Below, one piece after another: positions 1 to 64,000 of a stretch of 64,000 nucleotides of DNA. The notes beneath the pieces were generated by a model. The model did no database searches and was not told the origin of the DNA. It saw only the letters and a list, made by a program, of their open reading frames with translations. Position numbers and translations under genes: made by a program. Origin of the DNA: Arcuatula senhousia (Eukaryota; Mollusca; Bivalvia; Mytilida; Mytilidae); the NCBI GenBank assembly GCA_963971305.1, contig OZ020308.1:16649092-16713091 (forward strand), written 5' to 3'. Positions within the stretch are counted from its first letter, which is position 1. Each line of letters begins with the position of its first letter.

Positions 1-380
1 AAGATAACTACAAAATAATAAAAGGTTAATAAAATGGTAGTAAATTTAAGAATTATATGGTAGGTAACCCCATTTTATAAAACAATAAATAAATAGCAAG
101 AAAAGGGTTCAAGATTTTAGTTTATATACTTTAAACCAGGCATTTGTGTTTCAGTTTTATTTTTCTGTTTTTTGCATCCACATTGCTAGCAGGAAAATTA
201 AATGCACAAATTTATTTGTCTTCCATTATAGCCTATAGACAATAAAACTACAGTGCAAATTTAAAACTGCACAAACTAATATCATCCTGTCATGAATAAA
301 GACAGCACGAAAATTTCCAAGTTTACAGTATTCATTCTTACAAAATATAACTTTTCAGTTTTCAATAAAAGTTCATTTTT
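1..380. other. AT-rich intergenic or intronic DNA, no gene seen
   Basis: I see no exon, RNA gene or repeat terminus here. It may be intron of the gene whose last exons lie at 4947-5852. Confidence 0.4.
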
Positions 381-3300
381 AGCTCACCTGACCCGAAGGG
401 TCATGTGAGCTATTGTCATCGTTAAGCGTCCGTCGTCCGTCGTCCGTCGTCCGTTAACTTTTCTTCAAAGATCTTCTTCTCTGAAACCACTGAAGGGATT
501 GCATTGATACTTGGTATACATGATCTTTAGGATGTCCTCTACCAAGTTTGTGAATTATATACATGTGGACCAACCAAGATGGCCGCCGTTGCTAAAAATA
601 GAACAGTGGGGTCAGACCATTGTTTTTGGCTTATAACTCAAAAAGTATAAGAGATAAAGAAAATCCAAAGCAACCTTCCTTGTTCAGCATCAAAAGCTCT
701 ACGAATCTCTCCATTGAGTCGAAGTTGTGAAACAACTCCTTATAGGAGTTATTGCCCTTTAATCATCAAATTTGACCATTTTTGCAGTTTTTGGACAATA
801 TCTTGAAAACCGTTAGAGCTAGAGGAAAAGTTAGTATTGCGGAATTGTTCAGCTCATTGAGATCTACAAAAATGATTTCAGGGTCTAAATTGTCAGATCA
901 GCCGTTTAAGAGTTATTCCCCTTTAACTGTTTTTTCCATGAATTTACACTGATTTTCAAAAATCTTCTTCTCTAAAACTACTGAAGGGATTGCATTGATA
1001 CTTGGTATACATGATCTTTAGGATGTCCTCTACCAAGTTTGTGAATTATATACATGTCGACCAACCAACATGGCCGCCGTTGCTAAAAATAGAATAGGGG
1101 GGTCAGACCATTGTTTTTGGCTTATAACTCAAAAAGTATAAGAGATAGAGAAAATCCAAAGCAACCTTCCTTGTTCAGCATCGAAAGCTCTACGAATCTT
1201 TCCATTGAGCCGAAGTTGTGAAACGACTCCTTATAGGAGTTATTGCCCTTTAATCATCAAATTTGACCATTTTTGCAGTTTTTGGACAATATCTTGAAAA
1301 CCACTCGAGCTAGAGGAAAAGTTAGCATTGCAGAATTGTTGAGCTCATTGAGATCTACAAAAATGATTTCAGGGTCTAAATTGTCAGATCAGCCGTTTAA
1401 GAGTTATTCCCCTTTAACTGTTTTTTCCATGAATTTACACTGATTTTCAAAAATCTTCTACTCTATAACTACTGAAGGGATTGCATTGATACTTGGTATA
1501 CATGATCTTTAGGATGTCCTCTACCAAGTTTGTGAATTATATACATGTCGACCAACCAACATGGCGGCCGTTGCTAAAAATAGAATAGGGGGGTCAGACC
1601 ATTGTTTTTGGCTTATAACTCAAAGAGTATAAAAGATAGAGAAAATCCGAAGCAACACACCTTGTTCAGCATCAAAAGCTCTACGAATCTCTCCATTGAG
1701 TCGAAGTTGTGAAACGACTCCTTGTAGGAGTTAATGCCCTTTAATCATCAAAATTGACCATTTTTGCAGTTTTTGGACAATATCTTGAAAACCGTTAGAG
1801 CTAGAGGAAAAGTTAGCATTGCAGAATTGTTCAGCTCATTGAGATCTACAAAAATGACTTCAGGGTCTAAATTGTCAGATCAGCGGTTTAAGAGTTATTC
1901 CCCTTTAACTGTTTTTTCCATGAATTTACACTGCTTTTCAAAAATCTTCTTTTCTAAAACTACTGAAGGGATTGCATTGATACTTGGTATACATGATCTT
2001 TAGGATGTCCTCTACCAAGTTTGTGAATTATATACATGTCGACAAACCAACATGGCCGCCGTTGCTAAAAATAGAACAGGGGGGTCAGACCATTGTTTTT
2101 GGCTTATAACTCGAAAAGTATAAGAGATAGAGAAAATCTGAAGCAACCTCCCTTGTTCAGCATCAAAAGCTCTACAAATCTCTTCATTGAGTCGAAGTTG
2201 TGAAACCACTCCTTATAGGAGTTATTGCCCTTTAATCATCAAAATTGACCATTTTTGCAGTTTTTGGACTATATCTTGAAAACCAATATATCTAGAGGAA
2301 AAGTTAGCATTGCAGAATTGTTAAGCTCATTGAGATCTACAAAAATGACTTCAGGGTCAAAATTGTCAGATCAGCCGTTTAAGAGTTATTCCCCTTTAAC
2401 TGTTTTTTCCATTAATTTACACTGATTTTCAAAAATCTTCTTCTCTGAAACCACTGAAGGGATTGCATTGATACTTGGTATATTTGATCTTTAGGATGTC
2501 CTCTACCAAGTTTGTGAATTATATACACGTTGACCAACCAACATGGCCGCCGTTGCTAAAAATAGAACAAGGGGGTCAGACCATTGTTTTTGGCTTATAA
2601 CTCGAAAAGTATAAGAGATAGAGAAAATCTGAAGCAACCTTCCTTGTTTAGTATCAAAAGCTCTACAAATCTCTTTATTGAGTCGAAGTTGTGAAACCAC
2701 TCCTTATAGGAGTTATTGCCCTTTAATCATCAAAATTGACCATTTTTGCAGTTTTTGGACTATATCTTGAAAACCGTTATAGCTAGAGGAAAAGTTAGCA
2801 TTGCAGAATTGTTAAGCTCATTGAGATCTACAAAAATGACTTCAGGGTCAAAATTGTCAGATCAGCCGTTTAAGAGTTATTCCCCTTTAACTGTTTTTTC
2901 CATTAATTTACACTGATTTTCAAAAATCTTCTTCTCTGAAACCACTGAAGGGATTGCATTGATACTTGGTATATTAGATCTTTAGGATGCCCTCTACCAA
3001 GTTTGTGAATTACATACACGTCGACCAACCAACATGGCCGCCATTGCTAAAAATAGAAGAGGTGGTCAGACCATTGTTTTTTGCTTATAACTCAAAAAGT
3101 ATAAGAGATAGAGAAAATCTGAAGCAACCTTCCTTGTTCAGTATCAAAAGCTCTACAAATCTCTTCGTTGAGTCGAAGTTGTGAAACCACTCCTTACAGG
3201 AGTTATTGCCCATTAATCGTCAAATTGACCATTTTTGCAGTTTTTGGACAATATCTTGTAAACCGTTAGAGCTAGAGGAAAAGTTAGCATTGCAGAATTG

Positions 3301-3830
3301 TTAAGCTCATTCAGATCTACAAAAATAATTAAAGGGTCAAAATTGTCAGATCAGCCATTTAAGAGTTATTTCCCTTTAACTGTTTTTTCCATTGATTTTA
3401 ACTGATTTTTCAAAAATCTTCCTCTCTGAAACCACCGAAGGGATTGCCTTGAAACTTAGTACACTTGATCTTTAGGATGTCCTCTACCAAGTTTGTAAAT
3501 AATATACATGTCATCCAACCAACATGGCCACCATTGCTAAAAATAGAACAGGGGGGTCAGACCATTGTTTTTGGCTTATAACTCGAAAGTATAAGAGATA
3601 GAGAAAATCCGAAGCAACTTTTCATGTTCAGCATCAAAAGGTCCTTATAAATAGGAGTTATTGCCTTTTAACTGTATTTTTCTATTAATTTAAACTGATT
3701 TCCATAAATCTTATCTGAAACCACTGAAAGGATTGTTTTGCAACTTTGTATACTTGAAAGTTTGTGAAATTTATTCAAACTTTGGCATAAGAAATCAGGT
3801 GAGCGATTCAGGCTCCTGGGAGCCTCTAGT
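381..3830 (+). mobile_element. Family A element with about seven ~490-bp tandem core repeats
   Basis: The left end (381-411) is a self-complementary hairpin, AGCTCAC..GTGAGCT, followed by a CGTCCGTCGTCC tract ending in GTTAAC. The core is about seven direct repeats of 489-491 bp; the landmark GGTCAGACCATTG recurs near 610, 1101, 1591, 2081, 2572, 3063 and 3552. The right end carries CAGGTGAGCGATTCA and a GGCTCCTGGGAGCC hairpin (3811-3824). Both ends contain GCTCACCTG in inverted orientation. No transposase-like ORF is present; the 60-80-codon ORFs in it are repeat-derived. The layout resembles non-autonomous Helitron/Helentron-type elements with minisatellite cores; this class is inferred. 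Confidence 0.75.
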
Positions 3831-3919
3831 TTAAAAGAAAAAAGTCAAAAGATTGGGAATATGTTTGATTATAAGCAAAAGCATAGAATTTGTCATCCTC
3901 AAACAGTGTGTGTATTAAA

Positions 3920-4805
3920 CAAGAGGCTCCCAGGAGCCTGAATCCCTCACCTGGTCTTGATGTCAACCCTATGAAGAACTTTGTAGAGCTAAATAAGCTG
4001 AACATTTGAGTAAGCAACATCTTTTCTCTCTCAGCAATAGTTTTCATTGTGTAGGCCAAAAACGCGCAAAATGTTATTTTAATGGTCGTCTGAACACTTT
4101 GACTCTAAAGAGACTTTTGTTAAGAGCTTAATGGATGAACTAAACATTTAAGCAAGCAACCACTTTTTATCTGCTATAGTTATCATTATATAAGCCAAAA
4201 ACATGAAAACATGTTAATTTAGGGACTGTTATCCCTATAAGGGGTCATCTGACAACTTCAACCCTATGGATGCTTTTGTAGAGCTAAATGAGCAGAAAAT
4301 TTAAGCAAGCAACAGCTTTTCTGTATCTGCTAAAGACCAAAAACACTATTTTCGTCTTTAAGGGGCTGTAACCCCTATAAGGGGTCATCTGACAAATAAG
4401 CTGAACATTTAGGCAAGCAGCAGCTTTTCTCTATCTGCAATAGTTTTCATTCTAAAGGCCAAAAACACCATTTTTTGCCTTTAAGGGGCTGTAACCCCTA
4501 TAAGGGGTCATCTAACAACTTCAACCCTATTAAGACTTTTGTAGAGCTAAATGATCTGAACATTAAGGCAAGCAACCACAACTCTGGTATATTTTTTGTA
4601 ACGGTGGCCATGGTTTTTGGCAGATCAAAAATTTAAACACAGGTATGGTGTAGGACACCCTAAGGATCATTCATACTCAGTTTCATTAAATTCTGTCAAG
4701 TAGTTTCAGAGGAAAAGATTTTTGAAAATTGTTAACAGACCATGACAGACGACAGATGACAATGGACGCCAAGTGATGGCAATAGCTCACATGGACCAGG
4801 TTAGC
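3920..4805 (-). mobile_element. Family A element, reverse orientation
   Basis: It begins with the reverse complement of the family A 3' hairpin (GGCTCCCAGGAGCC near 3924) and ends with the reverse complement of the 5' terminus (CCAAGTGATGGCAATAGCTCAC). Core units contain the small palindrome CCCCTATAAGGGG. Its 3' end faces that of the 381-3830 copy across about 90 bp, so the two copies are tail to tail. Confidence 0.7.
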
Positions 4806-4946
4806 TTAAAAAAACTGCACAGCAACTTGCACTGTGAACATTGCAAAAATCAAGGCTTGAATAAAATTATTATCAGAACTTTAAAATTTTGGCACCAGAC
4901 CAGAGCACATCCTTTATGACCTTAATTACCAGTCGTTTTTTTACAG

Positions 4947-5852
4947 ATATCTGAAGATGTTATAGAGAAGTTGACATCACAGAGACAAAAGTTTAATACA
5001 GATACCAGGAGGATGTTTAATGCACTCAACAGCAAACTACAGACACATAAAAGGTCGAACATTATTTGATCCTTGTGTTTTGTGGACAGCAATGTACTGT
5101 GATGCAATGCCTGGTTTCATCTCAATTTTGAGAATTTCCTCAATCTAAAAACATTTCAAGAAGTTCCTGTACTGAGAAAGTCATTATTGTGAGGAAATAC
5201 TCAATTTGAGTGAAGATTTTTAATTTAACCCAGACCAGGACAGTGTTTCTGTTGTCCATCTGTATTTGATTAGGTCGTCAGTTACAGTGAGTTGCCTGCC
5301 CAAGGTCATTAGTTTCTTCTTGTTATTCCAGCTTCCTCCACCATAAAAACTCCCCCAGGTGTGTGGAAAAGGGTGTTAAACAGCAACACACACACAGATG
5401 TTCTCAGTTAAAATCTCAGATATAGATATAGTCATGATAAAGTATTGGTACTTCACACGTTTTTTTGTCATTGGTAGTCCATCAGAATTCCATAGGTAAT
5501 GGATGGTCTTGTCCTATGGTCATCTAAAAGTTGTCTTCAGATGGTATCTGATATGTTTGAATTGAGCCATCCCATTAAATGGACATTTCAATTAGTTATT
5601 ATAATTGTGACATTATCCATAGATAGCAAAACAAAAGAAATCTGTCTTTCCTCAACATTCTGGGTTGGAGCTTTTTTGTTTTTTTTTATTATATACTACT
5701 TTGAAGCTATGATATTAATTCTTTTTCCTGATATAAAATAATGTATGTCATTTGATTCTTCTGTTATTGTTATTTTCAGTTCAGAGAAGAGAAAAACAGA
5801 AACAGGTCCTGATGAAGCCTCACCCAAAAAGAAGAAAAAGAAAAGCAAATAA
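4947..5852 (+). CDS. 3' end of an unrecognised gene with lysine-rich C-terminus (last two exons)
   Basis: Two exons are visible: 4947-5053 (after TTTTTTACAG, donor AAAAG|GTCGAA) and 5780-5852 (after TATTTTCAG, stop TAA at 5850-5852). The phases fit: the first ends with AG and the second supplies T for serine. The encoded C-terminus starts ISEDVIEKLTSQRQKF, continues through a predicted helix and ends in SPKKKKKKSK. A basic tail of this kind is common in nucleolar or chromatin proteins, but I do not recognise the family and give no function. Earlier exons are either upstream of the window or displaced by the repeats at 381-4805. A polyadenylation signal follows at 5892. Confidence 0.6.
5268..5400 (+). 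repeat. SINE-like repeat copy 1
   Basis: It contains TCAGTTA..CTGCCCAAGGTCA, a TTCCTCCACC segment, CCCAGGTGTGTGGAAAAGGG and GTGTTAAACAGC followed by an ACAC tail. Related copies are at 22838-23001 and, inverted, at 55206-55316. Short length, an A/C-rich simple tail and dispersion fit a SINE. I could not confirm RNA polymerase III boxes. Confidence 0.55.
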
Positions 5853-5891
5853 AACAAAATATTTTATTATATTGTTGATATTTAGTAGAAT

Positions 5892-5897
5892 AATAAA
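5892..5897 (+). terminator. Polyadenylation signal AATAAA for the gene ending at 5852
   Basis: AATAAA lies 40 bp after the stop codon, in AT-rich DNA. Confidence 0.5.
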
Positions 5898-6398
5898 TAA
5901 TTGTTATTACTTATCAACTTAATTATTCAAATGTGTGTATTTTCTCAAAGTGAATCTATTGTTGAGTATAGTATTCTGCATGGTTATTTTGAAACAAGGG
6001 CAGTAACTCTTTTTTTTCAAATTTCTGTAACTCTGATTCTATGATTATATAATACAGGTGTTTTTGTATGTTTCATGTTGAGGTGGTTTTTTTTTGGTAC
6101 ACATGAATGAAAAGTGTTCTTGTGTCATCATTAATTTTTGTGCTATTTCTTCAATATAAAGTCTGTCTGTGAATTTCACGGAAACGCAAAGATTTGAACC
6201 AATACAACGCACTAGGTAGCAGTAAGAATAACTTTAACATTGTACTTTCATTTCTGGTTTATTGTTTTGCAAATGTTACACATAAATGGTGATACATTTT
6301 TATTGTTTGACTTGTTGTATGGTGGGTCAGAGCAATGTAAGATTTATTTCAGAAATATTCAGAATAATATTGTTATGCTTATGAAAATTTTTATGATC

Positions 6399-7280
6399 CA
6401 TTAAACTTGTACTACAGTGATGCCAATAGGAAGGACAATGCTCATGCCAAATATTAACAGTCATTAAACTTGTACTACAGTGATGCCAATAGGAAGGACA
6501 ATGCTCATGCCAAATATTAACAGTCATTAAACTTGTACTACAGTGATGCCAATAGGAAGGGCAATGCTCATGCCAAATATTAACAGTCATTAAACTTGTA
6601 CAACAGTGATGCCAATAGGAAGGACAATGCTCATGCCAAATATTAACAGTCATTAAACTTGTACTACAGTGATGCCAATAGGAAGGACAATGCTCATGCC
6701 AAATATTAACAGTCATTAAACTTGTACTACAGTGATGCCAATAGGAAGGACAATGCTCATGCCAAATATTAACAGTCATTAAACTTGTACTACAGTGATG
6801 CCAATAGGAAGGACAATGCTCATGCCAAATATTAACAGTCATTAAACTTGTACTACAGTGATGCCAATAGGAAGGACAATGCTCATGCCAAATATTAACA
6901 GTCATTAAACTTGTGCTACAGTGATGCCAATAGGAAGGACAATGCTCATGCCAAATATTAACAGTCATTAAACTTGTACTACAGTGATGCCAATAGGAAG
7001 GACAATGCTCATGCCAAATATCAACAGTCATTAAACTTGTACTACAGTGATGCCAAAAGGAAGGACAATGCTCATGCCAAATATTAACAGTCATTAAACT
7101 TGTACTACAGTGATGCCAAAAGGAAGGACAATGCTCATGCCAAATATAAACAGTCATTAAACTTGTACTACAGTGATGCCAATAGGAAGGACAATGCTCA
7201 TGCCAAATATTAACAGTCATTAAACTTGTACTACAGTGATGCCAATAGGAAGGACAATGCCCATGCCAAATATTAATAGT
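6399..7280. repeat. 63-bp minisatellite, about 14 copies
   Basis: A 63-bp unit (key words CATTAAACTTGT, GTGATGCCAATAGG, AAGGACAATGCTC) repeats about 14 times with only scattered substitutions. Because 63 is divisible by three, the minus strand has a 297-codon open frame (7220-6327) of a 21-residue repeat. It has no splice sites or non-repeat domain, so I treat the frame as a by-product of the array. Confidence 0.9.
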
Positions 7281-7909
7281 CTATAATGTGAATTTGTTGA
7301 GGAGTTGATAGTGTAAGAAACAGGGTTTCTTATTGTCAGACCTTTTTCACCCTGTTAAAAAAAGTGTTTAAGTATTTCATAACCTGGTACATGAGATGTC
7401 ATTTGGCACATGAATTATGTGTTGCAATAATAATTTTGTTATGCATCAGTCAGAGTAATAGGAAGATAATAATCTTGATTTATGACCAGTGAAAGTTTGT
7501 CAATGTTTTTGTGCAATGTGACACCAAGTTTAAGACCTGTACCATGTTTTATTTTTATAGTTTTACCTTTTTAATTAAGGATCTATTGTTAAGGCACATT
7601 TTCATGCCAACGAAATGATGCCTGTTCATATTTTATTGCTAGGAAGTCTTTTATAAAGCAGAAACAAGTCATGTTCATTTTTGTTGACATTTTGCCGGCT
7701 AAAATCATATGGGGAATGAAACGTATTTGAAGATATTAACATTGCACTTTATAAAGTTATTTTGTCGATCAAGTGTCACTCTAAAGATACCAAAAGTAAA
7801 TCAATAATTTATAGACTGCCGGTCGCTCATTTTATGAAGTAATTGAAGGGCAAGTAAGGAACTATTTTATGTCGTATTTTTGATAACTTGGGTGAATTAA
7901 TTTATGTAT
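7281..7909. other. No gene seen
   Basis: Unique-looking AT-rich DNA between the minisatellite and the LTR-like block. I see no exon, RNA gene or repeat boundary. Confidence 0.4.
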
Positions 7910-8356
7910 TGTTACGCACGTCAAAGGGGTGTCGCAACGTTAATCTAACGTTCTTGGGAGAAGTAAATGGATGAATCAACTCCAGGAATACATTCGAATA
8001 AAAGGGCAAGCAGAGGACAAGCCCGGGCAACCAATTTATTTAGATCTGACGTCTCTTGGATCACTATAGTTCCGGCTACGGAAAAAGGACAAACGCTGAT
8101 TGGTTGATGACGTCATGTGACGTCGCTGACTTCTTATGAAAAGCGAGCGAGCACTTCACAATGGCAGGTCTTCCAGAATTCCGACCAGTACCTCCCCGTG
8201 GTGGAAGACGGGCCCTGCTCCAGCGATAACAAAGGATACTCTGGAGCAGCTAACACTGGCGGTGGTGTGTCATGGGCTGGACGACCCATGGCACATAGCG
8301 AGTCTATACCTGTAGAGGTATAAGTCGACGCAGAGGGGCTTTCCCCTAGTCGCGAC

Positions 8357-8364
8357 TATAAATA
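8357..8364 (+). promoter_or_regulatory. TATA box of the LTR-like element
   Basis: TATAAATA lies about 240 bp downstream of a CCAAT-like motif (ATTGG) and a CRE (TGACGTCA). This is the order expected for a U3 promoter. Confidence 0.5.
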
Positions 8365-8594
8365 CCCATCAGTCACAATGGCAGATAGCTGAACATCTCT
8401 CCAGCGGCAAACAGCACCTTGGAACAAGGAACGTAAGGGACATTGCTTTTGAATAGAAGACCACAAGACGTTTACATTAGAGGATCGTATGACAAAAGAA
8501 GCTATCAAAGGAATTATTAGCATAACGTCAATATTATGCTAATCCAGCAGAAATAGGGAGCAAGCTGTCACACATTGGATCTTGGACTTGGAGC

Positions 8595-8880
8595 ATAGGA
8601 TCTCGGGATTTTCACTTGGAGGACTTCTTGGAACATTGGATCTTTGGCTTTGGACCTTTACTTGGAGGACGATAGGAACATAGAATCTCGGGACCTTCAC
8701 TTGGAGGACTTCTTGGAACATTGGATCTTTGGCTTTGGACCTTTACTTGGAGCACGATAGCAACATAGAATCTCGGGACCTTCACTTGGAGGACTTCTAG
8801 GAACATTGGATCTTGGACTTGGGACCTTTACTTGGAGGACGCTAGGAACATTGGATCCTTGACTCTAAACCTTTACCCTG
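8595..8880. repeat. 85-bp tandem repeat, about 3 copies
   Basis: TCTCGGGA recurs at 8601, 8686 and 8771 with the same intervening words (CTTGGAGGACTTCT, TTGGATCTT). It lies within the LTR-like block. The minus-strand ORFs here are repeat-derived. Confidence 0.75.
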
Positions 8881-9433
8881 ACGACGCTAGAATACAAGCC
8901 ACCAAGCATTGGATCTTGGACTCAGAACTTTTACTTGATTATTGGATAAGGAAACTTTAGGACATGGACTCATGATCATTAGCTGTCAGAGGACTGGAAC
9001 ATAAAGGACTTCTGGACAAGGGACTCTCAATTAGAAAACACAGAAATCACATAACAGACGTTATAAGGAAGACGGATCCTTAGCTTTATCTCAAGGTTTG
9101 GAATAACTGGACACACAAGACTTTAAGAAGGAAAGGAACCCTAATAGAAGAATGCCGCTGCCGCTGGAGAGGACGACCTAACCCATGGAACCATCATGCG
9201 CTATCTCCCAACACGTCGGACACCACCTTTGACTATTTCATGTCATATTGTAAACTGTATAGATATACATGTCAACATAATTAACGTTAATAAATAATCA
9301 TTTGTCTGAAGTACAGTCTCCATTATCTTTAAAGCCTCTTGATATACTTCACAAGTTAGTATGATTATTGGTCTCATCATTCGTAAACCGCCACGGTCGT
9401 GTTGCGGACAGGGCACGGCCGAGGTGGCTTACA

Positions 9434-9976
9434 ATATCTTTTTCATTGATGTAAAAAAGGTAACGTTTTGAGAAGATATGGAGCATTTGACAGTTAAAAA
9501 AATGCATGTTTATGTTTCAAAAACATCATCAGATAAACAGAATTAACATAAACACAGAAAAACTCATTAAGATTCTTACAATGTTTCTGCAGTTTAGAAT
9601 GAGACAGAAAAATAAGTATTCTGGTATAAGAATATATCCATGTTTCCTTTTTAGTACTGTTCCCACCAATAGACTTTGCTTGAAGTTATTCATGTACTGT
9701 TGATGTTGAAGAACTTGAATATCCATGCAAATTTTAATCAAATGTTTCCAGAAATGAAACAATACATGCAGAAATATAAATTAGGATAAATCTGACAAAA
9801 TATAAGGTTCAAACACTCACAATTTTGAAAATATTGCATCTAATATGGCCATATATGGAAAATCAATTGTTATATTTGACGTAAAAAAATGTGCATATAT
9901 TGCTCCAGGTTATGAATGCATTGTACGATTTATTTTCTAAATGATGAAAACAAGACTACCTATTCTAATATGAAAA
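9434..9976. other. No gene seen
   Basis: AT-rich DNA with two overlapping opposite-strand ORFs of 65-77 codons. They show no recognisable domain or splice signals. Confidence 0.4.
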
Positions 9977-12900
9977 CAAGAGGCTCCCAGGAGCTCCCTG
10001 AATCGCTCACCTGGTTTTGATGTCAAATCTATGGAGTCTTTTGTATAGCTAAATGAGCTGAATGATTAAGCAAGAAAAAGCTTTTTTCCATATGCAAACA
10101 TAGTTTTCATTCTATCTGGAAAAAGCACTATTTTTCGTCTTTGAAGGGCCATAAACCCTTTAGGGGATCATCTGCCAACTTCAAGCCTATGAAGACTTTT
10201 GTAGAGCTTAATAAACTGAATGTTAAAGCAAGCAACAGCTTTTTCTTATCTGCAAAAGTTTTCATTCTATAGGCCAAAAACACTATTTTTCACCTTTTAG
10301 GGGCCATAACCCCTATAAAGGGTCATCTGACATCTTTGACCTATCGGAACTTTGTAGACCTAAATAAACTTTTAAACATTTAAAAAAGCTACAGCTTTTC
10401 TCTTTCAGCAATAGTTTTCATACTGTAGGTCAAAAACATGCAAACTAATATTATAAGGGTCGTTACACCTTAAAGGGGTCATCTGACAACTTTACCCTAT
10501 GAATGCTTTTGTAGAGCTATATGAGCTGAACATTTAAGCAAGCAACGGCTTTACTCTATCTGCATGAGTTTTCATTCTATAGGTCAAAAACACTATTTTT
10601 CGCCTTAAATGAACTGTAACCCCTATATATTAGGGGTAATCTGTCAACTTCTACCCTATGGAAGCTTTTGTAGAGCTAATTGAGCTGAACATTTAAGCAA
10701 GCAACAGCTTTTCTCTATCTGCAATAGTTTTCCTTCTATAGGCCAAAAACACTATTTTTCGCCTTTAAGGGGCTGTAACCCTTATAAGGGATCATCTGAC
10801 AACTTTACCCTATGAATGCTTTTGTAGAGCTATATGAGCTGAACATTTAAGCAAGCAACGGCTTTACTCTATCTGCATGAGTTTTCATTCTATAGGTCAA
10901 AAACACTATTTTTCGCCTTTAATGGACTGTAACCCCTATTAGGGGTAATCTGTCAACTTCTACCCTATGGAAGCTTTTGTAGAGCTAATAGAGCTTAACA
11001 TTTAAGCAAGCAACAGCTTTTCTCTATCTGCAATAGTTTTTATTCTATAGGCCAAAAACACTATTTTTCGCCTTTACGGAGCTGTAACCCCTATAAGGGG
11101 TCATCTGCCAACTTCCACCCTATGGAGAATTTTGTAGAGCTAAATGAGCTGAACATTTAAGCAAGCAACAGTTTTTTTTCTATTTGCAATAGTTTTCATT
11201 CTATAGGCCAAAAACACTATTTTTCGCCTTTAATGGGCTGTAACCCCTATAAGGGGTCATCTGACATCTTTGACCCTATGGAAGCTTTTGTAGAGCTAAT
11301 TGAGCTGAACATTTAAGCAAGCAACAGCTTTTCTCTATCTGCAATAGTTTTCCTTCTATAGGCCAAAAACACTATTTTTCGCCTTTAATGGGCTGTAACC
11401 CCTATAAGGGGTCATCTGCCAACTTCCACCATATGGAGAATTTTGTAGAGCTAAATGAGCTGAACATTTGAGCAAGCAACAGCTTTTTAGCTCACCTGGA
11501 CCAAAGGTCCATGTGAGCTATTGCCATCACTTGGCGTCCGTCGTCGTCGTCGTCGTCGTCGTCCGTTAACAATTTTTCAAAAATCTTCTCCTCTGAAACT
11601 ACTGAACAGAATTGAGTGAAACTTGGTATGATTGATCCTTAGGGTGTCCTGCACCAAACTTGTGTTTCGTTTTTTGATCTGTCAAAAAACATGGCTGCCG
11701 TTACTAAAAATAGACTAGGGGGGTCAGACTACTGTTTTTGGCTTATAAATCAAAAAGTATAAGAGATAGAGGAAATCTGAGGCCACGCTACTGATTCAGC
11801 ATCAAAAGCTCTACAAAAGTCTTCATATGGTCAAAGTTGTCAGATGACCCCTTATAGGGGTTACGGCCCCTTAAAGGTGAAAAATAGCATTTTTTCATGT
11901 TTTTGGCCTACAGAATGAAAACTATTGCAGATAGAGATTAGCTGTTGCTTGCTTAAATGTTTAGCTCATTTAGCTCTACGAAAGTCTGCATAGGGTCGAA
12001 GTTGTCAGATGACCCCTTATAGGGGTTATGGCCCCTTAAAGGTGAAAAATAGCCATTTTTCATGTTTTTGGCCTACAGAATGAAAACTATTGCAGATAGA
12101 GATTAGCTGTTGCTTGCTTAAATGTTTAGCTCATTTAGCTCTACGAAAGTCTCCATAGGGTCGAAGTTGTCAGATGACCCCTTATAGGGGTTACGGCCCC
12201 TTAAAGGTGAAAAATAGCCATTTTTCATGTTTTTGTCCTACAGAATGAAAACTATTGCAGATAGAGATTAGCTGTTGCTTGCTTAAATGTTCAGCTCATT
12301 TAGCTCTACAAAATTCTCCATAGGATCGAAGTTGTCAGATGACCCCTTATAGGGGTTACGGCCCTTGAAAAATAGCGATTTTTCATGTTTTTGTCCTACA
12401 GAATGAAAACTATTTAAGATAGAGATTAGCTGTTGCTTGCTTAAATGTTCAGCTCATTTACCTCTACAAAATTCTCCATAGGGTCGAAGTTGTCAGATGA
12501 CTCCTTATAGGGGTTATGGCCCCTTATAGGTGAAAAATGGTGTTTTTGGCCTATAGAATGAAAACTATTGCTTTTCTTTATCTGCAATAGTTTTCATGCT
12601 ATAGGGCAAAAACATGACAAAAATGCTATTTTCCACCTTTAAGGGGCCATAACCCCTATAAGGGGTCATCTGACAACTTCGACCAAATGAAAAGTTTTGA
12701 GGAACTTTTGATCCTTAAGCAATTACGTGGCAACAGATTTCATATATCTCTTATACTTTTTGAATTACAAGCCAAAAACAGTAGTCTGACCCCCCTGTTC
12801 TATTTTTAGCCAGGGCGGCCATGTTTTTTTTGACGAATCAAAAATCAAAACACAACTTGTATGCAGGACACCCTAAGGATCAATCATACCAAGGTTCAGT

Positions 12901-13003
12901 AGTTTCAGAGGAGAAGATTTTTGAAAAATTGTTAACAGACGACGACAGACGACGACGGACGCCAAGTGATGGCAATAGCTCACCTGGACCTTCCAGGTGA
13001 GCT
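9977..13003 (-). mobile_element. Family A element, rearranged (internal inverted segment)
   Basis: The outer ends are a reverse-oriented 3' end (CAAGAGGCTCCC at 9977) and a reverse-oriented 5' end (GCACTTGG-type complement to AGCT at 13003). The core at 10200-11480 has units of about 155 bp (GAACATTTAAGCAAGC recurring) with CCCCTATAAGGGG palindromes. At 11489 a forward 5' hairpin followed by a (CGT)n tract starts, and forward units of about 161 bp continue to about 12560. There the sequence turns back on itself (TAGAATGAAAACTATTG / CAATAGTTTTCAT). So 11489-13003 is a foldback with two opposed 5' ends. Confidence 0.7.
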
Positions 13004-13510
13004 AAAAATTGAAGTAAATTTTATGAACATGTCTACAAACTTGATAGGTATAGTCCTAGTATAATCTTGAAGCTGCAAAAAAAAAAAAAAACACTAACAA
13101 ATAACATTCATGAGATATAAGTCTTTTTCTTTATTTGAATAACTCTAAAAAATAAAAACGGTTAAAAAATGTTAAAAGGGAGATGTGGCAATTCAAAAGC
13201 TCAAAGATCATTTTAAATCATGATAAGAGACATCAAGTATGTAATCGTCAGAAAAATTTATAAACATATTTGCAGCAGAGTATGAACAAATTAGAATCGT
13301 CATTTAATCTACATCTTACATCAACTTTATGCTACAATGCAGCAATTGAACAATGTTCATAAAAATACTAACTTAAGTAGTAGTCCACCTAAGAATCATG
13401 CAAAATTGAAGAAAAGAAATTCATTGATAAAAAGGCTACAGTGGTTTATTTTTAACCAAAGATAGTTCAAAGAATATAGAATAAGAAATAAATAACAATT
13501 TGCTCATAAC
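13004..13510. other. No gene seen
   Basis: AT-rich DNA with a poly(A) run near 13078. No gene supported. Confidence 0.4.
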
Positions 13511-13707
13511 TGCCTGGTCCTGGGAGAAATCTTGCCATTTTGTTACAATGGTTTCTATTGAAATTATCAGGGATGTCCAAAACAATTTACTTATAAAAAA
13601 ATCAGTTTTATTTAATCCCTGAAAATATTGACAATTTTAAGAGTTATATCCCTTTCTTATATTTTTCCAATGCATTCTATATAATTTTTTTTTCTCTCAG
13701 GACCAGG
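13511..13707. mobile_element. Small TIR element (about 195 bp)
   Basis: CCTGGTCCTGGGAGAAA near 13512 is matched in reverse complement by TTTCTCTCAGGACCAGG ending near 13707. This gives terminal inverted repeats of about 17 bp around a short non-coding centre, a MITE-like structure. No target duplication was confirmed. Confidence 0.45.
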
Positions 13708-13711
13708 GCTA

Positions 13712-13776
13712 CTTTGTTCTTTTGTGCTCTTTTTCCAAACTAGGCTAGTTTGGAAAAAGAGCACAAAAGAACAAAG
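13712..13776. repeat. Perfect 31-bp inverted repeat with 3-nt spacer
   Basis: Positions 13712-13742 and 13746-13776 are exact reverse complements around GGC. The arm starts CTTTGTTCTTTTGTGC and ends CCAAACTA. As RNA it would form an uninterrupted 31-bp stem. Confidence 0.85.
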
Positions 13777-14177
13777 CAGGGTACTAGTAGGAGTAGCACA
13801 TCAAAAATAAATTGATGTAGGCTTTCCACCCACCAATGAATCGCTCTTTGCATGATTCGTATACAAAGCAGTACTTAATTGTAATCAATGCTGTGGCACA
13901 AATATTAAAACACAAGACCTCCAAGTGTAAAGATGAAAACTTAAGGCGTATTTGTTACATCGTAACCAGTTCAGGTTTTCAGTTTTGGTTTTAAACTGGT
14001 TTGAATTTGTTTACGAAACTAGTTTTAGTTTAGTGTCCTTATAACAAATAAATGGTTTTGTTTATGAGTTTATAAAATGGGTGGATCCAGGATTTCAGCT
14101 ATTAAAGTGGGGTGTTAAAAATGTTGTTGCTTTTTGCCCAGCAGAGCCACAGGTGTTTGGGTCTAGGATTTCATTCT

Positions 14178-14724
14178 AGCTCACCTGGACCGAACTTGGC
14201 GTCCGTCGTCGTCTGTCGTCCGTTAACAATTTTTCAGAAATCATCTCCTCTGAAACTACTGAACAGAATTTAATAAAACTTGGTATGAATGATCCTTAGG
14301 GTGTCCCGACCCATACTTGTGTTTCGATTTTTTGATTCGCCAAAAAACATGACCACCGTTACTAAAAGTAGACCAGGGGGTCAGATTACTGTTTTTGGCT
14401 TGTAAATCAAAAAGAATAAGAGGTAGATGAAATCTGATGCCACCATACTGCTTCAGCATCAAAAGTTCTACTAATGTCTCCATTTGGTGAAAGTTGTCAG
14501 ATGATCCCTTATAGGGTTACAGCCCCTTAAAGGTGAAAATAGCGGTTTTTTTCATGTTTTTTGGCTTATAGAATGAAAACTATAGCAGATAAAGAAATGA
14601 AAACTTTTGCTGAAAGAGAAAAGCTGTTGCTTGCTTAAATCTTCAGCTTATATAGCTCTACATGGTTCTTAAAAGGGTTGACATCAAGACCAGGTAAGCG
14701 ATTCGGGCTCATTGGAGCATCTTG
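14178..14724 (+). mobile_element. Family A element, short copy
   Basis: It begins AGCTCACCTGGACC (the closing arm of the 5' hairpin is deleted), then GGCGTCCGTCGTCG..GTTAAC. It ends GGTAAGCGATTCGGGCTC with a decayed hairpin and CTTG. It has a single core unit, so it is a small degenerate member. Confidence 0.65.
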
Positions 14725-15540
14725 TTTATTTATTTTGTGTATATAAAATATTCTGATCCTCACTTTATTGAATAGTAGTATAGCGAGGGTCCGATTTTTT
14801 GAATACACAAAATAAAGAAAAAATTCCTAGACCTGATCACCTTTAAGCGGTCGCAAATGTTTTTTTTTTGTGTTTTTTTCATTTGAATTTTGTACAAAGC
14901 CTTCATAGAAATAGCGTATCAATTTCGAGATATGAATCAAAATATGTTCTAGATATGGAACGTACCTCCTAGAATCTGTAGTATTCCTTATCTCAATTTC
15001 CTTTGGATATATGAGATGTACATAGTCACCAAATCTAGGGTTGTTTAGCAAAAGGACACCATCAATTCAATATAACCAAGATTGAAGTGTGAGATTAAAG
15101 GATAAAGTAAGTTAGCGATCTTTTGCATCTAGAAGTGATTGCAAGGATTCGGCTTCCAGAGGCCCAAGGGCCATGTAACACTCACCTTGAATTTCTGAAT
15201 AAAGTATTGTTAGTTTAATGCAACTGTCCATTTCATCCTATGAGGTCTAAACCTCCAAATTAATCGATCTTTATATACACTATTGGTCTCAAGACACAAG
15301 GTTAAAATTGCTATTTTAGACGTTTTATGAAAAATAACTCCTCCATCTGACAATTTTGACCCAATGGAGTCTTTTGTTCTTTCTTTAATTCTAAACAAGA
15401 AAGATATCTCAGATTTCACATGTTTCACTAGAAGTATAATAATTTACTCCTCCAAAATTAAAGATGGCTCAAATGGTGACTGCTGACCAAACAACATGAC
15501 TGCCATAGCTAAAACATAATAGATCAGATCACAGCTTATA
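14725..15540. other. No gene; decayed family A-like sequence
   Basis: Fragments near 15140-15185 (TTCGGCTTCCAGAGGCC, ACTCACC) and 15470-15540 resemble worn family A DNA. No exon is supported. Confidence 0.35.
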
Positions 15541-15639
15541 CAATACAAGAATACAAGAATACAAGTTTATTGGCCAATTAAGGGCCTTATAAGACCACCG
15601 GTAGTGTCATAGCCATGCTAGTCCACCTACAATGGCAGA

Positions 15640-15908
15640 ACCTTTAAGAAGATCATCATGCTTTACAGAATAAAACGCCAATAGTAGCGATACCGCAGAA
15701 CCAATACTTCACATCCAAAGCTGTACCAACAACACCAGCAAGAGGACATAACCAGATATTCTAGTACCTTCCATTCTCCATACTGCTGTGTCACCAGAAG
15801 TCATTTGTACCTTCTATCATCAGATTATGGAATTGCTTACCATTGGCAACTGTAACAGCATCAACAGTTGATGCCTTCAAGAACAGCCTGTCTAAGATGT
15901 CCAACTAG
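15640..15908 (+). pseudogene. Non-LTR retrotransposon C-terminal fragment
   Basis: One frame (with stops) reads AIPQNQYFTSKAVPTTPARG and then VPSIIRLWNCLPL..TVDAFKNSLSKMSN followed by TAG. The pattern F-P-S-x-I-R-L-W-N-x-L-P with a downstream DAFK is typical of the extreme C-terminus of CR1/L2/Jockey-like LINE reverse transcriptases. In-frame stops show it is dead. Confidence 0.6.
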
Positions 15909-16880
15909 GTCACAGACATGTTTTTAATTGTACATACTCCTTTTAGAATTTGAATTTGAACTTGATGCTGTTTTTCGTGGTGCATCTCTCTGCACTCTGC
16001 CATAATACACCAGAGGAGATTTGTAGATTACGTGGAAAATGAATGACCGTTTTAAAGGTAAAATATATGGTTTTTCTTTTCAATGTCATTCCCCGATAGA
16101 ATGAAAACTATGGCATATTGAGGAAACCTGTTGCTTGGTAAAAGCATCAGCTCATTGAGCTTTACACAAATGTCACGTACAGGTCTAATATGTCATATGA
16201 CATTTTTGGCCTAGCAATTGTCCGTAGCCTATGCAATCAAGGTGCCCTGTGATAAAGGCATACAATTTTTCTAATTGAAATTTGAACATTTGTTTTCCTG
16301 CATTTTTAAAACATTTAATCAACTTTGCCATTGAAGATGCTGGTGTGTGTGACATGAAAAAATCAAATGTTTAATGCTTAAAGACGAAAATAATTTAGAA
16401 TGGGTAAATTCTAAAGGTTCTTTTGAAAGAGTCACAAGCTTTCAAATTGTTGTAATAGGAAACCCATTATCCTTATAATAGGTAGTCTGGAACTTTGACT
16501 ATACACAATCGCATGCCTTATTGTTGGATTTTTCATCTATTCATATAAAAAAAGAACGATTGACTTGCTTACAGTCCTTTAACCTCAAGCTCCGTTATAC
16601 TGTTGGTGTCCTTTCAATCAACAATTCTTGACTTTGTAATTTTACCTTCCAACTCAAGAATTTAAAAATTAAGGTCCTTAATGCCTCACGTTTAATTAGT
16701 TCTTTAGTGCTTTACACCCCAGCAGCACGAATTAAGCTATTTCAGAGAGACGAACATTAAATGGGTGATAGATGAATGTCGTGATGATGAAGTAGAGGAA
16801 ATGGCGACAATGTGCCAATCGGGTAGGAAAGCTTTGACTGCCATTGTAGAAAGAAGTAAATGGTAGGAATGGACTGACAA
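15909..16880. other. No gene seen
   Basis: A stretch near 16040-16200 resembles decayed family A core. Otherwise unique, with no supported gene. Confidence 0.35.
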
Positions 16881-17468
16881 TGTCCCTCCGGGGCACTGGC
16901 GTCCCTAGTACGTGACTTGGCCTGCCCTTCCGGGTGCCCTCCTGGGCACTGGCGTCCCTAGTACTTGACTTGGCCTGCCCTTCCAGGTGCCCCTCCTGGG
17001 CACTGGCGTCCCTAGTACGTGATTTGGCCTGCCCTTCCGGAGGGGCACTGGCGTCCCTAGTACGTGACTTGGCCTGCCCTTCCGGGTGCCCTTCCTGGGC
17101 ACTGGCGTCCCTAGTACGTGACTTGGCCTGCCCTTCTGGGTGCCCCTCCTGGGCACTGGAGTCCCTAGTACGTGACTTGGCCTGCCCTTCTGGGTGCCCC
17201 TCCTGGGCACTGGCGTCCCTAGTACTTGACTTGGCCTGCCCTTCCAGGTGCCCACCTGGGCACTGGCGTCCCTAGTACGTGATTTGGCCTGCCCTTCCGG
17301 AGGGGCACTGGCATCCCTAGTACGTCACTTGGCCTGCCCTTCTGGGTGCCCTCATGGGCACTGGCGTCCCTAGTACGTGACTTGGCCTGCCCTTCAGGGT
17401 GCCCCTCCTGGGCACTGGGGTCCCTAGTACATGACTTGGCCTGCCCTTCCGGGTGCCCCTCCTGATAC
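16881..17468. repeat. GC-rich minisatellite of about 54 bp, 11 copies
   Basis: The motif CCCTAGTAC recurs 11 times between 16900 and 17430, mostly 54-56 bp apart with two short units of about 43 bp. Units carry GACTTGGCCTGCCCTTC and GGGCACTGGCGTCC. The array is far more GC-rich than its surroundings and is open on both strands, which is an effect of composition and period. It ends about 415 bp before the NBN start codon. Confidence 0.9.
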
Positions 17469-17629
17469 ATAGATTGTGTTCCATAGAAAACTGAGCCACA
17501 AATTTGCGTGCTTTAATGTTCAGCTGAATAGAGCTTTCACAATGGTTTTACTGTCATGATGAGCTGTCCAATGGCAATGTGAAATATTGTTACATTTATG
17601 ATTAACTTCAATAAGTGATCTGTAAGTCA

Positions 17630-17812
17630 TTCTTGAAAGCCTGGGAGCCTCTTGTTTCATGTTTAACCCAATTAAATTAAAACTATTGCAGATATATAAA
17701 GCTTTTGCTTGCTTACACCTTGAACTCATTAAGCTCCCACAAAAGTCTTAATTTGGTCAGGAATTTTAAATAAATGAATGAGATGCAGGATCATGGGAGC
17801 CTCTTGTTGTAG
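17630..17812. repeat. Worn family A 3'-end fragments
   Basis: CCTGGGAGCCTCTTGTTT at about 17640 and CATGGGAGCCTCTTGTTG at about 17795 match the family A 3' terminus. TGCTTGCTTA-type core words lie between them. Confidence 0.5.
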
Positions 17813-17883
17813 TCAGCAGTTGACCAGTTCGTTTCTTTCCCCGTACCTTTTCTTCTCCTTTACCGGGAAACAGCGGAAAGGCG
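17813..17883 (+). promoter_or_regulatory. Probable NBN promoter/5' UTR
   Basis: A pyrimidine-rich stretch directly upstream of the NBN ATG lies between worn transposon ends and the coding start. No TATA box is seen. The transcription start cannot be placed from sequence. Confidence 0.35.
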
Positions 17884-20800
17884 ATGTGGTATCTTATATC
17901 GCTGGAAAATCCAGGTCGAATAGAAATAACTGTTTATATTTAAGAAATTTCATACGTTTAAGTCATTTTTACAAATTAACAAATCAGTAACTTAATGTAA
18001 ATTTAGTTGAAAATGAAACGCACTTCCTTCTGGAATGTCCTCTTTATCAGTTTATGTCATAAATTATGAGAAAGATATTATCAATTACACTAAAAATTAT
18101 CCAAATTTATTAAATATTGATAAAGAACAATTATATATGACACAAGCTCCTGTAACGTTCATTTACGTAACTTTAGGCGAAAATTTAAATATGCTCCTGT
18201 TACTGTTAGTGTTATGTTACTTTCTACAAGGTGGTGAAAGGGCAAGTACCAGCTATACCAACTGAATTTATTAACCTACACCAAGGAAAACATCAGATCC
18301 GCCCAACATCATACGCCAACTGTGAAACAACCAATATAATCACGAGACAATCACGCGAGAACAACAAAATTGTAATAGTGCCACAAGCAAGATCAGAATC
18401 TTATAAACACTCGTTTTTCGTTAAAACAGCTTTAAAGTGGAACAACCTAGCCAACGAAATCATAAACTCGAATACAGTGGCAGCCTTCAAGACAGCAATC
18501 CACACCTGCATGCTGTCAGTGCGACTAATTACAATGCGTCCTAGCACCCGTCCTATAAGAGACCATCAATTGGTAGCCTACGACGTACCCACACAGATAC
18601 AAATACAGATATTCCGGGACAGAATAAATTCCAGACCAATTACGGATAGGGGGAACGAATCGAAAACAAATTAATGAACGTAACTGTAGAATTTAAACAT
18701 TAAAGTTATGCTAAACTCTATTTACTTGGCACAAAGAATAAATAAAGTGGATGGTAATTATCTTTTAATTATAAACCTAATATGGAATTTAAATAATGAT
18801 AAATATCAATAGAATACTTTATCATAACACAAGTAAACAATTATTTATTCCATTAATTATTCTGAATTAAGAACACAATTGCTCTTATAGCATTATTCAG
18901 TGCTTAAAGCATGCTTTGTATGTCCAATACGCTTTTTTGGAACGGTTTCAAAACAACACATTTATGATGATACCAGTTTTGGCAAATGTCATAGGCAATA
19001 CAGTCAAAAGCATGCAAGTCTGTTTTACAAGAGAAACAGTCGAACTGTGTTTTGATATTTTCTCTTTCAAAACATCTCAGGAATCATATTGAAAATGCTT
19101 TTCTACCCGTTGATATTTATATTTTGTTCAAGCATTTTCAGTGAAATATCTTCTACTGATTTCATGGATTTTCAAGATCAGGAGTCTTCTTAATAAAAGG
19201 AATAGGTCTGGTCCCAATCGCAATAAAAGAATACACATCTACTATATTCATTTTTCAACAATTAAAACAATAATTATACAATATATAATTTTTAAGTACA
19301 ATTGATTTTAGAACAAAAATTACAAAATTTAACATATCTTGTTATATATCTTTTTTTTTTATAAAATTTACAAAATCGTGTAACTAAAGCAGTATAGTAT
19401 TTTAACATTCTATAGTTATGTCAAAAGTCTGTTTTCGATTCGTTCCCCACTATCCGTAATGGGTCCGGAACTTATTCCGTCCTGGAAGTAACGTAACAGG
19501 AGCATATTTAAAATTTCGCCTTAGAGTTACGTAAATGGACGTAACAGGAGCTTGTGCCATCATTTATATGGATTATGAACAATGAAAACTGCTGTTTTTA
19601 TACGACCGCAAAAAATTTGCGGACGTATCATGGTATGATGCTGTCGTCGTCGTCGTTGTCGTCGTCGTTGTCGTTGTCGGTGTCTGTTAACTTTTTAGTG
19701 ATTCCACAATAACTTTAGTTCCAGTTATCCGATTGCTATGAAACTTGACAATGATGTTCCTTACCATAAAAGGATGAATGGGATTGATTTTGGGGGTCCC
19801 CCCATTTTTCGTTTAGAAATTATGGGCCAAAAAAGGGCCAAAAATACGACTTTTTTGTTTGTTTCCACAATAACTTTAGTTCTAGTTATCCGATTGCTAT
19901 GAAATTTGACAGTGATGTTCCTTACCATACTAGGATGAATGGGATTGATTTTGGGGGTCTCCCCTTTTCTTGTTTTGAAATTAGGGGCCAAAAGGGGCAA
20001 AAAATTACACAATAACTTTTATTCTGGTTGACCAAATGCTATGAAACTTTACAGTTATGTTACTTACAATAAAAGAAAGGACGGGGATGATTTTGGGGTT
20101 CCCTTCTTTTTTCGTTTTGAAATTAGGGGCCAAAAGGGGGCAAAAATATGAAACTTTTATTAGTTTTCCACAATAATTTTAGTTCTGGTCGACTGATTGA
20201 TATTTTATTTTTAAATAATGTTCATTACCACAAAGTTATTGATTGGCATGATTTTTTAGGTCACCCCTTTTTTGTTCAGAAAATAGGGGCCCAAAAGGGG
20301 CAAAAATCCAACTTTTTTATTTTAGGTCCGATTGTGAAAGTTTTTTTTGCTAGTTAATTTTTGTCATATATTGGATACAAAATTGAGGATAAATTTCTTC
20401 TTGACCCTTCCTTTTCTGTTTAGCAATTGGGGGTCAAGAGGATAGAAATTGAAACTTCAATTTTTTGTCTGGTTTGTGTGTGTTTTTTATATTCTTGTAA
20501 GATACAAGGATCTTAAATTTTTTTTATTTCTAAATATTCTTTGTCAGTCTATAAATTGGGCTGCATGTGACAAATATGCTTTGTCAGTCCACCATAGGAT
20601 GCAAGTGTCAAAAACTATTTACTGTCCATTTTGGGCCTAGAACCTACAGGGTTCAACATGTCGCCATGCCACGCAGGGCCAGACATCGATTGGTCTTGTT
20701 ATTAAAATCAAACACAAAAATCAAGACTGAAGAAAGGGGTGCATTTATTAATGGATAAAATCAGATATTTCCCTGAAAATCAGCCCTGCGCCCTAAAGTC

Positions 20801-23800
20801 TGGAGCGCTTTATCCTCCAGGAAATAGGGTACATATAATATGTTCCAAGATCTTGGAAGAAATACCGCTGGTTTAATTACCACACTACTAATCGCTAGCC
20901 GATGACCTCTCAGGTGATGCTTGAGTCCCACATGTAATTTACAAAAATGGGACTTTTTCAAATTTGGTACACAGCTTCAGCATGATGAGTCATACGGTGC
21001 CTCCCCTTTCCAGGTCAATCTATCATCTACTTCCTGTTTTCCCAGCCGACTTAGACTTTTTAGGGTAAAAAATTTGTAAAGTGAAATTTTTTGTAACAGA
21101 TTTCTCGGCTTCTACTGGATGAATTGGTTTCAAATTCAGTACACAGCTTCAGCATGATGAGTTATACTGTGCCTCCCCTTTCCAGGTAAGTCCATCATCT
21201 GCTTCCTGTTTTCTGTGCCAACTTAGACTTTAAATTGGTCAAAAATAGACAATTTTTTGTAACAGATTTCTCGGCTTCTACAAAAGGGATTGATTTCAAA
21301 TTTGGTATACAGCTTAAGCATGATGAGTTGTATTGTGCCTCACCTTTCCAGGTCAGTCAGTCATCTACTTTCTGTTTTCTGAATGGTGGAGTGGGGGTAT
21401 GCTTAGCAGGACTTAGTGCAACCCCTTGTTGTATTTAATGATGTATAATGAAAATATTTACAAATATATATTCATAAACTGTAATTTAGAAGAAATTAGA
21501 TTGTTATGTTACAAGTTTTTTTCTGCCAGAAGCAGCTGGACGTTTATTAGTCATGTTAGTAGGACCGATTGAAAGTAATCCTTTTTCTCTCGACTAAGCT
21601 GTGGCTATGACTATGGTTGTGGTTGTGAAGGGGTGTAACCTTATGAATTTATTATTTTTTCCCACTGCCCCACCCTGTTTTATTTGACCAGTGTTTCACA
21701 CTCCAGGAATTGGATGCTCCTCAAATTTTCACCTCCAATACTTATACAATCCAGTTACTTGGAGTGTGATGGCTCTTAGGATAATGATTCATCTTAATAG
21801 CTTTGCATCTTGTCCTTGTCTCAGCTAGTGTCAGCCAGTTCAGGGTGTTAAGCATAAGATGTAACACTGCTTGTTTGGCTGTGGTCTTTCAACACAAATC
21901 TAGTTGATCATCTCTACACGCTTTCTTGTTTCTGGATGTTAGCAACATTTGGTAAATGGATCCCATATAGTGCATGCATACTCAAGCAGCGGTCTTATTA
22001 GGGTTGTGTAACACACAGCCTTGGTGTGTTGAGGACAGTGATTTAGGTTCCTTTGAATGAAGACTTAAAGAGTTGCTTTTCTTTATGATGTTCTCTATAT
22101 GGGTGTTCAAGCTTTATACAGAGTTCCCACACCATCCTTGAATTCAAGGAAACCTGGAAAAGTCTTTGAATTTCATTTCAATAACAATCCTTGAATATTA
22201 TCAAATATCCTTGAAAAACTCTGGAATTTTGTAAAATGCAGATTTGTTGACCGTTTGATAAAAAAAAGCCGAAAAATATTAGATTATTTTAATCCTTGAA
22301 ATTGACCTCAATACCCTTGAAAAGTCTTTGGAAAATCTTTGAATTTTGTGTCCAAAAAATAGTGAGAACCCTGTTTATAATGTCTTGTGTATGGTGACGC
22401 CTAGAATCTTGGCAGAGTCTACCTGTACTAACTGATGTCCATGTATGCTGTAGGATGTTTGCAGTGTCTTATGTTAGTTGGTAATGTGTGACAGCTGGCA
22501 TTTACTGGGGTGGAACTCCATCTGCCAGTCAGCTTCCCATTCTGAGTAGGTCTAGGAGTTGGGTCACTCCGTCTGTCTGTCCGTCCGTTGCGTTAAGGTG
22601 TGCCTGTCTTGTGTAATCTGAATCTCAAAAACCAAACACTAGATCTTTCTGAAATTTTATACAGTGATTACATATATATTGAAGATGTGCACCTCCCCTT
22701 TTTGGGTCATTTTATCATTCCGTTTAGAAATTACGGCCCTAAAGGGGCCAATAAAGGGATTTTTTTAATTGTTTTCACAATGTTGACCAAATGCTATGAA
22801 ACTTTACAGTAATGTTACTTACAATAAAAGAAAGGATGAGTCCCACACCTGTATGCGATTAGGTTTGTCAGTTAACTGCCCAGACCAAGGTCAGTGGTTT
22901 CCTCTGGGATCTCTGATTTGAAAATTGACTGCTCTATTTGGACAAGGTGTGTTGAAAAGGGTGTTAAACCCTAACAAACACACACACACACACACACATT
23001 GTAATGAAATGTATAGAGCATTTCATGATTGTGGCTTATCTGATATACCCTAGTCTAGAAGCAGTAAAATACAGCATTTGAATAAATTAGAGTCATGATG
23101 GACACATTTTTACAAGGCCTTTGTATAAAATGCTTCACCCCATGAAGTAATATTTTCTTTAAGATAATTCTTTTCAATCAATTTATCAGGATCATGGTGG
23201 ACACATTTAAAAAGCTTTTGTATAAACTGCTTCACTCTATCAAGTATTTAATTTTCTTATAGACAAAAAGTATGTCCTGCTCACTGACCATGTATACGTG
23301 GTGGGTAGAAAAAGCTGTGACATAATGATAGCTGGTGATGCCGCTGTAAGCCGCAAGCATGCACAGTTTGAACTGGAATATCCTGAAGTTCACATAGTAA
23401 GTATAAGGTGTGACATAATGATAGCTTGTGATGTCGCTGTTAGCCGCAAGCATGCACAGTTTGAACTGGAATATCCTGAAGTTCACATAGTAAGTATAAG
23501 GTGTGACATAATGATAGCTGATGATGCCGCTGTTAGCCGCAAGCATGCACAGTTTGAACTGGAATATCCTGAAGTTCACATAGTAAGTATAAGGTGTGAC
23601 ATAATGATAGCTGATGATGCCGCTGTTAGCCGCAAGCATGCACAGTTTGAACTGGAATATCCTGAAGCTCACATAGTAAGTATAAGGTGTGACATAATGA
23701 TAGCTGGTGATTCTGGTGTTAGCCGTGAGCATGCACAGTTTGAACTGGAACATCCTGAAGCCCACTACCTACCCTTAAGTATAAGGTGTGACATAATGAT

Positions 23801-26800
23801 AGCTGGTGATGCTGCTGTTAGCCGCAAGCATGCACAGTTTGAACTGGAATATCCTGAAGCTCACATAGTAAGTATAAGGTGTGACATAATGATAGCTGGT
23901 GATGCCATTGTTAGAAGCAAGCATGCACAGTTTGAACTGGAACATCCTGAAGTTCACATAGTGAGTACAAGTTGTCGTATAATATTGGGCTATGCTGATG
24001 CTGTCAATAGTTACAAAAATAAAAAAACAATTGAATGCTAGGACATTCATATGATCACATTATAATTAAAAGAATATTGATGTTGTTAATTCATTATTCT
24101 CCAAACTTTGAAAAATAAAGATACATGAATACATGCACAAAATAGTTAATTACTTCACAATTTTATAAAACTAATAAATGTGATGACTCTCTTACTTTCT
24201 TTAGTTACCACACAAAATTTGAAAAAAAAAAGATTTACAAACTACAATTTTTCCATAATTCTCTCAAGGACATTGAGTGTTGGTTTAAATAAATAAAAAC
24301 AAAATTATTGTTGACAAATTCTATTTTTATTACAGGGTCATCCACAGAAGCCACCAAAAGTTAGTTTGACAGATCTTTCGAAGTTTGGTACATCTGTGAA
24401 TGGTGACAAGCTACAGACTAACCAAACAAAAGTCCTAGAGGATGGAGATGTTGTCTTGTTTGGGAACAATTCAAGTTTTACGTAAGATTTTGTATGGATC
24501 GTTGCCTATAAATAAATGAATGATTTTTTTAATTTGACCATCAAATTAAAATATGTAGCTAAACATCTTAAAAAAAGCACTTCTACATAAGAAGTCGATG
24601 AATTATTGTACCAGGCCCATATGACAAATAAGTGTTCTTGCACCAATGCAAGTCTTAATCATTGGGAATTAAATTATTTCACTGATCCCAGAAAACCAAA
24701 CAATTGGAACTTGAAAAAATATTATTTCACAGTAAGTAAAATGTTTATGCACATTTCTATTTATCAAAATGAACAAAATTTGAAAGCATTATGTTTATTT
24801 ATTTTTATAGTTTGATGTATGAGCCATTCATCATTTCATCGTCATGTTTAGATCAACCCTCGAAAAGAAAAGTTCGGGAATGGTTACAGGTACTTGGTGG
24901 TCACATGGTCAATGACTGGAAAAAAGAATGTTCATTACTAGTGATGAACAATATTAGTGTTACTATTAAGGTAAGGTGTGTCGAATACTGATTCATGGTT
25001 CCATATATAGTCACGATAATCATGACATCTTTCAAGGGTTTTGTGTAAAAAAAAACAAATAAGCAAAAGCTTTCCAAAAAGCAAGTTATTATACAAGAAT
25101 ACAAGTTTATTGACCAATTATGGACCCTCAAGGGGCAATGACAGTTCAAACAGTAATGGTTAAGAATTGTATACATTGTATCAATTTTAGATAAAGAAAC
25201 TATTACAATTGAGAGTAAAGTTTTTATATCAGGTATATAAGTATGAATAAGATTATGGTCAGTCAAAAAAATGGTATTTGTTATTTTAGATTTTATGTTA
25301 TCTCAGACTTCATAAACCTTCCACAAACAATCAATACAAAAAGTTGTCAAGAAATCACCTTGTTTGTCTGTCTACATAGCTCATAAGCACAAATCCTCCT
25401 AAATCTGATGATAGATTTCGATAAAGCTTTACAAGAAGGAGGTACATCATATGGAGATGTGCATTAAGAATTTTCATTGCTCTTGGGTATTTTTCAGGGC
25501 AGATAACTGGACTTTTATTTTCGAATGAAGAGTTATAGATCAAGCAGAAAGTATACTATTGAGAGATTGCTTATGTAGTATTCCTTGTTTGAACTGTATT
25601 ACACATATCAATTATTATACAAATTTTTTGACACACCTGAAGAAGTCTGAAATTTTTATTTTTTTTAAACAGTTGAATGTCATGCTTATCAGTACCAACT
25701 ACTTTTTAAGTAAATATAATTTTGTAGGTAGTTTGTGCCTTATTGTCCCTGAAGCCTATAGTCACTCCAGATTATATTGGACATTATATAAAGCATCTGA
25801 AAGGTGAAGGTCAGAAGCCAAATCCAGATTTGTAAGTATGTTCAGGGGGTCCAATGGAATTGGTAAGTGCGCAGCATAATTTGGTAAGTGACTATAAAGA
25901 TGGCGGAAAAACCTCGCTTCGATCGACAACGGTTAGTTTTCTCTTCGTGTTTACAAAAGTTATACGCATCTTATGAATAAAACCATGTTGCCTTTCGGCA
26001 ATTATGAGTAATGAGAAATAGTACAATACAAAAATTTAATGCTTGATTTGCTTATTAAAAAGCTATTGAAGAAAAACCGACCACTTGACAGTAATTTTTT
26101 TGTCATGCCGAAAAAAACAGGCTTTGTTTCAGGTACTCTGATCACAAACGTAAGGTTTTATGGTGTTTTGTGGTTCGTCAACAAGCATGGATATTCCCAA
26201 ATATTTGTTTCTGTAAAAGAAACATGTATTTGTTGACATATTTACAATTATTTTATTTTTTGGTAAGTGCAAGTCGGTGTACTAAACAAAATTGGTAATG
26301 AATATTATCACAGCGTAAACATCTTTATTCATTGCGTTAACGTTTAAATGAGATAGATGTTTTTTGATTTCCGATTCATTTCTATTCTACTACATGAATC
26401 TGTTTAGCAGGCTGAATCAAATAACTTTGATTTTTCCGACAAAGTACATGAACATGTACATATTTTCTGGTTATGTTAATTTCACATTGCCAATTCGGTT
26501 ACCTTGCTATGATGAGTATGGTCTTGTGTTAAATTAACACTCTAAGTTTTATTTTAAAAGGCATACTAATACAAATAAGTTTATGATCAATGTGAAAACC
26601 TATACGAATTAAATGTAACTAATTTTTCGAGCTTTTTGTATTTAAAAAGAGTTTGAAAGTATCACTTACGACATATGTTTGAAGCAAAGAAGGTGCTCTT
26701 TTAATAATATAGTTCAGCTTTGACCACCAAGGAAACCAAGGAAAATGGCATTAGCCAGATGGCTGGTTTTCCAACCGATGCCAGTACATAAACATTTGGA

Positions 26801-29800
26801 CTATAATGTCACAATACAATGGGAATCTCCCTAGTTCTGATAGAACTGCTAAATTTGTAGTCTGTTTAGAGAACCCTGACAGAAACTTACAAAATTTCAT
26901 GTTAAGCTTTTCTTGTTCCCAATCTTTGTATATTTCATACAAATTCAATTGTTTTCTTTTTGGTGTTACGTTTGTAATCCCCCAGTTCTCGCACCCATAT
27001 AAACAAATGGGTTTGATAGTATGATAAAAAATGTGAAGGAGAACCTTAATTGATGGAGATACCACCTTCATGTCTCTATATAGTTTAAAACTGGCTTTTA
27101 ATGCCTTTTCATATAACTTAGACTTAGCTTCTGTAAAACGGCAAGTTTTGTCGACACTATACTAAGATATTTATAGCTTTTTACACATTCAATCTTTTAA
27201 ATGCCGATTAGAAATTCTTCATCTAATAATTTACCAGAGTTATTAAATACGACAACTTTGGTTTTGTTAATATTTATATCTAGACACCATGTTTTACAAT
27301 ACTCCTGCAAAATATCGAGTTTATTTTGTAGACAGTCACATCTTTTAGAATCGGCCATCAAGACTAAGTTGTCTGCATACAACAAGCAAGGGATTTTCCT
27401 GTTATCTAAAGTAACTGATTCTGACTGATCTAACCATTTTTGTGGTAAATCATTAATGAAAAATTTGAACAAGTTAGGGCTAGGTACGTCGCCCTGTCGT
27501 ACACCAACCTTGGCAGCAAAAAAATTGTCAGTTTGTTGCCCACTTTGATGCATAAAGTATCATTTAAGTACATATTTTTTAGTTTTCTATAAAAATAACC
27601 ACTAACATTTCTTTCAAGAAGTTTGAACATAATTCCGAACATGGATAACTCTATCAAATGCCTTGCGAAAATCCACGAAGCAAGCATATAATCTTTTATT
27701 CCCTTGTTTTCGATATTTATCAATTATACATTTCAACACAAATATGTGATCTGTGGTACCAGATTGTTTTAAAAAAGCCAATTTGACTTTCATGTATTAC
27801 TTTATTATCTAACAAAAATTTGTCAAAGCGATTACAAAGTATTATATTAAAGAGTTTCCCAATACTATTATTAATAGCTATACCTCTATAGTTTTCTGGC
27901 TTTAGTGGATTTTCACTTTTATAAATTGGACATATATAACTTTTGGACCATTGTTCCGAGTACTGACCTGACCTAAAGACAGCATTGAACAGCTTCAACA
28001 GATTTGGGTTAATATAGGATTGTGATGCCTGGAGCATATCATTACTAATATTATCAAGGCCAGGACTCTTATTATTCTTAATAAGAAAGCAATCGGACAC
28101 ATCAAGATTAGAATACCCCCCCCCCCAAAAAAAAAAATCGATAACAAAAGAAATATTATGCAAAGTATTCAAAAGAAGTGCTTTCAAAAGTTTTTGCACT
28201 GTAATAATATACATTACCATTTTTTTTAGTACACTAACTTGCACTTACCAAACAATTAAATAATTGTAAATATGTCAACAAATACATGTTTCTTTTACAG
28301 AAACAAATATTTGGGAATATCCATGCTTGTTGACGAACCACAAAACACCATAAAACCTTACGTTTGTGATCAGAGTACCTGAAACAAAGCCTGTTTTTTT
28401 CGGCATGACAAAAAAATTACTGTCAAGTGGTCGGTTTTTCTTCAATAGCTTTTTAATAAGCAAATAAAGCATTAAATTTTTGTTATGTACTATTTCTCAT
28501 TACTCATAATTGCCGAAAGGCAACATGGTTTTATTCATAAGATGCGTATAACTTTTGTAAACACGAAGAGAAAACTGACCGTTGTCGATCGAAGCGAGGT
28601 TTTTCCGCCATCTTTATAGTCACTTACCAAATTATGCTGCGCACTTACCAATTACATTGGACCCCCTGATGTTGAAAAAAAGGGATTTAGAGTAGCTTAT
28701 CAGAGTTCAAAATTACTAGCATTTGTAAGTGCTCTATGAATTGATATTCAAAATGTATGACAGATATCTAAAAAAAAAACCAAATCTTTCATAATTGATT
28801 TATTTTGTATTAAAATAAAAAGGTTATTTAGAGGAAAAAATATCCAACATTTGTTATTTATTCATGGGGGTGTCACAGCCCCCGCCCCCGGAATACCGAA
28901 TACCGTTTAAAAAAGGACAGAATACCCTTAAACAGACTGGAATACTGAATACTCTAAAGATCCTGGCGTAGGCATACCAAAAGCCTAAAAATACGGAACA
29001 TCGCGTACCGTGTACCACACCTTGGCGTACCGAATAACCTTTAAAAAGCACATAATACGGCGTACCAAAAGGGCTGTGACACCCTCATTCATCCTACAAG
29101 AATTCTTACAAAATTGAATTTAAAATTACTTGAGTCAAATGAAGATACAAATAATATTTTTTGTAACCATTTTTCATCGACTACTTATCACAGTCTCTTG
29201 ATATTTAGTATCCAGCATCAGTATATAGTATAGTCCATTTGAGTTCTATAAATCAACGAAAATTCTTTTAATTTTTTTTGTCTCTCAAATAAAATTTATT
29301 TTTTAAACACAAATAAACTTTTTATTAGTATACGAACTCTGATAACAAAAACAAAAATGTTATCTTCACAAACAAAAAAGTTTTCCATATGGTCTAATGC
29401 TAAATATTTCACCGATTTTAATAATACCTAAAATGGTGTGTTTATCTGACGGAACAGCTAGGTGTTGAGCCCACCTGAACATAATTGAAAGGACTAACAA
29501 TAGGAGATTAAATGACCAATTAGCTCCACAAAGGATTTTTAAAGGTATACGGAGCAAATGCTGTTCCTGGTCACTAGGTTGTACTCCCGTGGACTTCTAT
29601 GAATTTTTGGTCCATTTTTACTATTAAGGTCTATGGAAAACATTTTTATTAATCATGCAAAAATTTTGAAATTTTATGCCTGAGTTTGTATGTGACATAC
29701 TAAAATAGTTAAAATATTTTGCAAGACGTAAATTTACAAGCCATTTTTCGTTGATTTATAAAACTCAAACGGACTATACCATATTGTGGGATTTGATTTC

Positions 29801-32800
29801 AGGGGGTGTCACTCACCTACTTCCTTTGCAACAAAATTTGGCCACATTCATCTTTGACACATTTTCATGATTTTATCACTCAATGATTGTCAATGTGAAA
29901 CTTCTTATGTTTTATATTCATTTAATGAGCAGGGGATATTTGTAATTATCGGTAATATGTACATTTTTCCTTAGATGTGTACTGGCTGATAAAGTCTGTC
30001 TCACGAACAGGTGTGTATCACCGAAATTATCGGGTCAGTACGTTACGTCACAATTAATTAAAAATAAATAAAGAGAATATATGACTTTTTGATTTTGAGA
30101 TTGACTTTATCACTTGTTTTTTTGGTTCACCCTTCGGGTTCACCAAAACAAGTGATAAAATCGATCTCAAAATAAAAAAGTCCTATATTCTATATTGATC
30201 GGTAATTAGCGGCTTTTTCCTTTGATCTTATATGCCTGATATTTTTAGTATCATGGACAGTCCGTAATACAAGAAAATATCAGGTGGAAGCACTTGATAA
30301 CTGTGACATCATGCTATGAAATGTGACCTTATTTGTGACGTCATTTGAAGTTATTGCACTGAAAACTTGTAAAATGTGTGTGTTTTTACTTACTGATAAA
30401 AAGAATATTATATTCCTATCAGACTCGTCTGATACTCACCTAGATATAGATAGTATAAAAAAGGAAAATGAAGGCATCAATTTACAGGTTTTAAGTTTAA
30501 AATTGATGTTTATTCTTACAGGTTCTTGCCAGTGATTACAGAGACTCAAGTAGATACCAATGAAGTGTCATTCACTGTCAAACCAGAAAGGAGAACGGTC
30601 TTCCAGGGAAAGAAATTCATATTTCTCAATGAAAAACAGGTAGATTAACTTCTTTGTACTTTATAGTAAAAAATAAAACTCAACATTATTATTTTCAAAG
30701 CAGTTTGATTCAGGCAGAATTTGTAGGGATCTTTTATTTCAGTCGATAAAATTACATAAGACAATAATAAATAATATTAAAAAAACAAAGGGGCATTGAT
30801 AATGCACGTAAACCCTACATGTAAAAAGGAAGCATTTCTTAACAAGACATTTAGACAATTTGCAAATATTTTTCCTTGTAGTTCAAAAAGATGCACATGG
30901 CTGTGGAATTAGGTGGAGGACTTCCTGTTTTATTGGAGGAGAAGTATCAGACAGATAAGATGCTTGTAGAGAAAGACTCCATAGTGATGCAATGTGATCC
31001 TAATAACTGTACACAGATGGCTTCACAGGATAGTCATAACTGGATACTACATGTACAGGCATTCCTTAGGAAGTAAGTCACCAGTCATAACTGGATACTA
31101 CATGTTCAGGCATTCCTCAGAAAGTAAGTCACCAGTCATAACTGGATACTACATGTTCAGGCATTCCTCAGAAAGTAAGTCACCAGTCATAACTGGATAC
31201 TACATGTTCAGGCATTCCTCAGAAAGTAAGTCACCAGTCATAACTGGATACTACATGTTCAGGCATTCCTCAGAAAGTAAGTCACCAGTCATAACTGGAT
31301 ACTACATGTACAGGCATTCCTCAGAAAGTAAGTCACCAGTCATAACTGGATACTACATGTTCAGGCATTCCTCAGAAAGTAAGTCACCAGTCATAACTGG
31401 ATACTACATGTACAGGCATTCCTCAGAAAGTAAGTCACCAGTCATAACTGGATACTACATGTACAGGCATTCCTCAGGAAGTAAGTCACCAGTCATAACT
31501 GGATACTACATGTTCAGGCATTCCTCAGAAAGTAAGTCACCAGTCATAACTGGATACTACATGTTCAGGCATTCCTCAGAAAGTAAGTCACCAGTCATAA
31601 CTGGATACTACATGTTCAGGCATTCCTCAGAAAGTAAGTCACCAGTCATAACTGGATACTACATGTTCAGGCATTCCTCAGAAAGTAAGTCACCAGTCAT
31701 AACTGGATACTACATGTACAGGCATTCCTCAGAAAGTAAGTCACCAGTCATAACTGGATACTACATGTTCAGGCATTCCTCAGAAAGTAAGTCACCAGTC
31801 ATAACTGGATACTACATGTACAGGCATTCCTCAGAAAGTAAGTCACCAGTCATAACTGGATACTACATGTACAGGCATTCCTCAGGAAGTAAGTCACCAG
31901 TCATAACTGGATACTACATGTACAGGCATTCCTCAGGAAGTAAGTCACCAGTCATAACTGGATACTACATGTACAGGCATTCCTCAGGAAGTAAGTCACC
32001 AGTCATAACTGGATACTACATGTTCAGGCATTCCTCAGAAAGTGAGTGTTGTTTGCATCCTGCACAAATGTAGCTATGACTTTATATCTTTATCATGCTG
32101 CTGTTGAGGTTTATTATTATTTTTTTTTAGCAACCACTTAAAATAAAACTTTTAATATTTTTCTTTAAAAATTTTATGAACTTTAACTTCGCCCTACAGA
32201 TTTACTTGGTCCAACATATTGGACCATAAAAGGAGTCTCAATATATAATTGCTACAATTATTTTTTATCCCATTGGCAACTCATTTGGATTCATTTACTT
32301 TTGTGGGTACCTGTTATTGTGGTTTGATAAAAAAAAAATCAGTTCATGGATTCTTATTATTGCGGTTCTGAAGTCTGAAGCATACAGATTTATTTCAGGA
32401 GTATCAAAATTTTAGGTCTAGGCCATCCATAAAAGCCATTGAAATTGATAGCCCAAGATAGTAATGAAACTGCATTAGTTTTCTTTCCCATTGCATTTTA
32501 TTTCTGTATAGGAAAAAGAAAGTTAGCTTGTCATTGTCTTTTACAGACACAAGAAGCATATGATACAGGATGCAGAGATTGGGTATGCTGTGTTGTACTG
32601 TTCTACCGAGAAACATTGTAATCCTGATATAGAGATTGGTAGGTTATTACTGTATAAAGTGGTTTTTTTTGCTGGTATCTAATTTTCGCTTTATTCGCGG
32701 TAGTTGGCTATTCGCGAAAATGAAATCCCGCGAAAATAAATTCTCGTATATTTTATATATATCCTAGTACAACCAATAGTCGTCCAGTGATTAGCAATAC

Positions 32801-35800
32801 TGACGTCATGTCATGGTTTTCTTAAATTTATATATTTTCACTGTGGGAAAATAATCACCATCCATATCTAAACAAAGCATGAAAACGATGTTTTGATCTG
32901 GTTCATAACAACGTTTTTTTTACCTACTTTCGTTTTTCAATTTCCTGTAAATGCATCAGGGTCACGTGACTTAAAGTCGGTCATGTGACAAACTCATTTA
33001 TAGAAACTTTTAAGGCCAAGCATATTGTATTTTTTTGTTTGAAATATAAAGTAGAGTGTATTACCAACTTGTGTTTGAATTTTTATTTTTTTCTGGATGA
33101 CAGAAAAGCACCAAATTGGGCTTGCAACTTTTGTTGTTTGATTTTTTTTCTACCTCACCTTTTCTATTTTGTGCATACCAACTCTGATCCATTGCATTGG
33201 AGGTAATTTAGTGTATTATTATGGTTTTTCTTCAAATCTCCATACTGGTATGTTATTGAAATTCAATATGAGGGTTTAGTAATTTATAAAAACACCTGCC
33301 TCCAGAAAAAATTATGTCCAAGGAGTATAGTAACAGTACACCATAAAAGCATTTTATTAAGAATCAAAGTTGAAACATTGCAACAGAGATCAAGCGTAAT
33401 AAAAAAATGTAAATGAATTGGCTTGAGTATGTACATGATGTAATAAGAATGCTCCTACGAATAAATCTTAAGATTTCTCTACACTGGACACTGCCTTGAA
33501 AGAGTAATTGTGCAGACCACAAACCACCTGAAGAATTGTCACAGTACATTTAGTACATGTAGCTTTCAAGACTGATATAAGATATTGAGGTGAGTTGTTG
33601 AGATCTTTTGTATCATTTGCCACAGACAAAGAGAATAAGTTAAGGAACTATGAATTGATTGATTCTTTTTGAGGGCAGATGAGTTCTTCAAAAACTGTTT
33701 CAGTTATTTAAAAATTTGGCCATCAATAATTAATAAAAAATGATAGAGTATTTACATATATTATTACATATAAACTAATATACATGTACATTGACTTCTA
33801 AATATAACATGAATAAGTCACTGTTTATTATTACCAAAAGAATTATATACATTTAATATTCTTTTACTCCTCTTTGTTATCTAGCTCATTTAAACTTTTA
33901 CCATCTTTAAAATGCTTTCCATTGAGTTCCTCTCTGTCTCTGTTGAATACTGATACATGTAACATTGATTCATAATCACTGTACTTAAATCACTGACTTA
34001 AATTGGGCGCACAATTGCTCTCTAAAAGTTTTACATTTTATATGCTCTGTTAGTCTGTTACATAAGCTTTTCACTGACAAGCTTTATTATTCCCTTAATA
34101 TAAATGAAATTGTTTTTCTCCTGGATTATATCTTTCATAAATTCAATGTCATTGACTGTAGACAACACATCACCCATGGTTGGTAAGAGATGGGAGGTAT
34201 ACACAATGCTGTTCTTGTTACAATGCAAGTGGTAATCAGCCTATAACAGGAAAAGATATTATTACTACATTGAACATTCACAAAATGATATAATTTTGGT
34301 TTTAATCCACTTTATTTTGGGTGATTGCCACTTTTTGAATGCTAAATGTAAAAATTTTATTGATTTTCAGTGATAGTTTTTACATATATGATCAAAAGTT
34401 CAAGTTATCATTTTTGGTCATATATAGAAGTTGTCAGATTTTTAAAATTTGTGAAGATTAAAGCATCTTTTAATAAAGAATTCTACCATTTTTAAAAGAA
34501 ATTGGTTCAATTTTAAGAAAGATATGAAAAAATAAAGTATGTGCTTTTTCATGAAAATTTAATTGGAAAAACACACGCTTTTTCCCGCAAAAATCGGCCA
34601 TTTTGTAAAATGAATCAAGATTGTGTCTCACTTTTTCAAACAATCATAAAATATGTTTTGCTTGGCCTACACTGGATGGTAACTTCACGGTCACTGACCA
34701 CACATCAATATGTAAGCCATGTGCCGCCATTTTTGATATGCAATGTTTACTTACCAATAAAAACTGTTTTAAAAAGGAAGAAAAAAGTGGCATTAGCAAA
34801 TTGCAATATTTTCAACAAGCCAATGATAAAAAGGTAATATTCACCTGCATAAATCACATCACTATCGGCGGAGATGAAATAATTTTTCCACACATATAGG
34901 TCAACTTAGGAAGTCAAGGAAATGACGTCAACAACCTCGTATCTCGCGAGAATGGCCTAAAAACAAACTTGGACGACCTTAATGCACGAACGACCAGAGG
35001 TTACCAGACGATATATTATATGTACATTTAATACTCTTCTGAGACAATCGCGAATATTGAATAGCGTGAAAAAAAGATCTCTCATTTTTATATAAATCAG
35101 CGAAATTTAGCTCCCGCGAAAAAAAAAACTTAAACGGTATTAAGACTAAAATTAAAATATTTTGTTGTTCTTCTTACTAAACCTGTTGAAAAGGCTTTTA
35201 GGTAGTACTCCACAATTAATTTATTTAGCTCATTTTTATACGATGGCAAAAAATTTGCGGACGTATTATGGTATGATGTTGTCGTCGTCGTCGTTGTCGT
35301 CGTCGTTGTCAGTGTCTGTTAACTTTTTAGTGTTTCCACAATAACTTTAGTTCCAGTTATCCGATTGCTATGAAACTTTACAATGATGTTCCTTACCATA
35401 AAAGGATGAATGGGATTGATTTTGGGGGTCCCCCCATTTTTCGTTTAGAAATTAGGGGCCTAAAAAGGGCCAAAAATACTACTTCTTTGTTTGTTTCCAC
35501 AATAACTTTAGTTCTAGTTATCCAATTGCTATGAAATTTGACAGTGATGTTCCTTACCATATAAGAATGAATGGGATTGATTTTGGGGGTCCCCCCTTTT
35601 TTTGTTTCGAAATTAGGGGCCCAAAAGGGGCAAAAAATTCAAATATTTTATTTGTTTCCACCATAACTTTGGTCCTAGTTGGCCTATTGCTGTGAAATTT
35701 GTCAAGAATGTTTCTTACAATAAAAGAATGAACCTGATGAATTTTTGCGCCCCCTTTTTCTCCGTTGTGTAATTAGGGGCCAAAAGGGGCCAAAATAAAA

Positions 35801-38800
35801 AAAAATTTATTTGTGGTCCGATTTTGAAATTTTTTTTGCATGTTTGTTCTTGTCAAATAGCGGATACAAAATTAAGAATTAATTTTTGCGACCCCCCCTT
35901 TTTTCCCCTATTACATAATTAGGGGCCAAATGGGGCCACAATCGAAACTTTTATTTGTGGTCCGATTTTGAAATTTTTTTTGCTAGTTTATTTTTGTTGA
36001 GTAGCGAATCCAAATTTGAGAATTTATTTTTGCGACCCCCATCCCTTTTTCACCTGTTACGTAATAAGGGGCTAAAAGGGGCGAAAGCGAAACTTTTTTA
36101 ATTCTTGTCCGATTTTGATAATTTTTTTTGCAAGTTTATTCTTGTCAAGTAGCAGATATATTTTTGTGTCCCCTTTTTATACTGTTACGTTATTAGGGAC
36201 CAAAAGGGGCCAAAATTGTAACTTTTTAGCTCACCTGACCCGAAGGGTCATGTGAGCTATTGCCGTCACTTGGCGTCCGTCGTCCGTCCGTCCGTCCGTC
36301 CGTCGTCCGTCGTCCGTCGTCCAACTTTTCAAAAATCTTCTTCTCTGAAACCGCATGGCCAAATGTAACTAAACTTGGTAGGGTTGTTCTATAGTATGTC
36401 CTTTACAAAACTATCGTTCGGATTTTTGATTGGATGAACAACATGGCCGCTGTGGCAAAAAATAGATTATAGGGGTAAATTGCAGTTTTTTGCAAATAAC
36501 TCAAAAACGGTAACAGATATCAAAATTCTGGCATAGGGTAAAAGTGATCAGCACCTCAAGATCTACCTGCTCAGTAATTTTCAAGAAGATCCAGCAACCG
36601 ATGTAGGAGTTATTGCCCTTTTTCTGGATTTTTTCAAAATTTTGCACTTATTTAGCCCTATATCTTGAAAATTATACAAGATATTTTAAAAATTCAAATT
36701 GCATATGATTGAGCACATCAAGATCTACATTTCATGTAATTAGGTCAAAGCTGTAGAACCATTTCTTTTAGGAGTTATGGCCCTTAAAGCGTCAAAATTT
36801 ACCGTTTTTCATTACTTTTCCCCTGAATTTCAAAGATTAACTTGTCTGACACCATATATCCAACTTCAACCAAACTTGGCACAGTTGTTAAATAGCATAT
36901 ATGCTACAATTCTATCGTTCAGATTTTTGATTCATAAAAAAATATGGCCGCCATGGCTAAAAATAGAACATAGTTCTAAATTGCAGTTTTTTACTAATAA
37001 CTCAAAAATGGTTACAGATATCAAAATTCTGATGTGAGACAAAAGTAATCAGCATCTCAAGATCTACCTGATTTGAAAGTTTCAAGAAAATCTAACAACC
37101 GATGTAGGAGTTATTGCCCTTTTTCTGGATTTTTTCTAAATTTTTCACTTGTTTAGCCATATATCTTGAAAACTATACAAGATATTCCAAGAATTTAAAT
37201 TGCATATGATTAAGCACATCAAGATCTACATTTCATGTGTTTAGATCAAAGCTGTAGGATCATTTCTTTTAGGAGTTATTGTCCTTAAAACAACAAAATT
37301 TACCATTTTTCATTACTTTTTCCCTGAATTTCAAAGATTAACTTGTCTGACACCGTAAGACCAACTGCATTTTAACTTGGCACACTTGTTTAATAGCTTA
37401 TATGCTACAAATCTGTAGTTCAGATTTTTGATTTGTCAAAAAACATGGCCACCATGGCTAAAAATAGAACATAGGGGTAAATTGCATTTTTTGCTAACAA
37501 CTCAAAAATGGTGTCAGATATCAAAATTGTGCAAGAATAAAAAAAGATCAGCATATTAAGATCTACTGTGCTGAAATTTTGGGAAAGATCTGACTGCTGA
37601 TGTGGGAGTTATTGCCCTTTTTCCTGATTTTTGCCAAATTTTGCACTTATTAAGCCCAATATCTTGAAAACTAACCAAGATATTTCAGAAATTTAAATCA
37701 CATATGGTTATGCACAATAATATCTACAAAATATATGTGTCTGTGTAGTTCAGGTGAGCGATTCAGGCTCCTGGGAGCCTCTTGTTTATTTTGGTCCGAT
37801 TTTGAATATTTTTGTTTGCATGTTTGTTCTTGTCAAATAGCGGATACAAAATTAAGAATTAATTTTTGCGACCCCCCCTTTTTTCCCCTATTATGTAATT
37901 AGGGGCCAAATGGGGCCAAAATTGAATCTTTTATTTGTGGTCCGATTTTGAAATTTTTTTTGCTAGTTTATTTTTGTCAAGTAGCGAATCCAAATTTGAG
38001 AATTTATTTTTGCGACCCCCACCCCTTTTTCACCTGTTACGTAATAAGGGACCAAAAAGGGCCAAAATTGTAACTTTTTTATTTCTGGTCCGATTTTGAA
38101 AATTTTTTTTGCATGTTTGTTCTTGACAAATAGCGAATACAAAATTAAGAATTAATTTTTGTGACCCCCCCTTTTCCCCCCTATTACGTAATTAGGGGCC
38201 AAATGGGGCTTTTTTATTTGTGGTCCGATTTTGAAAAAAAATTTTGCAAATTTATTCTTGTCAGGTAGCGATTCTAAATTTAAGAATAAATTTTTGGGGC
38301 TGTAATCATAATTTTAAGAAAATTCTGGTTTGATTTTTAATTTTTCCCCAAACATTATTCTTTTAAAGAGTAGAATACAACATTCAGAATTTATATTTTT
38401 ACCCCCTGGGTCGAGAGTCCATCAGAGAAGCATGTGTCAAAAACCTTTGTCAGTCCACCATGGGCTGCATGTATCCAGAACAATAGACTATCCATATTAG
38501 GCCTAAAACGTACAGAGTTCAACATGTTTCGGTCGTATCATGCTGCGCTCGGCGAAGCTTTTTATTGCATGTGCTCGACGTTGACTATTTTGTCCCGGGT
38601 TCTTGTAATCGCTTAAACTGCTATTTGCACTTTAAACTAGGTGGTGTTCCAAACTCTGGGCATGTTTAGTTGTGTTTAGTGCCGTATTTGGTTTCTTTGT
38701 TGTACTCGTTGCCCCTAGCAACTCTTAACATTTGTCAAAAATTTAGGGACAAAAATACGCAAAAATCGGGGTTTCCTCCTTTTTTTGAACGTTGCCAGTA

Positions 38801-41800
38801 GTCGAGCTTTCGGTTCAGGTGAAACGTGACATGTATGAAATGAAAGCCCGAAAACAGTCCTTTCTTTTAAGACCAAATAAACCTATCCGACTTCGGCTCT
38901 TTTTTCCACTAAAATTGTTCATACTTAAAAATCTAAAAATAGCACACTTAAATTTAAGCTCATACGCTGGTCACCATGCACAGCCGAAAGCGACGCTTTA
39001 TGATCATTGGTATTGATTTTTTCGAAATTATTCTTTAAAACAATAACCGTGGATCGTAATTTTTATATAACGGGTCCAGATTTTTTATTTGTCTTGTTTT
39101 AAGACCAAAACGAATCAATATTTTCATTTAACAAAAAAGTTCACAGGGGCCACATACGAAAACAATGCTGTGAAAAAATCCTAATTGTGGAGTACTACCT
39201 TAATTCAAATAATTCTAAAAATGTTTATAAAAAAAATATTTTTCTATCAATGTGTAACAATGTGTGTGAGTCTGAGAAGAGGTTAATAAGAAATTTATAA
39301 GGAGTGGCCTAAGTCTCCATTTTATACTATTGTTAATGATTAATTTTAAAATCCAACAAACATTTATATGCATGGAACATAACAAAAAATAACCGAAAAA
39401 ATGAATTTGCAGTTTTACCTTTGACAGCAGGGTTGAAAGTTATGCTTAGCACACTGCTTCCTTAGTATGCTGGCTGTGACCCACTTTTATCTACAGGAGT
39501 GACCAATTATAATTGTATCTGCTAATCGACAATACTACATAGCAAGTTTTTTCAAGTAAATATTTAATTACTTGTAAATGCTGTACTGATTTTTTTTTTG
39601 GATCTTTTTCTTAAAAAATAGGTAGTCAAGTCCTCAACCCAGTACAGTCACAGTCACTATACAATACAGATGTTTTGGTGGCCAACACTGAGGTGTTTCC
39701 CAGCAGGTAAAAAGGGGGGATGATTTAACTCAACCCAGTACAGTCACAGTCACTATACAATACAGATGTTTTAGTGGCCAACACTGAGGTGTTTCCCAGC
39801 AGGTAAAAAGGGGGGATGAAATTAACTCAACCCAGTACAGTCACAGTCACTATACAATACAGATGTTTTAGTGGCCAACACCGAGGTGTTCCCCAGCAGG
39901 TAAAAAGGGGGATGATTTAAGTCACAATTGCTATATAATACAGATGTATTAGTGGTCACAACTGAGGTGTTCCCCAGCAGGTAAAAAGGGGGGATGATTT
40001 AACTCAACCCAGTACAGTCACAGTCACTATACAATACAGATGTTTTAGTGGCCAACACTGAGGTGTTTCCCAGCAGGTAAAAAGGGGGGATGATTTAACT
40101 CAACCCAGTACAGTCACAGTCATTATACAATACAGATGTTTTAGTGACCAACACTGAGGTGTTTCCCAGCAGGTAAAAAGGGGGGATGTTTAACTCAACA
40201 CAGTACAGTCACAGTCACTGTACAATACAGATGTATTAGTGGCCAACACTGAGGTGTTTCCCAGCAGGTAAAAGAGAGATGATTTAACTCAACACAGAAC
40301 AGTCACAGTCGCTGTACAATACATATGTTTTAGTGGCCAACACTGAGGTGTTTCCCAGCAGGTAAAAAGGGGGGATGCTTTAACTCAACACAGTACAGTC
40401 ACAGTCACTGTACACTACAGATGTTTTATTGGCCAACACTGAGGTGTTTCCCAGCAGGTAAAAAGGGGGGATGAATTAACTCAACCCAGTACAGTCACAG
40501 TCATTATATAATACAGATGTTTTAGTGGTCACAACTGAAGTGTTTCCCAGCAGGTAAAAAGGGAGGATGTTTTAACTCAACCCAGTACAGTCACAGTCAC
40601 TGTACAATACAGATGTTTTAGTGGCAAATACTGAGGTGTTCCCCAGCAGGTAAAAAGGGGGGATGATCTAACTCAACCCAGTTCAGTCACAGTCACTATA
40701 CAATACAGATGTTTTAGTGGCCAATACTGAGGTGTTCCCCAGCAGGTAAAAAGGGGGGATGATTTAACTCAACCCAGTTCAGTCACAGTCACTATACAAT
40801 ACAGATGTATTAGTGGCCAATACTGAGGTGTTCCCCAGCAGGTAAAAAAGGGGGGATTTAATTTTCTTAATTTAATAGAGAAGTAAAGGAAAGCAGTCTC
40901 AAGGTTCACCATATAATATGCCAAAGATCTAGCATCATTCAAGATAGAATATGCATCATTTATATATATTTCAAAAGTTGGGGACTATTTTATGCTTACA
41001 GTCAAAAGGTTTATACAAACATATTAAGGCTTACAATTATTGTGCTGTCTGATGAAATTTTATGTTACATCTATCAATGAATTATATTACCTGTTAATTC
41101 AAACACTTATCTATTTAATCCATTGTGATCATATTCAAAATGTTATGAAGTTTGTCTTATAGCTACCTTCTGCAGGTTCCTTTTCCAAGTCTATATTATA
41201 TTACTCATTTGTTCTGGTTTTAGGTCACCAACAAAGATTAAGAAAAAGCAATGTGAAACAGTTTTAGATGAAACAAAGTTAGAAAATAAGGTATTTTGAT
41301 ACAAATAGAAATTTGGATAAAGCCTCTGAACCTTTTGGTCAGTTTATGTAAATATACCAACATATGATATCTATTTGGCTTGTAATTTTTATAAAATTCT
41401 AAATTTCACAACATGAATAAAAGTATGGGCTTTTAAAGAGAAAATGAAATCTGTCTAAATTTAGTCAATAATGTAATATTTTACAAAATTCAAGGAATGC
41501 AAATTTAAAGAGGTGCTTGCTTGAATGCCCTACTTAAAACAACAGCACAAAATTTGGCACCAGCAAAGATTAACTATACAAGACATAAAGAATAGCAATG
41601 GGGGAGGGGCATCCAAATGACAGGAATCTAAAAGGGCAATGACAAAACAGCCAATACAAGCAAAACAACAGACAGCATTTAAAAAAAGAAACAACACACA
41701 CACACACACATAAAAACCTTGTTGCAAACAGCAATGCTGTGACAAGAGAGTAACCATAATATTTACAATATATTGATGTCCAGTTGTTTAGGCCAATATA

Positions 41801-44800
41801 AGAAATATCCTAGATTCTCATCCCTCCAGCTTATATTTTTTTCAGCCCCCTGAAATTTTTTTTTGGATTTTTTGGCAATTATTTCAATTTTTGCTCAATT
41901 TCATTAAAATGGCTACATATTTTATCAAAATGGATAAAAAATAAAAATAAAATTTGCCAGCCTGCACCAAATTTTCAAGGAAATAGGATGAGAACCTAGG
42001 AATTATTTTATCATGGCCTTAAGGTTGTTTTTTTACTAATGAGTCTTATATTTATACCATGTCATTACAAGTCATTACTTTCCAGAAATGTTCACAGACA
42101 CATTTTTCTGTTAATATTGTTAATGCACTTTTTTTCTCTCCCCAATTTTACAGACCTTGCCTTCAAAAGAAGTAAAAGTGAAACAGGAATCAAAGACTTC
42201 TCCACCAGAGCAGACGACAAGTTCAAGGTCAATGAGGTCAAATAAAAGGCAAGTTATCTAATCACCAAAATACATCATCATAGCCCTTGGAAGAGATGAT
42301 TATCTAAAATGATGGACCATGACTAGGGTTATCTCCCTGTGGGCTGTAGCCAAATGGATACAACCCTAGTGTGGTTTCCAATTTTGATATCCCTCTAAAT
42401 AGTTCTAGTATAGTTGATGTTGATTTCTTAGGCCACACAGAATTAATTACTTGTTCTTCGGATTTTTTCCCCCCAAAAAAGGAGCGAGCGAGCGATATTT
42501 TTATTTTAATTTTTTTTATCAAAATTCTGATTTTTTGGAGCGAGAACTTTAGATTGAAGCGAGCGACAAGTTTTTATTTTTTTTCAACAAATAATTTTTT
42601 ATTTACAGTGTTTTTTTTTTCAAGCGAGCGACCAGTTTTTTTGTTCATTACATAATTTATGTGTAGTTTTCTTAATATAACAGTGAAAAGAATCTGAAAT
42701 ATCATTCTCACACCTATATTGTACTGTAAATTCTTGAAATAATAGATCTGAGACATAATAAGAGAAATATTGAGCATGGTATTTGATCGATAGACAGATT
42801 GATAGATTAAATGTTGTTTTTTTTCATTTAAATATTGAAGCAGTGTGATCAAGAATAATAAAATCACTCACATAAAACTATCTGTCCTTATTATAACAAA
42901 AACTTTTAAAAAAAATCAGTAGCAAAAGTTTCTTTTAACATGTAAAAAATAATCAAACAATAAAAATATTTCACAACACTTGTATAAAACATACATGTAC
43001 CCTCTATTCAATTTCTTAAAAAATCAAGACATGGAATAAAAAGTGCATATCAGAGTATTCTCTTTAATTCACTCTTATATCTGACTAGCTTTTCAACAAA
43101 GAAACTATTGTAAACATGATGTTTTAATATGCATACACATTCAGTTAAATTTATCACTACAAGACTTAGTCTTAATTTCTCTAGATCAACAGGGTTGTCT
43201 ACAGTTGTTGGTGGGGACAACAAATTCAATGTACTTACAGGAAAAGTCGATGCATGACTGTATGGTCATATTTGGTGTTACCAAGATTGTATTGTCAGGA
43301 CCTTTCCCGTTATCTTTTATTTTTATTTCCGTAAGATCGTCATAGTCATAGTTTAGTCCCGTGCGGGCCCGGATGCGCGAATAGGCCCGCAGCAGAGCCT
43401 AGCTTGTCGTAAGAGGCGACTAAGGGTCTTGGGATTCTGACTTCGGGTCATTGCTCAGCCCACAGAGCGACCAAGTGTGTACCCTAGGTGGCTGAATAGG
43501 GTGGCCCTCGTCCGCGGGGGTTGTCAGGTCTATAATACAGAAACCCTGACCGCCGACCATAGTGGGCCAACGTGTGTGGAGAGTGCCACGCTTCATGCAC
43601 CTAAAAGACCCCTTTGTGGTCCGCCAAGTAGTGCACCACATAGGCTTAATTTTCCGCCCCTACCCACCTCTCCCCTTTTCCTGTGGTTCTTCAAAATTTC
43701 CGGTCCTTTGTTTCCCATCCCACACCCAAATTTCATTTATCATCATCATTTCATGTTCATTTTATCACCCTTTTCATGTTCATCGCCTGTAAATAACCTA
43801 TATAGGGTTGCACGGGCGTAAAACACCAACTCACTCACTCGTCATAGTTTATGTGAGCAATAGTGGTCCTGACCGACGGCTTATTTTGCAATGTTTTAAA
43901 CAAATCTCGGATCTATGAATGTGTCATCGGTGGAACACTCAACTGCCGTGCTAAGAACAATAGCTTTACATTTTCCAACAACGGAATCCACAACTATAAA
44001 TTGTTTTGAAGCACTAGCCATAATCTAGGGTCATAATTTTTCACGTTTTCCTCTGTTTTGTTATTGTTAGGTTAATTTACGGCATTCTTTTTACTGTAAA
44101 TTTCGGCATTTTTCAAACGCGGAGAAGATTTAAAATTTTACTTTACAGTTTTAAAATCGGAAGCGGGCGGAACCGATTTAGATGCGGGCGGAGACAAATT
44201 ATATTTTTTTCTCGAAAATCAAATATAACAAGCGGGCGGTCCGACGAACAAGTAATTAATTCTGTGTGGCCTTAATTGAATGCTCTGTAGGTTTACTGCT
44301 TTTATGTGTCTTATGGAAGAATTATAGAATTGGAGATTATGAGAACAATTAAACTGAAAAACTATTGACAGTGCAGTTCTAAAATTTTTACAGTTGTTAT
44401 GCAGCATGTCATGATGTGCATGATAAAATTTCATGCAAATCTATGATATGAATTTTGAAAAAGCTACACAGTTTGATAGACAAATGTAGACTTTGAGAAT
44501 TGGACATTTGAATACTAAAACTCGAAAACTATTGACAGTTCTGATTTTAGCAATTGCTATGCTGCATATCAGGGTGTACATATAAAACATTTCATGTAAA
44601 ATTGTTAATAATTTTGAAAGCACTTAGATTATTGCTGACAGGGCCCTTTCTGACTTTGTCAGGATTCTAGTTTCAAGCATTTATAAGCGCCAGGATTTTT
44701 TTAAAAGACACGTGCATCCATTGTCTTTTTTTCTATCAAAAAGTTTTTTCACCTGCATCGTCAAAGGTGAAAGCTGTTCCAAGTGTAGTGTCGCTCTTAC

Positions 44801-47800
44801 ACTCTTAATGTCCGTCTGTCTTGTGTAATCTGAATCTCAAAAATCAAACACTAGATCTTTCAGAAATTTATTTTGAAACTGAGCTATAGAATGTTTATTA
44901 AATGTGGGGTATTTTGTTGTTCTCCATTGCAGAGGTCGTGGTGTGGAGGAAGAAGAAGAGGAACATCATGTTACACCATTCAAAAAGAAAATAAAGCAGG
45001 AAGCCCTTACACCAGCTGAAAATGAAAGTGAAAGTAGAGCTGGCACAAGGACCTCCCCTAGGTCTAAAAGAAACACTTCGCAAATTGCTTCACATAGTAG
45101 GTCACCCAGTCCAGCATCAAGATTATCTGCAAGAAATCAAGGGGCATCTCAAAGAGGGAAAGTTAAAAAGGAGATAGTTGAGGATTCAGATGAAGAGATT
45201 GTTGAGAGGAGAAAAGCTGTTGTAGTGGCAGACTCTGATGATGAATTCAGTAATATTGAGAGTAAGAAAAAAGGAAAACAGACAGTAGCTTCCAAAACTA
45301 TGATATCTGACGAGGAGTTTTATGAGGTACAACCTAAACAAGAATCGAAAAGTACCAAAAAATCAACACATATTGTTTCTGACTCAGATGATGATTGGAA
45401 TAGTACTAAATCAGTTCAGAGAAAACCCCTAAAGAAAGAAGCTTCTCCTACACCTAGATCAAAATCAAAACAGGGAAGTGATTCAGATAATAAATCTTCA
45501 CAGAGGCAGACCAGGAAGAGCAAAGTTCTGGTTGATGAGTCAGATGATGACATAGAACATCTAGGAACAAGAACAAAGAAGCCTTCAGTCGAAAATTCTG
45601 ACGATGAATTTGATAGGCTGATGGGTAGGGCAAAGGGCAAGAAGAGCAATAAAGAACAAAAAGTTAAAAGTCCAACTAAACAGACTCCAATAGACAATTC
45701 TGATGATGAATTTGATAGATTGATTGGCAGTAAAGCAAACAATGTACCATCAAATGAAAGTCGTAATGGACATTCTGGAGATGGTTCTCCTAAACCTCAG
45801 GAGGAAGATATGGACGCAGAAGATAATGATAGAAATGATAGGCATATTAAGGTGTGTTTAGATGTAGCTTTGCATCTCATTATAAATCCAGTCTGCTACT
45901 TGTATGGTAAATCTAGTAAGACTGTTCTGGTTTATGTAGAATTTATATAAGTAAAAGATGATTTAGATATGAAATACCAATATTACTAATACCAATATAC
46001 TGTAGAAGCAGTAATATTGGTGAGGGATTAATTTCCGTTTATTTTGTGGGTAAGAAAAATCCACGAAATTAAATCCCCACGAATTTAAAATATTTAGTGA
46101 AAGAGTGTATATCAAAATTAGAAACCCACGAAAATTTGTCCCCACCAATTCAGTTTTGTGCTCAGTTTTTGTAATCAGTAAATCAATAGAAACTCACGTC
46201 AGAACATGAGTGAATGTAGGTGCTCTTGAAGAGAAAGCTTTTTCATATCAATATTTGCTCAAATTCATGCAGGGTAATTCAGCTGGGAAAGGCAGTTATT
46301 ACAAAAAAATCATTGGTAAATGAAAGCCTGTAAAAGTATTTTTCATCTGAAATTAATATACACGCAGGTTTAAAAAGTAGCTACACCTGAAAAGGCATAA
46401 GTACTTTTCTTCTTCAGATTAATGGTAAGAAGGCAGTGAATAATTTTTTTTTGTTCCACTCTCTCTCAGGCTTCTCAACATATCATTTCAGACAGAACCA
46501 GAAGAAACTGGCAACCAGAGAGGATTTGTGTCAACTAATGGAACTGAACAGGTATATACATTTTAAAAAACAGAATTTCATGATACCTCACCAGAGTAAG
46601 TGATAAATATTTGTCCATCACTCACATACTTCCTTTTGGTCTAAATCTGGTCATTTTTGACCGACAGATTTTGTTGAATTATTGCACTCAAAAATTAATG
46701 AAACCACAGTTATTTTTATTTATGATAAACTTCCTTTTTTAGGGAAGTAAAGAATCAGGCTATACCAAAGACGATGACCTGCCATCTAGATGTATCAACA
46801 TACAGTTCACTGACCTAGTGATTAGAAGGCCTCCAAAGCAGACGTCAGAATTGTCTACACAGGGGGTCCCTGAGGGGTTTGTTAAATGGAAGGGAAAACT
46901 TGTCAGGAACTTCAAAAAGTTCAAAAAGGTGAGGACAACATAGAGGGTCCCTAAGGGTTTGTCAGATGAAATGGAAACTTGTCAGGGACTTCAAAAACTT
47001 CAAAAGGTATCTTTTGATGTTGTGCTAGCACAATCAATACAGTGTTCCAGTCAGGATTTGAAAAGGGCAGGGATGAATTTTAAAAAAGGGCACATTCATG
47101 CGTTGACTTCATCTTTCAAAAGGGCATACAAATGTAGCTAATAACAATCAAATACAGCATACATTCTTTTTAACAAACAAACATGCATTTTTAGGCTTAA
47201 GGGGAGCCTCTTGTTTCTAAAACAAGACTTTGGGCTTTTCATTACATTCATACATTCTATCAGTGCAAAAAAGCTTGCTGCAGCAGTGCCTAGCTTGTCG
47301 TAAGAGGCGACTAAGGGTCTTGGGATTCTGACGTCGGGTCAGTGCTCAGCCCATAGAGCGACCAAGTGTGTACCCTAGGTGGCTGAATAGGGTGGCCCTC
47401 GTCCGCGGGGGTTGTCAGGTCTATAATACGGAAACCCTGACCGCCGACCATAGTGGGCCAACGTGTGTGGAGAGTGCCACGGAAATCATGTCCTACCATT
47501 TTTAAGTTTAAAATTGAAGTGTCATTATGACGTCATAATTCTAGTGATTTTAGAAAAACATGACAAATTATGAGAAATTTTTCTCATTTTCAAGGTCCAT
47601 TTTGGACCAGAAAACAATGTCCACACGTGAGAAACAAGTTCATATTTATGTCACCTGCAACGTGTTGCAAAGCGACTAATAGGAGTCACTTTGACACTAT
47701 CTGTCGTCTCGCATTGTCTTGCGTCCGGCGGTGTCGCAGTTTTTCCGGCAACTACATGTCACAGCCTATTGATATTTGGTATGTAGCTTCCTCCTATAGT

Positions 47801-50128
47801 ACTATATGGTGCAAGGCAATTTTATGCCCACAATTCATCTACTTCCTACCAAATATTTTAAGATGCAGGCAACATATGTCTTCCATTCTAGTTTTAGAAA
47901 AGGTTTATATAAGCCATGTCAACAATCTTTCAAAACATTTACCGGTAGTTGTTTCTTGTGTGCGAAAATACTTTTCTAGTCCAAAATGTGTCTTAAAAAT
48001 GCTAAAAATTGATGTTAATAGGCAATTTTCTCAATGCAGGTCAGTTCCATTTTAATTTTTTCCAAAACATACATTTAAAATATATATATATATATATTTA
48101 GTTTCTCATCTTTGGATATTTAATAAATATTTTATCAGCATCTGACAACAGTATTCAAAGGTTGAGACTTGGGTAAACTTTTAGGCCAAAAATAGGCCTT
48201 ATCGTCTCTACTCCTTATAAGATAAAACAGTACTGTTATAGTCTTTAGAGATCTCCCCTTTATCGTATAAGTTTCATTTCTCTTCTTTTATAGACAGCCA
48301 ATGCTGGATCACATGGTCTGCCTAGAATAATAGGAGGAAGTGATCTTATAGCACACACAGCTTCATCTAGGAAAGATTTAGACGAATGGTTTAAAGAGGC
48401 CATACAGGTATGTGGAAATTCTATTGCCCCCAACCTTTATTTGGAAGCATAGGAGTTAAGAATAAATTTCTTTACCATTCCACCCTTCAAAAATTGATTT
48501 AACTTTTGAACACTTTGATAGAATTTTATGAACTTACAACGAGGTAAGAAAGTAACCTATATATATATATAACTGCTGGAAAAGCAGGGGTATATAGTGA
48601 TAGGGTTGTCCATCCTTCTGTCACACCTGGGTGTACCCATCTCTTATCTGCAACTCCTCCTAAACCCGTAGATTGATTTTCATGAAACTTTCACACAATC
48701 TTTGTGACATAATGTAGATGTGCACCTCTTATTTTAGAATTGTATCTGATTGATTTTTTTAGGACAGGGGTATTTATTGGTGAGCTGCCGCTCACAGTTT
48801 TTTTAGTCTTTATACAAAATATACGAACATAATGCTTACACAAATTAAAGCTGATGGTGTTAAGAAGAAGCCTTTTGGTGTCAATAGGTTAAAGATAAAG
48901 TTCACATGTCTTGACAATAGGGGTTACAAACCATACTCTTGCTATGGAGACATGTAATAACCATAACAATATCTGGTTGAGCTTTTAACTCATAGATAAG
49001 GTAAACAACAAAACACTTTCTTGCAATTAAAATCCAATGAAAGGTTACCTTTTGCCATGCTTTAGTGGATAACCTGTTAAGATGACTGTGAAATATTTGT
49101 TTTCCATTAATACATATAATCTTCATATGTTTTGTTGCAGGCTGAAAGTCAACAGAATGATGCTGAAAAAAAGGCACAAGAACTATTTGAGTATGTTTGA
49201 ATGTTAAAACAACAATTTGTAGGTTCCTCCCTCCATAATTTTTATTTCAAGCCACACATAGCATTGTTATTTTATGTTTGTAATGACATTATATATATAT
49301 ATATATATATAAAACTTCAGAAAGTGAGAGAAATATTTAAAAATACAAAACAGAATTGATATGCAGGTAAATGTACAGGACTCAGCATTACAGAAAACAA
49401 AAATAAACTGGAATGGGGAAAAGTCAGTTTTCTCAAACTTCAACTGTTTTGTCTATAGTCCTTTTTAGAATCTATAATTTTGCACTACAGGTTTACCACT
49501 TCAAGTCAGCCTTGCCATTGAAAATCTGTTAAAATTAATTAAAATCATCAACTTGATAAAACATTTTAATATGTCTGCCAAAGTTTTAAAAACTAATTTC
49601 ATATCTAAGACTTCACTCTAAGCCAGTTTATTTGAGTCACAGAGGGGAAATTTCAACAAAAACAGATAGGGATAAATTGATGTTTCCACTAGCTCAACTT
49701 TGTTTTTATCATGTGGGCCTGATGTGGCTGACCCAAAAAGGGAAACTACTGAAAATAAAAAGAAACAAAATCAGATTTCTGGATGAAATTTTGAAAAGGG
49801 CTATACTGAATAAATGTTACAACAAAATTGTTAAACTATGATGATCCATCTTATCTTTTTAATAAGGAAAGACAGAACAATTAAGGCAAATTTTCAGGAA
49901 CTGGAGATCACAATGATCCTGACATGGTACAGGCATTTTTCAAAAGAAATGGAAGGTTAAACCAGGATTAATCAATAACTTCAGAGTTGAAGATGGATGG
50001 TCTTAGAAATATAATGCTGCCAATAAATTGGGTGGGTTCTAAATTTTTTTTAACAAATATTTGTCAACATTTATATTCAATATCTTATGTCTTTCAGTTG
50101 GGAACCTAACAAGAAGAGGTCAAGATGA
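17884..50128 (+). CDS. NBN: Nibrin (NBS1), subunit of the MRN double-strand-break repair complex
   Basis: Exons: 17884-17914, 23263-23396, 24336-24481, 24811-24970, 25728-25831, 30522-30639, 30882-31072, 32547-32638, 39622-39706, 41224-41290, 42154-42248, 44933-45851, 46492-46551, 46743-46928, 48294-48407, 49141-49190, 50098-50128. All junctions agree in phase and sum to 2583 nt, giving 860 residues (human about 754). The FHA domain (about residues 20-100) has GRK, SRKH and KFGTSVNG, the phosphothreonine-binding signature. BRCT1 (about 105-195) includes LGGHMVNDW; BRCT2 (about 215-325) includes VFQGKKFIFLNEKQ and the ending AEIGYAVLYC. Exon 12 encodes an acidic linker with repeated SDDE. The tail has NFKKFKK and IIGGSDLIAH (Mre11-binding region) and ends ELFDWEPNKKRSR, matching the ATM-binding end. 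In the family NBN brings Mre11-Rad50 to breaks and activates ATM. Exon 1 (MWYLISLENP) is the least certain; it is chosen because its MW start and phase fit. The intron after 42248 uses a GC donor. Confidence 0.93.
17960..18674 (+). pseudogene. LINE reverse-transcriptase C-terminal fragments in NBN intron 1
   Basis: Near 18005-18055 one frame reads VENETHFLLECPLYQFMS, the cysteine/histidine-type tail of many LINE proteins. From 18231 a 147-codon frame reads IVIVPQARSESYKHSFFVKT, then ALKWNNLANEI and VAAFKTAIH, the usual end of a CR1/Jockey-like reverse transcriptase. These are probably two fragments of different families. Stops and missing catalytic domains make them remnants. Confidence 0.55.
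18675..19599. other. NBN intron 1, no feature seen
   Basis: AT-rich intronic DNA with no exon, RNA gene or repeat terminus that I can support. Confidence 0.35.
19600..20705 (+). mobile_element. Family B element
   Basis: It starts ATACGACCGCAAAAAATTTGCGG, a hairpin (stem CCGC..GCGG), then GGTATGATG, a (GTC)n-like tract at 19643-19682 and GTCTGTTAAC. The core repeats the phrase CACAATAACTTTAGTTC..GGTT/ATC and GATTTTGGGG..AAATTAGGGGCCAAAAGGGG in 120-130-bp units. It ends near CAGGGTTCAACATGT..GCCAGACATCGATTGG. No coding capacity. The architecture parallels family A. Confidence 0.7.
20940..21370. repeat. Diverged tandem repeat of about 180 bp, three units
   Basis: The phrase CAGCTTCAGCATGATGAGT recurs near 20971 and 21148 with a variant near 21311, each followed by TGCCTC..CTTTCCAGGT. 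It is adjacent to the family B copy and may be its extension. Confidence 0.55.
21700..22560 (-). pseudogene. LINE reverse-transcriptase C-terminal remnant, split by a MITE
   Basis: Read on the minus strand, fragments in shifting frames include WQMEFHPSKCQLSHITN, LGVTIHKT, NTHIENIIKK and MLNTLNW. These are recognisable C-terminal reverse-transcriptase segments of CR1/Jockey-type non-LTR elements. Frameshifts and stops mark it as dead. It is interrupted by the TIR element at 22119-22373; removing that and one TTTATA copy joins the flanking pieces. Confidence 0.65.
22119..22373. mobile_element. 255-bp MITE with TTTATA target duplication
   Basis: The ends CAGAGTTCCCAC and GTGAGAACCCTG are inverted repeats. 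TTTATA flanks both sides (22113-22118 and 22374-22379). Internal DNA repeats CCTTGAA and GTCTTTGAAT words. It is non-coding, and inserted in the older LINE remnant. Confidence 0.75.
22568..22835 (+). repeat. Partial family B-like sequence
   Basis: It opens with GTCTGTCTGTCCGTCCGTTG, then the phrase TGTGTAATCTGAATCTCAAAA, shared with copies near 44818 and 50302. It ends with family B core words (CCAAATGCTATGAAACTTTACAG). Confidence 0.5.
22838..23001 (+). repeat. SINE-like repeat copy 2 with (CA)n tail
   Basis: It contains GCGATTAGGTTTGTCAGTTA, CTGCCCAGACCAAGGTCAG, GGTGTGTTGAAAAGGGTGTT and a CACACACA tail. Same family as 5268-5400. Confidence 0.6.
23310..23975 (+). repeat. NBN: 93-bp exon/5'-splice-site tandem array in the NBN FHA exon, 7 copies
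   Basis: The first unit is the true end of NBN exon 2 with its donor (CACATA|GTAAGT at 23397). Six further copies follow at about 93-bp spacing, each repeating the exon tail that encodes DIMIA..AVSRKHAQFELE plus the donor. Copy 5 has lost GTAAGT (CCTACCCTTAAGT) and the last has GTGAGT. The unit is 31 codons with no stop in the exon frame, so 23298-24041 is open throughout. Use of the first donor gives a normal-length FHA domain; use of a later one would add multiples of about 31 residues. Copies differ by several substitutions, so the array is not brand new. Confidence 0.9.
25080..25260 (-). repeat. LINE/SINE 3'-tail-like repeat
   Basis: ACAAGAATACAAGTTTATTG matches a phrase at about 15548, followed in both by a CCAATTA..GGAC/GGCC segment. 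In reverse complement this reads as an element ending in TTCTTGTA, like a retroelement tail. Confidence 0.4.
25843..28668. mobile_element. Foldback element with ~443-bp inverted arms and ATGTT target duplication
   Basis: The left arm (25843-26285) and right arm (28224-28668) are near-identical reverse complements beginning CAGGGGGTCCAAT. The 5-bp ATGTT lies directly outside both ends (25838-25842, 28669-28673). Both arms carry TTGGTAAGTG words close to the tip. A 65-codon ORF (MPKKTGFVSGTLITNVRF core) exists in both arms, with no known domain. The 1.9-kb interior holds a reverse-transcriptase fragment. The insertion lies in NBN intron 5, six bp after the last base of GTAAG in the donor. I cannot assign a superfamily. 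Confidence 0.85.
26750..28140 (-). pseudogene. Non-LTR retrotransposon reverse-transcriptase fragment inside the foldback element
   Basis: On the minus strand, successive pieces read SPGLDNISNDML, WSKSYICPIYKSENP, PENYRGIAINNSIGKLF (RT palm start), GVRQGDVPSPNLFKFFINDL, then CLLYADNLVLMA and KTKVVVFNNSG, and finally a C-terminal part with IKPICLYGCENWG and NLAVLSELGRFPLY. The catalytic box is YADN rather than YADD. The pieces are in different frames (27720-28244, 27430-27723, 27197-27553, 26751-27071). There is no endonuclease domain, so it is an inactive 5'-truncated LINE. Confidence 0.85.
28868..29084. mobile_element. 217-bp TIR element (MITE)
   Basis: GGGTGTCACAGCCC at the left and GGGCTGTGACACCC at the right are perfect inverted ends. 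The interior repeats GAATACCGAATACC-type words. No coding capacity. Confidence 0.75.
29227..29780. mobile_element. ~555-bp TIR element
   Basis: The left end reads GTATAGTCCATTTGAG..ATAAATCAACGAAAA. The right end has the matching reverse complement (TTTTCGTTGATTTATA..CTCAAACGGACTATAC). Inverted ends of about 32 bp with two mismatches. Non-coding. Confidence 0.7.
30072..30192. repeat. Imperfect hairpin with ~55-bp arms
   Basis: The arms run AGAATATATGACTTTTTG..CACTTGTTTTTTTGG and the reverse complement CACCAAAACAAGTGAT..GTCCTATATTCTA, closing over CACCCTTCGGGTT. It lies in NBN intron 5, about 330 bp before exon 6. Probably a small foldback element. Confidence 0.7.
31034..32043 (+). repeat. NBN: 51-bp exon/5'-splice-site tandem array at NBN exon 7, about 20 copies
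   Basis: The first unit is the true end of NBN exon 7 (coding SHNWILHVQAFLR) and its donor GTAAGT at 31073. About 19 more copies of the last 39 exon bases plus the donor and a few intron bases follow, with very few substitutions. Every copy carries GTAAGT except the last (GTGAGT). In the exon frame the sequence runs straight into TAA at each donor, so only the first donor gives full-length NBN. A different frame is open for 359 codons (30994-32073), but this is a by-product of the 3n period. Confidence 0.92.
34058..34730 (-). CDS. Candidate small antisense gene within NBN intron 8 (80 residues, two exons)
   Basis: Proposed exon 34730-34671 starts with ATG in a good context (AAAAATGGCGG) and encodes MAAHGLHIDVWSVTVKLPSS. 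Its donor is AGT|GTAGGC, a weak match. Proposed exon 34240-34058 follows a strong acceptor (TCTTTTCCTGTTATAG) and is open for 60 codons to TAA, with the segments SIVYTSHLLPTMGDVLS and FMKDIIQEKNNF. Both junctions are phase 0. About 200 bp upstream are a CRE and a TCTCGCGAGA motif. I do not recognise the protein. The evidence is splice logic and an open frame in AT-rich DNA, so it could be chance or transposon-derived. Confidence 0.3.
34923..34951 (-). promoter_or_regulatory. Candidate promoter: CRE plus TCTCGCGAGA motif
   Basis: TGACGTCA (34923-34930) and the palindrome TCTCGCGAGA (34942-34951) lie 11 bp apart in otherwise AT-rich intronic DNA. The second motif is known from TATA-less metazoan promoters. 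It is about 200 bp upstream of the candidate antisense ATG at 34730. Confidence 0.4.
35237..38558 (+). mobile_element. Family B element interrupted by a family A insertion
   Basis: It starts ATACGATGGCAAAAAATTTGCGG with a (GTC)n tract and GTGTCTGTTAAC, and ends GGTCGTATCATGCTGCGCTCGGCGAAGC, whose GCTGCGC..GGCGAAGC forms a 3' hairpin. Core units of about 120 bp (GGTCCGATTTTGAAA..AATTAGGGGCCAAA) continue on both sides of the insertion at 36228-37784. Confidence 0.75.
36228..37784 (+). mobile_element. Family A element nested in family B
   Basis: A complete copy: 5' hairpin AGCTCACCTGACCCGAAGGG, CGTCCGTCC tract, core repeats of about 480 bp, and 3' CAGGTGAGCGATTCAGGCTCC..CTTG. The left flank GTAACTTTTT and right flank TTTATTTTGGTCCG join into the uninterrupted family B core phrase seen at about 38070 (GTAACTTTTTTATTTCTGG). 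This gives an empty-site comparison, with the insertion inside a T run and no duplication beyond what the T run could hide. Confidence 0.8.
39622..40860 (+). repeat. NBN: 96-bp exon/5'-splice-site tandem array at NBN exon 9, 13 donors
   Basis: NBN exon 9 (39622-39706, coding NPVQSQSLYNTDVLVANTE) and its donor CAGCAG|GTAAAA are followed by 12 more copies. Donors recur at 39707, 39803, 39900, 39981, 40077, 40173, 40268, 40362, 40458, 40554, 40650, 40746 and 40842, with one short 81-bp unit. Later copies lack the exon's own acceptor (AAAAAATAG|GT). Reading past any donor in frame gives TAA at once, so only the first donor joins correctly to exon 10. Confidence 0.92.
41811..41999. mobile_element. 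~190-bp TIR element (MITE)
   Basis: CCTAGATTCTCATCC at the left and GGATGAGAACCTAGG at the right are inverted ends (one mismatch). The AT-rich interior is non-coding. It lies in NBN intron 10. Confidence 0.7.
42431..44271. mobile_element. TIR element with TTA-type flanks, containing a SINE-like insertion
   Basis: GGCCACACAGAATTAATTAC..TTCTTCGGA at the left and its reverse complement ending CTGTGTGGCC at the right, with one mismatch in about 32 bp. TTA lies outside both ends. The interior has GGAGCGAGCGAGCG / AAGCGAGCGA words near both ends and the repeat at 43355-43840 in the middle. No transposase ORF. It lies in NBN intron 11. Confidence 0.7.
43355..43840 (+). repeat. GC-rich SINE-like repeat (full copy)
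   Basis: It starts near GTGCGGGCCCGG, with the phrases CTAGCTTGTCGTAAGAGGCG, TGTACCCTAGGTGGCTGAAT and CCTGACCGCCGACC, and ends GGGTTGCACGGGCGTAAAACACC then AACTCACTCACTC. A second, truncated copy is at 47285-47484. The TAAAACACC plus short-repeat tail resembles SINE tails. Clear A and B boxes were not identified. ORFs here are incidental. Confidence 0.6.
46005..46150. mobile_element. Small foldback/MITE in NBN intron 12
   Basis: AATATTGGTGAGGGA..TTTTGTGGGT at the left is mirrored by ACCCACGAAAATTTGTCCCCACCAAT at the right. Non-coding. Confidence 0.55.
46929..47010 (+). repeat. NBN: Decayed second copy of the NBN exon-14 end and donor
   Basis: Directly after the exon-14 donor (AAAAAG|GTGAGG at 46929), the sequence GAGGGTCCCTAAGGGTTTGT..GTCAGGGACTTCAAAAAC..TTCAAAAG|GTATC repeats the last 75-80 bases of the exon and its donor with substitutions and small indels. 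Reading through in frame reaches TAG quickly, so it is not coding. It is the same kind of duplication as the three arrays, but only one old copy. Confidence 0.8.
47285..47484 (+). repeat. Truncated copy of the GC-rich SINE-like repeat
   Basis: About 200 bp matching 43393-43590 with only a few differences (GCCTAGCTTGTCG to GAGAGTGCCACG). It lacks both ends of the fuller copy. Confidence 0.75.
47640..48060 (+). repeat. Another hairpin-started interspersed repeat
   Basis: It opens TCACCTGCAACGTGTTGCAAAGCGAC (hairpin GCAAC..GTTGC), then CGTCTCGCATTGTCTTGCGTCCG and a core with TATTGATATTTGGTATGTAGC. Same overall layout as families A and B. The 3' end is unclear. Confidence 0.5.
48570..48803 (+). 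repeat. Short hairpin-bounded interspersed repeat
   Basis: The left end TGCTGGAAAAGCAGGGGTAT is followed by a CCATCCTTCTGTC tract. The right end GTGAGCTGCCGCTCACAG is a hairpin. It resembles the unit at 58290-58715, which ends AGCGGGGGTATTACTAGTGA. Confidence 0.5.
49288..49312. repeat. (AT)n microsatellite
   Basis: An uninterrupted alternating AT tract of about 22 bp in NBN intron 16. A similar tract is near 48083-48099. Confidence 0.8.
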
Positions 50129-50211
50129 CTGTAGAATAGCTGATGCACAGAAGAGACAAACAATGAAATTTTGTATCGTTGAATTTTTTGTTAATAATGA
50201 TTAAAAGTCGA

Positions 50212-50217
50212 AATAAA
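50212..50217 (+). terminator. NBN: Polyadenylation signal for NBN
   Basis: AATAAA lies 84 bp downstream of the NBN stop codon at 50126-50128. Confidence 0.6.
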
Positions 50218-50284
50218 TGAAGTTTATTTATGATTTTTACCTGTGTCACTAAAGGAGAAAGCAGGTCTAGGAGTTCACTATAGG

Positions 50285-52900
50285 GGTACCTGTTTTTTGT
50301 AAACTGAATCTTACAAACCAAAAGCTAGATCTTTTTGAAATTTTACTCAGTGATTACAGATTAATTGACAGTTTCCCCTCCACTTTTATAATTCCGTTTA
50401 GAAATTATGGGCCTTAAAGCGACATTTTTCTTTGTTACCACAATATCTCTTGTTCTGGTTGACCAAATAATATGAAACTACAGTAATTTAGTTACCATAA
50501 AGAATAAAAATAAACCTTTTTTGTTTTGTTTTCCACTATAACTTTAGTTCTGGTTGACTGATTGCTATGAAATTTTACTTACAACTGTGTGCCTTATCAT
50601 AAAATGATTGATTGGAATGACCTTTTTAAGTCTGCCCTATTTTAATTAAACAAGAGGCTCCCAGGAGCCCGAATCGCTCACCTAACTTAAATGACTGATT
50701 GAATGAAAATAAGTTTGGGTTACCCCAGGTGAAAAGCTCTAATTAAGGGTAAAGCACATACAGCCAAACATTCAAGCAAACAAAAGCTTTTCTTAATCTT
50801 TTATTGGTTTAATCTGCAAGGCAATAACCAAAAACTTGACAATTAGGGGCCATAACTTTTACAGGGGGTCATCTGACAGCTTCAGTCTTATTAATATTTT
50901 TGAAGAGCTTATTGAACTGAAGATTTAAGCAAGCAACAATTTTTCTCTAGCTGTAACAGCTTTTATTCTATAGGTCAAATACACAAAAAAACAATACATG
51001 TATTTTCACCTTTAAAGGACCATAATCCCTATAGGGGTCATTTGACTATTTTGACCCTGAAATCATTTTTTAGCTCACCTAGACCTAAGGTCCATGTGAG
51101 CTATTGCCATCAATTGGTGTCTGTTGTGGTCGTTGTCGTCTGTCGTGGTCTTCTGTTAACAATTTTTCAAAAATCTTCTCTGAAACTACTAAACAAACAA
51201 AATTTAATGAAACTTGGTATGAATGATCCTTAGGGTGTCCTGCACTAAATTTGTGTTTCAATTTTTGATCCGTCAAAAAACATGACCACTATTACTAAAA
51301 ATAGACCAGGGGGTCAGACTACTGTTTTTGGCTTGTAAATCAAAAAGTATAAATAAAAGATAGATGAAATCTGATGCCACCCTACTGCTTCAGCATCTGT
51401 CTCCATTTGGTCCAAGTTGTCAGATGATCTCTTATAGGAGTTACAGCCCCTTAAATGTGAAAAATAGCATTTTCATGTTTTTGGCTTATAGAATGAAAAC
51501 TATTGCAGATAGAGAAAAGCTGTTGCTTGCTTAAATGTTCAGCTCATTTAGCTCTACAAAAGTCTTCTTAGGGTTGAATTTGTCAGATGACCCCTTATAG
51601 GGGATACAGCCCTTTCAAGGCAAAAACAGTGTTTTTTGGCCTATAGAATTAAGACTTTTGCAGATAGAGAAAAGCTGTTGCTTGCTTAAATGTTCAGCTC
51701 ATTTAGTTCTACAATAGTCTTCATAGGGTTGAGGTTGTCAGATGACCCCTTATAGGGATTACACACCCTTAACAAACATGTTTCATGTTTTTGGCCTATT
51801 AACTGAAAAACTTATTATATAACATATAATAGCAGATAGAGAAAAGCTGTTGCTTGCTTAAATGTTCAGCTCATTTAGCTCTACAAAAATCTCCATAAGG
51901 TCGAAGTAGTCAGATGACCCCTTATAGGCGAAAAACAGTGTTTATTGCCTACAGAATGAAAACTATTGCAGATAGAGAAAAGCTGTTACTAGCTTAAATG
52001 TTCAGCTCATTTAGCTCTACAAAAATCTCCATAAGGTTGAAGTTGTCAGATGACCCCTTAAAGGTGAAAAATAGTGTTTTTGGCCTAAAGAAGATAGAGA
52101 AAAGCTGTTGCTTGCTTTAATGTTCAGCTCATTAGCATTCATAGGGTTGAAGTTGTCAGATGACCCCTTATAGGGATTACAGCCCCTAAATAAACATGTT
52201 TCATGTTTTTGGCTAATATAGGGTTGACATCAAGACAAGGTGAGCAATTCAGGCTCCTGTGAGCCTCTTGTTTAGATTTCAATGAGCTTCACAATAGTCC
52301 AATGCTAACTTTTCCTCTAGCACTTCAGTTTTCAAGATAAAGTCCAAAAACTGTGAGAATTGTCAATTCAGACCATTAAGGGGAAATAACCCCTATAAGG
52401 AGTTATCCCACAACTTTGACTCATTGGAGAGATTTGTAGTAAGAGCTTTTGATGCTGTTAAAGGGGGGTTGCTTTGGATTTTCTGTATCTCATATACATT
52501 GTACTTTGTGAGCTATAAGCCAAAAACAATGGTCTGACCCCCTGTTCTATTTTTAGCAATAGCAGCCATCTTGGTTGGTCTGCATGCATAAATTTCACAA
52601 ACTTGGTAGAGGACATCCTAAAGATTAAGTATACAGTTTTGAAAGCAATCCCTTCAGTGGTTTCAGAGAAGAAGATCTTTGGAGAAAAGTTAACAGACGC
52701 TTAAAGATGACAATAGCTTACATGACCCTTTGGGTCAGGTGAGCTAAAAATGGGTACCAAAAGAGGCAAATATGCAAATTTTTTTATATACGGGTATACA
52801 TGTTTAATCTATTGACTATCTATATTCGGCATAGAACATACAGGGTTCAACATTGTGCCATTTGACGCAGGGCCAGACATCGATTGGTCTTTATTGAGAG
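50285..52900. repeat. Worn family B-like DNA hosting family A insertions
   Basis: The left remnant (CTGAATCTTACAAACC, CTTTAGTTCTGGTTGACTGA) and right remnant (GGTACCAAAAGAGGCAAATAT, CATACAGGGTTCAACATTGT, CCAGACATCGATTGGTC) are family B core and 3'-end words. They are separated by the family A block at 50651-52745. Confidence 0.55.
50651..52745 (-). mobile_element. Family A element (reverse) containing a second family A element (forward)
   Basis: The outer copy runs in reverse from CAAGAGGCTCCCAGGAGCC at 50651 to CCCTTTGGGTCAGGTGAGCT at 52745. Inside it a forward copy runs from the 5' hairpin at 51072 (AGCTCACCTAGACC..GGTCCATGTGAGCT) to GGTGAGCAATTCAGGCTCC..CTTG at 52270. The inner copy is again flanked by T runs (CATTTTTT on the left, TTTAGATTTC on the right). 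Confidence 0.75.
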
Positions 52901-53119
52901 ACCAGACATTTACACAAATATTGTATTGGTTGCTCATGGTGCATTCAATTAATAACCAAGTTTAGACACATTTTCTGACACTGCCAATTTTATCTGGATC
53001 ATGTCAAATTAATTGAGGCAGGCTTTTGTCACATTATTATTAATGAAATCATAGAAACCTCAAAATTAGATTAATCAAGGAAGGAAAGTAATAAAAGTAC
53101 CTAAGACAAATATATAAAT

Positions 53120-53125
53120 TTTATT
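53120..53125 (-). terminator. Candidate polyadenylation signal for MZT2
   Basis: TTTATT on the plus strand is AATAAA on the minus strand, about 360 bp after the MZT2 stop codon. Confidence 0.4.
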
Positions 53126-53483
53126 TCAATTTTCTTAAACCATACAAATATAACAATAAAACCCTGCACATAATGTTTAATTCTAGCGCATGTAATACCT
53201 GTATTAACAACACAACCATATAAACTACAAAGCAAATTGAATCGTTAAATGATATTCCAACCCATCCAATCAAAATGATGCCCTTGAAAAATCATGTGAA
53301 CATGTAGCCTTCATGAAATTGTTTCAAGAGATTTAAATTGTATTGAATGGCATTTTAAAACACATAGAAACAACAATAAGAACTTCCACAAAATTGTTAT
53401 TAAACTATTTTGATGTGACCCATTTACAACATTAGCATATATTTCAATTTCACATTTTTTTACAATTAAGCATTAGGTGTTTA

Positions 53484-54746
53484 TCATCTTCTATAGTCTG
53501 TCCGTTTAAGGTTTGGTTCTGATGGCATCCTTCCTCTTGACCCAGATCTTGCCCTCTGGTCTCGGCTTCTGTTATATCCTGGGTCACTAACTACTGTTCT
53601 ACTTAGTCCATTTTCTTTTCCATGGGTACCAGCTGAAGACACTGGTTTCCGTCTTTGCTGTCCTAACATTGACATTAACATTTGGAGAACTGCTGTTGGA
53701 GCAACATTCATTTTCAGCAGGTCCAGTATGATTCTGAAAAAATAATAGTTAAAACAACTTCATTAAAAAAAAATCTAAGGGAAGCATTATGTACCAGTAG
53801 AAAAGTATAGAATTTCAATGTCTCAGATGAGTGAAGATATCCATTTGTCATAGAGGTTTATCAAATTTGATGTATAGTTTACACACCATTAACATTAGAA
53901 TGATTGACATTCTTTTAATATGAGTTGACATTTATGTTTAACACTTTTGGACAAAATTCATTTTGATATGTTAATCTTTATGCCCCCCTAACTTTGTTAG
54001 TTTTTCAGTCTGTTCTACCGTCCTTCCGTCACACTTTAGTATTCCGCACTTTTTTTCGACATCCTTGCATATATTCAAAAGATTTTTGGTATGTGAGTCT
54101 ACCATGATGAGTTACAAGTCAAGTTTGAGTTTCGTTCCAGTCCACTGATTTTGACCTAAATTACGGCCCTTGAACTTAGCAAATTTTGTAAAAAAACAGT
54201 TTTCCACACTTTTTTTCTACATAACAGGTTTTTAGTATGTGAGTCTACCATGATGATTTACAGGTAAAGTTTTAGTTTCTTTCTGGTCCACTGATTTTGA
54301 CCTAAATTACGGCCCTTGGACTAAGCAAATTTTGTAAAAATAACAGTTTTATTTTATTTGCTAGCATCAGTGTCATCTTGACACATTTCCTTGTTTTTCT
54401 AAAGGATTTTGTTAACACTGAAACTGAAGATGATTTGCTTTCAAGATTTGCCACCAGCTACATCCATGACATCAGCAACTTTTTTTAGTTAAGGGTCATA
54501 AATCCTGCCATTTACCAAATTTGTGTTAAAAACTTACAAGTAATTCTCAGACAATATTTCTCATAACCTATGTTCATAAAAAAGTGTACTAAACATTCCA
54601 ATCTTCAGTCCAAAGAAATATACTTACTTAAACACACATGGATCCAATGTGATCCCAGCAAGCTGTGAAAGCTCATACAGTTCTGCTTCATCTAACGTAA
54701 GGACATTTTTACTCAGTAGGGTGTACTTTAAAGTCTGCTGTGACAT
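53484..54746 (-). CDS. MZT2: Mitotic-spindle organizing protein 2 (MOZART2)
   Basis: Two coding exons on the minus strand: 54746-54628 (ATG to donor TTTAA|GTAAGT) and 53733-53484 (acceptor TTTTTTCAG to TGA). They join in phase at a lysine codon and sum to 369 nt, giving 122 residues. The core (LTLDEAELYELSQLAGITLD, then IILDLLKMNVAPTAVLQML) matches the MOZART2 helical domain, which binds gamma-tubulin complex proteins at centrosomes and spindle poles. The C-terminus is basic, serine/arginine-rich and divergent, as usual in the family. An acceptor just upstream (TCTTTTCAG|G, exon edge 54771) implies a non-coding first exon further upstream. The gene converges on NBN and diverges from OSBP. Confidence 0.88.
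53985..54395 (+). repeat. Interspersed repeat in the MZT2 intron with ~170-bp internal duplication
   Basis: It starts GCCCCCCTAACTTTGTTAG and CTGTTCTACCGTCCTTCCGTC. The phrase TGTGAGTCTACCATGATGA and TTTTGACCTAAATTACGGCC occur twice. It ends near GCATCAGTGTCATCTTGACA. The layout resembles the family A/B elements. Confidence 0.55.
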
Positions 54747-55205
54747 TTTTAACAATTAAAGGTTTCTTTACCTGAAAAGACAGAACAATGACTAACATTA
54801 AACATGTTAAAAATAGGGTAGATGTTTTGAAATATGTTTTGGTTTTGCCAGACCTCAAGCAATAAATAAATTTTTGCCTATTAATCTTAGTGTAATTTTT
54901 AAGAATTTTTGCTGGTCCTCAGGAAATTCTGCTGGACAAATAGGCAGGTCCGCCACATTTCAAAATGTCTGCATCTAAAGGGACACTAAATGATACCCCG
55001 CCACGATATAACAATAGTTCATAAAATTTGATTTTTCAAAGTGGCCAATCTCAAAAACATTTTTCTGATCATGCTGGAAATTGATTTGACCTGTATTTAA
55101 TTGTACTTAACAGCTGTGCAAAATATCATTCAAATCATTTGAATCCCTTGACACGTTTTCAAGTTATTGGTCGTAAACTCAAAATTTCAAGAAATTTGTA
55201 TGTAT

Positions 55206-55316
55206 CCTTGTTTGTGATGGTATTTAACACCCTTTATCGACACACCTGGGCCAGTTTTAATAGTGGAGGAAAACCACAGACCTTGGGCAGATAACTGACA
55301 AACCTAATCACATACT
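55206..55316 (-). repeat. SINE-like repeat copy 3 (reverse)
   Basis: The reverse complement of the phrases in 5268-5400 and 22838-23001: TTTAACACCC, CACACCTGGGCCAG, GACCTTGGGCAGATAACTGA, CAAACCTAATC. Confidence 0.65.
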
Positions 55317-55859
55317 GTTGGCGGGGAAGTCCATTTAAAAAAATTCCGAAACCCCTTTGTTTTAGATAATGGATTCAATAATTGAAGGAAAAAGTGTTAG
55401 GAACCAACTTAAACCTTCAGGTACTTGTAGTCAACTTGTAATCAATGTTCCGTAATTTATAAATAACTATCTGAATCGTATGGTCTTGCTTTGATATTTC
55501 ACAGTCCCTCATACAGGTGTGCCTGTCTCATATTGTTTTTACTTAAAAAAAAAAACAAATGAGAAATACATGTATCAGAAAAACTTTTAGTTTTAATAGA
55601 AAATAAAGAGATGTGGAATAAGTGTACGCGACACAGCCCACAATTAAACGGCAATTTAGAAAAACCACAATGGTTAATTTAATATATATGTTTTATCTAC
55701 ATTTTTTAAATAAGTAGAATAACGAAAGGAAAATTCTTAGTGATGAGCAATTAAAGAAAAAGACCGAAACAATGAAGTGCACCCCATCTTCTGGTTAAAA
55801 TGCATCTTTATATATGGTATATTGTACATTTCAAAAGATCCACTGAAGACTACTGAATT

Positions 55860-56173
55860 TTCATGTTATTTTGACCGGAAGTTGACATTATGTCAAACTA
55901 CGCGCATGAATATGTAATTACAAGAAATAGTTCTTGGTCAATGACTGATTTTACCATGCCTTCTTAGCTCTTAATTTTATCAAAATTAAATGCAACAACA
56001 TTTTGTTTTCTCATAATGATGGTGAGGGAACAAGAAAAGGAATCACAAACGAACAAGATATTTTTGGTATTTTTATGCCGGCGGAAGTCGGAAGGACACG
56101 ACACCGGTGATGACGTTGGTCACAGTCATCAGACCATTTCACAACTGATAAATTCGTCGAAATTTGCCATATT
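55860..56173. promoter_or_regulatory. Probable bidirectional promoter between MZT2 and OSBP
   Basis: MZT2 (minus) and OSBP (plus) are transcribed away from each other. The interval has an ETS-like ACCGGAAGT (55874-55882), a second GCGGAAGT (56091-56098) and TGACGT (56111-56116), with a local rise in GC/CpG. No TATA box is evident. Start sites need transcript data. Confidence 0.45.
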
Positions 56174-59100
56174 ATGGCTGAATCTAGACCGCAACATCAA
56201 GCCCAGTATAGGGGCTGGCTGTACAAATGGACAAACTATCTGCGTGGTTATCAGAAACGCTGGTTTGTCCTCCAAAATGGACTTTTATCGTACTATAGGT
56301 TGGTTTCCTGAACCTGCATGTCATGATTTCCTATTTGTCTTGCCACCCACTCATTAAGAACTCAAGTTTACTTTTATTGGGAAGTGGCATTTTAATATCA
56401 AAAAGGCAATGTATTTGATAAACTTACAGATTAAGATTGAATTGAAAACCATGAGATGTGGAAATTATAAGTGTTTGTGACACAGCTGAGTCGGCTCTCA
56501 TAAACAAGCAGCAAACTAGAAAATTTATACCTCAATGGAAAACAGCCAGCAGCCTTCAAGGAGGCCAAACTAAGGTAGATGCTTGCTGTTTTGTGACAGA
56601 CTCAAGGTCAAATAAAATGCACAGAACTCAAATCCAGCATTGAAATAGTCTAAGAAAGACTACCTTTTTAAACTAGGAATAGAAATTACGGGCATTTCGG
56701 TAATTCGATGTACCTGAAAACATTAAAATGACAAGAACAAACAAAAGCTTTGTCTATGATTCCTGGCCAAGGACAAGTATACATAAAATGTGGCAAGGTT
56801 AATCTTGGTCCATCCAATCCTTGGCAAAGCAATAACAGTGGCAGATCCAGAAATTCTGAAAAGAGGGGGCCCACCGACTGGCCTACATTGTAAGAGGGGG
56901 GCTGCTTTGGTTACGCATCAGTGATTTCCTATATATTCAGCCATAATTTCTGGCAAAAGTGGGGGCTGCCCCCCTAGATCCGCCTATGAATAAATTTTAC
57001 ACACCCTAAATGATGGGAAAGGATGTTTTAAGCAAATCAAACATAAATGCAACTTCCATAAATTCATTCAAGTCAGCTTTCAACGGTGAGGATTTGAATC
57101 CATATAAATTTACTACACTTGTTCTTTATAGGGCGCGCACTATATACATGATATAAGTTTATTTGTAACCAGTTATTTACTTAAAATCACTTGAAGAAAT
57201 ATCCATCTTTGAGTAGGTGGAGCTACATGTACAATGCAGTCCCATTACTCATGAAAAAAAATGAATTGCATGACTTACATGTAGCTTGTTTTACAAAGAT
57301 ACACATGACACTCAAAATAAAAGATGTGTATGATGAGTTGTTTAAAAGTTTATTTATTAAACTGCAAAGTTCAAGATCAAAATCTTACAATTTGATTTTT
57401 TTAAATGAAACCTGATATTTATACAATAGATAAAATACATGTATTTTAACAATTGAATTCAAATTTTTGAGCAGGTGGCATAAAGAACATGTTTTCCTGA
57501 AAAAAACTCTTTTGTAAGAATATATAAAATATAAATAAATACATATACAAAATTAATTAACATGTCTATCTGTTGAATGGAAGGGAAATATCCCAGGAAT
57601 GATGTGAAGATGCACATGACATAAGTCCATCAAAAGTGGGGGTATTTACCCCAGTGGAGGGCATCACCAAAAACAGTAATTTTTTTAAATAACCATTTTC
57701 AGTTATGTGCTTTTTTCAAATATAACCATTTTTCAGTTATTATACCACCGAAATAAATTTGCGGACCTATAATGGTATGATGCTGTCGTTGTCATCTCAT
57801 TGTCTGTTAATTACATGTATAGTGTGTACACAATAACTTTAGTTCTAGTTATCCTAATGCAATGAAATTTGGCTTACCATAAAAGGGTGGATGGGATTGA
57901 TTTTTGGGGTCCCCCATTTTTACGTTTAGAAATTAGGGGCCAAACTGGAACTTATTTGTTTGTTCCCAAAATAATTTTTGTTCTGGATAACCAAATGCAG
58001 TTTAATTGTACAATAATGTTTCATACCATATAAGGATGAATAGGATTGATTTTTTGGGTCCCCCAATATTTGTTTAGAAATTAAGGGCCCTCAAGTTGCA
58101 AAAAATGCAACTTTTTTATTTCAACTCTGATTTTGAAATATTTTTTTTTTTGCATGTTAAGTCTTTTTTTGCATGTTTGTCAAGTAGTCAATACAAAATG
58201 GAGGATTAACTATGACAGCCCCTTATTTTTAAATTATGCAAAAAGGGCCAAAATCAAAACTTTTTTTATTTATTGTCCTATTTCAATTTTTATACCCCTG
58301 CTACTTAGGTTTTTACACATAATGGATATAAATGCAAAATTTTCCGTCACTGTTTCCAAAGTAACTACATGAGATAGAGGTCTGATATTTTGTATACAGC
58401 TTTATCCTATAGTACCATATGGTGTTTACCCATTTTATGCTCCAAGGTAGTCTTTTTCCTGTTTACCGAATACTTAGGTTTTTACACATAATGGACAAAT
58501 GATGGACATAAATGCAAAATTTCTGTCACAGTTTCCCAAGCAACTTCATGAGATAGGAGTCTGATATTTTGTATACAGCTTTATCCTATAGTACCATATG
58601 GTGTATAGCGATTTTATGTTCCTAGGTCAACCATTTCCTGTTTACCGAGTATTTAAACTTGTATGGGGAGCGGGGGTATTACTAGTGAACATTAGCTCAC
58701 AGATTTGCTTGGTTTTGTTAATTAATTCTTGTCAAGTACATTTGAGGTAGTGAATTTACAAAATTGAGGATTAATTTCTTGACACTGCCCTCCCCTTTAT
58801 TGCTGTAAGGGACCAATAGGAGCAAAAATGAAAGGTAGCAGATATCCTTAATGATTGACCAAAATGGGTAGTATTTATGTAATTGTTATTATTCCTTGTG
58901 AAATGTGAGTGGAAAGTCCACAAAAGGCTGCATTTGTCAAATATCTTTGCCAATCATACATGGGCTGCATGTGTCCAAAGCAATTGACTATCCATATTGG
59001 ACCTAAAAGGTACAGGGTTCGACATGTTGTGATCGTATCATGCTGCGCTTGGCGAAGCTTTTTATGTTTTAATTGAAAGCCATTTTTGAACCAGCTTTGT

Positions 59101-62100
59101 GGACTGAACAATTTTTTCTTATCAATATTATTATTTTTCTTTGAAAAATCAACATTTCCCCTTTAATTTAAAACCATAATATCTGTTACCCACTACTAGG
59201 AAGTTGCTATGCAAGGCAGTCAAAGCAAGGCCCCTTGGGACATTAAATTCTCATAAGAAAGCAATTGCCTCAATCAAGCTATCCAAATGTTTTGTTTTAT
59301 CATTCTTGTCAGATTTTCCATCAAACTTAGCCTAGGATTCTACTTATTTATATCATATGATGTGGAACTTTTAATGAAATTCAATATGTACAAGAAAAAA
59401 TAACCAATTTCAGTTATTTCTCTAAAATTGACAAGGGAGATAATTAAAAAAACTTAAAATATGCCTAAAATATAACCAATTTAAGTTATAAATTTAATAA
59501 CTGATTTTGGTGATGCCCCTTCCCATCCTTGAGTAGTTTTTTTTTTATTTTGACCAAAATATCTCCTGAACACTGCAAGCTTTTCAAAATTTCTCCATCT
59601 GTCCCTGCCCTCCTTAGGGCTTTAGGCTTTAAACAATTTTTGTATAAGAAAGAAGAGGCATAATCGGTGCATAAACATGTTGTATTCCAGTCTGTCTGTC
59701 TGTTCCTCCATCCCAAACCTATTTAGCTATTAAGTAAAAGTTACCATGTTGAAAGATGGGGCTTCATGCCTTTTGGACATATTCTTGATTAGAATATTTT
59801 TTTGTATAAGATTTGAAAGAGTTATGGACATATGTCTTAATACGCTATTCAGTATTTAGTTTTTCACTATCAATTACTCAATAAAGTAAACATGCATTTT
59901 AAGGAGAATAAGTGAGCTCCTTACTGTTCAAGCTTTATTTTTATAATGGATCAATGATAAATCTTTTAAGATTTAAATGTTTTAAGGTTACACATGCAAT
60001 TACTTGTATAAGTCTGTATTCAAAGTAAAATCAAATATTATGCTTACAGAAATCAAGCGGAGATGGCCCATACATGTAGAGGAACAATCAACCTTGCTAA
60101 TGCCTTCATCCACACTGAAGATTCCAATACAATAGTAATATCTAACAGTGGTTCTTCTACGTACTATCTAAAGGCAACATCTGAGGTAGAAAGGCAAAAA
60201 TGGGTGACGGCCCTTGAACTTGCTAAAGCAGAGGCTGTGAAGTTACAGGACAGTGGTAAGACAATGACAGATTCAAGAAGCAAAGAGGCACCAATGGGGC
60301 ATTAGAATGTCAAAATTCCGAAAGGGCAACAACAAAACCAGTGAATACAACGGAGAACATCACAAAGATACACAAAATCAACTTAACAGAAATTAACAAT
60401 TCAAACTCAAGTTGTATCTCAAGATTCATATAATAAACATACAAAATTGAGACTTTAATTCAAACTCATTTATATCACTTTGTGCACAATTTCTAAGAAC
60501 AAAAATGAAAATCAATTTATCAATTTAGCTTTATCTTGGACAATGGCCAATTAAATTGGGATTTAGACTTTGATTTCCCTAAAAATCTTTTTGTTATAAC
60601 AAATGACAGTTAGATTAATGCTTATTTCAGGCATGTGCAGACAGTGCTTCAAAATTTATACATGTATTTGAAGATAGTTAACATTTCTCTTTACTTTTGG
60701 CTGTGAAACAAATTATTTCAAACTTTTGTCTTTGCTAGAAGTATGTTCCATGTATTTTAAAACCATAGAACATTTTGATTAGATAAATGAAATAACTGAT
60801 ATGTAACTATATTTGAAACATGTAATCATTGAAGAGCACAGTCAACAGGTCAACCCCAGAAAAGTCATTCCGCTGAAACAGTAGGAATTTTAGCGGATAA
60901 TTAATAGATTATAATATATTTTTGTTTGTTTGTAGAAAGTGATGAAGAAGAAGAAAGACAACCAGACAAAAATGAGCTTCAAAACACTGTTAAACTTCTC
61001 ATGTCAAAGTTAGAGGACATGAAGACTTGTAATGATCTTATTGCTAAACATGGCAGTGCCCTACAGAGAGCTCTGTCTGAATTAGAGAGTATGGAATTAA
61101 CAGCTAATGCCGAGCATCATGGGAGTAAAGCTAAAGTTATCAATGAAAGAGCCACCATGTTCAGAATCACATCCAATGCCATGATAAATGTAAGATATAG
61201 TTACATGTAGCATTTACAGTAGAAAGTCATTCACCTTTATCTTAATTTTCTGTCAATCTCACTCTTAGTTAAAAAAAACTTTCTTCATATGATTAGTACA
61301 TGTAATACATTGTATGTGTTCCTTTGGTATTATAACATAAGGATTCTGAATGGTCATCATTTAATTAAGGTCAAACATCGAGGATGTGGAAGCCCTTAGG
61401 CCCCTATTTTTTCTTCACTTTTTCCATCCATCCACATTTTTTGCAAATGCTTTAACTTAAAAACTATAACAGATACAGATGTGAAGTTTTGCACAGTAAT
61501 TAAGTATGATTTGAGGATCCACATATTTTTTTCTGAAAATGTCAAATATTTAAAAAAAACCACATTTTTTTTCCTGCACAACACTTCCTGATTTGGTCCA
61601 TATTCTTGTGTAATTAAATCTTTCATCAAGATTCTTTAATTCTAGATAATGTAGACCTATTCATTATTATCCCCCAAAATTCATAGCTGTCACAAAAACT
61701 GAAGTATTTTGATATTCATAATGCTCTATCAATGTCTGTGGACCTAGAAAACCTCTGAACATATTTTTTTTTTATCTCTGACAGGCATGTACAGAATATT
61801 TAGAAGTTGCCCAGTCCCAGACCAAGAGAATACAGAGATTGTTTGACTATGAACATGAACAGAGAGTTAAGCTAGAGGACATGGTAGAACAGCTGGCTAA
61901 AGAACAAGTGTCACTGGAGGTTCAGGCCAAGAAAACAATGCAGTCACAGAAAAATGGAAAAGAAAAGGGTAATATAACACTGTCACTAAAAATCTGATGT
62001 TAAAAAAAATGTTAACCTATACAGTCACTGAGTAATGAGAAAAAATTCCCCAATAAATATTCAACATACCTTTCCATGCTTTAAAATCATCATAACTTCA

Positions 62101-63309
62101 TTTGTTTTTTAACTCATATAGAATCATAAGAAATTTTCAAGGCAACCTTATGTAATCAATTGATAAAGGCTTATGTAATCAATTAATAAACAATCTAAAT
62201 ACATGTAGATAACACCTTAATAAATTATTCACATAATTGATTAGATAAAACTTATATCCATCTGATTACAATGTATCACAATTTGTATTGATGTCTTTTC
62301 TACTCTTTTGTTTATCTACGTACTGTATATTAGATAAAAATAAATATTAGATGTACATGTATTAATTTATGGATGACATAATGTCATTGATGTGTTTTGT
62401 CTCCACAGCCCCTAAAGGATCAGATGATGAGGATTTCTTTGATGCCTTGGACTACCAGGCTGAAGAGTTTGAAGTAGCCCTGCCTCATGAAATTATGTCA
62501 AACAGGTTTGTTTATTTTATTTTTAGAAGCATGGTAACTGTAAAAATATTTGGAAAGAATAGGTCGAAAGTAGTTTGATTGGTGGAAAGAATAAAAAGCA
62601 TGGAGATGTTTTGAAGATATTTACATCTGAAAATATGGTGATTAACTTTGTAAAGTGAACTTTTCTGTGTGTTTTTTTTTATTGCATATTAACTAAAAAT
62701 TTCATAAGTTTTTCCATGCAATCACAAAATAAGATAAGCTGTGGTATTTGAAAAGCTATATCATGACAAGGATTTAATTTAAATATTTATGAGAAAACAT
62801 CGAGAAAAAAGAAAAAAAAATTCCCCCCAAAAATATTTAGAAAATATGGAAACTTACATTCAAAATACTTAAACATTTTGTATAGGTGTAACATAAATAG
62901 GAACAATAGAATTATGATAACCTAAAAATAGGACAATACATAAGCTTTACAAAGTGCTATATGAAGATCATTATAAGCCTGCAGTGTATTTTATTTGCTG
63001 GACTTCATGGATTGAAATATTTAGGTTATAAAGTTGATGTCAAGCAGGTGGGGAAAATATTTTCCTAACACTTTTCTCAGTAAGTATTCATCACAGCATA
63101 TACAGCATGGCCAACCATAACAAGGGATTCAATTTCAGTTCTTTTGCTCACCGTCTTGTTTAATGTTTTGTTTATTTTTGTCTTTTTACAGAGAGGATGA
63201 CCACATTATCCCTGACGACAGAAGCAGTAACAACAGTGATACAGAAATGGATGGCCAAGAAGCTAGAGTATATTCTCATAAAAATAAATCTGATAGTCCT
63301 AAACGAACC
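56174..63309 (+). CDS. OSBP: Oxysterol-binding protein, N-terminal half (partial, continues beyond the window)
   Basis: Exons seen: 56174-56298, 60050-60255, 60936-61189, 61785-61968, 62409-62505, 63192-63309, all in consistent phase. The ATG at 56174 is chosen because an in-frame TGA lies upstream (56111) with no ATG between. Residues about 14-110 form a PH domain ([20 protein letters not shown], then [12 protein letters not shown] and [14 protein letters not shown]). An acidic link (SDEEEE) and a helical region follow ([51 protein letters not shown]), then a FFAT-like motif, DEDFFDALD. Human OSBP has the same order, with PH binding Golgi PI4P/ARF1 and FFAT binding ER VAP. The C-terminal sterol-binding domain lies beyond position 64000. 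It lacks the long Gly/Ala-rich leader of human OSBP. Confidence 0.92.
56838..56986. mobile_element. Small TIR element in OSBP intron 1
   Basis: GTGGCAGATCCAG at the left and CTAGATCCGCC at the right form short inverted ends around G-rich AGGGGGGC / GGGGGCTGCCCCC stretches. MITE-like. Confidence 0.45.
57741..59058 (+). mobile_element. Family B element in OSBP intron 1
   Basis: It starts TATACCACCGAAATAAATTTGCGG and GGTATGATGCTGTCG, ends CGACATGTTGTGATCGTATCATG then GCTGCGCTTGGCGAAGC (3' hairpin). The core has CACAATAACTTTAGTTC and AAATTAGGGGCC units. The interior (58290-58715) also contains a repeated phrase, GATATTTTGTATACAGCTTT. Confidence 0.7.
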
Positions 63310-64000
63310 GTAGGTCATATAGTACTGATACGATGCATGGTAGTCAGACACATAGCTTCCTTAATTAGCCTCGATATAAGGCTTTTATGTTTAACTTTTG
63401 TACCCTATTATTTACAACTTTTGTCCAGATATGTTCCAAATTGTAACACTTATGTAAAAAGGCATATTGAATATGGATTAAGCACTCCTTTTAAAGACTG
63501 TGTACTTTTGCTTGTATATTTTATTTAGCATGCCTAACCCAAACTTTTAATTTGATGCTTTTTTAGTTGGGATTTTCAATATTCGTATATTTTTTTTACA
63601 GAATTTCGCCATGCTTATAGTTTTCAGTACTTATTTTCCTACCAAGCTTTTTCTTTGCTTTTTAAAATAACATTTCTTTCTTACTATCTGTTTGACTTGA
63701 GAATTTTGTTGAAGACCATTTTTATTTATCTCCAATACTGTAGACAAGCCATATAAATGTAACCTGTATAGGGGTAACCATTGTTCTGGGAGAGAATAAT
63801 TATTTGTAGGGTACCATTGAGAGCCATGAAATTTTATCAATTTTTTATTGACTAGAAAAGAAAAAGAGAACTAAATCTATGGTCACAGTGGTGATTTTTC
63901 CTAATCTACAAAAATTAATGCAAATGAATTTTAAAGTATTTTCACAATATTTGCCTAAAAATAGAAACGGTCTTCCATCCTTCTACACCCTTCATTTACT
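63310..64000 (+). other. OSBP intron after exon 6, no further exon seen
   Basis: The donor ACC|GTAGGT at 63310 opens an intron. The 121-codon ORF running past it is read-through. I see no OSBP exon before the window ends. Confidence 0.45.

What the first reader, a model, noticed from the sequence alone, without database searches (positions are those of the whole stretch)
17884..50128. Four separate exon-tail plus splice-donor tandem duplications in one DNA-repair gene
Seen directly: at NBN exons 2, 7, 9 and 14 the 3' end of the exon with its 5' splice site is tandemly repeated (93 bp x7, 51 bp x20, 96 bp x13, and one decayed copy of about 80 bp). The units are unrelated in sequence; what they share is position across the exon/donor boundary. 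Four such events among 16 donors of one gene, and none seen in the neighbouring OSBP or MZT2 exons, is unlikely to be random minisatellite birth. Inference: either donor-containing segments of this gene are duplication-prone (for example through co-transcriptional R-loops or repair slippage), or arrays of decoy donors are tolerated or used to tune NBN splicing.
Basis: partly seen in the sequence, partly recalled or inferred. Interest (0 to 1): 0.9.

Follow-up and report, generated by a model that had tools for sequence, protein, structure and literature searches.

The report
Repeated exon ends inside introns
In a DNA-repair gene of a mussel-like genome, four exon ends with their splice signals are repeated in tandem, up to 20 times, and the same kind of array sits in other genes of that genome; the gene is predicted to splice from the first copy, so the extra copies would be tolerated intron filler of a kind already known from amphioxus.

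Summary
The gene is nibrin (NBN): 17 exons, 860 residues, 16 donors. Tandem copies of exon tail plus donor follow exons 2 (93 bp x7), 7 (51 bp x20), 9 (96 bp x13) and 14 (about 79 bp x2): 4 of 16 donors, 0 of 16 acceptors. They are not confined to NBN. A blind 290 kb sample of the same genome holds at least three more, two of them in one transporter gene; dynein searches show two among 200 exon-level matches. Tandem triplets of two consensus donors give 696 and 598 matches against 26 and 53 for reversed motifs; acceptor triplets show no excess (83 against 188). Counted as distinct loci the contrast is weaker. The class is known: "mirage" minisatellites of amphioxus, and the human CBS 31-bp VNTR. 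Most likely they are local tandem duplications tolerated because the first donor is used: in arrays 2-4 later donors meet a stop, array 1 copies show no coding constraint, and relatives' proteins lack repeats. Not seen in the papers searched: four in one gene, donor bias in a bivalve genome, units ending 6-22 bases past the donor, and synonymous-biased variation suggesting that units cycle through the exon. Tuning of NBN splicing has no support. No RNA was available.

The parts
17884..50128 (+). nibrin (NBN) gene, 17 coding exons, 860-residue product
   Evidence: spliced frame; Pfam; PDB nibrin match
23263..23396 (+). exon 2 (FHA) with its first donor ATA|gtaagt
23312..23975 (+). array 1: 93-bp unit x7; 85 exonic + 8 bases past the donor; 6 of 7 copies keep a donor; in frame throughout
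30882..31072 (+). exon 7 with its first donor GAA|gtaagt
31032..32047 (+). array 2: 51-bp unit x20; 41 exonic + 10 bases past the donor; 20 of 20 copies keep a donor; TAA in exon frame at copy 1 donor
39622..39706 (+). exon 9 with its first donor CAG|gtaaaa
39633..40857 (+). array 3: 96-bp unit x13; 74 exonic + 22 bases past the donor; 13 of 13 copies keep GTAAAA; TAA in exon frame at copy 1 donor
46743..46928 (+). exon 14 with its first donor AAG|gtgagg
46857..47005 (+). array 4: decayed two-copy repeat, about 72 exonic + 9 bases past the donor

Best explanation
Four of the 16 donor boundaries of this nibrin gene carry tandem copies of the last 41-85 exon bases plus the 8-22 bases that follow the exon; these are mirage-type minisatellites that probably arose by local, microhomology-assisted tandem duplication and are likely tolerated because the first, exon-proximal donor is predicted to be the one used, which would leave every extra copy inside the intron. 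Shown: the anatomy, the donor-only placement in NBN, the stop codons behind the first donor in arrays 2-4, the repeat-free homologous proteins, a second gene of the genome read as letters with the same arrays, and the excess of donor-motif triplet matches over reversed motifs. Inferred: the duplication mechanism, the use of the first donor, and that the array turns over by unequal exchange or conversion that includes the exonic copy, so that selection on that copy filters variants shared by several units. A donor duplication keeps the correct site first in the transcript whereas an acceptor duplication puts a wrong site first; that difference is the likely reason why donor-type arrays prevail.
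For: Donor-1 product is an uninterrupted 860-residue nibrin; the later donors tried (3, 2 and 1) stop at residue 296, 355 and 801 in arrays 2, 3 and 4, and MFS-gene units of 52 and 67 bp shift the frame. Mytilus trossulus nibrin (P0004, 77% over residues 1-330) and a nibrin from a 2,661-base contig (P0005, 75%) run through all four junctions without repeats (6 of 23 hits were aligned). Array 1 copies show no coding constraint (4 synonymous, 13 not). Array 3: variants shared by two or more copies 8 synonymous to 2 not (p 7e-4), private ones 4 to 6, as neutral. Array 2: first and last copies are the most divergent (3 and 5 differences, the other 18 have 0-2), typical of minisatellite turnover. 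Other genes: L003 7287-7700 and 8679-8950, L004 minus strand, dynein C15:5018149-5017859 and C2:20011766-20012113 (no letters read). Donor triplets 513+183 and 429+169 against reversed controls 22+4 and 5+48; acceptor triplets 36+47 against 80+108; outside arrays the single motifs are no commoner than their reverses (7 against 11; 20 against 23).
Against: No RNA evidence from this species. U1 pairing does not favour the first donor: copies score alike, and the last donor of array 2 is stronger (-7.6 against -5.6). The triplet counts are match windows, and long arrays count many times: by distinct loci CAGGTAAGT has 7 in the first 100 of 696 rows, its reverse 5 genome-wide, 2 of them in the same 246 Mb (p 0.09); the acceptor motif has 16 loci genome-wide. 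No triplet place was read as letters, so that those arrays lie at exons is unproven. Acceptor-type duplication also occurs (L030, 1 of 8 MFS-gene acceptors). A selection filter alone does not explain why units end 6-22 bases past the donor (p 3e-5 under uniform placement, post hoc, seven arrays). The synonymous excess rests mainly on array 3, with variants collapsed by hand; one MFS array shows 0 synonymous to 1 not.
Confidence: 0.68

Rival explanations
1. Donor arrays are functional: repeated U1 sites or alternative donors tune NBN output, for example by sending part of the transcripts to decay.
For: Donor motifs are intact in 39 of 40 copies of arrays 1-3; later donors in arrays 2, 3 and 4 would give early stops; donor-motif triplets are in excess genome-wide.
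Against: Intact copies follow from homogenisation alone (array 2 copies differ at 0-3 sites apart from the last). Units are unrelated in sequence and occur in unrelated genes. No RNA seen; amphioxus mirages are reported not to disturb splicing (PMC3087553 and PMC3902484, passages).
Confidence: 0.1
2. Co-transcriptional recognition of the 5' splice site makes the DNA there break or slip, so duplications start just behind the U1-paired bases; donor bias is mutational and not a filter.
For: In 7 of 7 donor-type arrays read the part past the donor is 6-22 bases and at most 23% of the unit; in array 2 and both MFS arrays the sequence shared with the native intron stops at +6 or +7 (read by eye); the human CBS repeat also ends at +7 by its notation.
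Against: Seven arrays, noticed after the fact; the lower bound of 6 follows from keeping donor 1 intact. No test of transcription, R-loops or germline expression was possible.
Confidence: 0.2
3. Array 1 is a coding repeat that lengthens the FHA domain by 31 residues per copy.
For: The frame is open through all seven copies, and the five later donors lie a multiple of three from the first.
Against: 4 synonymous to 13 non-synonymous variants, as expected without constraint; one copy lost its donor; the six relatives aligned lack it, as does the partial M. edulis protein; the same kind of array elsewhere has units of 52 and 67 bp.
Confidence: 0.05
4. Assembly artefact.
For: Arrays are hard to assemble; no reads were available.
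Against: Copies in array 3 differ by about 10%; similar arrays occur at unlinked places.
Confidence: 0.04

Closest known systems
Mirage minisatellites of amphioxus (Adh3, globins BflGb6 and BflGb9, troponin C, PGBD5)
   Same: Minisatellite-like tandem repeats across an exon-intron boundary, many with AG/GT signals, units of 10-160 bp, reported not to disturb splicing (passages of PMC3087553, and PMC3902484; Canestro 2002 not held).
   Different: Bivalve-like genome instead of cephalochordate; four in one gene, all at donors; donor-motif triplets in excess genome-wide; splicing and length instability not tested here.
Human CBS 31-bp VNTR, c.1444_1467+7(16_21)
   Same: Exon tail plus donor repeated 16-21 times; 24 exonic and 7 intronic bases by its notation (passages of PMC2630376).
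   Different: One array in one gene; alternative use of its donors is recalled from Lievers 2001, which is not held.
Intron creation by internal tandem duplication (Rogers model, cited in passages; Gao and Lynch recalled)
   Same: Duplication of a segment holding splice signals.
   Different: No new intron is needed for the predicted product.
Internal tandem repeats at exon-intron boundaries of human segmental duplications (PMC2812944, abstract and passages)
   Same: Minisatellites at boundaries that can change splicing.
   Different: Recent paralogues with about 30-bp units; here one Nbs1_C match in the genome, so NBN appears single-copy.

Membership tests
[quoted passage not shown]
   4 of 16 NBN donors
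mirage minisatellite | most units carry the splice signal | tested here: met
   6 of 7, 20 of 20 and 13 of 13 copies
mirage minisatellite | concerted evolution with divergent edge copies | tested here: met
   array 2 only: 3 and 5 differences at the edges, 0-2 in the other 18 copies
mirage minisatellite | regular splicing undisturbed | not testable with these tools
   no RNA; only indirect support from relatives' proteins
mirage minisatellite | length instability between haplotypes or somatic | not testable with these tools
   one haplotype held
mirage minisatellite | both 5' and 3' boundaries affected | tested here: inconclusive
   NBN 0 of 16 acceptors; one acceptor-type two-copy case in L030
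intron creation by tandem duplication | a new intron relative to homologues | tested here: not met
   indirectly: the spliced product is collinear with relatives; intron positions of relatives were not compared
coding tandem repeat | copies constrained as protein | tested here: not met
   array 1: 4 synonymous, 13 non-synonymous; arrays 2 and 3 hit TAA

The most novel reading that the evidence does not exclude
Active 5' splice sites seed DNA duplications: in this bivalve genome minisatellites are born at exon ends, with their intronic edge right behind the U1-paired bases, so that splicing recognition leaves a mutational footprint that acceptors do not, and the exon then acts as the selected template from which the array is renewed.
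Probability: 0.2. Interest if true: 0.8.

Novelty: new member of a known kind. Interest (0 to 1): 0.55.

Why it matters
Boundary-spanning minisatellites have been reported gene by gene, in amphioxus and at human CBS among the papers seen here. A genome where they look common and donor-biased makes an open question testable: is the exon end a mutational hotspot, or only a place where duplications are forgiven? It also bears on how decoy donors are ignored by the spliceosome, on intron gain by duplication, and on gene annotation in bivalves, where such arrays can be taken for coding repeats or extra exons.

Tried and rejected
Coding repeat in the FHA domain: rejected on synonymous/non-synonymous counts. 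Ab initio scan for boundary arrays in 107 arrays: too strict; it passed one L003 array and L004, missed the NBN arrays and the other L003 array, and gave one doubtful L030 hit; not used for rates. Myosin (PF00063): 94 matches, 65 of 242 candidates scored, no short tandem tail; two pairs of overlapping matches (C5:58927675/58927841 and C5:58928725/58929146) were taken for alternative exons, from recall. Dynein AAA_8: 87 matches, none clear; overlapping pairs at C5:25702079/25702584 and, with stops, at C7:29565707-29566321 stay ambiguous. These tables were read by eye, and short units like array 2 cannot show in them (array 2 did not show). In the blind sample only arrays with a donor-like word in the unit were inspected: L005, L007, L008 and L009 look repeat-like and L023 shows no evident exon (by eye), so the count of three is a lower bound. 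One MFS donor (e4) scored 26 against a best shuffle of 25 and was not counted. A third donor motif (CAGGTGAGT) did not complete. In one search two later donors were entered slightly off (23862 for 23868 in array 1; 39899 for 39900 in array 3); the array 1 list is corrected, and the array 3 stop lies upstream and is unaffected.

Full report
What is there. The window lies at C6:16649092-16713091 of a 1.036 Gb assembly. The gene at 17884-50128 is nibrin, with one Nbs1_C match in the genome, 17 exons and an 860-residue frame when the first donor of each exon is used; Pfam and PDB matches agree. The closest nibrins found are from Mytilus (M. trossulus 77% over residues 1-330), so the genome is taken to be that of a mussel-like bivalve; the species was not determined.

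The observation. Three arrays and one two-copy remnant sit across the 3' ends of exons 2, 7, 9 and 14. A self-alignment test against shuffled queries finds tandem copies at 4 of 16 donors and 0 of 16 acceptors (Fisher p 0.05). Random placement of the 10 arrays in the gene yields four or more donor hits with p 0.0014, uncorrected for the fact that the gene was picked for its arrays. OSBP next door has 0 of 6 donors and 0 of 5 acceptors.

Consequences for splicing. Array 2 and 3 donors carry TAA in the exon's own frame, so a later donor stops translation at residue 296 or 355; the second donor of array 4 gives a stop at 801. Array 1 is open throughout and adds 31 residues per copy. Its copies show 4 synonymous to 13 non-synonymous variants against the exon, as expected without constraint, and one copy has lost its donor. 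Six of 23 homologues found were aligned. P0004 (M. trossulus) and P0005 (from a 2,661-base contig) run through the four junctions without repeats; the other four show no repeats either, but the scallop P0012 cannot be judged at the last junction. The first donor is therefore predicted to be the one used; no RNA was available to show it. Pairing energies with U1 do not single out the first donor: copies score alike, and the last donor of array 2 is stronger (-7.6 against -5.6).

Variation among copies. In array 3, variants shared by two or more copies are 8 synonymous to 2 not (expected synonymous share 0.27, p 7e-4), private variants 4 to 6; one fixed difference was dropped and one complex change collapsed by hand. 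Array 2 and one MFS array show 3 to 0 each, the other MFS array 0 to 1. Pooled over five arrays and without fixed differences it is 20 of 41 (p 0.001). The later copies of arrays 2 and 3 cannot be translated in frame, so the reading is that units pass through the exonic position and are filtered there. This is inference, and it leans on array 3.

Not confined to NBN. Of 29 stretches of 10 kb fixed in advance by coordinate (290 kb, one of them the start of C1), L003 and L004 hold donor-type arrays, at least three in all; only arrays with a donor-like word were inspected. L003 is an MFS transporter gene (MFS_1 5.7e-24); with the next 10 kb (L030) it has arrays at 2 of 8 donors tested and a two-copy duplication at 1 of 8 acceptors tested. 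L004 rests on one open exon-like segment without a family match over its cut-off. Dynein AAA_6 shows two donor-type tandem tails among 113 matches: C15:5018149-5017859, whose copies end where other dynein matches also end (profile position 25), and C2:20011766-20012113, whose copies end with the profile, so that the exon end there is assumed. AAA_8 shows none clear among 87, myosin none among 94. Seen at protein level NBN has 2 of 16, against 2 of 294, p 0.014; the methods differ (own sequence against family profiles) and NBN was chosen for its arrays. So the phenomenon is not NBN's alone; whether NBN is truly richer is open.

Genome-wide motif test. Three copies of CAGGTAAGT at 40-70 bp spacing: 696 matches, reversed motif 26. 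AAGGTAAGT: 598 against 53. The acceptor TTTTTACAG: 83 against 188. Outside arrays in 325 kb the donor words number 7 and their reverses 11, the acceptor word 20 and its reverse 23, so word abundance does not explain it. These are windows, not arrays. By distinct loci the first 100 rows hold 7 for each donor motif (of 696 and 598 rows); the CAGGTAAGT reverse has 5 genome-wide, 2 of them in the 246 Mb compared (p 0.09); the acceptor motif has 16 loci genome-wide, and loci of its reverse were not listed. So the donor excess is large in matches and only suggestive in loci. Where these arrays lie relative to exons was not read.

A regularity. In all seven donor-type arrays read, the part of the unit past the donor is 6-22 bases, at most 23% of the unit; uniform placement would give this with p 3e-5. 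In array 2 and both MFS arrays the sequence shared with the native intron stops at +6 or +7 (read by eye), as in the human CBS repeat. At least 6 is needed to keep donor 1 intact; why so little more is unexplained, and a break or slip behind the U1-paired bases is one reading.

What it is. Such repeats are called mirages in amphioxus (PMC3087553 and PMC3902484, passages only), where both boundary types occur and splicing is said to be undisturbed; the human CBS VNTR has the same anatomy (PMC2630376, passages). The NBN arrays meet the tested defining features and are filed there, with splicing and instability untested. The verdict is a new member of a known kind, with features not seen in the listings searched: several in one gene, a donor bias in a bivalve genome, and a short edge past the donor.

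Noticed in passing
42249-42254: The exon 11 donor is GC instead of GT (AAAAG|gcaagt), a likely GC-AG intron.
   Followed up: no
25845-28670: Intron 5 holds a stretch of about 2.8 kb whose two ends look inverted-repeat to each other, with a reverse-transcriptase-like open frame on the minus strand at 27720-28244 (by eye).
   Followed up: no
18210-18674: 154-codon open frame in intron 1 that looks like the end of a retrotransposon gene (by eye).
   Followed up: no
L030 2932-3131: Acceptor-type two-copy duplication of about 103 bp (intron tail plus exon head) in the MFS gene.
   Followed up: partly
6399-7281: 63 bp x14 array (98% matches) outside any exon recognised here; open on the minus strand over 317 codons.
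   Followed up: no
L001 679-827, 3731-3879, 6782-6930: Three alike 149-bp arrays spaced about 3.05 kb at the start of C1, a long-period satellite.
   Followed up: no
L030 about 6700-9900: Satellite-like array of short units beside the MFS gene, seen as recurring open-frame words.
   Followed up: no
31032-32047 and 23312-23975: In both arrays the last copy alone has GTGAGT where the other intact copies have GTAAGT, possibly the ancestral intron start.
   Followed up: partly
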